From the NCBI GenBank assembly GCA_002205965.3, contig NADL03000512.1, positions 1,054,001 to 1,118,000 of the forward strand: 64,000 nt of DNA, written 5' to 3'. The notes below the pieces were generated by a model. That model was given only the letters and a program-made list of their open reading frames with translations, did not search any database and was not told the DNA's origin. The DNA comes from Kappaphycus alvarezii (Eukaryota > Rhodophyta > Florideophyceae > Gigartinales > Solieriaceae). The translations under genes and the position numbers were made by a program. Shown here one piece after another: positions 1-64,000 of the stretch. How positions within the stretch are numbered: position 1 is the first letter of the stretch; every line of letters starts with the position of its first letter.

Positions 1-582
1 TGAGGTATTACGTATCATAAATGTTTGCAATAATTATGGTTACATATAAACGCCTTTTAGCTCATATGACCAATAAAAAGCCGGCCTAATTCACAAGTAG
101 CACAGCGAGAGGATATAGCGGCCAATTATTTATTTTACGTCAATTTATCCAAAAAAAGACTCGCAATGTCACGCTTCTTACACTTTCCGTCACGATTTTT
201 AAACAATGGTAATCACATTTATTTTGGCGCGTCCCGCAAACGATTTTTTCCGGATTCAAGTGTGAATGTAATTTGTGAAGTATCCAATAATGAAATTATG
301 AGCTAGACAGGTACTCTATATCTGAGGGCCGTTGAAGTTTGTAAATATGCCTTTATGACATCGAAACATACTTTCTTTGTGCTATTACGCTTCGTACAAT
401 AAAAAATTATAAAATTATAAAATAATCTCAAATATCTACGTGCTAAAACACTTTAGAGGATGGAGCTAAAACAAGTTTATCTTTTCTTTTTTGATTATTT
501 CACCAACTTAAATAAACCCATGGGTGAAAAGCTACATTCAAAATTATTGTTGTTCATCGAATGAGGGTACACTCGCAATAAA
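1..582. other. AT-rich DNA without recognisable genes
   Basis: No open reading frame of convincing length or composition is seen on either strand. The tract is AT-rich with short A/T runs and ends where the coding relic at 583 begins. I see no RNA gene in it. Confidence 0.6.
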
Positions 583-987
583 GTGTGTCGCGGCTCACTT
601 CACATTGACACCCGGACGATGGGAAGCAGTGGTGGTACGTATTTCTTTGAAGTGACGTTCTTCAACTCTCTGGCGCGCTCCCACAGGAGGGCAACCCGTT
701 TAATCCGCTCACCTCCCTCAATTCGGCCGTCTCATAGAAGATGTGAATCTTTTAACGCTACCTCCGTGAGAAGTAAGCTCGTGCCTATCCCTATATCTAC
801 TCTCGGAGGTATGAACCCGAACGCATATAGGGTGCTAACCGACGTCGCGCGGAACGTGGGCGTTCGGGCGATGGAGGCAAATAGCAAGGTCCGTGCGGTA
901 CTTACTCAGAGGCACACTGACGCGGCCGTAATGTCCCATGCAGCAGTCTGCTGGGCGGTTTTGAGCCGGCTTTTTAGGGAAATTTAA
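583..987 (+). pseudogene. Isolated C-terminal fragment of a reverse-transcriptase element (endonuclease-like domain)
   Basis: This 134-residue frame is a diverged relative of the C-terminal part of the reverse-transcriptase element at 10331-10774. Both share a GGT start, a D/E-V-[ST]-F-x-N-x-LA motif, and a later P-[IF]-S-I-S-T-L-x-G block about 70 residues on, followed by a helical tail. In reverse-transcriptase proteins of algae, fungi and some animals, this tail follows the polymerase and looks like a PD-(D/E)xK nuclease fold; that assignment is from memory. Here the usual acidic D of DVSF is E (EVTF). No polymerase portion lies upstream, where the DNA is AT-rich, so this is a 5'-truncated or excised remnant on the opposite strand from the other copies. 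The frame opens upstream of the conserved part, so the start is arbitrary. Confidence 0.55.
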
Positions 988-2590
988 GAGGCACTAATGG
1001 TCACCCTGTGGGATATTCTGGGCCACAACCGACCACATCTTTCTAATGTTGAATCACCCCACATTTTCCTCCAATGCAGGTTCTGCACATGCCATCAAAT
1101 TCCGCAGGGAACAACTGGTCACACTTTTCATACATTAAAACACCCCAATTTTCCGACCCTCTGAACCATGGTTTGATCAAAAGATTGGAAGACTCCCAAT
1201 CTTACCCCACTTGAAGTAAATCAAAGCCATCTCCCTCCGACACCATTTCAAATATACTAATTCGAAACGAAAGTCGAAAAGAATAGCAAATGGAAATTTT
1301 GATTCTATTATAAAATAGAAAGTAGGATTCTATTTAGGGATATACTGTACATTGGTGCTTTGAATTAAATATGGACTGCAGATGCCTTGAAGATATTCTT
1401 AGGAACATTTGAGTAGTTACAATGATGTTTTTCTGGAGCAGGAATAAAACATCGAGTTCATTATCAGATCAGTTCCTTCATTGTGTAGGAGACTAAATTG
1501 TGTACTTTCGTCTCTAAAGTTGCTTGAAGAGGAGTAACTGATAGTACAAATCTAAAAATTATCTAAAAGCTGTTTATTAAGCATTTTAATTGTCGGCGGT
1601 GGGATGGGCGAGGAGAAATGCCGCACCAGGGCCTTTGCGCAAAGCAAGGCCCCATATCCGGTTGAATGTGGGTTTTTAGGTGATATGTTCTCTCCTGCTG
1701 CTGTAGCCGCCTGTGAGCGTTTCCTCTTCTAGAACACCCAACTTAAAAGCTGTCTGATGAATTAGTAGGAGTCTTTACGCCGACCATCAAACGCTATCCC
1801 GCTGTACCTGCCTGATCTCTACGGGTCAAGGGACGGCAATGGCATATGGGGGTGATCAGTCCCCGCGAAGGCTGGTGAGGGAAGATGTTTGGTTATCTGC
1901 GCTGAGCGACTTTGAGTAGAGAATTTGAGCTGCTGAGGGGCGCATAGGAAGGTTGAAAGAACTTTAATGCATCCAGGTCGGAGACTTCTGTGGCCGTTGC
2001 AAGTCCCAGACGTACGTACAAACTTGAATTTGAGTTTGAATTCTAGAACCCGTTATATTTGGACCTAAAAGGAAACTCTTTTCAACTGTACGTTGTGGAT
2101 CAGTGAAGTTCTCAACCGCGCCTGACTAGATCTGCACTTTTCTGTATTGTACTGTACAGTGTACTGTAAAACCGTACAGTTTTCTCCTGCGCTGTGTCAA
2201 TATGTACGTTTTCGAATCGTTCCACGAAAAAATTATTTTCACCACTGTAATGGTGCTTTAAGTATTTCAGCAAAGACACAATAACCGTTGGCACAATCTC
2301 GGATATTAAATATACTCTGGTAGTGATGAGTTGTAAGGCCCAGCTGCCGGTTTAGGGCCCACGGGTGCCACTCGGTGCCAATTAACTTGAGAATATTAAA
2401 AAAAGGTGCACTTATGCCCTAGTGCACTCAGTTCAGGAACACACCCGTAGTGCGCCCGCCGTAGCTTTCGGTCCAACTTTAACCCCTTCCTGAACCGCGT
2501 AATTACACTTTCCCAGCTACGCCCCGGCCCACGCCGATGGCCCTTCAGGGTCATGGCCCACTGAAGGTCCCTTGTCCAGGTATTCAAAAA
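988..2590. other. Gene-poor stretch with a GC-rich island at about 1590-1990
   Basis: No convincing gene was found. From 988 to about 1580 the DNA is AT-rich. From about 1590 to 1990 it becomes clearly richer in G and C, with only a roughly 45-codon open stretch near 1585-1730 and no recognised domain. It could be the remains of a mobile element or an RNA gene I do not recognise. From 2050 the DNA is mixed and includes GTAC palindromes. Short minus-strand frames at 2112-2587 have no recognisable family. Confidence 0.4.
2146..2191. repeat. Cluster of ACTGTACAGT-like palindromic words
   Basis: Within about 45 bases the words TGTACTGTACAGTGTACTGT and CCGTACAGT occur. They share the core GTACTGTAC/GTACAGTAC. 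The same core recurs at 10091-10125, 13475-13500, 13600-13630, 30945-30985, 31140-31160, 34440-34540 and 40971-40984, always outside coding sequence. The function is unknown. Confidence 0.5.
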
Positions 2591-3282
2591 AATTTCAGCC
2601 CACCATGAAGCCCTTCAGGCGGCTTTTAGTCAGGGGATAAATAAATGTTCACCACACCAAGGCTCTTGGCAATGGGGGCTAAGTAAAGTAAAAATGACCT
2701 TTTTACTATGAAGGATCAATGATACATGAGGTTGAGCTATAGATTACGGGGACGAGAGCTAATGTGCACGGCGAAAGATTTATCCTGGGGGTTGAAGTTT
2801 TGGGTCTTTTACTGCTGAAAGAGATATTCGATTTATTCTGAGGTAAGAGGTCCTCTGAAAATAACTTACTTTGGTATTCAGTTCCGCTCAAACCGTACCC
2901 CAACAAAGAAATGGTGTTGGACTTGACGAGTCTCGCCGCGAGGCGTCCGAAGAAGGGAAAAATTTGGGTTACCTTAATGCATAGAATATGTGGTCGGTTA
3001 TAACGAACAGTGGCTGCTGCGCCTCAACAATCGTAACAGCAGCATGTGCGACAATGCCAGTCGAAACCCGGCTGGCGGAGTCCCGAGCAGCTTGGTACCA
3101 GCCCCTCAATATGGAAAGTGGATGGGCAATGAAGCGATACTCAGGACCCTCCGCTCGGATTAGTTCGGCAAAACATGTATCCTTGCCAGGGCGGGCGTGG
3201 TAAAGGGGCTTGAACGAGAATAGTGCAATGGACGGGAAGCGGGCAAGGGTCAAGGCATGAATGAAGGTTGCGTCATTACAGT
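2591..3282 (-). repeat. Candidate 3' terminal region (possible LTR) of Copia element 1
   Basis: Just downstream (minus strand) of the RNase H end of Copia element 1 lies a purine-rich tract of the kind that primes plus-strand synthesis, complementary to the pyrimidine run at about 3288-3303. It is followed by a TG-starting sequence at 3280, so an LTR may run from 3280 towards lower coordinates. I could not find its other end, or a matching repeat at the opposite end of the element, so this is tentative. Confidence 0.3.
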
Positions 3283-4770
3283 CTATGCCTCCTTTCTCTT
3301 TGAGACCCTTGATGTCTGAGCGAGCTGCATTGACTCACGTCGAAACTTCATAAACGTGACTCGAAACAAAGGCTTGGTCAGAATATCGGAAACTTGATCT
3401 TCGGTTGTGCGATGAGATATCTCGATCTGCTTTGCGGCTAGTGCCTCACGAACGAAGTAGTACCGAATATCAATATGCTTATTTCGCTCGTTGATGGACT
3501 GGTTCTTGGCAGATCTAATCGATCCTGGGTTTTCGGCAAAGATTGAAATTGGTGTGGGATGGCTTGCACCCATAACCTCACAGAGGAGATTAGAGAGCCA
3601 AATGGCCTCCTTAGAAGAAGTGCAGAGCAAAAAATATTCTGCTTCACAGGAAGACAGGGCGACACATCCTTGCTTCTTGGAGCGCCGTGAGATAGGCCCT
3701 CCAGACATCATGAGGACAAAAATTTCGGTTGATTTGCGAGTTGCGCGACAGCCTGCCCAATCTTAGTCGCTGTAAGCGATGAGTGTTGCGACGGAAGAGT
3801 GTCCGTAACAAATACCAAGATTCATGGTTCCCTTGAGGCAGCAGTATAATCTCTTCACTGCTTTCTAGTGACTCGAATTTGGCCTTCCGCATTGTTACCA
3901 AAGTTTTCCAACTGCGAAAACAATATTTGGACGAATGCATATCATTAGATATATGAGGCTTCCAATTGTGGAGCGACACGGTGTCGATGAATGAAGCTCC
4001 CTGTCCTTTTCCCCGGTTTGTCACCATCTGAAAGCACCGTCGGAGTATCTACGGGCTCTGAGTCACTAATTTTGAACCATTCGAGCATCTTCTACGTAAA
4101 AGATGCCTGAGAAATGTGCAAAGTCCGTTTTTCACGGTGACGAACAACTTGGATTCCCAGAAACTCTTTGACAGGACCAATATCATTCATCTTAAAGCAA
4201 CTTTTTAACTTATTTTTGATTCTTTCAGATGCAGCTCTATTGGATCCTGCAATCAAGATATCGTCGACGTAAAGCACAATTGTTGAAACCGAGTTACCAT
4301 GCCTAGACACATAAAGGCATGGCTCATGTGGGCTGCTTTCCAATCGAAGATTTGAGGTTAAGAACTTGTGTATTTTGGCTTATCATTGACGTGGGGCCTG
4401 CTTTAGCCCATGCAAAGATTTCAGAAGTCTGCAAACTTGATCAGGATTGTTTTCATCACGAAGGCAGGATGTATATTCCATATACATCTCTTCCTCCAAA
4501 TATCCGTTAAGGAACGCGACCAACACGTCCATTTGAGCACATTCGAGGTCGAGGAGATTTATCAAACAAAGAAACATGCGGAAAACAGACAGAGAAACCA
4601 CAGGAGCATGCTTACCATTGTACTGAAGTCCAGGGCCTGCCTAAATGCCTTGGCCGCGATGCAAACTTTTGGACCAACTTCCGGTCTCACACGAAAAACG
4701 TAGCGAAAAGGAATTACGTGCATTCCTGGTTTCCGTGAGACGAGTTTGAAGCTCCATTTTCTCGAATATA
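3283..4770 (-). pseudogene. Copia element 1: reverse transcriptase and RNase H region
   Basis: The reverse transcriptase part shows the Copia signature YVDDILIAG with the following K-x-F-x-M-N-D-I-G block near 4100-4300, and an upstream D-V-x-x-A-F-L-N-G-x-L motif near 4500-4560. The RNase H part has S-S-C-E-A-E-Y and the late D-I-L-T-K-P motif at about 3390-3640. The region is broken and not expected to be active. Confidence 0.85.
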
Positions 4771-5362
4771 GTCTTCTTCCCTCTTCATTCCAGGCATCCA
4801 GACATCAAAGTTTTCTGGAGAAGTAGCGTCTTCGTACGAAGCAGGGATGCCGACGGAGGTCGATGCAGTATCAGCAATAAGAGATAAATCTTCTGTGAGG
4901 CTAGGAAACCCCGACCTATTTGGATTATGAATACTCTAGATGAGCGACGAGAGATGACTTCCCAGAAGTCGTCCTGAGGTGAAAGATGATTGTCGTTTTC
5001 GGGGACACATCTAATTCTTCAGCATTTTGCGCTGCAGACGACTGTGTGGAAATGTCTCTCACTGAGGACTTTTCATCAACTCGGAAATGGTCTTTTTCGG
5101 AACATTTTTCGAGATCTTCTGTAGCACATTGAACTTCTGAATTTCCAGACTCATTGAATATTACGTCTCGATATACAACCATTTTCTCTGCCAAGATATC
5201 CAAAAGCTTGTAACCTTTACTTTTCAAGGAGTAGCACATAATAACAGGTTCCCTTGACCTCGGAACCATTTTTTAAAGGTATCTTGTAGGGCCTTTATAC
5301 CAGCATCGTGATCCGAATAATCGCAGATGCAATACATTTGGAATTGTCCCGTTCCAAAGGAA

Positions 5363-6060
5363 TTATAGGGTAGAGTTATCTGGTAGAGCGCTAGAGGTTA
5401 GTCGTTTCAGAAAATAAACAGAGATGGAGAGAGCCTCTGCCCAGGAACGTTTGGGAGTACTCTTATGATGTAACATCGAGCGGACCAGGTTAAGAAGTAA
5501 ACGATTCATTCGTTTAGCAACACTATTTTGCTGAGGCGTGTGTGATACTTTGAGCTGATGTTGAACACCTTCTGAGTCGGGGAAATACTTGAAAGCGGAA
5601 AAGGTACAATCCCCGCCATTGTCAGATCGCAACGCTTTGAGAAGAAAATGGTCTTCATCAGGAGCGGGATTTTCGTTATGAAATTCATGAACGTGAAGTT
5701 CCCTTAGAGATCGACCAGTATGTTTTTCTGCGAGTGTCTTGTATTTTTTGAAACGTTCCAGAACCATTAAATTGTCGTCAAAGTGTAGACGGTCTTTCAT
5801 TTGGAGTAATAACTCGAGGAGCTTTGTAGAGCGACTATCCGTTGTCTCAGGGATCGGGCGCGATGCGACTTGGCGAGGATACAACCACCGCAAGAATCAT
5901 TCTCGTTTGAGTCTTTGAGCTTAATTCCGTGTACGGTCCCATCTCTGACCATTGACTTGATCGAACTGGTGTTGACGTGTGCAAGTCGTTCTTGCCATTT
6001 TGAGAGTGAAGTAAGCAAGGAAAACTCTGGAAAAGCGATAATCGATGAGTCCTGGGTCAT
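5363..6060 (-). pseudogene. Copia element 1: integrase region
   Basis: The integrase core is recognisable from R-S-D-N-G-G-D, followed by H-Q-L-K-V-S-H-T-P-Q-Q-N-S-V, the usual H-T-P-Q-Q-N-G-x-A-E-R block of Copia integrases, at about 5500-5650. Upstream (5880-6060) is the GAG-pre-integrase H-x-N motif with a C-x-G-C-I-L-A-K zinc-binding end. The region belongs to a broken element. Confidence 0.85.
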
Positions 6061-7350
6061 GTGATATGTATATAAACCTTTAACAAGCGTTCCAGTGGCA
6101 ATGGTAGAGCCGTTTATACCAATGACGACAGAAACTCGCTTGCGATCAAAATGAGAGTTTATTCCTCGATCCGCCATGAAAGATACTGAAAGAAATTGAT
6201 AGCACATGCTCGAGACGTGCAAAACGTTCTCCAGCATGCATTTGACTGTCGCTTCACTTCGTTGAAGATTTAAGATTTCATTGACTGATCCTTCGATAGG
6301 CGCTGCAGAGTCAGCTCCCATATGCAGTGCTGAGGGGAATGAAGAGGAATTGAATGTAGTGAAAGCTGAGCGATCATCTGTGACATGCGAAGTGCATCCC
6401 GGATCAATAACCCAATCATTCGAAAGTGAGATTGATGTGCCAATGGTATGTAGTGTAACATTCGTCTTTTCGGAGAGAATGAGTCGACAGCTGTAACTCT
6501 TGATACCACTGCCACTCAGAACGGGTCCTGTTGTAACGTTTCGAGGATTATTCGAGTGAGCCAAATTTGGATCTTCATAGGTGCTCAGTAGACGTACAAG
6601 GTCCTTGGTTTCTTCGTCAATAAAACTTTTATGTGATACTACGAGTCCCTTTCCGCCAACACGGGCCTTTTCCAGATGAGCACGAACAGGATGACCGACA
6701 GGAGCAAGGTGGGGATACTTTTTGAAACGGCGACTGCGGTCGCGATGTTTTCTGCAGTATATGCACATTTCTGTAGAGGTATCTCGCTTGAATTTTGGAC
6801 GTTCTTTAACTAGAAGTGCTACAGACTCCGAGGATTTCAAGGCATCATTATCACGTTGAGCATGACGTTGTTCCTCCTGATGGCATCGACTCGGGACGAA
6901 TTCGAACGAAAGTTTGTCTTCATCAATGTGGGCAGCGTCAAGTGCAGAGATGAGTCTGTCAAAACTATCAAGGCGACCATTTAGGAAGGCCATGAGCATC
7001 TCACTATCCTTGACTTTGACCGCCATTGCCCTCAGAGTGGCTGCAATCTTACGAATTCTAGCGCCAAACCGGAGTGCCTTCTCGTTTTCTTTAATCTTTG
7101 CAGTGTTAAAACGATAAAAACGACGCCTTGCAACTAAATTCTTTAAAACAGTTTATTTTTCAAAGATGTCAAAAATGAGAGACCACATGACTTTGGCGGT
7201 GTTGGCATGTTGGACCTGCTCGCGATTTGTATCAGAGAGAGTCAGTCCGATAAATGCGCGTGCCTTACAATCTGCCTTCTTCCATGAGTAGTAGGCTGCT
7301 GAAAAAGTCTCGGGAGGGTCTTGTGTGAGGTAGTCGTCAACTTCTCTTAA
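6061..7350 (-). pseudogene. Copia element 1: gag, zinc knuckle and protease region
   Basis: The long frame here holds the C-terminal part of gag, a CCHC-like knuckle beginning C-I-Y-C-R-K-H, and a protease with W-V-I-D-P-G-C-T-S-H, the Copia version of the D-S/T-G active-site loop. The frame carries on into the integrase region, as in Copia polyproteins. Confidence 0.8.
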
Positions 7351-8333
7351 TCAGAGTGATAGCTGCATTCGGGGCTTCCAGATGTGGAAGTTGTCATCAC
7401 GGAGATTTTTGAAACTGTCGATACGAACTCCAGAGGAATCTGCGACTAATGGAGTACAGTGGTTTGAAACTGTGATTGAGCAAAGTAGATACACAGTGAT
7501 ACCAGGTGCAGTATACTTATTCCTATGCTTGATGTGTTTGTCGCGGTCGTGCCTTGTCTGGAACAGGCGATTGCAGCAGACACAGGGAGCAATGAATGTT
7601 CTCCTCTCGGCGCGGTTCCGACACTTCTGACCTCCTCTGTGCTGCTCGAACTGCTTTGGTCCGGCAAATTTCAGCTGATAAAGATCGCAAACAAGGAAGG
7701 GATCTTTCGGCTTGGATGCCGGGACAGGGAATGGAGATCGAGATTTAGGAGCGAGGGGAAGAGGGGCCGGCGAGAGATGTTCGACGGAGAGAGGAGTCGG
7801 AACCCTTGCAGGTGGAGGAACAGATGCAAGAGGGGGAGCAGTAGGCGACAGAGGAAACTGAGAAAAAGTACCTGGAAACGTAGCAGGCTGAACTGGAGTC
7901 GGAAAAGCAGGAGCGAGAGAGGAAGAAACAAAAGAAAAAAATTTGACTGCAACAGCAGGCCTGGTATTCCAGCGACCTTGTTTGGCCTTTTTGATGCGAG
8001 TAGATGACACAGGAAGGGTTTTGAGCGAATTTTGATGGGCTTTTTCGACGACTTTCCTGCAGCAGACCTCTTATTTCCAAGGGTAAGGATATGCAGAAGG
8101 AAGTCTTTCTTCGGGGGAGGAGAAGGAGGGATGAAAATTACGTTTGGAGTGGTAGCGGTAGAAGGGACGTCATCACCCTCGCCGTCCGACTCGATGGCTG
8201 AGTCGTCAATGAAGTGACACTTGGGGCGAGGGAATTCTTGTGAGTCGAAGCAGATCTTGCGAACGACGGGATCTTCTGGGACGATCTCGATGCCGCGACG
8301 AAAGACGGAACGATAGATGGCCACCGAAGGCAA
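7351..8333 (-). pseudogene. Copia element 1: N-terminal proline-rich and C2H2-like finger region
   Basis: The start of the polyprotein region, near 8333, matches the same region of Copia element 2 (M-P-S-V-A-I-Y-R-S-V-F-R-R in one, a close variant in the other). After a long Pro/Ser/Leu-rich stretch it shows two C/H-rich blocks resembling C2H2 fingers (ending H-R-G-G-Q-K-C and C-C-N-R-L-F-Q-T-R-H-D-R-D-K-H), then the start of gag (F-H-I-W-K-P-R-M). Fingers in front of gag are unusual for Copia. The region is broken. Confidence 0.6.
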
Positions 8334-8339
8334 GGATAT

Positions 8340-8655
8340 GCGAGGTTAAGCGAGGTGTAAGGTACTAGAGTGGGTATATACAGAAAGAACGAGTTTGAAA
8401 CGGTTTGGACTTACTGTTAAAACGATCCACAGGCCGTGAAACAAACCTAGGTCTGTAGCAAAGAGACGAAACAGGTAGCAACGAGAAGAAGTCGGGCCGC
8501 AAGATAATCTATTTGTGGTGCAGAGATGGAGAACGAAGACTGGCCGCAAAACCAATCGAGGTAGGAAGTCCAGAGACTACAAAAACTAGATAGGCCACAA
8601 GACAGAAGTGAGTATATAATGCAGAGACGACGTAGAGGTCACGTCCAAACCAACA
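8340..8655 (-). repeat. Copia element 1 leader or 5' LTR
   Basis: This segment matches the equivalent region of Copia element 2 (about 46260-46583) and is repeated at the left end of block C (50655-51035). On the minus strand it can start with TG near 8655, and a TATA-like ATTATATA lies at about 8613-8620, so it looks like an LTR promoter/leader. No matching repeat is recognised at the other end of the element. Confidence 0.5.
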
Positions 8656-8733
8656 GCATTTTTTTAGTCCTTCACCTGCGCGAAGTTTTTTCCCTCCCCT
8701 ACACGGAGTGGTCGCCGCCGAAGAACGTGAGGC

Positions 8734-9698
8734 CTAAAAGGTAAGTTGTTGAGGAGTGTTAGCGGCCTGGGCGCATAATCTGATAGAGGGAAGGAAGAGG
8801 TGGGACGAGGGAGAAAAAGAAGGAAGGGGTGAGAGAAGTAGAGTAAAAGAGAGAATGAGAGAGAGAAGGCGCCCGATACGGTCCTTTTCAATTTCGGATG
8901 ATTCAAAGGCAAGCCGCTCACGCCCCAAATTCAACCGTTCCCTACCCAGCTCCACCCTCGCCAGATCAGCGTCGCGTAAGTGCATTACAAACCTGTCCAT
9001 TTCTCTAGTTGAAATCAGCTCGTTGTTCTTTTTCGTCTTTTTGCGTGGTCGCTGAGACTCAACCCTCTCCCTTGCTTCACTAGGACTTCCATCGTCTGAA
9101 TTGTCAGAGCAGAAGTGGTTCGTTGCAAGATTCATGAGAACCCCCCAAGTCTTTCCTTCACTTGATCTAGCTCTTTCACAGCTTGCTTCTCCGACCCCTT
9201 TCTCGTCTCTATATCCTCCCGCTCTTCTCGCATCATAAGAAGGAGCCCATCCATCTCCCCCACATCACCACCAACCCCCGATCGAAGCTGGTCGCGCTTA
9301 TCAGACTTGCCAAAGGATGAATGAAGCCTCTCATACCTATCTTGTGCACATTTTGCCGACACCCTTTGCGTGGTGTTCGGATTTCCGTTTAACTTCTCCG
9401 CCACCAACTCGAAGCGCTTCGACAAGTTGCCGTAAGATGCGATATGGGCCTTTGCCGTCGCCACCTAGCGCAAAATAATAAGGCCTTCTTCAGACGAAAA
9501 TCTCAAGTGATGTCCTTTTTTCTCCTTGTCTGGGGAGGGCGGGAGTGTTGAGATAACTTTGGCGCCAGAAGGAGCTCCTTCGTTCGATACTTCTTGTGTT
9601 GGACTTACAACCTGGGTACTTACTGGTTCACACCCATCGCTATGGTCGGTGTTTTCCGGTTGTACCGGAGCAAGCGGGTGGATATTGTTTGTGAACAT
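8734..9698 (-). pseudogene. Myb/SANT-like DNA-binding protein gene, copy A (interrupted)
   Basis: Translation from the ATG at 9698 gives a Pro/Ser/Thr-rich N-terminus of about 65 residues. A Myb/SANT-like domain follows: helix 1 around R-F-S-S-E-E-G-L, helix 2 Y-G-N-L-S-K-R-F-E-L-V-A-E-K-L-N, helix 3 V-S-A-K-C-A-Q-D-R-Y-E-R-L. A charged coiled-coil tail with repeated E-R-L-N-L-G-R-E-R-L-A-F-E comes last. This layout fits Myb/SANT-like proteins of lower eukaryotes, some of which accompany Harbinger transposons. An in-frame TAG lies inside the SANT domain (9465-9467), and the reading frame shifts at a C6 run near 9132. Both also occur in block C. The start lies just after the G-rich repeat. It is a pseudogene, or the sequence carries errors shared by both copies; partner and target are unknown. 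Confidence 0.55.
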
Positions 9699-9702
9699 GA
9701 TG

Positions 9703-9870
9703 CGTGGAGATGGGGGAGATTGGAGGGTGGTGGGAAGGAGATAGGGGGGCGATGGGGGGTAGGGGCGAGATGGGGGAGATTGGGGGCGATGGGGGGTAGG
9801 GGCGAGATGGGGGGAGATTGGGGGCGATGGGGGGTAGGGGCGAGATTGGGGGGGAGACTGGGGGGATATG
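9703..9870. repeat. G-rich minisatellite upstream of the Myb/SANT-like gene
   Basis: A unit of about 36-40 bases, built from GATGGGGGGTAGGGGCGAGA and GGGGGAGATTGGGGGC words, is repeated about three times with imperfect flanking units. Runs of four to seven G every few bases could form G-quadruplexes on the plus strand. G-run lengths differ between copies A and C (5 versus 6), while the unit number looks the same. Because it sits just upstream of the ATG at 9698 (minus strand), it would be in the promoter or 5' UTR. Confidence 0.85.
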
Positions 9871-9944
9871 GGAAGGGTCCGATTTGCCGCGGACAGCGAA
9901 GATTTTTGCAAGTACAGGGTACTGTTTGTCTCCCGCGTTAACAT

Positions 9945-10330
9945 TTCTCACAGCCGTTCACTAACTAGTAGGATTTCAGGTGTGTTCGTCACAAGACAAT
10001 TGCAAAATTCTGCAATTCAATTACAGTCTGTAATTTTCAGTGAGGTTTTGGTCCTATTTAATTCTGAAAAGCGATGGCGTAAACCCACTACTGTACAAAC
10101 GCAAATTGTACAGCACAGTACATAAGTTTCCGAAAGGGAGAGAGTTCGATAGCTTGAAGTCAGCGGCTTGCTCTCAATAGGCACTGTAACAGAAACGGTA
10201 GGGCTTGCGAAAGGGGCGATGAAAGGTTGCTGTTATCTCGCAATGTGAAATTCTTGCACTACCGCGCTGCTGTCAGATTGCAAGGCAGGAAAGTCGCAGA
10301 TGAGCTTCCTCCAACTGGTAGCACGGGGGC
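9945..10330. other. Intergenic spacer between the Myb-like gene and the reverse-transcriptase element
   Basis: No gene is seen. It contains the inverted-repeat word TGTACAAACGCAAATTGTACA followed by CAGCACAGTAC at about 10091-10122, another example of the GTAC motif. Block C carries the same spacer at 52342-52721. Confidence 0.5.
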
Positions 10331-12149
10331 TCATTCACAGTAACAGATATGCTGGCCTAAACCCAGTGACTTGTGGTGTGCAGGCACGTGAATGTTGTGG
10401 CAGGTGCCAATGGCATTCCACTCTACCAGCACGTAGAGGGGAGGCCAGCAAGCAAACAAGACACACTCAAGGTCTCTGCCAAAGCGGAGTATCGCAGTAG
10501 AAGACTTGAAACGCTGGCTGGTGTCAGTTTTCACGAGCTCAATGACATCGGTGAACGCCGCAGGATGCCAGCCTCTGAGCGTTGAGATGGAGAAAGGAAC
10601 GGCCCTGTTTTTCCCTGACAATTCAGCAAGAAATCCTTCCTGTTTCCGCTTCTTCTCCGCGTGGGCAGCGCTGAGGCTTGTTAATGGGTTGAACATCCTC
10701 GCTCTGAGATAGGCGGGGGCAAGAGGGTTGAGGAAGGATACATCGCAGTAGTTCGTGCCACCGACAGCTCCCATCGCCGTGATATCCTATCTGGTCCTGT
10801 CTTGATACGTTATGGGGCCCAATGGGTGGACGTCGAGCGACCATTGGAAGGTCATTTTCGAGGAGGGTTACCTGGTTGTCATGGGGAGGACTGCGCTCAC
10901 AGCCGTAAACACAGTGCAGCAAGTGATCCCTGTAGACATTGAGCATTTCAGGGCATCATGCCTTAGGACAAGGAGTATTGGGGGCAAAAAAATGGGTCTG
11001 ACAGAAGCACTCGAAGCAAACGGAGAAACCCGTGCTCTTGATTTGTGTCTTCAAACCAGAACACGGTGCGCAGTAGACCCATCCTTTGGCTGCGGACAGG
11101 GACGTACTGGCGCGAGAGGCGCGGGTGCGGGTGTTGTCGAGCGACAGGGCCTCTTGCAGAGCCCCATGAACTGCATCTGTTAGGTCCTAGTGCAATGAAA
11201 GGTTGGAGGAGCAAAAGTTGCTAGGCGGAGGTCTGTCCGAAGGTGGGCAAGAGGCCCTCCGTGTGTAAAGGCAGCTACAGTATCCTCCTATTGCGTCAGG
11301 TGTTGAGGGGGGGCGGCAAAAACTTATAAGATAGCTGATGCGAAGCATCAGATGCCTGAAACGAAGCGGCGGCAGTGTCCTTCGCAGAAGTGAGACCGAT
11401 TCCCATCGGTGGTCGGCCTTTTCTCTTCGAGCGATTGGACGGGAAATTGTAGGTTCTTGAACATTGTGCTGTCGAGCGCTCCACCTCCCAGCGTACGGAC
11501 GCAGTTCTCGATTAGGTCGTCGAAATATTAAGCTCCTTTCCGTATGCAGGACGGCGGCACAAGTCGCAGAAGGAAGCCCACTTTGCAGACCCCAAAGCAA
11601 ATACGAAGTAATTGGAATGAAGCCCGAGCGTCTTCAATCTCCAGAATCGCGAGTAGGAAAGGCATGGAGGAGTGTAAATGGCCCAGAATGTGCTGTTCCA
11701 TGAACGCCTGGGAACTGATGGGCGCATTCAAAACCACAGTTCCCGCGCTGTATTCCTGTTGCATGTCAGGGGGTTATGCGACCTGAACCGACGCGGAAGG
11801 GACAGTGAGCCACAACTCCTTGCATTTGGAGAGGGCGAGATGAAGACCACAAAGTTTGGCCTCAGGGGAAGAGAGAGCCTCGATCTCCTTCAGTATGGCC
11901 CTGTGTTTGGCCGCGATGTAGCCGCCGTCATGATACCAAAACTCCAAAAGCAGTATATCTAACCCTGCGTCCTCCTCGCCGAGTGCAGACAGTAATTCTT
12001 TGATCATCAGAGCAGTGCCAATAGTGATCCATGGATTGGCGAGGAAGACACAAGTCATGTAAATGTTGAGCAACATACATAAAGATGAGTGTCATATTGT
12101 CTCTACAAGTCGAAATCCCTCCTAGACTGCAAGTAACGCTGGTTTTCAC
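10331..12149 (-). pseudogene. Degraded reverse-transcriptase element, copy A
   Basis: Minus-strand frames show parts of a reverse-transcriptase protein family known to me from algae, fungi, sponges and cnidarians. At 11774-12076 lies a polymerase block with Y-H-D-G-G-Y-I in place of the catalytic Y/F-x-D-D, then L-H-L-A-L-S-K-C-K. At 11528-11764 is the thumb-side block G-T-V-V-L-N-A-P-I-S-S-Q-A-F ending F-L-L-R-L-V-P-P. At 10331-10774 is the C-terminal nuclease-like block with C-D-V-S-F-L-N-P-L-A-P and F-S-I-S-T-L-R-G-W-H-P-A-A. The pieces are in different frames, with at least four breaks, and the second catalytic Asp is changed to Gly, so it is inactive. No LTRs are seen; it resembles a LINE-like element. 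It sits upstream of the diphosphatase gene on the opposite strand. Confidence 0.7.
11335..11351. repeat. Perfect small hairpin CTGATGC-GAA-GCATCAG
   Basis: A seven-base perfect inverted repeat with a GAA triloop lies inside the reverse-transcriptase relic and is kept in block C near 53728-53744. It could be chance or a structural element of the retroelement RNA. Confidence 0.5.
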
Positions 12150-12275
12150 CGGGTTTCAAGCCAAAGTGCACTGTATATGGTATGCACAGAGGTTGGTTTG
12201 TAGGCGAGAGACTACATTCGTTTTGCATCGGCAGTTCATAATCTCGCGCGAACTCAACTAGCCAACAGCGTTCCC
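12150..12275 (+). promoter_or_regulatory. Candidate promoter region of the diphosphatase gene, copy A
   Basis: The 126 bases before the ATG at 12276 contain GTGCACTGTATATGGTATGC, a TATA-like word inside an imperfect palindrome, about 100 bases upstream of the ATG. The same sequence occurs before copies B and C. Copy A lacks three bases near 12253 that B and C have (GCGCGATCAACTC versus GCGCGAACTC). This is only positional evidence. Confidence 0.25.
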
Positions 12276-13306
12276 ATGTCTTCCACTACCAACGCAAATT
12301 CTCCTGAAGAACAAGCCCCTGTCCGTCTTGGTGTCATAACCGACATTCAATACGCAGACAAACCTGACCAATTCATCGATGTAAGTTGCGCAACCTTCCA
12401 CGAACCCAGTCTCTTGTACCATCTCGATGTACAAGAATCATTCTTTTCAATTCGAGCAGTTCGCTTCTACCCTTCTGGCCGTGTCAGATATTTTCATTTA
12501 AAACACAGTACGTAGGCAAAATCCGCGAATTCTCCAAAATACTCGCAAAGACGGAACTCGCTATAGACCATCTTAACGAGCAACGTCCTTCTGCGATCAT
12601 CCATCTTGGTGACATTGTCGACGGCAATGAAACCTTGGACCAAACCCGCTCTGATCTGGAGCAAGTTCTCCAGCGCCTGAAAAAGCTCCGTTCTCCATTG
12701 TTTCATGTGCTTGGGAATCATTGCTTACAAGCAGGGCACGGTTACCTCTTTGATAAGTTGAAACTCTCCGATGGCTCCTACTACTGCCATGACCTCTCCC
12801 CATTTTGGCGACTCATTGTACTGGACACTGTTGATAAATCTATTCAACGCGTAAGGGACAGCCCATGTAACAAGCTTGCACATGACTATTCGAGAAAACA
12901 TACTGTGGACCCAAACGCAGTCGGCTGGAACGGTGGATTGGGACCTGACCAAATGCAGTGGCTACGCCATGTATTAGCAGAGACAAAAGAGCAACGTCGA
13001 TGAGCGGTGGTGTGTGGTCACTTGCCCATTTTAGAAGAGGCGTCAAGTGATCAGCATGTTGTTTGGGACGCGCAAGAACTGGAGCAACTCTTGCTTAGCA
13101 GCGGTGTTGTTAAGGCGTACTTGTGTGGTCACTACCATGACGGGGGTTACGCAAAGAAAAATGGCATCCATCACGTCACTTTTGAGGCTATGATCGATTC
13201 GACCGATGACAAGGGCGCGGCAGGAGTTGTGCAGCTCACCAAGAAATTCATCAGTATAGAGGGATTCGGTGCCCTGACCTCAAGGAAATTGCCTTTGGCA
13301 ACGTAG
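12276..13306 (+). pseudogene. ADP-ribose/CDP-alcohol diphosphatase-like metallophosphoesterase, copy A
   Basis: The product resembles ADPRM-type, manganese-dependent ADP-ribose/CDP-alcohol diphosphatases, which hydrolyse ADP-ribose, CDP-choline and related compounds. Metallophosphoesterase motifs appear in order: G-V-I-T-D-I-Q-Y-A-D (D23, Q25; the D-x-Q form is typical of ADPRM), H-L-G-D-I-V-D-G-N (D70), G-N-H (N105, H106), C-G-H-L-P-I, and G-H-Y-H-D-G-G-Y, with the late C-terminal strands of the family. Exon 1 is 12276-12380 and exon 2 starts at 12509 after a GT-AG intron. An in-frame TGA at 13001-13003, about codon 200, separates the two halves in the same frame, and copy C has the same stop. 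About 300 codons in all, near the family's usual length. It converges on TOR 557 bp downstream. Family confidence is high; whether it is functional is unclear. Confidence 0.75.
12381..12508 (+). other. Intron of the diphosphatase gene, copy A
   Basis: The donor is GTAAGT and the acceptor ACACAG. Removing 128 bases joins ...F-I-D to Y-V-G-K-I in phase 0, which is what the family alignment needs. Homologous introns are 128 bases in copy B and 129 in copy C. In A and B a different single base is missing, while the exon frames stay in register only if the segment is spliced. Confidence 0.8.
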
Positions 13307-13863
13307 TCAGTCGAAACTTTACCCCTAATCATCCAAAACTTTGTATTCCAAATGCATTTGCCATTTTCGCTACCTAAAAGAACCGGAACAACCTTTGATC
13401 TCCAACCTCTTCGATCATCCAAAGTTGCCACCAAGTTCGATGACCACCATTTAGTCTTGTTGTGGGGTACATGCAGTACTGTACTGTAATTCGGTATAGC
13501 CTTACAGTTACAAATACAGTTGTTGGGTTGTTACAATAAGCTAATTTTCTGCTCTAAGCTTGCCTAGTACCCTGCACCCGTTTTCCGAGTTAATTTCTAT
13601 TCCTGTACAGTACAGTACTGAATGTACATTGCTATCTAGTTTCCTCCAATTAAATTCCAGTTAGGTCTTTTGTACACTGCAAAGTCCGCAATACTGTCGG
13701 GTACTTATTCCCAGTAACTTTCTTTCCATGCCAACCGGTTCCTCGATCATCGCGCCATCGCGCCTGACGCGGCGGTGGCGCGGTGGCGCAGATCAGTGCC
13801 TCCTCGGTGCGGATTCGCCTTGTCCCTTCGCCCTCAACGCAGACCCACCATCTCCGAGAAGCC
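13307..13863. other. Convergent intergenic region between diphosphatase and TOR, copy A
   Basis: Two genes end towards each other here. The tract contains CAGTACTGTACTGTA at about 13471-13485 and CCTGTACAGTACAGTACTG at about 13602-13620, plus T-rich stretches. Such palindromes could act in transcription termination or 3'-end formation from both sides; this is inference from position. Blocks B (21124-21680) and C (55705-56262) are the same. Confidence 0.5.
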
Positions 13864-16800
13864 TCACCAAAATGCACACCAACCCATGAACAGCGCACAG
13901 AGGTTCTCTACACTACGTGCCTCTTTGATGAGTAACATTACTTGCTGCTCGACCGAGATCGGCTGCGATCCAAAGTCCGTTCCACGCAATTTGTCCTCGA
14001 AACGATTCAGGGCTAGTTGTGCTTTGGCATTCGCAGCACTTGATATCCACGGTTGGTTCGGATCCTCGTCCTGCATTACTCGCATTTGCATAAGTCGCTC
14101 TCTTGCGCTTGGTGTCTGAAGGTTGACAGGATCCACCATGTCATCGTCATCTGCTACACCATCATCTTGACTGGGAGTGGGTATGCCACCGGCATCACTT
14201 TGCTCTGTCGCTGCTGCTGAATACCGTTCTTGCCTATTTAACCTTCGAACAGAAGCCGCCAAGCTACCCGTTTCTTGAATACTCCGAGCTAGTTCTCGCA
14301 ACCCAGGGTCCTCGAAATTTGCCAGTGATGATGCCATAGACCCAAACTGTCTCGGGCTTGTCTTCTCCGTGCGGCGATCCACGGCCTCCTCTTCCTTCAA
14401 CCGAGCCATCTCATCTGCAGTAACTAGTTTCCATCGGATAAGCGGATCATACACAAACACTTCCATCATCGCCATTAACGACTCTCTGGACGCCTGCTGT
14501 CGTAGCACTTCCATGGTAGCTTCAGCTGTTTGTTGAAAGTAGCCCTGCACGCCGCACGGTTCTAAAGCCTGTACAAGCATTCTCGTTAACCTGAAGGGCA
14601 CCTTCTCAGGATATTTCTCCCGTTTTGTAGCAACTTCGAAGCAGTCACCAAAGTCTATGTGCAGCACTTTTCCAGTTAGACGCTCAATCATAATGTTTGA
14701 AGGGTGGCGGTCGCCCAGCCCCAACAAGTACCCGGCCATGGAAGTTGTTGCTAGAGATCTGGCGTATGTGCTCCGCTTGTCCAACCAAAGCTCAGAGTTT
14801 CTGCTACGCAACCAAAGGACCTTGGCTATGTCTTGACTCACAGTGTTCTCCAACATCAATTCAAACAAATCAACCTTGTGTAAGAGCGGAAGACGGTCTG
14901 GGTCCGGCGCAATATTCAGCATGACTTTGTGCTCTACGTTAGTCATGATTGAACGGGCATCACGATATTCTTTCACAAGGGCATGCATTGTATCACAATC
15001 TGGCACCCAACCAATGAGACCGGCATTGGCAGAGAGGGCCACAACAGAGAACGTTTTCAATTCTACGCCGTTCAAAAGGTCCTTTCTGCTACCCTTCCCG
15101 AAGAGCCGGTTAATAAGGTTAAACACTTGCATGACCCTTTCATCCTGCCGCAGATCTTCATGGCCTTTCAAGAGAAATCGATATTGCTGACCATCGCTGC
15201 CAAGAATGGACATTTTGCGAGGCCGCTGCTTGCTTTGCACAACTTGCATCTGGCCTCCGAAAGCGTATATGCCCACTGCCTTTCTGCTTTGCAAAGGATC
15301 GTAAGTCCCGGGTACTGCGAGTAGCAAGTTTGAGCAGTTGCTAAGTCGATCCGAAACACAACCCAAGTCAATGACTGTTGTTAATTGCTGCAACCTCTGA
15401 ATCTTTTTAAAGGCTGATTGGTACACTTGCCAAGCGTCGCTGAGGTATTTTTGCAATTGTGTGACACTCTGACCGGTCTCATAGCCAGCACGAAACTTTC
15501 GGAGGTTGCCGCCAGCAATCGCAAGCTCAGCTCCAAACTCCCTGGCGAAATTTCTTTCACAGGACGTCTCTGGGCCCCTCTCTAGCTCTTCGTGCAATGG
15601 CAGGAGAATATCTATCATTCCCTCAACGTTCTTCTCGACAAAGTAGCACTTCGAGGCTTCCTCAAGTCGTTCATGCCATTGCTCGACCCACAAAATCGCT
15701 GAGCGCACGAGCTCCGTCGCCACCATTTCTGACTGTTCAACAATTTCAACATGGTGTCGCCGCAGGTCATGCAAAATGGCAGCTGCCGCTTCTCCACTAT
15801 CTGCACTGTGTGACGTTCTTGGTCCTCGGGCGACTGTCAATGGATACACGGCAACTTGCGGATGTTCTTGTCCGATTCGTGTAAGAAGTTCCCTAACTCC
15901 TCTTTGCACATTTTGCGATGGGGAATGCAGGCGAGCGATTATCTGAGGAACAACTTCTAGCCACATCGCAATGTTGGTCACTCGAAAGTATTCATCGAAG
16001 AATGCGTGAAGACCAGCATGCCCGCCATAGTTGAACCAAAGAGTTAGCACTTTCAACGAATCCTGCAGCCTCGTTTTTCCTTCAAGATCAATCGATTTGA
16101 AGTATCCCTTGATGGCTTGGACCAAGTAAGCTCTTCCCCTGTGGCCGGGCCTTATTTCACTCAAGAGATGAGCGTCATGCCACCCTTTTCGGCTTGGATC
16201 TTTGTTCATTTTCACCACTGACGCCTCTGCCTCAACAAGCTTTTCAAACCGAACGGCATTATACTCGCCCAATAATGCCACGCCTTGTACCAATCTGGCC
16301 GAATGATGGTAGCGCGCTCCGCATATACGAGAGCGTCCTCTGAAGTGAGAAGCATCTCACCTGTGGGACTTACTCCGGCGTCACTGAAGTCTAGCAACTT
16401 GTGGCCCCATTTCGATAGTTTTGAGAAGACTTCCCCAGCTAACGTGCTGTTGTCCTCGCCGAAATTCTCGATGACCCGTGGATTCTCCCCAAGAAAATTC
16501 GCTACCCCCCTCCGGAAGGTAATCGTTGCAACAGGCACTCAAGGCATTGTACGCCGGTTTCTTCTGATCCAGAGCCCACAAGTGTTTGATACACGCCAAA
16601 CCTTACTTCTAAGTCATCAATGTTCATTACTGATTCGGCGTCCCATCTATGTGAAAGATGTGATCCAGCGCCCCCGGAGACATATGCGTGTGGCTGCTCG
16701 CAGAGCGCCGTTCCTGACATGAACGATGAGCATTCGCAAGGCTTCACTGGCAAGAGGCAAGCGATGTGTTTTCCTGCACATGCCAGCAAATTCAAGCCAC

Positions 16801-19292
16801 TGGTCTTTGTTCTCGCTGGCTTCATCACAAGAGAGCGTATCATGAGAAGCTTGTACCATGTAAACCAGTCTTGCTTACAACGTTTCAGTCTGTCCGTCCA
16901 GATGCTTTGGAGTCGTTGCTTGCCGAACACCGCTGCGTCCTTGGCCGCATGCGAAGGTATTGAATTATCTCTTCAAGTTCCACCAGTACCTGCGCGCTAA
17001 CTACTTCGTTGTACGCGCTGGGGTAACCTTCTGAGACCCGAGCTGTAAGGTCAAGATCAAGCTTCCTCCGGGCTTCCCGCAGCTGAACCTCCGCAGCATC
17101 CAAATATTTGCGGTTATCTTTTCCGCGCTTAATGAAAACCAGTGTGCTGTAGAACGACCTCTCGTAGGTTTCCGGAGGAATTAGCCCGACCCACTCCTCA
17201 AACTCACCCCACAGCTCCAAGTCGAAGGCAACGGAGGCGCCTTTCCCTTCTAATGCAAGCTGACATAACGCTTCATTCTCGCCGATTAACGCTTCGCGTG
17301 CCCTCCGCAGAATGGAATTCATGTCTCTCCACTTCCCGAGCTCATTGAGACAACGAAGTTGCCTAGAAGATGATTCCAACTTTTCTTGTCTCTGTAAAGC
17401 GCTTCACCCGCAGTAAGGCCAGTTGGAATTGCAGGATTATCTCCGATTATGTACATCTCTGTCTGGTCATACACCTCGAGCGCATCGTCCCACCTCTGCA
17501 GTCTTTCAAGCCACTCTTCTTGTAACACTTCTCCCGTCCTTTCCCGGTATTCCCTTAAGGTCCCCAGCCGACTCATTCTGGCCAAGTTTCTCATAGATGG
17601 CAATGAGGCCGTTCTTCCCACATACGTCCTCTCTCAAGAGCTCTGGATCTCAAGGTGTTGCCCGTAATCATGCTCACGGTACCTAATTGCCTTGGCATAA
17701 GCTCCGCATTTACAGGCAGTAGACGCCAGCCTTTCCGTTCGCACCGGAAGGGTTTCTCATCATGGTCCATAAATTCAAACAAATTGAGAAGGCCTTGGAG
17801 GACTGTGAGGGGTATAGAGGTGGACGTGAGCGCCATCTCTAGAGAATCACATATCTTTGTACGAGTGTAGTCACTTAGTTGGGCCTTCCAGCACGAAAGA
17901 AACGCTGGATTCAGCAACTGCCGAATAAAGGGCGGATATGAGTCAGAAATACGACCACAGGCGCGGAAGGCTGGCGATCCAGATTGCTCGAACATAGTGG
18001 CCCCGATGTTCTCATACCACACATTCCAATCCTCTGCAGTGAAATTTTGGCTAACCTCCCACTTGTTTACAAGGGCCTCCTCCAGGACATGCGCACGTGG
18101 ATGAGTGGTCCTTGTCCCAGACGGAAGAGAGGGGCGTCCTTCAAATGCGCCGCCCCTGGCAGAAGACTAGGGCTGATGTCGAGCTCAAGCTCCTCCGTTC
18201 CTTCAATCTCGCCTGTAACATTTTCGGAATCAGAAATGAACTGCAAGTTTCTCTCTGATGGAGCGGTGTCATCGTCAAGCAATTCTCGAACCACGTCAGG
18301 GTCTTTTTGATGAGAAGCAACTTCAATCTGCGGTAAATCCCCGTATTGATGCGTCCAACGTTGCTCGCCTTCAACGCTTTTGTAACCACCGGTACAAACA
18401 AGTCAAACTCTGTTCCAGTTCTCTTGCCAAGTTCGGTCAGTGCAGAGGCTGCAAGGGCGGACAACCTCTCAATACCGATTACTTCCTGTTTGTATCCTCC
18501 AGGTCTTCTGCCCTCGACATTCCCGCTGTTTCTAGTGATGTACCGCTCGTGTGCCCCGGCGAGCACAACTAGGAGAGGATGAACTACGCTGGAGATAGCC
18601 TCCACAGCATGAATATCCTTCAGCAATATGATGAGAGTACTTATCGCCTGCTCCCGGACAACGTGCAACCGACTGCTCGTTATCACTCGTGTTATTCCGA
18701 TTAAGACTACTTTTCGGTATTCATCTACGAGTGGTCCAAACGATTCCAAAGTTCTTAATACTGCTGTGGAAATCACGCCACTCGCGGTTGAGTCTTTGGC
18801 AAGGGCAGACAGTAGCGGCGGTAAGACTGTAGGAATAATCGGTTTGAATTCGTCCCCAATGGCTGTCCTCAGCCTGGAGAGCAGAGTGCAAGAGCTCGCT
18901 ATACAAGCGACAGAGTTCTTGGCGGTACTTAGGTAAGTCCACACGAGAAGAACAGTATCAAACGTGTACGGCATGTAGTCATAACCCGCAGTTGCTATTA
19001 TGTCTGCCAGACGTTGCATAATGTGCTGCTGAATCTGAGTGAAAGCTGAGCCTAATCTCGGATCTCTCGAAGAAGAGTGGTGAAGAAGCCAAAGGATTCG
19101 CGGGACGACGGCATGCAAAAAATTAACACATTTTGAGCCGACGACTTCAAGATGCTCACAATTGCTTGACACGCCTCTCGATGATGTACACGAAGTCGCG
19201 GATTCCTGATAATTTTGTGCAAAATGTCAAGAGCGGCGGATGGAAAGAAAATCAGGACTGGCAGTAAAGGGATGCTCGAGTAGGGCCATTAA
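13864..19292 (-). pseudogene. TOR: TOR kinase, copy A, 5'-truncated
   Basis: The C-terminal 1,800 or so codons of the target-of-rapamycin kinase lie here. From the stop at 13864 a single open frame of 809 codons covers the end of FAT, the FRB domain (about 15378-15708), the PI3K-like kinase domain with L-L-K-G-H-E-D, G-L-G-D-R-H-P-S-N (about 14695-14721) and H-I-D-F-G-D, and the FATC end ...G-W-C-A-F-W. Upstream of 16264 the reading frame is broken many times by one- or two-base losses relative to copy B (for example near 16264, 16719, 16825, 16947, 17359, 17567, 17658, 17748 and 18165). At 19292 the gene stops abruptly and is joined to the reverse-transcriptase relic of block B, so about the first 1,122 codons and the promoter are missing. 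Even if the small indels were sequence errors, this copy could not make full-length TOR. Confidence 0.9.
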
Positions 19293-19962
19293 GCGCTCCA
19301 CCTCCCAGCGTACGGACGCAGTTCTCGATTAGGTCGTCGAAATATTAAGCTCCTTTCCGTATGCAGGACGGCGGCACAAGTCGCAGAGGAAGCCCTTTGC
19401 AGACCCCAAAGCAAATACGAAGTAATTGGAATGAAGCCGAGCGTCTTCAATCTCCAGAATCGCGAGTAGGAAAGGCATGGAGGAGTGTAAATGGCCCAGA
19501 ATGTGCTGTTCCATGAACGCCTGGGAACTGATGGGCGCATTCAAAACCACAGTTCCCGCGCTGTATTCCTGTTGCATGTCAGGGGGTTATGCGACCTGAA
19601 CCGACGCGGAAGGGACAGTGAGCCACAACTCCTTGCATTTGGAGAGGGCGAGATGAAGACCACGAAGTTTGGCCTCAGGGGAAGAGAGAGCCTCGATCTC
19701 CTTCAGTATGGCCCTGTGTTTGGCCGCGATGTAGCCGCCGTCATGATACCAAAAACTCCAAAAGCAGTATATCTAACCCTGCGTCCTCCTCGCCGAGTGC
19801 AGACAGTAATTCTTTGATCATCAGAGCAGTGCCAATAGTGATCCATGGATTGGCGAGGAAACACAAGTCATGTAAATGTTGAGCAACATACATAAAGATG
19901 AGTGTCATATTGTCTCTACAAGTCGAAATCCCTCCTAGACTGCAAGTAACGCTGGTTTTCAC
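19293..19962 (-). pseudogene. Reverse-transcriptase element, copy B, truncated
   Basis: Only the polymerase part is left: the Y-H-D-G-like block and the G-T-V-V-L-N-A-P-I-S-S-Q-A-F block. The part corresponding to the C-terminal nuclease-like domain was lost at the A/B junction at 19292. Otherwise it is nearly identical to copies A and C. Confidence 0.7.
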
Positions 19963-20091
19963 CGGGTTTCAAGCCAAAGTGCACTGTATATGGTATGCAC
20001 AGAGGTTGGTTTGTAGGCGAGAGACTACATTCGTTTTGCATCGGCAGTTCATAATCTCGCGCGATCAACTCAACTAGCCAACAGCGTTCCC

Positions 20092-21123
20092 ATGTCTTCC
20101 ACTACCAACGCAAATTCTCCTGAAGAACAAGCCCCTGTCCGTCTTGGTGTCATAACCGACATTCAATACGCAGACAAACCTGACCAATTCATCGATGTAA
20201 GTTGCGCAACCTTCCACGAACCAGTCTCTTGTACCATCTCGATGGTACAAGAATCATTCTTTTCAATTCGAGCAGTTCGCTTCTACCCTTCTGGCCGTGT
20301 CAGATATTTTCATTTAAAACACAGTACGTAGGCAAAATCCGCGAATTCTCCAAAATACTCGCAAAGACGGAACTCGCTATAGACCATCTTAACGAGCAAC
20401 GTCCTTCTGCGATCATCCATCTTGGTGACATTGTCGACGGCAATGAAACCTTGGACCAAACCCGCTCTGATCTGGAGCAAGTTCTCCAGCGCCTGAAAAA
20501 GCTCCGTTCTCCATTGTTTCATGTGCTTGGGAATCATTGCTTACAAGCAGGGCACGGTTACCTCTTTGATAAGTTGAAACTCTCCGATGGCTCCTACTAC
20601 TGCCATGACCTCTCCCCATTTTGGCGACTCATTGTACTGGACACTGTTGATAAATCTATTCAACGCGTAAGGGACAGCCCATGTAACAAGCTTGCACATG
20701 ACTATTCGAGAAAACATACTGTGGACCCAAACGCAGTCGGCTGGAACGGTGGATTGGGACCTGACCAAATGCAGTGGCTACGCCATGTATTAGCAGAGAC
20801 AAAAGAGCAACGTCGATGAGGCGGTGGTGTGTGGTCACTTGCCCATTTTAGAAGAGGCGTCAAGTGATCAGCATGTTGTTTGGGACGCGCAAGAACTGGA
20901 GCAACTCTTGCTTAGCAGCGGTGTTGTTAAGGCGTACTTGTGTGGTCACTACCATGACGGGGGTTACGCAAAGAAAAATGGCATCCATCACGTCACTTTT
21001 GAGGCTATGATCGATTCGACCGATGACAAGGGCGCGGCAGGAGTTGTGCAGCTCACCAAGAAATTCATCAGTATAGAGGGATTCGGTGCCCTGACCTCAA
21101 GGAAATTGCCTTTGGCAACGTAG
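20092..21123 (+). pseudogene. ADP-ribose/CDP-alcohol diphosphatase-like metallophosphoesterase, copy B
   Basis: This is the same gene as copy A: exon 1 is 20092-20196 and exon 2 starts at 20325, with identical metal-binding motifs. The early part again ends at a TGA (20817-20819). One extra G directly after it (GATGAGGCGG instead of GATGAGCGG) puts the second half, from 20821 on, into a different frame, whereas in A and C it is in the same frame. The halves carry D-x-Q, G-D, G-N-H and then G-H and G-H-x-H, so a full enzyme needs both. Because three copies disagree at just this spot, the true sequence here deserves checking. Confidence 0.72.
20197..20324 (+). other. Intron of the diphosphatase gene, copy B
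   Basis: A GTAAGT donor and ACACAG acceptor bound 128 bases. Compared with copy C it lacks one C in the run after CACGAACC but keeps the G missing in copy A. Splicing keeps the exons in phase 0. Confidence 0.8.
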
Positions 21124-21680
21124 TCAGTCGAAACTTTACCCCTAATCATCCAAAACTTTGTATTCCAAATGCATTTGCCATTTTCGCTACCTAAAAGAAC
21201 CGGAACAACCTTTGATCTCCAACCTCTTCGATCATCCAAAGTTGCCACCAAGTTCGATGACCACCATTTAGTCTTGTTGTGGGGTACATGCAGTACTGTA
21301 CTGTAATTCGGTATAGCCTTACAGTTACAAATACAGTTGTTGGGTTGTTACAATAAGCTAATTTTCTGCTCTAAGCTTGCCTAGTACCCTGCACCCCGTT
21401 TTCCGAGTTAATTTCTATTCCTGTACAGTACAGTACTGAATGTACATTGCTATCTAGTTTCCTCCAATTAAATTCCAGTTAGGTCTTTTGTACACTGCAA
21501 AGTCCGCAATACTGTCGGGTACTTATTCCCAGTAACTTTCTTTCCATGCCAACCGGTTCCTCGATCATCGCGCCATCGCGCCTGACGCGGCGGTGGCGCG
21601 GGGCGCAGATCAGTGCCTCCTCGGTGCGGATTCGCCTTGTCCCTTCGCCCTCAACGCAGACCCACCATCTCCGAGAAGCC
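21124..21680. other. Convergent intergenic region, copy B
   Basis: Same content as 13307-13863, including both GTACTGTAC palindrome clusters. It has CACCCCG where copy A has CACCCG, and GCGCGGGGCGC where A has GCGCGGTGGCGC. Confidence 0.5.
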
Positions 21681-24600
21681 TCACCAAAATGCACACCAAC
21701 CCATGAACAGCGCACAGAGGTTCTCTACACTACGTGCCTCTTTGATGAGTAACATTACTTGCTGCTCGACCGAGATCGGCTGCGATCCAAAGTCCGTTCC
21801 ACGCAATTTGTCCTCGAAACGATTCAGGGCTAGTTGTGCTTTGGCATTCGCAGCACTTGATATCCACGGTTGGTTCGGATCCTCGTCCTGCATTACTCGC
21901 ATTTGCATAAGTCGCTCTCTTGCGCTTGGTGTCTGAAGGTTGACAGGATCCACCATGTCATCGTCATCTGCTACACCATCATCTTGACTGGGAGTGGGTA
22001 TGCCACCGGCATCACTTTGCTCTGTCGCTGCTGCTGAATACCGTTCTTGCCTATTTAACCTTCGAACAGAAGCCGCCAAGCTACCCGTTTCTTGAATACT
22101 CCGAGCTAGTTCTCGCAACCCAGGGTCCTCGAAATTTGCCAGTGATGATGCCATAGACCCAAACTGTCTCGGGCTTGTCTTCTCCGTGCGGCGATCCACG
22201 GCCTCCTCTTCCTTCAACCGAGCCATCTCATCTGCAGTAACTAGTTTCCATCGGATAAGCGGATCATACACAAACACTTCCATCATCGCCATTAACGACT
22301 CTCTGGACGCCTGCTGTCGTAGCACTTCCATGGTAGCTTCAGCTGTTTGTTGAAAGTAGCCCTGCACGCCGCACGGTTCTAAAGCCTGTACAAGCATTCT
22401 CGTTAACCTGAAGGGCACCTTCTCAGGATATTTCTCCCGTTTTGTAGCAACTTCGAAGCAGTCACCAAAGTCTATGTGCAGCACTTTTCCAGTTAGACGC
22501 TCAATCATAATGTTTGAAGGGTGGCGGTCGCCCAGCCCCAACAAGTACCCGGCCATGGAAGTTGTGCTAGAGATCTGGCGTATGTGCTCCGCTTGTCCAA
22601 CCAAAGCTCAGAGTTTCTGCTACGCAACCAAAGGACCTTGGCTATGTCTTGACTCACAGTGTTCTCCAACATCAATTCAAACAAATCAACCTTGTGTAAG
22701 AGCGGAAGACGGTCTGGGTCCGGCGCAATATTCAGCATGACTTTGTGCTCTACGTTAGTCATGATTGAACGGGCATCACGATATTCTTTCACAAGGGCAT
22801 GCATTGTATCACAATCTGGCGCCCAACCAATGAGACCGGCATTGGCAGAGAGGGCCACAACAGAGAACGTTTTCAATTCTACGCCGTTCAAAAGGTCCTT
22901 TCTGCTACCCTTCCCGAAGAGCCGGTTAATAAGGTTAAACACTTGCATGACCCTTTCATCCTGCCGCAGATCTTCATGGCCTTTCAAGAGAAATCGATAT
23001 TGCTGACCATCGCTGCCAAGAATGGACATTTTGCGAGGCCGCTGCTTGCTTTGCACAACTTGCATCTGGCCTCCGAAAGCGTATATGCCCACTGCCTTTC
23101 TGCTTTGCAAAGGATCGTAAGTCCCGGGTACTGCGAGTAGCAAGTTTGAGCAGTTGCTAAGTCGATCCGAAACACAACCCAAGTCAATGACTGTTGTTAA
23201 TTGCTGCAACCTCTGAATCTTTTTAAAGGCTGATTGGTACACTTGCCAAGCGTCGCTGAGGTATTTTTGCAATTGTGTGACACTCTGACCGGTCTCATAG
23301 CCAGCACGAAACTTTCGGAGGTTGCCGCCAGCAATCGCAAGCTCAGCTCCAAACTCCCTGGCGAAATTTCTTTCACAGGACGTCTCTGGGCCCCTCTCTA
23401 GCTCTTCGTGCAATGGCAGGAGAATATCTATCATTCCCTCAACGTTCTTCTCGACAAAGTAGCACTTCGAGGCTTCCTCAAGTCGTTCATGCCATTGCTC
23501 GACCCACAAAATCGCTGAGCGCACGAGCTCCGTCGCCACCATTTCTGACTGTTCAACAATTTCAACATGGTGTCGCCGCAGGTCATGCAAAATGGCAGCT
23601 GCCGCTTCTCCACTATCTGCACTGTGTGACGTTCTTGGTCCTCGGGCGACTGTCAATGGATACACGGCAACTTGCGGATGTTCTTGTCCGATTCGTGTAA
23701 GAAGTTCCCTAACTCCTCTTTGCACATTTTGCGATGGGGAATGCAGGCGAGCGATTATCTGAGGGACAACTTCTAGCCACATCGCAATGTTGGTCACTCG
23801 AAAGTATTCATCGAAGAATGCGTGAAGACCAGCATGCCCGCCATAGTTGAACCAAAGAGTTAGCACTTTCAACGAATCCTGCAGCCTCGTTTTTCCTTCA
23901 AGATCAATCGATTTGAAGTATCCCTTGATGGCTTGGACCAAGTAAGCTCTTCCCCTGTGGCCGGGCCTTATTTCACTCAAGAGATGAGCGTCATGCCACC
24001 CTTTTCGGCTTGGATCTTTGTTCATTTTCACCACTGACGCCTCTGCCTCAACAAGCTTTTCAAACCGAACGGCATTATACTCGCCCCAATAATGCCACGC
24101 CTTGTACCAATCTGGCCGAATGATGGTAGCGCGCTCCGCATATACGAGAGCGTCCTCTGAAGTGAGAAGCATCTCACCTGTGGGACTTACTCCGGCGTCA
24201 CTGAAGTCTAGCAACTTGTGGCCCCATTTCGATAGTTTTGAGAAGACTTCCCCAGCTAACGTGCTGTTGTCCTCGCCGAAATTCTCGATGACCCGTGGAT
24301 TCTCCCCAAGAAAATTCGCTACCCCCCCCTCCGGAAGGTAATCGTTGCAACAGGCACTCAAGGCATTGTACGCCGGTTTCTTCTGATCCAGAGCCCACAA
24401 GTGTTTGATACACGCAAACCTTACTTCTAAGTTCACCTGATTCGGCGTCCCATCTATGTGAAAGATGTGATCCAGCGCCCCCGGAGACATATGCGTGTGG
24501 CTGCTCGCAGAGCGCCGTTCCTGACATGAAACGATGAGCATTCGCAAGGCTTCACTGGCAAGAGGCAAGCGATGTGTTTTCCTGCACATGCCAGCAAATT

Positions 24601-27600
24601 CAAGCCACTGGTCTTTGTTCTCGGCTGGCTTCATCACAAGAGAGCGTATCATGAGAAGCTTGTACCATGTAAACCAGTCTTGCTTACAACGTTTCAGTCT
24701 GTCCGTCCAGATGCTTTGGAGTCGTTGCTTGCCGAACACCGCTGCGTCCCTTGGCCGCATGCGAAGGTATTGAATTATCTCTTCAAGTTCCACCAGTACC
24801 TGCGCGCTAACTACTTCGTTGTACGCGCTGGGGTAACCTTCTGAGACCCGAGCTGTAAGGTCAAGATCAAGCTTCCTCCGGGCTTCCCGCAGCTGAACCT
24901 CCGCAGCATCCAAATATTTGCGGTTATCTTTTCCGCGCTTAATGAAAACCAGTGTGCTGTAGAACGACCTCTCGTAGGTTTCCGGAGGAATTAGCCCGAC
25001 CCACTCCTCAAACTCACCCCACAGCTCCAAGTCGAAGGCAACGGAGGCGCCTTTCCCTTCTAATGCAAGCTGACATAACGCTTCATTCTCGCCGATTAAC
25101 GCTTCGCGTGCCCTCCGCAGAATGGAATTCATGTCTCTCCACTTCCCGAGCTCATTGAGACAACGAAGTTTGCCTAGAAGATGATTCCAACTTTTCTTGT
25201 CTCTGTAAAGCGCTTCACCCGCAGTAAGGCCAGTTGGAATTGCAGGATTATCTCCGATTATGTACATCTCTGTCTGGTCATACACCTCGAGCGCATCGTC
25301 CCACCTCTGCAGTCTTTCAAGCCACTCTTCTTGTAACACTTCTCCCGTCCTTTCCCGGTATTCCCTTAAGGTCCCCACAGCCGACTCATTCTGGCCAAGT
25401 TTCTCATAGATGGCAATGAGGCCGTTCTTCCCACATACGTCCTCTCTCAAGAGCTCTGGGATCTCAAGGTGTTGCCCGTAATCATGCTCACGGTACCTAA
25501 TTGCCTTGGCATAAGCTCCGCATTTACAGGCAGTAGACGCCAGCCTTTCCGTTCGCACCGGAAGGGGTTTCTCATCATGGTCCATAAATTCAAACAAATT
25601 GAGAAGGCCTTGGAGGACTGTGAGGGGTATAGAGGTGGACGTGAGCGCCATCTCTAGAGAATCACATATCTTTGTACGAGTGTAGTCACTTAGTTGGGCC
25701 TTCCAGCACGAAAGAAACGCTGGATTCAGCAACTGCCGAATAAAGGGCGGATATGAGTCAGAAATACGACCACAGGCGCGGAAGGCTGGCGATCCAGATT
25801 GCTCGAACATAGTGGCCCCGATGTTCTCATACCACACATTCCAATCCTCTGCAGTGAAATTTTGGCTAACCTCCCACTTGTTTACAAGGGCCTCCTCCAG
25901 GACATGCGCACGTGGATGAGTGGTCCTTGTCCCAGACGGAAGAGAGGGGCGTCCTTCAAATGCGCCGCCCCTGGCAGAAGACCTAGGGCTGATGTCGAGC
26001 TCAAGCTCCTCCGTTCCTTCAATCTCGCCTGTAACATTTTCGGAATCAGAAATGAACTGCAAGTTTCTCTCTGATGGAGCGGTGTCATCGTCAAGCAATT
26101 CTCGAACCACGTCAGGGTCTTTTTTGATGAGAAGCAACTTCAATCTGCGGTAAATCCCCGTATTGATGCGTCCAACGTTGCTCGCCTTCAACGCTTTTGT
26201 AACCACCGGTACAAACAAGTCAAACTCTGTTCCAGTTCTCTTGCCAAGTTCGGTCAGTGCAGAGGCTGCAAGGGCGGACAACCTCTCAATACCGATTACT
26301 TCCTGTTTGTATCCTCCAGGTCTTCTGCCCTCGACATTCCCGCTGTTTCTAGTGATGTACCGCTCGTGTGCCCCGGCGAGCACAACTAGGAGAGGATGAA
26401 CTACGCTGGAGATAGCCTCCACAGCATGAATATCCTTCAGCAATATGATGAGAGTACTTATCGCCTGCTCCCGGACAACGTGCAACCGACTGCTCGTTAT
26501 CACTCGTGTTATTCCGATTAAGACTACTTTTCGGTATTCATCTACGAGTGGTCCAAACGATTCCAAAGTTCTTAATACTGCTGTGGAAATCACGCCACTC
26601 GCGGTTGAGTCTTTGGCAAGGGCAGACAGTAGCGGCGGTAAGACTGTAGGAATAATCGGTTTGAATTCGTCCCCAATGGCTGTCCTCAGCCTGGAGAGCA
26701 GAGTGCAAGAGCTCGCTATACAAGCGACAGAGTTCTTGGCGGTACTTAGGTAAGTCCACACGAGAAGAACAGTATCAAACGTGTACGGCATGTAGTCATA
26801 ACCCGCAGTTGCTATTATGTCTGCCAGACGTTGCATAATGTGCTGCTGAATCTGAGTGAAAGCTGAGCCTAATCTCGGATCTCTCGAAGAAGAGTGGTGA
26901 AGAAGCCAAAGGATTCGCGGGACGACGGCATGCAAAAAATTAACACATTTTGAGCCGACCGACTTCAAGATGCTCACAATTGCTTGACACGCCTCTCGAT
27001 GATGTACACGAAGTCGCGGATTCCTGATAATTTTGTGCAAAATGTCAAGAGCGGCGGATGGAAAGAAATCAGGACTGGCAGTAAAGGGATGCTCGAGTAG
27101 GGCCATTAAAGAATTGTTAGGCATTTCGTCTTCGGCCCAACAGGGATTGTACCCTACCATCCGTTGGGAGACTCTTGATCCCCAAGAGCAAATTGGGAGA
27201 GGGACACATCATACTCTCCTTTCGAAGGCATTGCGTTCCTGACGCGGCGACTTGATATCGTATCGGGCGAATTTCCAGACTTTGGCGATTGGTCGTGATG
27301 CGAGGCACCACTTATCGTGCTTGTCGCGGCTTCTCTAGTTTGCTGCGGCTGCCCGTACTGCAGATTAGGGATCGATTTTCGAGTGGAACCTCTGCTGTTG
27401 CGGCCGTGCTGACCGACTGATGAACCAGGAAGAAAGAACCCGGGACCGTGGACAGCCGAATTTGCCATTTTGAATACAGAGCTGCCTTGACTATCCCCTC
27501 CAACTAGTCGATCTCCAGCTCTGCTTTGTCTCTTGCCAGCGTAATCGATAACAGCGGCGTACTTGTTGTCTGCTGGGTCAACGGCACCTAATGACCCTAG

Positions 27601-30474
27601 CAGAATCCCTGCGGCAATCCGTACGTCAGAATCGCTTTCATTGGTAATTAGTTGGATGAGCTCAGAGAGTAGAGATGAATGGAGCACATAAGGCTTTGTC
27701 GCTTGTCCAGTGTTCTGTACATAGGCTGTGAGTGCCCTGATCGCAGCCTTCTTGTACGTAGGCTCTGCTGAAGGGGCCTCAAGCACAGACACGATGAGAA
27801 GCGGGACCAACTCGGCCTCGTACTTCCCCAGATCTATACGGCTCATTGTCCCTCCCATTTCTGCAAGCGCCTGTAAGACTGGCAATGCAATAGTTGGTTC
27901 ATTCGAGCGCTGGGCCTCTTGCAAACGCATCAAAATTGCGTCCATGAGGGAAGCAGTGTATGGCATTATTAGATTCGCCCCATGATGAACAAGAGTGTAA
28001 ATCAGCTCCGTTGCCTCACGCCGGTCTCGTTCAAAAAACACACCATCGCATCGGAGTATAGTTAACAAGTGTAGAAGGTAGTCGCGCAGTACCGGTAATA
28101 TTTCAGCCGGATTCTCCTTACTAAGGTCCCCCGCCATTGAGAGCGCCGAGTCCCGCATCATGAGACTCGAGTCATGAAGACAGAGGAATAGCTTGCCCAG
28201 CATTTCTGGTTGCAAGAGGTAAGGGCGGAACACTGGCTCGTCCAGAGATCGGATTGCTATAAATCTAACATCAGTAGATGGATCAGCCACTGCGATCGCA
28301 AGTACCTGATCCAGGATTGCGTGAATTCCCCGTCGCAGTTCATTTGGACGTCGACGACCCCCGTATGGACCCGCCCAAAGCTTAGCGGCCGACGCCATAA
28401 GTTTTGCTGACGCTGCGACAGCCAATGCTCTGACCTTGACGCTATTGTACTCGGCATACCCGATCACAAACTCGGCAGCCAGGGATATGAAATCCTGTAC
28501 ACGCATGTCGGCAAAGTCAAGGTTGATGATGGCCTTCAAAGCAACGCACGGAGAGTTCTCCTGGTCTCTATCCGTCGACGAGCCTTTCATGTAGTCCAAG
28601 GAAGTCCCTTGACTTGAAGAAGCCATAAGATCCTTCTTGACTAACGAATCTAAGCTCTTAGCACTGGGTTTTGATGAGAGAATGGAGCTGCTGTCAATTC
28701 GATGCAAGTCTTTAGATATCGGTGCTTCCCGGAAAAACTCTTGAGCACTGGGATCGACTCGTTTGCCTGCAAGGCTGCTCAGTTGTCCTTCATGTTCTTC
28801 CGGGCAAGAGCTAGGGCCCATTGGCTGGGATGGGCTCTGCGGAAGACTTAGCACATTGTGTCTGAGGGAGAGAAACGATCTCGTCCTACCAACCACGCCT
28901 GCAGAAATCTCATTCTCCATGGACCGCAGACTGCCTTGGACTGAAGAAGTTGGACCGTTACCCAAGATGCTATCCTTTCGGCTAGGAAGCCATTTCTTCA
29001 AGGTGGCAGCTATCAAATGCACCAACCTCAGGCGAATCAGACCTGCATATGTGGGCAAATCTTGGCTTATCTCAATGACCGCATCAACCAGGTCATTTGT
29101 GAAGTCCGCATTGAAAACAATTGTCAACATTCCATCCCGTACTGCTTGCTCAAAAACAGGGCTCCCCCTAGATGCCTTCGCCAGATGAGAAATAGTCTTG
29201 ATTACAGCACGTTGTGGAAGTGTGAGCTTGTACGGCTCACACAAGGCATCTCTACATACCCCAAGCAAATCAGTCATCATGGGGCTGTGATCGTTCCTTG
29301 GCATCTGCTCTGCGATGACACTGCAAGAAAGCAGAGACAAACCCCTCTCTTCTGGCGGAAAACTCTCATTGCGGATCAGAGCCAGTGTGGACTTGTGTAC
29401 AGAGTCCAAAAATTTGTCTGCAAAGCGCGCCCAATCCAACTGAACCAGAAGCGGCAAAATGTCTGCCACAGCCTTCCGTAGTAATTGCTCGGAACATGTC
29501 TGATAGGGCAAAACGAGGTCGCACAATTCTTCGGAAAAGGTGCGCATGCATAACCTTGTTTCCTTCGTTCTAAGCAGAGATTGGAGCATGCATAAAGAAC
29601 CATGAAGTACTGGGAGTCGCAAAGCATCTGCCTGACGAGAAGAGGCAAAGTTTGGGGTCGATTCATATGAGAGAGAATTACGAATAATAGACATAACATC
29701 ACGCATTGCTTTCTGGACATCGTCCTTCTTCGCACGGTTCACAGACGCGGAAAGAATAGCTTGCAAAGCGCGGACACCCTGCTCTCTGACGGCGCTATCA
29801 CTGTCCCAACAGACGTTCCACAACTGCTTGCGAAGCTTGATGCCTTGTCCCTTGAATACCAAGTTTTGAACCTTATCCTGGGCTGCAAGTTCCGATATGA
29901 CCATAGCGGCCCTTGCGCGGTCCTTGGACAACTGCGGATTTGGTTTCTCCCTAGCGGGATTTATGATCAAGCTAAGGGCAATATGCAAAGCATGATTGAC
30001 GGCACGAGCCGACATGGGGCTGTTAGTGCGAGAAAAAGAAGCCACCAACTTTGCAGCTGCTCCAGCAGTAGCGATATCAGTGACTGGAGAACTAAAGAGT
30101 GCACGGATAGCATTCGACGTGCGCTGGGTGCGCGAGTGAATACTTTCAGTCTCTGTAAACATCAAGGCATTAAATGCCTCGATAGCGCCTAACCTATGAC
30201 AGGCATTTTCACTGGTGAGCATGGCCTGAAGACGGAAGGTGAGGGCGGCAACGGCAGGGCCGCGTTCCTGGACATGATCGATGTCGAACGAGGCTCGAAG
30301 GTTTGTGGCATCAACTTCTGTGACACTATCAACAGCATTGCGAAGCTGGACGGCGACATGTGCTCGGTGCTCAGCAGTCGTGGTGCGACAGAGTTCTTCG
30401 ACAAGGCCAGAGAGCTTGCGCTCGTCTGTGTTGGTCGGATCCTCCTCTTGAACGGGGTGAAGAATTCCAATCAT
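21681..30474 (-). CDS. TOR: TOR (target of rapamycin) serine/threonine kinase, copy B, most complete
   Basis: TOR is the catalytic core of TORC1/TORC2 and couples nutrients to growth. The ATG at 30474 opens 1,106 codons of HEAT-repeat sequence ending in a Ser-rich linker. A second frame of about 1,540 codons carries the remaining HEAT repeats (L-K-S-V-G-S-K-C-V-N-F-L, close to the mTOR L-K-S-L-G-L-K-C-V-Q-F-L), the FAT domain, FRB (about 23195-23525) and the kinase N-lobe. The last 280 codons hold the catalytic loop G-L-G-D-R-H-P-S-N, H-I-D-F-G-D and the FATC end G-W-C-A-F-W. About 2,930 codons is longer than typical TOR (about 2,500). Two frame breaks remain. One lies near 27130-27165 in the linker. 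The other, near 22564, is a single T missing relative to A and C, inside the kinase domain. The gene appears intronless. It converges with the diphosphatase gene. As the only copy with its 5' end in view, it is the best candidate for the working gene. Confidence 0.93.
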
Positions 30475-31287
30475 TGGAACAATGAAGGTAGGTAAGCGAT
30501 AAGCGAGGAAAAAAGTGGCAAGTACAGCAATGAGTGCGAAGAAGAAGTGGGGTAGGGCGAGTTTAGACAGACGAGGATGAGAGCACTGTGGGCGGCGGAC
30601 AGGGTGGGCTAAGTGTTAGGAGGCAAGTGAGTTGGTATGTAGGAGGGCAAATGATTCAAGATTAGGCTTCTGTCGAGTGGAGGAGGAAGGCTGGACGATT
30701 ATGTCCCGTGATGCCAGGGAGGGGAGCGTGGAAGGTGATCGCCGGCGGGGCGGATATTTGATATATATACTGCAGATCACGACTGGTAAGGTGTGCGTTC
30801 GACTTGCGGCTTTCGTTTCGCGGAGTTTCTAGGTTGGCCCTGTATTTGGCAGCTACGCGTACGATAGCATAAAAATGGCATTTGTTTGATAGGAAGTGGT
30901 GCTCAAGTGACATGCACCCAGCACATTCATGTTACAAATTTATTTTTGTACTGTACCGTACCGTACAATACAGTATTACTGTATCTTGCTCTACCGTTCC
31001 TCTTTCTTCCAGCCCAGAAATTAATCTTTCCTTGTCTTTTTTAAAACTTTTCTGCATATTGTGACCCACCCGGGGATGATCGTAACTGCCCCGCTGAACC
31101 TGCGAGCCAACCACACTTTTTCCGCCCTACACTGTCCTACACCGAACTGTACTGTGCAGTGGGAGCATCCGAAAAATGCCAAGTCGCCAAATCGCCACAT
31201 TTCAGCCAATGAAAACGTGACAAATACTCAGGGGAAGTGGCGGATTTTAGTCAGATTTGGATATCCGAAAGGACCCAGGACCCCTTG
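30475..31287 (-). promoter_or_regulatory. Upstream region of TOR copy B
   Basis: No gene is seen in about 800 bases. On the minus strand a TATA-like CAGTATATATATCAAAT lies at about 30757-30773, some 290 bases before the ATG at 30474. Further out (30945-30985) is a dense run of GTACTGTACCGTACCGTAC words. Both are plausible promoter elements by position only. Confidence 0.35.
30945..30985. repeat. GTACTGTACCGTACCGTAC cluster upstream of TOR
   Basis: Four overlapping GTAC words, then ACAATACAGTATTACTGTAT, form an imperfect palindromic cluster about 480 bases upstream of the TOR ATG. It is the densest example of the motif that recurs across the window. Confidence 0.55.
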
Positions 31288-31289
31288 AA

Positions 31290-31329
31290 ATTTGAAAGGA
31301 CCCGATCCCTTGGGGACCCCCTTTCAAAT
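31290..31329. repeat. Inverted repeat ATTTGAAAGG / CCTTTCAAAT
   Basis: Perfect ten-base arms at 31290-31299 and 31320-31329 flank a 20-base loop that contains GGGACC words, and more GGACCC words lie just upstream. It sits about 100 bases before the Harbinger-type transposase frame and could be a subterminal repeat of that element. No partner copy was found on the far side. Confidence 0.5.
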
Positions 31330-31432
31330 CGCCAGATGTCTTCCAGTTGCTCAAACAAGGCAACAAATCACATTTTTGTGCACTCATCAGATGATCTCTT
31401 GGCAAAGGCAAAGAAGGCGTCGAGCAGTTGTC

Positions 31433-32582
31433 ATGGCGGCATCATTTGCGTCCGTTGAAGAAAGTCTTGTTGTCCTGCGCACGATTTACAAAAAAAGACC
31501 GAAAACCTGTCGCGCCAAACGGTCTAGAACACCAGCAACCTATAGACGCCCAGCTCTCATAAGTCCGGTGCATTCAACTTTATGGACTCCTTGGAATCGT
31601 ATCTTATCCGGCAGTGTTGACGACGACCTTCTCGTCTGAACAAAATTCATCGTTCTACACTGCCTTTGTTCGATCAAGAGCGTGCAAGCTATAACTATGG
31701 AAATCCGTCTCGAAACGGCCCCTGGGGCCGACATCTTTTGCTGCCCAGTGTTGATTTGTTGAGAATGGTTCTTTGGTATGTCAAGTGGAAGAGCACAACT
31801 TACAGTCTGTCTCCAATATTCGGTATTAACGACAGCACTGTGGGGGTATGGCTTGATTATGGACTTCAGGTTCTGCGAAAATCGTTGTTAACAAAGAAAA
31901 CAAATACTTCGAGATAAGTGGACTAAATTTCAAGAAATGAAGGCATCTACCGATTTTTTGCGAGAGAACCGCAGAAACGGTTCATTCCTGACTGGCTAGT
32001 TTGCAATAACGGATGGAGGAAGAATGCCATGCGCTGAGTACCCTGATCCAAATATGTGGAATGCTTACTTTGAGTGCTTCAAGGAAGGCGTGGAGGCTAC
32101 AAATTTATTCGTTCTTAACTTCTACGGGGAACTAATCCATGCTGCCGTGGTCTATCCCGGTAGCTGGCATGACCAGGCTGGCTATTGTCTCTTTTCTGTA
32201 CTACCCCAAGCTTTCTGATGAGATGACACCGCCAGGCATAGCGATTCTCGGAGATACAGCATTTGTTAATAACTCTAGAACTACGAACAAAAAGATATTT
32301 CGCAGTCGAAAGTCCAATCAGACAAGCGGTATTCCTAATTCTGTTGCTTTAGCATCCATAGATCTTATTCTGCAGTGCGTAATGCCCAGTGAGAGGCAAA
32401 GTGCTGAATGGGGAGCGAGAGCTATTAAGGGCCCTTTCGCCAAGCTTAGAGTGCCTCTTCCAGCAGATGCAGAAAAACGATTATGCTTGCGAACGATCTA
32501 TTTCCACCTGTTCAACCACATAACGCGCTTCGTTGGCTTAAATCAGATTCGCACAACATATCAGAGAACACAAGAACTGTAA
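31433..32582 (+). pseudogene. Harbinger-type (DDE_Tnp_4-like) transposase, broken
   Basis: The frames match the HARBI1/Harbinger endonuclease family as seen in fungi and algae. In order: W-T-P-W-N-R-I-L-S-G-S-V-D-D (about 31585), Y-S-L-S-P-I-F-G-I-N-D-S-T-V-G-V-W-L-D-Y-G helix-turn-helix-like block (about 31800-31865), T-D-G-G-R-M-P-C-A with the first catalytic Asp (about 32010), Y-P-G-S-W-H-D with the second (about 32155), L-G-D-T-A-F (about 32250), and S-E-R-Q-S-A-E-W-G with the catalytic Glu (about 32390). The end has L-R-V-P-L-P-A-D and V-G-L-N-Q-I-R-T. The acidic residues survive, but the gene is split into at least four frames (31433-31639, 31666-31917, about 31990-32215, 32139-32582), so no full protein is made. 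Plain DNA transposon relic; terminal repeats were not found. Confidence 0.8.
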
Positions 32583-32609
32583 AGGTACACTTCCTTTACA
32601 AATCGATTG

Positions 32610-32918
32610 TCATGCTTCCTTTCGCTCGTCTTTCTTTGATAGCTCCCGCAGCATCGCTGCCATGTTTTTCAAAAGCACATTGGTCTGATGAAAACTCTTC
32701 TGAACTTCCTCTTTGATCACTTTATTATTCTGTTCCACACTCAACGTGTCTTCCGACCCGAACGCCCGAGATATCACGCTAAGATGCGCAGTCATTTTTT
32801 CTACATTCTCCGCCAGCACGGCGTCTACCGTGCTCGTCTTTGAGTGTTTAGAAGGTGTTTCAGCCGCCCCAAGAGGGCTCTTGTCTCGCTGAGCACGGAT
32901 GGGTTGCGATTCTTCCAT
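32610..32918 (-). CDS. Small hypothetical protein with coiled-coil character
   Basis: A frame of 102 codons whose start ATG at 32918 begins M-E-E-S-Q-P-I-R. It is charged, with a Ser/Thr-rich N-terminal part and a heptad-like helix in the second half (V-I-K-E-E-V-Q-K-S-F-H-Q-T-N-V-L-L-K-N-M). It lies tail to tail with the Harbinger relic, only 27 bases apart. Harbinger elements usually carry a second gene for a Myb/SANT-like protein with a helical tail, and this may be a remnant of one; no SANT domain is visible here, so this is weak inference. It could also be the tail of the transposase-like relic just upstream on the same strand. Confidence 0.35.
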   Translation of the reverse strand: MEESQPIRAQRDKSPLGAAETPSKHSKTSTVDAVLAENVEKMTAHLSVISRAFGSEDTLSVEQNNKVIKEEVQKSFHQTNVLLKNMAAMLRELSKKDERKEA

Positions 32919-32934
32919 CGCTTCCGACCTCCCT

Positions 32935-33621
32935 CTAGCAACAAGACTTTTCTACAAAAGTATGGCATGCCAAAACATGATCTGGCATCACAAAAACAGA
33001 GACAAGGCCGTTTTGTGTCACAATCTCCATAAATCCCTCCTTACCGTACCTTCTGTCAGCAGTGACAATGCATCCGGTTAGTGACTCTTCCCCTCGCCCG
33101 TCCATCAGTGCAGTTACCAACTTCCGCACTGATTCTGTGTGTGCTTCCCCCCTACGTCGAAAGCGCAAAGCAAGAACAACTCTGAAAAGAGCATCAGCAA
33201 ACGCATCAGCAGAGTACCCCTCACGATCTAGTTTTCAAGAGCTCAACATCTGCACCTGATTGTCTGAAGCTCTTGTACCGAAATGATCATCATCTAGTGT
33301 TAAGAGCTGATGTAGAGGAGTAAGGAATACCTTTCGAGTCTCCCAAAAGGCAAGGGTCTCAAACTCTGTCAGAAACCTTGTTTGGTCTCTTAGTGTATTC
33401 CACGAAGTGCCTCCGTCGTTTCCTCTTCCAGTACGAGGGTATGCCATGATGTTTGAAGCGATAAACCGAACGCGTTCTAAAGCAGGGGGAAAGCTTCCAG
33501 ATTGTCGAAGAATACTTATTCCTTTCTCGAAGGTGAAACCTTCTGTATGAGATAACAACAAAGCGGAGATATAACGATACATGTCTGCCAAAGATACCCG
33601 TTCAACCCTAAGATCCTCCAA
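32935..33621 (-). pseudogene. Second transposase-like relic (DDE, PiggyBac/IS4-like)
   Basis: Two minus-strand frames (33235-33621 and 32935-33168) with related sequence between them resemble a transposase group of lower eukaryotes. They show L-T-L-D-D-D-H-F-G-T-R-A with one acidic cluster, R-R-R-G-E followed by a helix, then V-T-A-D-R-R-Y-G-K with the Asp of the A-D-R-G-Y-G motif common to IS4/PiggyBac-like nucleases, and V-F-V-M-P-D-H-V-L-A-C-H. It is interrupted at least once near 33235 and ends early at 32935. Assignment to a named superfamily is uncertain. Confidence 0.5.
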
Positions 33622-33855
33622 CCTTTTGATCTCATTTAACCACTTAACAATTGGACCAACAGGGAGTTCATAAATAAAACGACAAAACTACCTGTTGTTA
33701 GGGCAAGATTATTGACGTTGCACTGACACTTCACAATGAATTTTAGCTCTTTCCTTTAGAATCTTCCCCCAAAATTCCCTTTCCACCATTAAGGACTCGC
33801 ACTCTTTTGGCGCTATTCTCCAATCAGCAATTGCGTTGTAATTTCCCCTTCCCCC

Positions 33856-34140
33856 TCACCTCCCTCTTCCGCAACCCCTCCCTCGCCCCCTACCCAGTGT
33901 TGATCTGCCACGGCCTCCTATGGGGGCATGTCTCCTACCTGATGACACTTCAGGACCCCCTGCCAGCCCTTCAAGATCCCTTTTTGACGAACCCCTGCTC
34001 CTGTTTGATCGTACTCGCCCCGCACTTGATCCGGCACGCCTCACTCTGCCACGCCTTGTTGAGTTTGAAACCGATCGAGAAGCAACGGTATTATGCTCTG
34101 AATTCTGCGTCGTTGCGGGGAAATGAGCATCGGTTCTCAT
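33856..34140 (-). CDS. Arg/Gly/Ser-rich open frame, possible N-terminus of the transposase-like relic
   Basis: Ninety-four codons of low complexity, ending in G-R-G-R-G-R-G-C-G-R-G-R. It lies 235 bases upstream of the transposase-like relic on the same strand and could be its disordered, nucleic-acid-binding N-terminus. It could equally be an open frame by composition alone. Confidence 0.25.
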   Translation of the reverse strand: MRTDAHFPATTQNSEHNTVASRSVSNSTRRGRVRRAGSSAGRVRSNRSRGSSKRDLEGLAGGPEVSSGRRHAPIGGRGRSTLGRGRGRGCGRGR

Positions 34141-37100
34141 GTGAAAGGATGCCTTAGGACTTCCTGTCCGACCTTCAATTGGTTATGATGACTGAGGGGC
34201 ATCTTTTTGTTCATGTTGAGGTGGAGGAAGCTCGTTCTCTTCAAAAAGAACAGACATTTCCAATGTAACTTTGCATATGGAAAGTGGTCACGTCTTCTGC
34301 TGCCGTAGAATTGGCAATTGTTATCCGAATTATTTGGTTGAAATGCTGTAATGTAGGGAAGAGAGTTAAGATTAAATATCTCGTTTCCAGAGTCTGATCC
34401 AATTTAGTTTCAAGGCCTCAGCTCTGCAAGAAACGAGGCTATTTTACTGTAGTTATATACACTACACTGTACATAAGGGCTAAATTGCAATTTCTGGTAT
34501 TTTGCGTTACATGCAGTTAACTGTACACTACATGCATTACGGATATACGTTTTATAAATTTTAAGTACGGTAGGTAATGCTGGTAATTTTCCATCATATT
34601 ACCAAGAAAATTTCAATGAAATTAGAGCAAGTTTCCTCCCTCAAGTGACTACGCGAAACAGCAGAGCTTTAAATAAACCAGTTCTGCTGTCGTCGGTCGT
34701 TTCTCCTGTGCGCCATAAGCACCATACGAGAGTGGCATCTAACTTTTATTTTGCCCAACTCGTGAAGCTAATCATTCAGTGAAGACTTCATACAGAACCC
34801 AAGAAAAGTAAAATGCATTAATCCTTAAAGAAATAGATTTATAGAGCAGTAAATTATCTGCAACAATTGCCAGTTTCGAATCTCTTCCCAGAGTCAACGA
34901 ATATACCATCCGGTGCAAAAAAGCCGATTTAATCCTTACTTTTATTCTCTCGGCCCCTCGCCATAGATTACATAGCTACTGGTGATTCTCTCTCGAAAAA
35001 AGCCGCGAAAGTAGTTAAGCTCATCATTGAGTCCCCTATCGCTCCTGTAATTGCATCACGTTGTTGTGCGTACGGTTTCATGAACAGAATGTTCTGAATG
35101 TCTCCTTCGAAACTAGTAACAACAATTTTCCCTAAATTTCATTCCAAAATTCTTTACCTTTCTCTCCGTGCTGTGACTTGGTTGTTCATAAAGTTTTCAC
35201 TTACATAAAGACAAATTAATATGATTGGAAGGCTGCGTATTACCATGGAAATAGTCCGGACTCTTTAATCCTATGGAATGATTATTCGCCCTCACCTGAA
35301 GCCTTTTCCACTAATTTATGTTTAACTCCTCCTGCGGTACGTACATTTCTGTATTTGATAGCAGTACTTGATGCATTTAAAGTCAGATGCTTCCAATGCT
35401 GCAAGGCCAAAAGTAAATATGGAACTTTGATGAAACTCGTTTTGTAACCCTCTTCCAAGCTTATGCAGAGAGCTTCCGGTACCAGTATTCTGATGAAACA
35501 AATATTCGTTGACAAATCATTTAGACCCATACTGAATTAAAAAAACTCGATGCTTATCAATTTACCTTAAGTGAGGAATGCAGTTGAAGATTGCATTTTT
35601 TTGTGTAATGCTTCTCGAAAAATAATCTCGAATATTTTCAAAAAACCTTACTCTATGTAAACACTCGCAATTGAGAATTCAAATATTTAAATTTGAAAAG
35701 AGTCACCACGAAATTACGGATAATTGCTGCTATATCCGACAAAAATTGATGTAGCAGTGGGGACTAAAAATTCAATGAACCCACTGTTCAAAAGATGGTG
35801 AAGCTATTAATATATATTGCTAAGCATTTAGGCAATTTTCTTGTCTCGAAATGGGTCGAGTGTATCTTTCTCTATGATATTGCGGCATTTGGAACTATAC
35901 CCTTTATACACTGTCTTGTTTCCATTCTGTAACCATTCAAGTAACCAGCCTCAGATTCCAGAAGCCAAAATTTATTAATCACAAAAATTAGATCACACAT
36001 GTAGCTATTTTCTAGCGGGTTCATAGTACATTGGCAAGCAAACAGGAGACTGATGTATTTCTATACTTCAGAAAGTTTTCATTTACGAACTATTTAGCAA
36101 TGATTAGCTCAGGCGCATATTATAAAAGTTATTTGGAATATCGTTCATGTGTTACGTGTGAAAGGTCGTCTCAGCCCGAGACTTAACCTTATTCCATAAA
36201 GCTTATGATATCAAGTACTTGATCAGTACCTGATTGATCGTCGTTATTATCCAAAAATTTTGAAGAGATCGATTCTAATGATTTTTTGCAATTCGAAAAC
36301 ATTTAATGCACACAAAATTGATGATTCAATGGAAGTATAACCGTGCTTCAATTCCATTACGGGGCTTTTGTTACATGAGTATGCCTGTAATCGACTTACG
36401 TGAACTCATGAACAACCTTTGAGGTGTTCTGTGGTTTACATTGACAAATGCAATGAAAAAATACAGGGATCGAAGTCTAGTTACATCGAATTTAAAGAGT
36501 GAGTTTATTATGTTTAAAAGTGAACTGGGCTTTGTATACGCTTCTGTTGCTATTAGCGGACCCATCATAATTCTAGCACAAATGAGGAGAATACTTTAGC
36601 GACCGGACAGCTACAAAATCTTTCTTTTCAGTTGTTTTGAAGTTTATATAAATCGGTCAGGAAAATTTAGTAAAATATTCTCTTCCGCGTTATGTGCATT
36701 CTCCTGAAGTGCAGTACTTCTACAATTATAGAAACTATTCACGAAAAATATCTTATCAACAATGCAGGTATAGAAAAGCAGCATTAATTCAGCTAAGTTA
36801 GCCGGTTACCGGGCAAAAGTTGTCTAACATGAAATTCCCCCAGCGGTATGAATTGTATATCCCTCTACACTATTTATACTAGTAGTTCAATTTCTTTGGT
36901 CATTTTATAATACTGGACGAAGTAATGAAACTCCACATGGGTACAAGCCGTACTTGTCCCCCGGGATGCATTTATACTGAGGAGGACCCGTAATTTTTAG
37001 GAAAGACTTAAACAAAGCCTTACGAAGGTTACAATTTTCTACTTCCCATACTGAACCATAATTGCATATTGTTTCGGCTCCAAAGAGTCGCAGTTTAAAG

Positions 37101-40100
37101 AAAAAGTCACATTAATTCCTGATATTGCAATATTATAACCTGTTCAACATTCAGTACTTCATCTGAAAAATCATTAAACTGGTCGAGATAGTTCAAGGCC
37201 AAATAGACGTCTGACGGCTGGGTAGAAACAATAAAACTCATGAAAAAGCGTTATGTGTTCCAAATAATTCTACATATCGAAGGATAAACTCCATCGAATA
37301 CCCTATACTCTTATCACTTTAAAGCTGTAGCAATGATTTTACGATATTATGACTTAAAATCATTCCACCTACGTGTTACAGCTGCGCTGATTTACAGAGC
37401 TTTTACTCCCCGTATCGCTCATTACGTAAAAACCTCACTTTACGGAAACTTTGATGTTCCTACGAAAAAGGACGACAATATTCGTTTTGGAAGCTCTAAA
37501 ATATTTTTTGCAACAATATGGGTCATTTTCCACTATTATTATTGTGAGAGGAGTCAATTTGCCAGGGTAAACGTGATAATGTCTCTTTCATTGTAGATAG
37601 CTTCCATATAGAATTAATTTTATACCATCTATTAAGCGAAGCATGAATATTTTCAATGGGAGACGCGGATGACTATCATATGGAACCTATCAGATGAAAT
37701 TACGGCGCAACGGCGCAGCGCTGCAAGGTTATGTTAAATAAAATACTTAAGCGTTTTAAACTGAAAAATTGGGAGTCCCTCCAAATATACACTTCCGTTA
37801 GCTTCAATTTCTTCATATCCTGGTAAAATGTTTCCAGTCACAGTTCACTCCAAGTGTAGATTTTTTCTGCTTTTGCGAGAACAGGATGAATAATACGAAC
37901 ATTGATGGGAAAATATGGCCACGGGGACATCATTTTCCTCTCTCTGATATCTATTTATATATTTTGTCACGAAAATAGGAGACTTGAAAGTCATTTTTAA
38001 TGCACCATATTCACATCTTTGCTGATGAATAGGCGCTGTGGCACCTTTCCAAACGATTCTTCGGGGATTTGTGTCATTCACTTAGATTAAGAAGCTAAAT
38101 AGGGAGCGCCTGAAATTCATTTTGACCGAATGAAATACCGGAGCAAAGTCCTCAGGCTTTGGCAAAGGAAACAAAAGATGCCGAAAACGGTTATTGTATA
38201 TGAATGCATTCTAGGATACGTTCTGGATAATCAAATCCTCCCGAGACAATAAAAATTTCCCAAAGGGATCCGAAGCTTCAACAGTTCTCGGATTTGAGGA
38301 TTTTGACTTGATCAATTCAGGAAAAAGCCTGACGTATACGGTAACGCCAGAACACTGGAGATCATTACGTTATAAGCACTACCGGTGGATATCATAGACG
38401 AGTTTTACTGTTCTAGCAGTAATACTAAGTTCAATTACCTCTTCCTCTCCCTTTTGAGTCATTTAGGCACAGTATTCTTTCCATAAGTATCTTGAAAATC
38501 TTTCAATTATGCCGTAAACAAAAGTATCGATATTTTTGTATCATGTCAATTCCTTTCCTATAATTATTGCTGATTAATTTGGAATATTTAAGCGTTTTAT
38601 TCAGTTGTAGTAGTGAAATTAACATGGCAATATTTTTCTTGCAATTCACGTGACATAGGTAGAAAGAGTACAATTTCATGAAATGTTTTATCTTTAATTT
38701 GCAAATATTAGTTCTGTTATCGGAGTGCAATACGAAACTTTATGTCTAAATCTTAGTCTTATATGAAACTACCATGTCTTCTTCCTAATATTTAATCCCA
38801 TTACTAGCTAATCTCATCGTCACAATTAGTTACAACGTTTTATAGCTAAAAACAGTTCAAAGAACTACGCACCCGTCTCTTAATCAAATATAGAATTATT
38901 CTATCTCCTTTCATTTTGCGCCCTTTTATCTGCTTACATATATAATAGGGCCACCTAAGGTAAGAATTTCAACCAAATACTAACAAACCATCTCCGTGTC
39001 CTTACCCAGATATAGCGAAACCTACAGCTACCTATATATCGTGACGGAAGTCAAAATAATGCACACCTCAGCTAGGGGAATTCTACATGAATGCAGCGTA
39101 TTACATTCTGAGATAGCCCAAGAGAACCTAACGACACAACCGACACAGGAACAACGCCTGGGGTGGAGTCTCTGATGAGTTTGACGATCCTGAAATTGGC
39201 GTCGTACCTTTACTATCCAACTAGACCATGGCCATTTGCACACGATACCCCGGCAAACCTACCTAAAACCGAACTCTCAGAACAACGAATGACAACCACT
39301 AAGGGTTGGAGGTGATATCTTAGCCACAAGTAAAGTAACCAAACTGATTATCCATAGCACCCAACCACACTGCAGTAATCCAATTCCCCAATAATACAGT
39401 CCATACGAATTGAAATTTCTCGCAGTACGTGGTTATGCACTTGAATCGACGGTGGTGCAAGAATAATTAAAGGCGATAAACAAGAAATATTTTCCCTTAC
39501 ATAGTGATATGCAATATATCAAAAACCCAAACGACTCAAATCAAATCACTAATATCAACTGCCTCAATTCCAAGTGATGTATCATAAAACACTAAGCGAC
39601 CTGCTCCTGATCTCGCTCAAAAATTTACAAAAAAATCCATTTTCTGATTAATTACCTCATAGGAGGATTCGCAATAAATTGAAAGCAGCATTAAATATGC
39701 CAGTTCTCAAATGCAACGGTAATTTAGATCGATTTACTTTGCTTTCATGAAATCACACAAATTACCAATGATAAAAAGATCAAATAAAGCTTTTCTGTCG
39801 CTCCTCGCGACTTCACGATACTTATTGGATATCTGTTGTTCCAGTGTTTTTTTTGGACTACTGCGGTTTTGAAATGAATTTTTGCGACTAAACCCCGACG
39901 TTTAGATGGGAAAGCGCATTTTTTCTTTTTAACGGAACGCGAGCTACGGAGTGCACACCAGCGAAATCATTTCGTTCTCCAAAAACGTGAAGCTATGTTA
40001 TTCAGTTTAAGAATCTGGCACGTGATAATACTCACTTATTTTCATATATTCAATGATCCGATTACGTGAGTGGAAATAGGTACGAAAAGAAGTACATGGG

Positions 40101-40557
40101 ACAGGTTGTGGACAGTGCACTAGGAATACCACCACGTTAACAGAAGTAAGATACATGCGTTGCGGTCTTGTGATTTCAGAACTTTGCGGTTCAGTTTCAT
40201 GACCAACGACAAACGTCCCATTTGTAATTGTAATTAAATTTCATCTCTTAAATATTTCTTTAAATAACCAAAAAATATTTGTATTGAATCCATTCAATTC
40301 GTTTCAAGTTTCGACTACTTCGTTGCTATTAATTACCAAGTTTCCCAGGAAACTCCCCAGAGTCCCCTGAACTATACCCAGGATCCCCGGGATTGTAACA
40401 GTATCTATCTGAACTATAATCAGAGATCCAAAGATTATAGCTAGGACTTAAGTTTGGGCTCCCAAGATTGCACCAGCAGTTTCATAATATTTAAAGGAAT
40501 TCATAGTGTTCCCCATACGTTTAGATTGAAGATATCATAATTCTTCCCATTATTTTG
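34141..40557. other. AT-rich tract of about 6.4 kb without genes
   Basis: Only short frames occur (longest under 90 codons), none with a recognisable family or even composition. The base composition is clearly more AT-rich than the TOR blocks. GTAC words occur at 34440-34540. Near its right edge (40330-40480) short imperfect repeats of CCCAGGATCC- and AAGATTATAG-like words precede the Copia LTR. I see no tRNA or rRNA gene. Confidence 0.6.
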
Positions 40558-41096
40558 TGAAAATACACTTCTTTCCTGGGTTATTAGAAGAATCAAGAGA
40601 ATCTAGAGCAGTATCATAGCTATGTGAGGGCCAAGAAATTATCCTAGTTGATGATATAGGAAAGGAGGAGAGAGAGCGAAGGAGAGACGGAAAGAGGGAG
40701 CGATGTAGAGAGGGGGAATAAGATAGAGAGATAGAGAGCCAGAGAAAAAAGGAGTGAGTGATCAAGGAAGAGAGTTGAGAGGGGGAGAGGTGGTGAGGGA
40801 ATTTGCTTAGATAGAACTTGGAGGAGGACCGGGGCTTATATAGACCTCGAGGCGGGCCGAATGTACTTCTGGGCGGTCGAAAGAAGTTTCCAGAAGCCAT
40901 GTACAGGACGGTGGAAGGTCAACCCTAAACCTGCCTGAGCTGATCTAAAGTAGATCATCTCAAGCTTACAGCACTGTACAGTGCATATACGTATCGGTCA
41001 ATTTCTATGTTGAAAATTAAACTACAGTGGTGTCTGTAAGTCCCTATGGTAGTTGTAATCTGCCAGCAGAGGCAACAGAAGGTAGTCACACTAACA
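40558..41096 (-). repeat. 3' LTR of Copia element 2
   Basis: A 539-base segment starts with TG and ends with CA on the plus strand (TGAAAATACA...CACTAACA) and lies next to a purine-rich primer tract (complement of GGCCCCCTCAAAATAG at 41097). On the minus strand it has a TATATAAG box (about 40835-40842) followed by a long CT-rich leader (complement of the GA-rich tract at 40670-40800). Two perfect palindromes lie upstream of the box: GCACTGTACAGTGC (40971-40984) and TGATCTA-AAG-TAGATCA (40941-40957). No second copy is seen at the 5' end of the element. Confidence 0.6.
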
Positions 41097-41656
41097 GGCC
41101 CCCTCAAAATAGAACTAGCCAAAGTAGCTCCCCTTAATCTAAAAACAATGGAGGGATAATTGGAAAATCTAGGAAGAACGATGCTCAGCTCACTTTGAAT
41201 TTTCACAAACTTGACTCTAAGCAAATATTTCGTCAAAATGTCTGATACTTGTTTATCGGTTCGGCAATGAGATAAATTGATCTGTTTTGCAGCTAAAGCC
41301 TCCCAAACGAGGTGATATCGAATGTCAATGTGCTTTTTTCGATCATTGATAAACTAATCTTGGGCAGAGCTGATCGAATCGTAGTTTTCAACGAAGATTG
41401 AAATCAGAGTCGGCCCATTTGCACCAAGTATCTCAGAAAGAAGATTAGAGAATCAGAAAGCCTCTTTAAAACCAAGGTAAAGTGATATACACTCTGCCTC
41501 ACAAGAAGACGGAGCTGTTCATCCATGTTCCTTGAATCGCCACGAAATGGGCCCTCCGGATATCATAAACATTAAAGTTTCGGTAAATTTGAGAGTAGAT
41601 CGACAGCCACCCCAGTCAGAGTCGCTGTATCCATCGATTGCTGGAGCATATGATGG

Positions 41657-42420
41657 TTAGCAGCTGATTCCAAGGTCAATGGTTTCTTTAAGATAGCCGT
41701 AAACTCTCTTCACTGCTTTATAGTGGCTCAAGAGAGGCTTTTCACAGTGCTTTGAAAGCTTGTCAACTTCAAAACCAATATCAGGGCCATTAAATATTAT
41801 AAGATATATGAAACTTCCAATCGCTGAGCGATAAGGTGTTGATGATGGGAGTTCTCTGCCTTCTGCGTCGTTATTTTCCTCTTTCGTGAGAAACATAGAA
41901 GTATCGACAGTCTTTGAGTCCTTGATGTTGAATCTTTCAAGTATCTTCTCGGTGAACGATGATTGGGAGAGGTGCAATTTTTTTCTTGACGGTGACGGAC
42001 AACTTTGATCCCCAGAAATTTTTTGACTGTGCCGAGATCCTTCATTTTGAACCTGTTTTTCAACTCTGTCTTGGCGTTTTCCAGATCGCTTCGATCGGTT
42101 CCTACGATCAAGAGGTCTTCTACGTATAAGATAATGATGGAGACCGAAGAGCCATTTCTAGAGACGTTAAGGCAAGGTTCATGCGGTTTGCTAATATATG
42201 GAAGATCTTTTGTTAGAAACTCATTAATTTTGTCATACCATTGGCGCGGAGCCTGTTTGAGCCCGTATAAGACCTTTCGAAGCCTGCACACGAGGGAAGG
42301 TCTTATAAAGTCCCGAAATCTGGATGTAATTTCCATGAATATTTCCTGTTCCAAGTCTCCATTGAGAAAAGCAGTGACAACATACATTTGCCCACATTAA
42401 AGATCGAAGATGTTTGTCGA
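41657..42420 (-). pseudogene. Copia element 2: reverse transcriptase region
   Basis: The motifs D-L-x-x-V-V/T-A-F-L-N-G-D-L, L-K-Q-A-P-R-Q-W, and a Y-V-E-D-L-L-I-V-G variant of the Copia YVDD box are seen. Next come M-K-D-L-G-T-V-K-K-F-L-G-I, then the connection domain with Y-R-S-A-I-G-S-F-I-Y-L. Broken. Confidence 0.82.
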
Positions 42421-43199
42421 GAACAGAAACAAACGTAGGGCAGAAAGAGACACGATAGGATCATAAGTTTCATTGTACTCGAGACCGGAAACTTGTCAGA
42501 ACCCTTTCGTGACTATGTGGAATTTGGGGCTGACGCCTGGTTTCACACGGAAGACGTACCGGAAAGTAATTCCATGCATTACCGGCTTCTGCGGAACAAG
42601 CTGAAAGGTTCCATTTTCTCTAATGGAGTCTTCTTCCTTCTTAATTCCAGACATCCAGAAACAATTTTTTTTCAGAAGATGTAGTTTTCTCGTAAGATAC
42701 AGAAATATTATTTAGAATTACAGCGGTCCCTGGAGTAAGCGATACGTCATTATTGCTTCTAGGGAGCCACCAGCGGCCGTGCTTCTTTTCAATTCGAGAT
42801 GATCGACGGGGAACAAAGTCAGGAGCGTCCACATGGCGCAGAACTGTTTTGTGATCTTCGCATGTAGTAGATGACTCCGCGTTTTGAAGAATCTCTGAAG
42901 TTAAATTCTTCGATTGATCTTTTGGAGTCTGACCGCCGTCAGTAGAGGATCCATTATCTTGCGAAGATCCTTCGGGAAAGCTTGATTTGTCCTGATATGA
43001 CGAACCATTTGAAGATCTATCGAATTTAACCTCTCGCGACACAATCATTTTCTCAGCCGCAGTATCCTAGAGCCTATATCCCTTGCTTTGAGAAGAATAG
43101 CCGATCACTAGGGCTTCACGGGACTGTGGGTTCATTTTCTTGAGATACTTCTTTACGGTCATGTACCAGCATTTTGTGCCAAACACTCGCACGTGGGAG

Positions 43200-43950
43200 A
43201 TTTATGGAAGATTTTCATTCTATAGCTGATGAGGCATAGATTTTTTAGGCAAGGAACTGAAAGTAACTCGATTAAGTACATGTACGGCGGAAAAAAGTGC
43301 TTCAGCCCAAAAGGGCTTTGGAAGTGACTTGTGATGCAGCATAGATCAGATGAGATTGAGCAGAGTGCGGTTCATTCGCTCCGCTGTTCCAGTTTGCTGA
43401 AGAGTATGGGCAACAATGAGCTGATCTTTAATTCCTTGTTCCTCCATAAAATCCTTAAATGCTGCAGAACGTTATTATCCACCATTGACTTACCGCAAGG
43501 CTTTTAGTATAATCTCATCGTTCTCGACAATAACCTCCGTGTCGAGAAACTCGTGGAAATGTAGGGCTTCAGGAGACTCGCTAGTGTGTTTTTCCGCTAA
43601 AGCCTTGTATTTCTTGAAACACTCCAGAACTTTTTGAGTTCTCAGTAATAGGTTAAAATACTGTCCATTAGGAGTAGATGTCTATAAAAGACACTAAATA
43701 ACGCACCGCGCCTAGGGAAGGACTTTCAAAAGGCCCTAGAACGTCTGAGTGAGCCAGCTGCAGGGGCTTCGTAGAGCGTCCTTCCCTCAACTTCGGGATT
43801 GGTGCAAGATAATATTTGCCGAGAATGAATCCAACGCAGGCGTCTGGAGTCTCTTCATTGTCGAACTGAACACCTTTTACAGCTCCATGACTAACTATAG
43901 ACTTGATTTCAGCGGTGTCGATGTGAGGATTCTCTAATTCCATGTTTGGA
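43200..43950 (-). pseudogene. Copia element 2: integrase region
   Basis: The GAG-pre-integrase block (H-I-D-T-A-E-I-K-S-I-V, C-V-G-F-I-L-G-K) is followed by the integrase start (Q-L-A-H-S-D-V-L-G-P-F-E). The region down to about 43200 aligns in order with the integrase of element 1. Broken. Confidence 0.75.
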
Positions 43951-45574
43951 GAGAAGTAAGTAAGGAAATCTCCGGTGCAAAGAAGTTTTATGGTCTTGAG
44001 CAGGTGTCTAGTATATATAGACCTTTCTCTAGAGTCCCAGTAGCAACTGTGGAGCTATCCCTTTACTTGGTGAGAAAGACGCAGTCATTTTTAAAAGAAC
44101 AGTAGATGCCATGACTAGCCATAGATGATACCGAAAGCAGCTGATATCGAAGGGTAGGAACGTGAAGAACCCCCTTTAACAGGAATTGGACAGCATTTTT
44201 GTTACGGCTGATAGCTAAGATTAAATCACCTGACCCTTCAATTGGCGCTGTAGAATCTGTTCCAAGATCTAGGGTTTACTTGTATGATGAGGCATGATAC
44301 GTGACGAAGGAGGTTCGATCATGTGTTCCATTCAAAGTACAGCTCGAGTCGATTACCCAGTCATTAGCGAGGGATATGGGATTCCGAGTTGTTTGTAACG
44401 CAATACTGTTCTGACTAGAGATTTTGAGATGCAATGGTTGGTTTTTTTCATCTTCGGCATGATCAGTGATGAAATTACAGGTCATCAGATCCTTTTCGGT
44501 GTTCAAAGTCTTGTCTTCGCATCGATGATCGGATATGCTTACCAAGCAAACAAGATCTCTATCTTTTTCTTTCTCAAGGAGAGCGTCGGATTAAACAAGA
44601 ACTTTCCCACCATTACATCCCTTGTACAATTGATCCCGCGCTGGATGGCAAACTGGAGCGAGGTGGGGGTACTTTTTGAAGCATCGACTACTATCGCGGT
44701 GCTTTCCACAATGAATACATATCTCAGATGAAGAGTCTCTGTTGAATTTTGAACACTGTTTTCCAAGGAAAGCCGCGGGCTTTTAAGCCCTCAAGGCGAC
44801 CTGATTTCGCTGGGCATGGTGCTTTTATTCCTGGAGGCATCTGCTTTGAAAGAATTTGAAGGAGAATTTGTCATCAACGTGAGCAGCGTCGAGTGGCGAG
44901 ATTAGACTATCAAAGCGATAGGGTAGAACTTTGAGTAGGGCTTGTGGCCATTTTGCTGTCCTCGATACGTACTGACTTCGACTTGAGAGTAGCGGCAAGC
45001 TTGCGTATTCGGGCAGCAAACGAAAATATTTTCTCATTAGCGTTCATTTTGGTGGTATAGAATGGACGCTTTGCAGCGCGTTTGTTGAGAAGGGTATGTT
45101 TCTCAAGATACTACAGATGAGAGACCACATGACCTTGGCGGTAATGGCGTGCTGGACGTTTTCGAGATGAGTATCTAAGAGAGTCAGCCCGATTGTAGCT
45201 CTACCTTTGCAATCTGCCCTCTTCTATGAAGCGTACGTTAGTGGGGAAGGTTCCGGAGGTTCTTCAGTGAGATGGTCGTCAACTTCTCCCGGGGAGAGTA
45301 GGAGCTGCATAAGCGACTTCCAAATGTGGAAGTTATCATCGCGGAGTTTCTCGAAGCTGTCAATATGAAGTCCAGAGGAATCGATGAAGCAATATAGCAG
45401 AGTGGAGGAGAACTGTGACTAGTGAAAGAAGATTGACAGTGACTAGGGATCAGTTCTACTCATTTCTACGACTCACGTGCTTGTCGCGATCGTACCTTGT
45501 CTAAAACAGTCGATTAAAGAAGGGCAAGGAGCAATGACTGCTCTCCTCTCCTTTGCACACGGTTTCGGCACTTC

Positions 45575-46260
45575 TTACCACCTCTGTGTTGCTCGAGTTG
45601 CTTTTGGGCCAGATACTTTGAGCTGACATAGATCGCAAGTAAGGAAGGAATGCTCTAGTTTGAAGGTAGGTACGGGGACAGGAACTGGAGGTTGTGAGAC
45701 AGAGATAGAAGGAAGAGGAGCCGGAGAGAGCTGTTCATCAGAGAGAGAAGTCGAAACCCTTAGAGATATAGGAACAGGTGCAGGAGATGGAGCAGCGGGA
45801 AATAAAGGAGAATGAGTAGGGGCAACCGAAACTGGAGTAGGTGTGATCAAGGAAACAACTTGAACGAGTGTTGTCGGTTTGAAGACCTGCTGCTTTTGTC
45901 CCCTCGGCTTCGTGATGCGCCTACAAGACACATGAAGGGGCTTCGAGCGAGTTTAGTAGGCTTCTTCGACGGTTTTCCGGGTGCAATTTTCTTCTTTCCG
46001 ATAGCAAGAAAGTGTGGAGGAAGTCCTTCTTCTTCGGAGGAGAAGGAAGGATAACAACTGCGTCTGGAGTGGGAGCGGCAAAAGGGACGTCACCACCCTC
46101 GCCGTCCGACTCGATGGCTGAGTCGTTAATAAAGCGACAATTGGGGCGGGGGTATTCTTGCGAGTCGAAGCAGAGCTTGTGGACGACGGGATCGTCTGGG
46201 ACGGTCTCGATGTCGCGACGAAAGACGGAACGATAGATGGTCACCGAAGGCAAGAATTGC
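45575..46260 (-). pseudogene. Copia element 2: N-terminal proline-rich and finger-like region
   Basis: It shares with element 1 the start block (T-I-Y-R-S-V-F-R-R), an acidic S-A-I-E-S-D-G-E-G stretch, a long Pro/Ser/Val-rich stretch and a C-D-L-C-Q-L-K finger start. The shared presence in two diverged elements shows that this N-terminal extension belongs to the family. Broken. Confidence 0.6.
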
Positions 46261-46583
46261 GAGGCTAGGCCGAGTTTGAGGCAATAGCGTGGGTGAATAC
46301 AGGGAGCAGAAGTGCGAGATGTTTTGGACTTACCGTTGAAACGAGCCACGGGCCGTGAAACAAACTTAGGTGTGTAGCACGGAGACGAGACAGGTAGCAA
46401 CGAGAAGGAGTCAGGCCGCAAGATAAACTGTCGTTCTGTGGTGTATAGTTGTAGAAAGAAGGCAGGACGCAAAATAAACCGGGGTGGGTAGTGCAGAGAC
46501 GGCATGCGTTGGACGGACCACAATACAGAAGTTATTGTATAATGCGTAGACGACAAAGAGGTCACGCGCAAAACAATCGCAGC

Positions 46584-49500
46584 TGAATTTGGATTTTTTC
46601 CCAGGAATCCTTGGTGCCCCTTCGAAACTTTCCGACGATAAAACACATGCCATCCCATCCTACAAATATCAAGAATTCTCCTGATATCAAGAAGTATCAT
46701 AGTCTTATCCCCAGCTTCGCCGAGCATCATTTCCATCGTTAATTATTTCCCCTCCTAATCTCAAACAAATTCGTCCCCTTAAACGATGTCTACCTTGTAC
46801 ATCAACTGCTTTGCTCACATTAAATTCCATCCAGACTATAATTATCGTCCGTTCTCCCTGTCCTTATTATTTTTGCTAGTATTGAAATATTCTGCAACAT
46901 GAGAAAGCTTACAGATTAAATGAATGCGTAGTACGTAGACAAAGTAGCTAATGGCTTGTACCGGGTACAAAGCAATGTACAGAAGGCAAATTTTAGGGGA
47001 CTTAAATGAGATTAGAATATATTTAGCGAGGAATCGCCGGATAAAACAATCGGATACGTTCAACTTTACTTAAGCAGGGTACGGACCTCTTTCTTAGCTA
47101 CACTAAACGTTTTCCTCTTATTTGGCGATACTCTAACACCCTAGAGTCAACTGGACGTTCTCCCAGTGGGATCAGCTATCAATTTTCAACAGAATGTAGA
47201 TGAACCGGAAGCTAACATTATTACATTGAGGGTGTTGACCCAAGGATAGAGTTCGGAGGGAAAAATTCGAATGAATGAATCTAAAAGTGTCAAAGATTAT
47301 TCTAAATTACATTGTTAGCGCCAATAGGAGCCGTAATTCATATTAAAATTGGTACTTTGATCCTTCTAATTACCTTCAATTGAAAATAGTAGACATAAAA
47401 TTGTCCTCAGTATCTCTTCAAAAGAAGATGAAGGATTTTCATGGGCTTTTTTATATCTAAATATGGACCTGGGCTAGGAACATAATTCCGATGAAGAACC
47501 AAAAGACGGATAGTTTCTTCCGAAATTTATATTTGGCTTCAGGCTATTTTCTTTTATGGCTTCACGAAATATAATAGGACATACCTTTACGATGTTTAAA
47601 AAATGATTCCGGCTATGAGCGAAGTAGGCATACAACGGAAAAACATTCCATTGTATGCTTGTTTCACTCACAGCCGAGAATAGTTAGCTGCTCCGTTCTT
47701 CATCAATAAAAGGCACCAAAACGTAAATTTTTATTCTAAATAATCGAAAGAATGAGTTTTTACTACTCTCTGTATTCAAAAAGGAGCATTTATTAAGTAT
47801 TTTAAGTGATTTATTGACGATTATTCCAAGCGCTTCTATATGAATTTATTGAGGAACGAATTAATGCAGTTGAGAATAAAAAATCTGGATTTGGATGTAA
47901 TTCCACAACTAATCTGTTATAGTCTTGTAACGCGCATTTTTTAAAAACGAACTGCAAGGAAGAGTAACTATCCATCAAATACAAATAGATGAAAAAAGCG
48001 AAACAGGAAGAAGAATATAATTATGAACAGTTCTTTCCCCGATTCATTGCTTTTGATCTATACTTCTAGATTTTTACACGAAGTTTTTTAAAATTACAAT
48101 TTTGCAAAAGAAACACACTACTTCAGCTGGTCTATATGTGAAACCCTGAATTTTTTCGCATCAGTAAAAGATCAAAGAACAGCTTGGACTTCAAATTGTG
48201 CAAGCAAAGGACTTATGAACTGAATGAAAATACACAGCAAATAAAAGGTTCACATTCACATTGTCAAGATAAAAACTAGAGCAATTTAATAGATTTTCCG
48301 TTTTATGAAAACTGAACCCCCAAAAGTTAGATGGTTAGAAATAAGTATTACATCGCTCCTAGTCACTTTTCTGATGTTAAGGTGAGGCAAGACCAACATA
48401 GCAGACAAATTTTGAACATACGGAAACCTTTACCACTTAGTGTGATGCAAATTAATTTCAAAAAAAACTAGGATAGTACAGAAGTCCAAACATGTTCGCT
48501 TTTTGTACCTTTAATGACTACATTAGTGCTTTGCACTGAAAAGATGAGTTTCAAAAAGTAAAATTATCGAAAAGAAGCCAACAAAGTGTACGAGACCTAC
48601 TATTTACAATTTTTAGTTAACTTTTTCTCTTGATCTGAAAATAATTAATGTTAAAGGGAATGAAGTGATAACATCTAGATCAGAACTTTGAAACTGAAAA
48701 TTAGTATGTTATTATTTTACACACCATCAATTTTGGAGGCATGTATGATTGTCCAAAAAATAACATTGCTTACTTAAAATAAAGCCCGAAAGTAGTATAT
48801 AACTGTAAAAGAAAGGTAGAGATACCTCTAGACGCGTCCAGAGTATCAAGTATCGAATACAGATGCTCTCTTCATACTTTTCAGCTTTTCACCATCATTT
48901 TTCGTAATGCATCCAAAAAAAAATGATTGAAGATTATTCATATTTATCTTTGGAGTGACTTTTTGCTTCAGAGAAAAGGAAAAGGGGTTTCAAACTCAAC
49001 TGGCTTCAAAGATAATAGAGGAAAAATCTTATGATGTTTAGTTGAAACAAAAATGATACTTTTCCCGAAATCTGGATTTCTTTTTCATTCGGTAAAAAGC
49101 ATAAGAAAAGATTGAATAATATGAAGAATAGATCAAACTAAAACATATTGCAACTTTGGATAGAGAATAGAAAATGTTATAAATCTTGTTTATTTTTGTT
49201 TATTTTGCTTTATGGCTCTGATGTGAACTACCCGTCAATGGTGTTTGATGCCTGATATCAACGGAAAATAATTTCGAACATTGATTTGTGATCCATTATG
49301 TGCAAATAAATCAATATTTTAGAAACTGGAGTACTTCCTGATTGCAAATGCGATCTCTTGCAGCTCATAGGTTTCATAACACTTATAGTTAAACCATCCA
49401 TTATAAGTTACATATTATAATTAGTGGCGCCGAGGACAACTTTAGGTTATTTTGTTAATACTATTCCGTTTCAATAGATCCTCTGTACATGTTGTCAGGT

Positions 49501-50654
49501 GGAGATAATCACGCATAGACTTCCGAGTGGGAGCAAGATTTCTATTACATAAACATTAAAGAGAGAGAAAATGTTAGATATTACATGATTTTCTAGAACA
49601 GTCCATCGTGAATAAATATTAAATTAAGAAATCAAGCACATGAAAAGCTTTCAAAATATATTGTAATTCCCTAAAAAATCTAAAGTGTGAATATAGATAT
49701 TTCTGCTTTTTTATCTCTTTTTCGTAGTCTACATTGAAACTGAATAACGAATGGCATTGATGATATAATTAAAAGTCTGTAAATTGAGTTGAGGTTTATA
49801 TATTAGAGTTCTATATCTTACATGTTTTTGCGCAAATAGTGATCAATCTAAAATTATGAATCATTTTACGGGGTTTAAACAAAACCAAAAGGTATTTACA
49901 GAGCTTTGGACAGGTCATCATAGATCAAATATCAGTAAAAAGAAAATTTCCAAAAGAAGATATCAGATATATAAGACAGAACTAAAACTTATAGCAAACG
50001 ATGAAAGGAAATCCAAAAATGTCATGTTCCGATGCAAATATAAGTATAGAGAATCGTCTAATGGTATTTTTGAAAGACCTTCTTCTGTGAAATACAAAAT
50101 TGAAACCATCTTAAAACCAATCAATACCATATCCACATGAAGTTCCAATAGAATCTCTTTCGAAAATTGCGTCCTTTAGTTTGCAGTCTTCAGTTGAGTA
50201 TATGGAGTCCATCGACCGCATTTATGACCATTTGGCAAACTGTTCGATCCGGAGCGTCGTCACTGTGATTTTAATATACAGTTTGCGTATCTAACTTCAC
50301 ATTTCCTTTCTATCTAGGGTTTACTGAAGTTAGAGTAAGAAAATGGCGGGAAATCGAAACTATTTGCAGGAGCTACAGAATTTTGTTTGTTGAAGACGGG
50401 TTGCGGGGGCGGGAAAACGCATAAATGTGCGTTCTTGACAGCTTTTTGAGGGATGTCAAAACAGGGAACAAATGTCAAATTAGACGAAAAACAATTAGAG
50501 CAAAGTTTTGATTATATAATGGTGGTTCTAGCTTAGAATTTCAATTGAATCAGTCAAATCCAGAATTGCGCCACTCCTAAAAGCATAAAAACGCTATATA
50601 CTAAAAAAATTGTATAAAAGGTACACGAAACGGGGACAAAAAAATGGGTGATAT
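46584..50654. other. AT-rich tract of about 4 kb without genes
   Basis: No supported gene. The longest plus-strand frame (49856-50140, 94 codons, Lys-rich) has no recognisable family and fits chance in AT-rich DNA. The tract ends abruptly at 50655, where block C begins. Confidence 0.6.
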
Positions 50655-51035
50655 GGATCTTCTGGGGCGATCTCGATGCCGCGACGAAAGACGGAACAAT
50701 AGATGGCCACCGAAGGCAAGGATATGCGAGGTTAAGTGAGGTGTAAGGTACTAGAGTGGGTATATACAGAAAGAACGAGTGTGAAACGGTTTGGACTTAC
50801 TGTTAAAACGATCCACAGGCCGTGAAACAAACCTAGGTCTGTAGCAAAGAGACGAAACAGGTAGCAACGAGAAGAAGTCGGGCCGCAAGATAATCTATGT
50901 TTTGTGGTGCAGAGATGGAGAACGAAGACTGGCCGCAAAACCAATCGAGGTAGGAAGTCCAGAGACTACAAAAACTAGATAGGCCACAAGACAGAAGTGA
51001 GTATATAATGCAGAGACGACGTAGAAGTCACGTCC
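50655..51035 (-). repeat. Copia leader fragment at the edge of block C
   Basis: A copy of 8269-8650 of Copia element 1, holding only the leader and the first few codons of the N-terminal region. The rest of the element is absent here. It marks the block boundary rather than an independent insertion. Confidence 0.85.
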
Positions 51036-51122
51036 AAACCAACAGCATTTTTTTAGTCCTTCACCTGCGCGAAGTTTTTTCCCTCCCCTACACGGAGTGG
51101 TCGCCGCCGAAGAACGTGAGGC

Positions 51123-52087
51123 CTAAAAGGTAAGTTGTTGAGGAGTGTTAGCGGCCTGGGCGCATAATCTGATAGAGGGAAGGAAGAGGTGGGACGAGGG
51201 AGAAAAAGAAGGAAGGGGTGAGAGAAGTAGAGTAAAAGAGAGAATGAGAGAGAGAAGGCGCCCGATACGGTCCTTTTCAATTTCGGATGATTCAAAGGCA
51301 AGCCGCTCACGCCCCAAATTCAACCGTTCCCTACCCAGCTCCACCCTCGCCAGATCAGCGTCGCGTAAGTGCATTACAAACCTGTCCATTTCTCTAGTTG
51401 AAATCAGCTCGTTGTTCTTTTTCGTCTTTTTGCGTGGTCGCTGAGACCCAACCCTCTCCCTTGCTTCACTAGGACTTCCATCGTCTGAATTGTCAGAGCA
51501 GAAGTGGTTCGTTGCAAGATTCATGAGAACCCCCCAAGTCTTTCCTTCACTTGATCTAGCTCTTTCACAGCTTGCTTCTCCGACCCCTTTCTCGTCTCTA
51601 TATCCTCCCGCTCTTCTCGCATCATAAGAAGGAGCCCATCCATCTCCCCCACATCACCACCAACCCCCGATCGAAGCTGGTCGCGCTTATCAGACTTGCC
51701 AAAGGATGAATGAAGCCTCTCATACCTATCTTGTGCACATTTTGCCGACACCCTTTGCGTGGTGTTCGGATTTCCGTTTAACTTCTCCGCCACCAACTCG
51801 AAGCGCTTCGACAAGTTGCCGTAAGATGCGATATGGGCCTTTGCCGTCGCCACCTAGCGCAAAATAATAAGGCCTTCTTCAGACGAAAATCTCAAGTGAT
51901 GTCCTTTTTTCTCCTTGTCTGGGGAGGGCGGGAGTGTTGAGATAACTTTGGCGCCAGAAGGAGCTCCTTCGTTCGATACTTCTTGTGTTGGACTTACAAC
52001 CTGGGTACTTACTGGTTCACACCCATCGCTATGGTCGGTGTTTTCCGGTTGTACCGGAGCAAGCGGGTGGATATTGTTTGTGAACAT
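51123..52087 (-). pseudogene. Myb/SANT-like DNA-binding protein gene, copy C (interrupted)
   Basis: Near-identical to copy A. The ATG at 52087 is followed by the Pro/Ser/Thr-rich N-terminus, the SANT-like domain with the same in-frame TAG (51854-51856) and the charged helical tail after the same frame change at the C6 run near 51521. One substitution in the tail gives R-V-G-S-Q instead of R-V-E-S-Q. Sharing the same interruptions with copy A means they predate the A/C duplication or come from a shared sequence artefact. Confidence 0.55.
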
Positions 52088-52091
52088 GATG

Positions 52092-52258
52092 CGTGGAGAT
52101 GGGGGGAGATTGGAGGGTGGTGGGAAGGAGATAGGGGGGCGATGGGGGGTAGGGGCGAGATGGGGGGAGATTGGGGGCGATGGGGGGTAGGGGCGAGATG
52201 GGGGAGATTGGGGGCGATGGGGGGTAGGGGCGAGATTGGGGGGGAGACTGGGGGGATA
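52092..52258. repeat. G-rich minisatellite, copy C
   Basis: The same array as in block A with the same apparent unit number; individual G runs differ by one (for example GATGGGGGGAGATT versus GATGGGGGAGATT). Confidence 0.85.
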
Positions 52259-52341
52259 TGGGAAGGGTCCGATTTGCCGCGGACAGCGAAGATTTTTGCA
52301 AGTACAGGGTACTGTTTGTCTCCCGCGTTAACATTTCTCAC

Positions 52342-52721
52342 AGCCGTTCACTAACTAGTAGGATTTCAGGTGTGTTCGTCACAAGACAATTGCAAAATTC
52401 TGCAATTCAATTACAGTCTGTAATTTTCAGTGAGGTTTTGGTCCTATTTAATTCTGAAAAGCGATGGCGTAAACCCACTACTGTACAAACGCAAATTGTA
52501 CAGCACAGTACATAAGTTTCCGAAAGGGAGAGAGTTCGATAGCTTGAAGTCAGCGGCTTGCTCTCAATAGGTACTGTAACAGAAACGGTAGGGCTTGCGA
52601 AAGGGGCGATGAAAGGTTGCTGTTATCTCGCAATGTGAAATTCTTGCACTACCGCGCTGCTGTCAGATTGCAAGGCAGGAAAGTCGCAGATGAGCTTCCT
52701 CCAACTGGTAGCACGGGGGGC
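52342..52721. other. Intergenic spacer, copy C
   Basis: Equivalent to 9945-10330, with the same TGTACAAACGCAAATTGTACA inverted repeat. No gene is seen. Confidence 0.5.
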
Positions 52722-54543
52722 TCATTCACAGTAACAGATATGCTGGCCTAAACCCAGTGACTTGTGGTGTGCAGGCACGTGAATGTTGTGGCAGGTGCCA
52801 ATGGCATTCCACTCTACCAGCACGTAGAGGGGAGGCCAGCAAGCAAACAAGACACACTCAAGGTCTCTGCCAAAGCGGAGTATCGCAGTAGAAGACTTGA
52901 AACGCTGGCTGGTGTCAGTTTTCACGAGCTCAATGACATCGGTGAACGCCGCAGGATGCCAGCCTCTGAGCGTTGAGATGGAGAAAGGAACGGCCCTGTT
53001 TTTCCCTGACAATTCAGCAAGAAATCCTTCCTGTTTCCGCTTCTTCTCCGCGTGGGCAGCGCTGAGGCTTGTTAATGGGTTGAACATCCTCGCTCTGAGA
53101 TAGGCGGGGGCAAGAGGGTTGAGGAAGGATACATCGCAGTAGTTCGTGCCACCGACAGCTCCCATCGCCGTGATATCCTATCTGGTCCTGTCTTGATAGC
53201 GTTATGGGGGCCCAATGGGTGGACGTCGAGCGACCATTGGAAGGTCATTTTCGAGGAGGGTTACCTGGTTGTCATGGGGAGGACTGCGCTCACAGCCGTA
53301 AACACAGTGCAGCAAGTGATCCCTGTAGACATTGAGCATTTCAGGGCATCATGCCTTAGGACAAGGAGTATTGGGGGCAAAAAAATGGGTCTGACAGAAG
53401 CACTCGAAGCAAACGGAGAAACCCGTGCTCTTGATTTGTGTCTTCAAACCAGAACACGGTGCGCAGTAGACCCATCCTTTGGCTGCGGACAGGGACGTAC
53501 TGGCGCGAGAGGCGCGGGTGCGGGTGTTGTCGAGCGACAGGGCCTCTTGCAGAGCCCCATGAACTGCATCTGTTAGGTCCTAGTGCAATGAAAGGTTGGA
53601 GGAGCAAAAGTTGCTAGGCGGAGGTCTGTCCGAAGGTGGGCAAGAGGCCCTCCGTGTGTAAAGGCAGCTACAGTATCCTCCTATTGCGTCAGGTGTTGAG
53701 CGGGGGGCGGCAAAAACTTATAAGATAGCTGATGCGAAGCATCAGATGCCTGAAACGAAGCGGCGGCAGTGTCCTTCGCAGAAGTGAGACCGATTCCCAT
53801 CGGTGGTCGGCCTTTTCTCTTCGAGCGATTGGACGGGAAATTGTAGGTTCTTGAACATTGTGCTGTCGAGCGCTCCACCTCCCAGCGTACGGACGCAGTT
53901 CTCGATTAGGTCGTCGAAATATTAAGCTCCTTTCCGTATGCAGGACGGCGGCACAAGTCGCAGAAGGAAGCCCACTTTGCAGACCCCAAAGCAAATACGA
54001 AGTAATTGGAATGAAGCCCGAGCGTCTTCAATCTCCAGAATCGCGAGTAGGAAAGGCATGGAGGAGTGTAAATGGCCCAGAATGTGCTGTTCCATGAACG
54101 CCTGGGAACTGATGGGCGCATTCAAAACCACAGTTCCCGCGCTGTATTCCTGTTGCATGTCAGGGGGTTATGCGACCTGAACCGACGCGGAAGGGACAGT
54201 GAGCCACAACTCCTTGCATTTGGAGAGGGCGAGATGAAGACCACGAAGTTTGGCCTCAGGGGAAGAGAGAGCCTCGATCTCCTTCAGTATGGCCCTGTGT
54301 TTGGCCGCGATGTAGCCGCCGTCATGATACCAAAACTCCAAAAGCAGTATATCTAACCCTGCGTCCTCCTCGCCGAGTGCAGACAGTAATTCTTTGATCA
54401 TCAGAGCAGTGCCAATAGTGATCCATGGATTGGCGAGGAAGACACAAGTCATGTAAATGTTGAGCAACATACATAAAGATGAGTGTCATATTGTCTCTAC
54501 AAGTCGAAATCCCTCCTAGACTGCAAGTAACGCTGGTTTTCAC
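52722..54543 (-). pseudogene. Degraded reverse-transcriptase element, copy C
   Basis: Full-length relative to copy A, with the same polymerase block (Y-H-D-G-G-Y-I in place of the catalytic Y-x-D-D), the A-P-I-S-S-Q-A-F block and the C-terminal nuclease-like block G-G-T-N-Y-C-D-V-S-F. The parts lie in different frames as in copy A, so it was already dead before duplication. Confidence 0.7.
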
Positions 54544-54672
54544 CGGGTTTCAAGCCAAAGTGCACTGTATATGGTATGCACAGAGGTTGGTTTGTAGGCG
54601 AGAGACTACATTCGTTTTGCATCGGCAGTTCATAATCTCGCGCGATCAACTCAACTAGCCAACAGCGTTCCC

Positions 54673-55704
54673 ATGTCTTCCACTACCAACGCAAATTCTC
54701 CTGAAGAACAAGCCCCTGTCCGTCTTGGTGTCATAACCGACATTCAATACGCAGACAAACCTGACCAATTCATCGATGTAAGTTGCGCAACCTTCCACGA
54801 ACCCAGTCTCTTGTACCATCTCGATGGTACAAGAATCATTCTTTTCAATTCGAGCAGTTCGCTTCTACCCTTCTGGCCGTGTCAGATATTTTCATTTAAA
54901 ACACAGTACGTAGGCAAAATCCGCGAATTCTCCAAAATACTCGCAAAGACGGAACTCGCTATAGACCATCTTAACGAGCAACGTCCTTCTGCGATCATCC
55001 ATCTTGGTGACATTGTCGACGGCAATGAAACCTTGGACCAAACCCGCTCTGATCTGGAGCAAGTTCTCCAGCGCCTGAAAAAGCTCCGTTCTCCATTGTT
55101 TCATGTGCTTGGGAATCATTGCTTACAAGCAGGGCACGGTTACCTCTTTGATAAGTTGAAACTCTCCGATGGCTCCTACTACTGCCATGACCTCTCCCCA
55201 TTTTGGCGACTCATTGTACTGGACACTGTTGATAAATCTATTCAACGCGTAAGGGACAGCCCATGTAACAAGCTTGCACATGACTATTCGAGAAAACATA
55301 CTGTGGACCCAAACGCAGTCGGCTGGAACGGTGGATTGGGACCTGACCAAATGCAGTGGCTACGCCATGTATTAGCAGAGACAAAAGAGCAACGTCGATG
55401 AGCGGTGGTGTGTGGTCACTTGCCCATTTTAGAAGAGGCGTCAAGTGATCAGCATGTTGTTTGGGACGCGCAAGAACTGGAGCAACTCTTGCTTAGCAGC
55501 GGTGTTGTTAAGGCGTACTTGTGTGGTCACTACCATGACGGGGGTTACGCAAAGAAAAATGGCATCCATCACGTCACTTTTGAGGCTATGATCGATTCGA
55601 CCGATGACAAGGGCGCGGCAGGAGTTGTGCAGCTCACCAAGAAATTCATCAGTATAGAGGGATTCGGTGCCCTGACCTCAAGGAAATTGCCTTTGGCAAC
55701 GTAG
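54673..55704 (+). pseudogene. ADP-ribose/CDP-alcohol diphosphatase-like metallophosphoesterase, copy C
   Basis: Exon 1 is 54673-54777 and exon 2 starts at 54907. The intron here is 129 bases and has no in-frame stop, so an unspliced message would stay open and insert 43 residues after F-I-D. The TGA at 55399-55401 lies in frame between the D-x-Q/G-D/G-N-H half and the G-H/G-H-x-H half, as in copy A. Sequence and motifs are otherwise the same as in copies A and B. Confidence 0.75.
54778..54906 (+). other. Intron of the diphosphatase gene, copy C
   Basis: A GTAAGT donor and ACACAG acceptor bound 129 bases. Being a multiple of three without stops, it hides inside the open frame. Its intron nature is shown by the family alignment (F-I-D joined to Y-V-G-K) and by the length change in copies A and B. 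Confidence 0.8.
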
Positions 55705-56262
55705 TCAGTCGAAACTTTACCCCTAATCATCCAAAACTTTGTATTCCAAATGCATTTGCCATTTTCGCTACCTAAAAGAACCGGAACAACCTTTGATCTC
55801 CAACCTCTTCGATCATCCAAAGTTGCCACCAAGTTCGATGACCACCATTTAGTCTTGTTGTGGGGTACATGCAGTACTGTACTGTAATTCGGTATAGCCT
55901 TACAGTTACAAATACAGTTGTTGGGTTGTTACAATAAGCTAATTTTCTGCTCTAAGCTTGCCTAGTACCCTGCACCCCGTTTTCCGAGTTAATTTCTATT
56001 CCTGTACAGTACAGTACTGAATGTACATTGCTATCTAGTTTCCTCCAATTAAATTCCAGTTAGGTCTTTTGTACACTGCAAAGTCCGCAATACTGTCGGG
56101 TACTTATTCCCAGTAACTTTCTTTCCATGCCAACCGGTTCCTCGATCATCGCGCCATCGCGCCTGACGCGGCGGTGGCGCGGTGGCGCAGATCAGTGCCT
56201 CCTCGGTGCGGATTCGCCTTGTCCCTTCGCCCTCAACGCAGACCCACCATCTCCGAGAAGCC
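55705..56262. other. Convergent intergenic region, copy C
   Basis: Same content as 13307-13863, with the two GTACTGTAC palindrome clusters between the ends of the diphosphatase and TOR genes. Confidence 0.5.
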
Positions 56263-59200
56263 TCACCAAAATGCACACCAACCCATGAACAGCGCACAGA
56301 GGTTCTCTACACTACGTGCCTCTTTGATGAGTAACATTACTTGCTGCTCGACCGAGATCGGCTGCGATCCAAAGTCCGTTCCACGCAATTTGTCCTCGAA
56401 ACGATTCAGGGCTAGTTGTGCTTTGGCATTCGCAGCACTTGATATCCACGGTTGGTTCGGATCCTCGTCCTGCATTACTCGCATTTGCATAAGTCGCTCT
56501 CTTGCGCTTGGTGTCTGAAGGTTGACAGGATCCACCATGTCATCGTCATCTGCTACACCATCATCTTGACTGGGAGTGGGTATGCCACCGGCATCACTTT
56601 GCTCTGTCGCTGCTGCTGAATACCGTTCTTGCCTATTTAACCTTCGAACAGAAGCCGCCAAGCTACCCGTTTCTTGAATACTCCGAGCTAGTTCTCGCAA
56701 CCCAGGGTCCTCGAAATTTGCCAGTGATGATGCCATAGACCCAAACTGTCTCGGGCTTGTCTTCTCCGTGCGGCGATCCACGGCCTCCTCTTCCTTCAAC
56801 CGAGCCATCTCATCTGCAGTAACTAGTTTCCATCGGATAAGCGGATCATACACAAACACTTCCATCATCGCCATTAACGACTCTCTGGACGCCTGCTGTC
56901 GTAGCACTTCCATGGTAGCTTCAGCTGTTTGTTGAAAGTAGCCCTGCACGCCGCACGGTTCTAAAGCCTGTACAAGCATTCTCGTTAACCTGAAGGGCAC
57001 CTTCTCAGGATATTTCTCCCGTTTTGTAGCAACTTCGAAGCAGTCACCAAAGTCTATGTGCAGCACTTTTCCAGTTAGACGCTCAATCATAATGTTTGAA
57101 GGGTGGCGGTCGCCCAGCCCCAACAAGTACCCGGCCATGGAAGTTGTTGCTAGAGATCTGGCGTATGTGCTCCGCTTGTCCAACCAAAGCTCAGAGTTTC
57201 TGCTACGCAACCAAAGGACCTTGGCTATGTCTTGACTCACAGTGTTCTCCAACATCAATTCAAACAAATCAACCTTGTGTAAGAGCGGAAGACGGTCTGG
57301 GTCCGGCGCAATATTCAGCATGACTTTGTGCTCTACGTTAGTCATGATTGAACGGGCATCACGATATTCTTTCACAAGGGCATGCATTGTATCACAATCT
57401 GGCACCCAACCAATGAGACCGGCATTGGCAGAGAGGGCCACAACAGAGAACGTTTTCAATTCTACGCCGTTCAAAAGGTCCTTTCTGCTACCCTTCCCGA
57501 AGAGCCGGTTAATAAGGTTAAACACTTGCATGACCCTTTCATCCTGCCGCAGATCTTCATGGCCTTTCAAGAGAAATCGATATTGCTGACCATCGCTGCC
57601 AAGAATGGACATTTTGCGAGGCCGCTGCTTGCTTTGCACAACTTGCATCTGGCCTCCGAAAGCGTATATGCCCACTGCCTTTCTGCTTTGCAAAGGATCG
57701 TAAGTCCCGGGTACTGCGAGTAGCAAGTTTGAGCAGTTGCTAAGTCGATCCGAAACACAACCCAAGTCAATGACTGTTGTTAATTGCTGCAACCTCTGAA
57801 TCTTTTTAAAGGCTGATTGGTACACTTGCCAAGCGTCGCTGAGGTATTTTTGCAATTGTGTGACACTCTGACCGGTCTCATAGCCAGCACGAAACTTTCG
57901 GAGGTTGCCGCCAGCAATCGCAAGCTCAGCTCCAAACTCCCTGGCGAAATTTCTTTCACAGGACGTCTCTGGGCCCCTCTCTAGCTCTTCGTGCAATGGC
58001 AGGAGAATATCTATCATTCCCTCAACGTTCTTCTCGACAAAGTAGCACTTCGAGGCTTCCTCAAGTCGTTCATGCCATTGCTCGACCCACAAAATCGCTG
58101 AGCGCACGAGCTCCGTCGCCACCATTTCTGACTGTTCAACAATTTCAACATGGTGTCGCCGCAGGTCATGCAAAATGGCAGCTGCCGCTTCTCCACTATC
58201 TGCACTGTGTGACGTTCTTGGTCCTCGGGCGACTGTCAATGGATACACGGCAACTTGCGGATGTTCTTGTCCGATTCGTGTAAGAAGTTCCCTAACTCCT
58301 CTTTGCACATTTTGCGATGGGGAATGCAGGCGAGCGATTATCTGAGGAACAACTTCTAGCCACATCGCAATGTTGGTCACTCGAAAGTATTCATCGAAGA
58401 ATGCGTGAAGACCAGCATGCCCGCCATAGTTGAACCAAAGAGTTAGCACTTTCAACGAATCCTGCAGCCTCGTTTTTCCTTCAAGATCAATCGATTTGAA
58501 GTATCCCTTGATGGCTTGGACCAAGTAAGCTCTTCCCCTGTGGCCGGGCCTTATTTCACTCAAGAGATGAGCGTCATGCCACCCTTTTCGGCTTGGATCT
58601 TTGTTCATTTTCACCACTGACGCCTCTGCCTCAACAAGCTTTTCAAACCGAACGGCATTATACTCGCCCCAATAATGCCACGCCTTGTACCAATCTGGCC
58701 GAATGATGGTAGCGCGCTCCGCATATACGAGAGCGTCCTCTGAAGTGAGAAGCATCTCACCTGTGGGACTTACTCCGGCGTCACTGAAGTCTAGCAACTT
58801 GTGGCCCCATTTCGATAGTTTTGAGAAGACTTCCCCAGCTAACGTGCTGTTGTCCTCGCCGAAATTCTCGATGACCCGTGGATTCTCCCCAAGAAAATTC
58901 GCTACCCCCCCTCCGGAAGGTAATCGTTGCAACAGGCACTCAAGGCATTGTACGCCGGTTTCTTCTGATCCAGAGCCCACAAGTGTTTGATACACGCAAA
59001 CCTTACTTCTAAGTCATCAATGTTCATTACTGATTCGGCGTCCCATCTATGTGAAAGATGTGATCCAGCGCCCCCCGGAGACATATGCGTGTGGCTGCTC
59101 GCAGAGCGCCGTTCCTGACATGAAACGATGAGCATTCGCAAGGCTTCACTGGCAAGAGGCAAGCGATGTGTTTTCCTGCACATGCCAGCAAATTCAAGCC

Positions 59201-62200
59201 ACTGGTCTTTGTTCTCGGCTGGCTTCATCACAAGAGAGCGTATCATGAGAAGCTTGTACCATGTAAACCAGTCTTGCTTACAACGTTTCAGTCTGTCCGT
59301 CCAGATGCTTTGGAGTCGTTGCTTGCCGAACACCGCTGCGTCCCTTGGCCGCATGCGAAGGTATTGAATTATCTCTTCAAGTTCCACCAGTACCTGCGCG
59401 CTAACTACTTCGTTGTACGCGCTGGGGTAACCTTCTGAGACCCGAGCTGTAAGGTCAAGATCAAGCTTCCTCCGGGCTTCCCGCAGCTGAACCTCCGCAG
59501 CATCCAAATATTTGCGGTTATCTTTTCCGCGCTTAATGAAAACCAGTGTGCTGTAGAACGACCTCTCGTAGGTTTCCGGAGGAATTAGCCCGACCCACTC
59601 CTCAAACTCACCCCACAGCTCCAAGTCGAAGGCAACGGAGGCGCCTTTCCCTTCTAATGCAAGCTGACATAACGCTTCATTCTCGCCGATTAACGCTTCG
59701 CGTGCCCTCCGCAGAATGGAATTCATGTCTCTCCACTTCCCGAGCTCATTGAGACAACGAAGTTTGCCTAGAAGATGATTCCAACTTTTCTTGTCTCTGT
59801 AAAGCGCTTCACCCGCAGTAAGGCCAGTTGGAATTGCAGGATTATCTCCGATTATGTACATCTCTGTCTGGTCATACACCTCGAGCGCATCGTCCCACCT
59901 CTGCAGTCTTTCAAGCCACTCTTCTTGTAACACTTCTCCCGTCCTTTCCCGGTATTCCCTTAAGGTCCCCACAGCCGACTCATTCTGGCCAAGTTTCTCA
60001 TAGATGGCAATGAGGCCGTTCTTCCCACATACGTCCTCTCTCAAGAGCTCTGGGATCTCAAGGTGTTGCCCGTAATCATGCTCACGGTACCTAATTGCCT
60101 TGGCATAAGCTCCGCATTTACAGGCAGTAGACGCCAGCCTTTCCGTTCGCACCGGAAGGGGTTTCTCATCATGGTCCATAAATTCAAACAAATTGAGAAG
60201 GCCTTGGAGGACTGTGAGGGGTATAGAGGTGGACGTGAGCGCCATCTCTAGAGAATCACATATCTTTGTACGAGTGTAGTCACTTAGTTGGGCCTTCCAG
60301 CACGAAAGAAACGCTGGATTCAGCAACTGCCGAATAAAGGGCGGATATGAGTCAGAAATACGACCACAGGCGCGGAAGGCTGGCGATCCAGATTGCTCGA
60401 ACATAGTGGCCCCGATGTTCTCATACCACACATTCCAATCCTCTGCAGTGAAATTTTGGCTAACCTCCCACTTGTTTACAAGGGCCTCCTCCAGGACATG
60501 CGCACGTGGATGAGTGGTCCTTGTCCCAGACGGAAGAGAGGGGCGTCCTTCAAATGCGCCGCCCCTGGCAGAAGACCTAGGGCTGATGTCGAGCTCAAGC
60601 TCCTCCGTTCCTTCAATCTCGCCTGTAACATTTTCGGAATCAGAAATGAACTGCAAGTTTCTCTCTGATGGAGCGGTGTCATCGTCAAGCAATTCTCGAA
60701 CCACGTCAGGGTCTTTTTGATGAGAAGCAACTTCAATCTGCGGTAAATCCCCGTATTGATGCGTCCAACGTTGCTCGCCTTCAACGCTTTTGTAACCACC
60801 GGTACAAACAAGTCAAACTCTGTTCCAGTTCTCTTGCCAAGTTCGGTCAGTGCAGAGGCTGCAAGGGCGGACAACCTCTCAATACCGATTACTTCCTGTT
60901 TGTATCCTCCAGGTCTTCTGCCCTCGACATTCCCGCTGTTTCTAGTGATGTACCGCTCGTGTGCCCCGGCGAGCACAACTAGGAGAGGATGAACTACGCT
61001 GGAGATAGCCTCCACAGCATGAATATCCTTCAGCAATATGATGAGAGTACTTATCGCCTGCTCCCGGACAACGTGCAACCGACTGCTCGTTATCACTCGT
61101 GTTATTCCGATTAAGACTACTTTTCGGTATTCATCTACGAGTGGTCCAAACGATTCCAAAGTTCTTAATACTGCTGTGGAAATCACGCCACTCGCGGTTG
61201 AGTCTTTGGCAAGGGCAGACAGTAGCGGCGGTAAGACTGTAGGAATAATCGGTTTGAATTCGTCCCCAATGGCTGTCCTCAGCCTGGAGAGCAGAGTGCA
61301 AGAGCTCGCTATACAAGCGACAGAGTTCTTGGCGGTACTTAGGTAAGTCCACACGAGAAGAACAGTATCAAACGTGTACGGCATGTAGTCATAACCCGCA
61401 GTTGCTATTATGTCTGCCAGACGTTGCATAATGTGCTGCTGAATCTGAGTGAAAGCTGAGCCTAATCTCGGATCTCTCGAAGAAGAGTGGTGAAGAAGCC
61501 CAAAGGATTCGCGGGACGACGGCATGCAAAAAATTAACACATTTTGAGCCGACTGACTTCAAGATGCTCACAATTGCTTGACACGCCTCTCGATGATGTA
61601 CACGAAGTCGCGGATTCCTGATAATTTTGTGCAAAATGTCAAGAGCGGCGGATGGAAAGAAATCAGGACTGGCAGTAAAGGGATGCTCGAGTAGGGCCAT
61701 TAAAGAATTGTTAGGCATTTCGTCTCGGCCCAACAGGGATTGTACCCTACCATCCGTTGGGAGACTCTTGATCCCCAAGAGCAAATTGGGAGAGGGACAC
61801 ATCATACTCTCCTTTCGAAGGCATTGCGTTCCTGACGCGGCGACTTGATATCGTATCGGGCGAATTTCCAGACTTTGGCGATTGGTCGTGATGCGAGGCA
61901 CCACTTATCGTGCTTGTCGCGGCTTCTCTAGTTTGCTGCGGCTGCCCGTACTGCAGATTAGGGATCGATTTCGAGTGGAACCTCTGCTGTTGCGGCCGTG
62001 CTGACCGACTGATGAACCAGGAAGAAAGAACCCGGGACCGTGGACAGCCGAATTTGCCATTTTGAATACAGAGCTGCCTTGACTATCCCCTCCAACTAGT
62101 CGATCTCCAGCTCTGCTTTGTCTCTTGCCAGCGTAATCGATAACAGCGGGTACTTGTTGTCTGCTGGGTCAACGGCACCTAATGACCCTAGCAGAATCCC

Positions 62201-64000
62201 TGCGGCAATCCGTACGTCAGAATCGCTTTCATTGGTAATTAGTTGGATGAGCTCAGAGAGTAGAGATGAATGGAGCACATAAGGCTTTGTCGCTTGTCCA
62301 GTGTTCTGTACATAGGCTGTGAGTGCCCTGATCGCAGCCTTCTTGTACGTAGGCTCTGCTGAAGGGGCCTCAAGCACAGACACGATGAGAAGCGGGACCA
62401 ACTCGGCCTCGTACTTCCCCAGATCTATACGGCTCATTGTCCCTCCCATTTCTGCAAGCGCCTGTAAGACTGGCAATGCAATAGTTGGTTCATTCGAGCG
62501 CTGGGCCTCTTGCAAACGCATCAAAATTGCGTCCATGAGGGAAGCAGTGTATGGCATTATTAGATTCGCCCCATGATGAACAAGAGTGTAAATCAGCTCC
62601 GTTGCCTCACGCCGGTCTCGTTCAAAAAACACACCATCGCATCGGAGTATAGTTAACAAGTGTAGAAGGTAGTCGCGCAGTACCGGTAATATTTCAGCCG
62701 GATTCTCCTTACTAAGGTCCCCCGCCATTGAGAGCGCCGAGTCCCGCATCATGAGACTCGAGTCATGAAGACAGAGGAATAGCTTGCCAGCATTTCTGGT
62801 TGCAAGAGGTAAGGGCGGAACACTGGCTCGTCCAGAGATCGGATTGCTATAAATCTAACATCAGTAGATGGATCAGCCACTGCGATCGCAAGTACTGATC
62901 CAGGATTGCGTGAATTCCCCGTCGCAGTTCATTTGGACGTCGACGACCCCCGTATGGACCCGCCCAAAGCTTAGCGGCCGACGCCATAAGTTTTGCTGAC
63001 GCTGCGACAGCCAATGCTCTGACCTTGACGCTATTGTACTCGGCATACCCGATCACAAACTCGGCAGCCAGGGATATGAAATCCTGTACACGCATGTCGG
63101 CAAAGTCAAGGTTGATGATGGCCTTCAAAGCAACGCACGGAGAGTTCTCCTGGTCTCTATCCGTCGACGAGCCTTTCATGTAGTCCAAGGAAGTCCCTTG
63201 ACTTGAAGAAGCCATAAGATCCTTCTTGACTAACGAATCTAAGCTCTTAGCACTGGGTTTTGATGAGAGAATGGAGCTGCTGTCAATTCGATGCAAGTCT
63301 TTAGATATCGGTGCTTCCCGGAAAAACTCTTGAGCACTGGGATCGACTCGTTTGCCTGCAAGGCTGCTCAGTTGTCCTTCATGTTCTTCCGGCAAGAGCT
63401 AGGGCCCATTGGCTGGGATGGGCTCTGCGGAAGACTTAGCACATTGTGTCTGAGGGAGAGAAACGATCTCGTCCTACCAACCACGCCTGCAGAAATCTCA
63501 TTCTCCATGGACCGCAGACTGCCTTGGACTGAAGAAGTTGGACCGTTACCCAAGATGCTATCCTTTCGGCTAGGAAGCCATTTCTTCAAGGTGCAGCTAT
63601 CAAATGCACCAACCTCAGGCGAATCAGACCTGCATATGTGGGCAAATCTTGGCTTATCTCAATGACCGCATCAACCAGGTCATTTGTGAAGTCCGCATTG
63701 AAAACAATTGTCAACATTCCATCCCGTACTGCTTGCTCAAAAACAGGGCTCCCCCTAGATGCCTTCGCCAGATGAGAAATAGTCTTGATTACAGCACGTT
63801 GTGGAAGTGTGAGCTTGTACGGCTCACACAAGGCATCTCTACATACCCCAAGCAAATCAGTCATCATGGGGCTGTGATCGTTCCTTGGCATCTGCTCTGC
63901 GATGACACTGAAAGAAAGCAGAGACAAACCCCTCTCTTCTGGCGGAAAACTCTCATTGCGGATCAGAGCCAGTGTGGACTTGTGTACAGAGTCCAAAAAT
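56263..64000 (-). pseudogene. TOR: TOR kinase, copy C, 5' end outside the window
   Basis: From the stop at 56263 one open frame of 910 codons spans late FAT, FRB (about 57777-58107), kinase and FATC, with the same catalytic motifs as copy A. Further upstream the frame changes near 58915 (a run of seven C on the plus strand, where B has eight), near 60714 (five T versus six in B), near 61500 and 61724, and several times between 62050 and 63600 (for example near 62149, 62789, 62896, 63391 and 63593). Many are one-base losses relative to B. The first 350 or so codons lie beyond 64000. Near 59012-59035 it shares with copy A a multi-base sequence that differs from B. I call it a likely pseudogene, with sequencing error as an alternative. 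Confidence 0.88.

Follow-up and report, generated by a model that had tools for sequence, protein, structure and literature searches.

A near-identical TOR segment occurring three times in a red algal contig, probably one locus over-represented by assembly

Introduction

Three copies of TOR taken at face value would suggest a raised dosage of a master growth kinase. A preliminary description reported such a situation in a 64-kb stretch of red algal DNA (the window, meaning here the whole of the stretch that was analysed): one series of elements, comprising a Copia leader, a Myb/SANT-like gene, a reverse-transcriptase relic, a diphosphatase and TOR, was said to recur as blocks A, B and C, through either a recent duplication or an assembly artefact. 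How many TOR loci does the window represent? If the repeat is mostly shaped by assembly, it is a caution that gene counts near such joins are unsafe. If the duplication of B and C is real, it is a fresh change in TOR copy number with a visible, transposon-linked cause.

Results

Three direct repeats of unequal extent

Self-comparison of the window bears out three near-identical stretches in direct orientation, with edges at 8269, 19292 and 50655 and identities of 99.41–99.65%. Positions 8269-19292 (A) match 50655-61703 (C) at 99.65%, positions 11475-19292 (A) match 19292-27109 (B) at 99.41%, and positions 19292-29413 (B) match 53869-64000 (C) at 99.64%, the homology between B and C being seen only as far as 29413 in B, where C meets the window edge. 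Judged from the sequence, the lengths and identities of these repeats exclude chance. The window contains 0 N bases, so none lies at any block edge. The repeated stretches are the following.

8269..19291, no strand assigned: block A, with the Copia leader, a Myb-like ORF, a relic ORF, a metallophosphoesterase and the C-terminal part of TOR; its end lies inside TOR.
11475..19291, no strand assigned: a 7817-base stretch of A that is repeated immediately as B, gapless and with its order kept.
19292..30615, no strand assigned: block B, with the metallophosphoesterase and the TOR that has the longest open frames; leader, Myb-like ORF and relic are absent.
50655..64000, no strand assigned: block C, with leader, Myb-like ORF, relic ORF, metallophosphoesterase and a TOR that crosses the window end.

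Contrary to the preliminary description, the three blocks do not carry the same series. B starts at the equivalent of position 11475 in A and 53869 in C, a point rightward of leader, Myb-like ORF and relic ORF, and therefore lacks all three; A is without the N-terminal part of TOR; and C leaves the window. The whole series together with a whole TOR is found in no block within view. Between B and C lie about 20 kb of other sequence, in which a diverged Copia relic is found.

Neighbouring ORFs and surrounding sequence

The gene adjoining TOR is recognized by Pfam as a metallophosphoesterase and has an open frame in C:

54598..55401, plus strand: metallophosphoesterase ORF of block C.

Its counterparts start at 12204 (A) and 20017 (B), with one frame break each, and it weakly matches a putative dimetal phosphatase (2nxf, E 0.00024). 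The Myb/SANT and reverse transcriptase labels of the preliminary description found no supporting Pfam match among the C ORFs tested. The supposed reverse-transcriptase relic, present by tblastn in A and C only, is probably one ORF of an unnamed relic family whose members lie at 565-984 (plus strand), 2972-3334 (minus), 52725-53177 (minus) and, as a copy of the latter, 10334-10786 (minus). Blastp finds these ORFs 23-34% alike, with E values from 2e-11 (best) to 0.003 (weakest), and the family has no match in Pfam. To the right of the Myb-like ORF, a G-rich tandem repeat with units of 10 and 37-38 bases occupies 9706-9872 and 52095-52262 and holds three one-base A/C indels.

To the right of the TOR of B, positions 31621-32579 (plus strand) may be a transposase relic, which I take to be Harbinger-like; its matches to HTH_Tnp_4 and DDE_Tnp_4 (each E 0.0019) are below the Pfam cut-offs. 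Two AT-rich regions, 34001-39000 and 47001-50654, have 30-41% GC per kb, against 47-54% in the blocks, and contain no ORF of 150 aa, the ORFs found there being of 102 and 115 aa. Neither ARAGORN nor Rfam at gathering score gave a match in the 64-kb window.

TOR in each block

The identification of TOR itself is upheld by Pfam. The gene is genuine and lies on the minus strand, with mTOR_dom, FAT, FRB, PI3/PI4 kinase and FATC above the Pfam cut-offs in the ORFs of B; read across three overlapping ORFs, these domains follow the TOR order of HEAT repeats, FAT, FRB, PI3/PI4-type kinase and FATC. Among solved structures, the chains that best match the middle ORF, P0001, are named TOR2 and mTOR.

21681..30615, minus strand: TOR in B, as three overlapping ORFs.
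27154-30615, minus strand: TOR ORF in B, with HEAT repeats and the start of mTOR_dom.
22505-27208, minus strand: TOR ORF in B, with the remaining mTOR_dom, FAT, FRB and kinase.
21681-22607, minus strand: TOR ORF in B, with the kinase end and FATC.
13864..19291, minus strand: TOR in A, cut at 19292, its frame broken by many one-base indels.
56263..64000, minus strand: TOR in C, its frame broken, most densely to the right of 61703.

The longest ORFs in the window are those of B (1567 and 1153 aa). P0001 and P0002 were read from B, which is in a single piece by construction; in A the match to P0001 is split into 16 ungapped pieces, and in C P0001 is split into 8 and P0002 into 7. P0002 (1152 residues) finds no counterpart in A, nor do the first 32 residues of P0001, the match starting at residue 33, so that A does not contain a complete TOR; it retains about 60% of the gene length, the C-terminal part. 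The TOR of C, with its many frame breaks, meets the window edge at residue 401 of P0002. Nor is the TOR of B intact as assembled, since its frame changes twice, near 22564 and at 27154-27208. Near 22564 a base is missing in B alone, A and C being open there. The other frame change inside TOR is common to B (27154-27208) and C (61750-61802) and may be an intron or a shared error.

A pattern search for TOR relatives in viral_contigs matched no stretch, and an exact 39-base TOR string had 0 matches there; in genome_contigs the pattern matched 3 times, none of the matches being a relative by tblastn.

Two versions of the TOR loop

At one loop of TOR (24433 in B, 59015 in C), A and C share a version that is 11 bases longer than that of B. 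In C the frame stays open through this loop owing to one additional base some 40 bases upstream; A is without that base. B also differs from both A and C by two substitutions in the TOR ORFs, a silent one and an Ala/Val change, and a third, Cys/Phe, distinguishes B and C in a part that A does not cover. Since the loop variant occurs in A and C and not in B, two real versions of TOR probably exist, be they alleles or paralogs. The variant argues against noise alone and provides the chief argument for a real second copy. An intron at the loop (24433, with a GT/AG look) was considered and rejected for B, where the frame is open through the loop.

Nature of the differences between copies

Over 11.0 kb, A and C differ by 8 substitutions and 26 indel events. 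B and C differ over 10.1 kb by 20 indel events and 11 substitution columns, seven of which are inside two gapped clusters, leaving four (about 0.04%); at one of these four, position 26960, all three copies differ. Between A and B, over 7.8 kb, there are 26 indel events and 10 substitution columns, and three columns are left once the seven in the same gapped clusters are taken away.

Copy-specific events were counted in a three-way alignment of the shared 7.8 kb. There are 30, comprising 27 indels and 3 substitutions, a count in which clusters were collapsed (16 rows of B becoming 13 events), two sites with all copies different and one end-of-alignment base were set aside, and both the collapsing and the assignment of events are matters of my own judgement. 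A alone accounts for 15 events (14 indels, 1 substitution), B for 13 (11 indels, 2 substitutions) and C for 2, both indels. One-base indels were tabulated separately, leaving aside indels of at least two bases and those inside gapped clusters. Homopolymer runs of two or more bases hold 31 of the 36 in this table, the background share of bases in such runs being 45% (p 4e-7). Two-copy stretches, in which the changed copy is assumed, contribute 14 of the 36 (7 A/C, 7 B/C). The A-only one-base indels are base losses in 10 cases out of 12. To the right of 61703, C lacks a base at all 7 of the indels that distinguish it from the long open frame of B, in 2.3 kb; set against only 2 C events in the whole shared unit, this change in indel rate has a p of 0.0007. 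An excess of indels over substitutions of nine to one is the pattern of an imperfect long-read consensus, unlike pseudogene decay. Both the share of indels among copy-specific events (27/30) and their location in runs (31/36) are of the sequencing-error type, or homotype, of false duplication.

Crowding of changes at the junction of A and B

The changes tend, with moderate significance, to pile up at 19292, A-only events from the left and B-only events from the right. Left and right of the unit midpoint lie 4 and 11 A-only events and 10 and 3 B-only events, respectively (Fisher p 0.021). The difference in position between A and B has a Mann-Whitney p of 0.013 for all events and of 0.0067 for indels only (14 in A, 11 in B); a post-hoc cut at 16000 gives p 0.003. 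The signal is weaker for one copy alone (KS p 0.04 for A, 0.07 for B), and the mean event position is off centre in B (z -2.6) and not significantly so in A (z 1.2). Contig ends that are low in depth, or that overlap and were left unmerged, would be expected to show such crowding; real repeats that were poorly polished would be a less specific alternative.

At the join itself, the 7817 bases that end A recur as the head of B, the two abutting with a single base in common. The join cuts TOR, and C is continuous across both of its breakpoints. Taken together, the abutted 7.8-kb overlap, the error-type differences crowding towards 19292 and the cutting of TOR at the join favour an artefact, and an assembly fault is the most likely origin of the A|B repeat.

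Copia elements and the left edge of C

Block C begins, at its left, in a fragment of the Copia leader, which in A belongs to a longer element.

3286..8656, minus strand: Copia element left of A, its extent taken from its ORFs and its homology to the second relic.
8269..8656, minus strand: Copia leader in A, continuous with the Copia element to its left.
40958..46742, minus strand: second, diverged Copia relic, 68-79% identical to the first and in the same orientation.
50655..51045, minus strand: Copia leader fragment in C, at the left edge of the block.

ORF 5797-7149 of the first element has Pol_BBD and gag_pre-integrs above cut-off and Retrotran_gag_2 below it. Five of the eight A/C substitutions, along with a 3-base indel, fall within the 388 bases of leader at the edge of C (p 3e-6 for the substitutions). 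Of these five substitution sites, four have the same state in A and in the related element at 46189; at the remaining site and at the indel of 3 bases, that element agrees with C. As the agreement is mostly with A, the leader of C seems to be a different Copia copy with a history of its own. That C starts in the leader, amid most of the A/C substitutions, suggests that its left edge reflects either recombination in the organism or an assembly mis-join through the Copia repeat, two possibilities that the sequence fits equally. The substitution cluster fits a junction within a repeat with a switch of version; a mis-join would look alike, and the downstream partner repeat would lie outside view. 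A solo LTR, as opposed to a full element, was rejected for this edge, since homology between the two Copia copies (left of A, and at 41-46.7 kb) continues across 8269 and both have an ORF running over that point.

Discussion

The best reading, which I hold to be probable with some reserve, is that one TOR locus has been over-represented by assembly. The junction at 19292 would be an unmerged overlap, in which the end of one contig (A) was set directly against the beginning of another (B) that covers the same 7.8 kb, and C would be an allele, a second version of this locus, attached by way of the Copia leader repeat. I infer that contig ends and alleles are the cause, not real repeats. Several observations stand against this: there is no N at the edges; the loop version common to A and C, with an open frame there in C, means that noise on a single sequence does not account for the copies; 20 kb lie between B and C; and the crowding is moderate and of a kind that poor polishing of real repeats could leave. 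The choice between duplication and artefact offered by the preliminary description thus leans towards artefact for the A|B repeat, by virtue of the overlap, the crowding of error-type differences and the cut TOR. Three full doses of TOR are unsupported, as A has no more than the C-terminal part of the gene, about 60%. Three real TOR genes are unlikely, and the triple occurrence of the locus is no usable evidence for raised TOR dosage.

One may, on the other hand, accept the assembly fault between A and B and still take B and C for two real direct-repeat TOR loci, produced by unequal recombination between the Copia leader and a second Copia fragment downstream. I regard this as possible, if doubtful. 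The position of the left edge of C inside the leader, with its cluster of substitutions, argues for it, as do the agreement of the 46189 element with A at four of five sites, which makes the leader of C look like a separate copy, and the loop variant, from which there are probably two versions at least. Recent real change in TOR copy number also has a precedent in the three consecutive Y-linked copies of a seed beetle, as reported in PMC10414808. A mis-join through the same Copia repeat would nevertheless yield the same topology, alleles would likewise show the four B/C substitutions (about 0.04%) left outside the gapped clusters, and the TOR of C is broken as assembled, most densely right of 61703. 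That a second TOR locus (B plus C) was newly gained by Copia-mediated unequal recombination, with different loop versions and before real divergence, is rather unlikely. I consider it very unlikely that all three blocks are real, as a direct duplication with a 42 kb period and a nested 7.8 kb tandem in which A is a 5'-truncated TOR pseudogene; the absence of N, the sharp edges and the one-base microhomology at A|B are in keeping with this, but the A-only ratio of 14 indels to 1 substitution is, on general knowledge, unlike pseudogene decay, and the A-only changes crowd at one end while those of B crowd at the same join. Extrachromosomal or somatic amplification of a TOR segment, read as a chain, appears the most improbable of all: the direct orientation of the blocks and the Copia repeat present at one of the junctions would suit it, yet no feature points to it particularly and the three blocks differ in their edges.

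Comparison with known systems

No paper that brings together TOR, tandem duplication, copy number, a red alga and Copia was found in the literature searched. False duplications from unmerged haplotypes (heterotype) or read errors (homotype) are documented, and gaps between duplicated pairs on one scaffold are among their primary signs according to PMC9516828. The present case resembles those described there in its near-identical copies on one sequence, its error-type differences and its abutted overlap. It differs in that no gap separates the copies, the window being free of N, and in that it is known from sequence alone; in my judgement, a gap is not obligatory for false duplication.

In Callosobruchus maculatus, three consecutive Y-linked copies of TOR have been described (PMC10414808). 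The likeness extends to the number and consecutive arrangement of the copies and to the loss of the TOR 5' end. All the Y copies, as reported there, lack exons 1-5 and have part of exon 6, whereas here only A is cut, and at the A|B join; TOR of the beetle has 25 exons, and that of B is read as three overlapping ORFs. Fungal genomes, as described in PMC2997006, contain TOR paralogs from segmental or whole-genome duplication, so that more than one TOR per genome is known. Those paralogs are long-standing, in contrast to the copies described here, whose substitution divergence outside the leader and the gapped clusters is about 0.03-0.04%.
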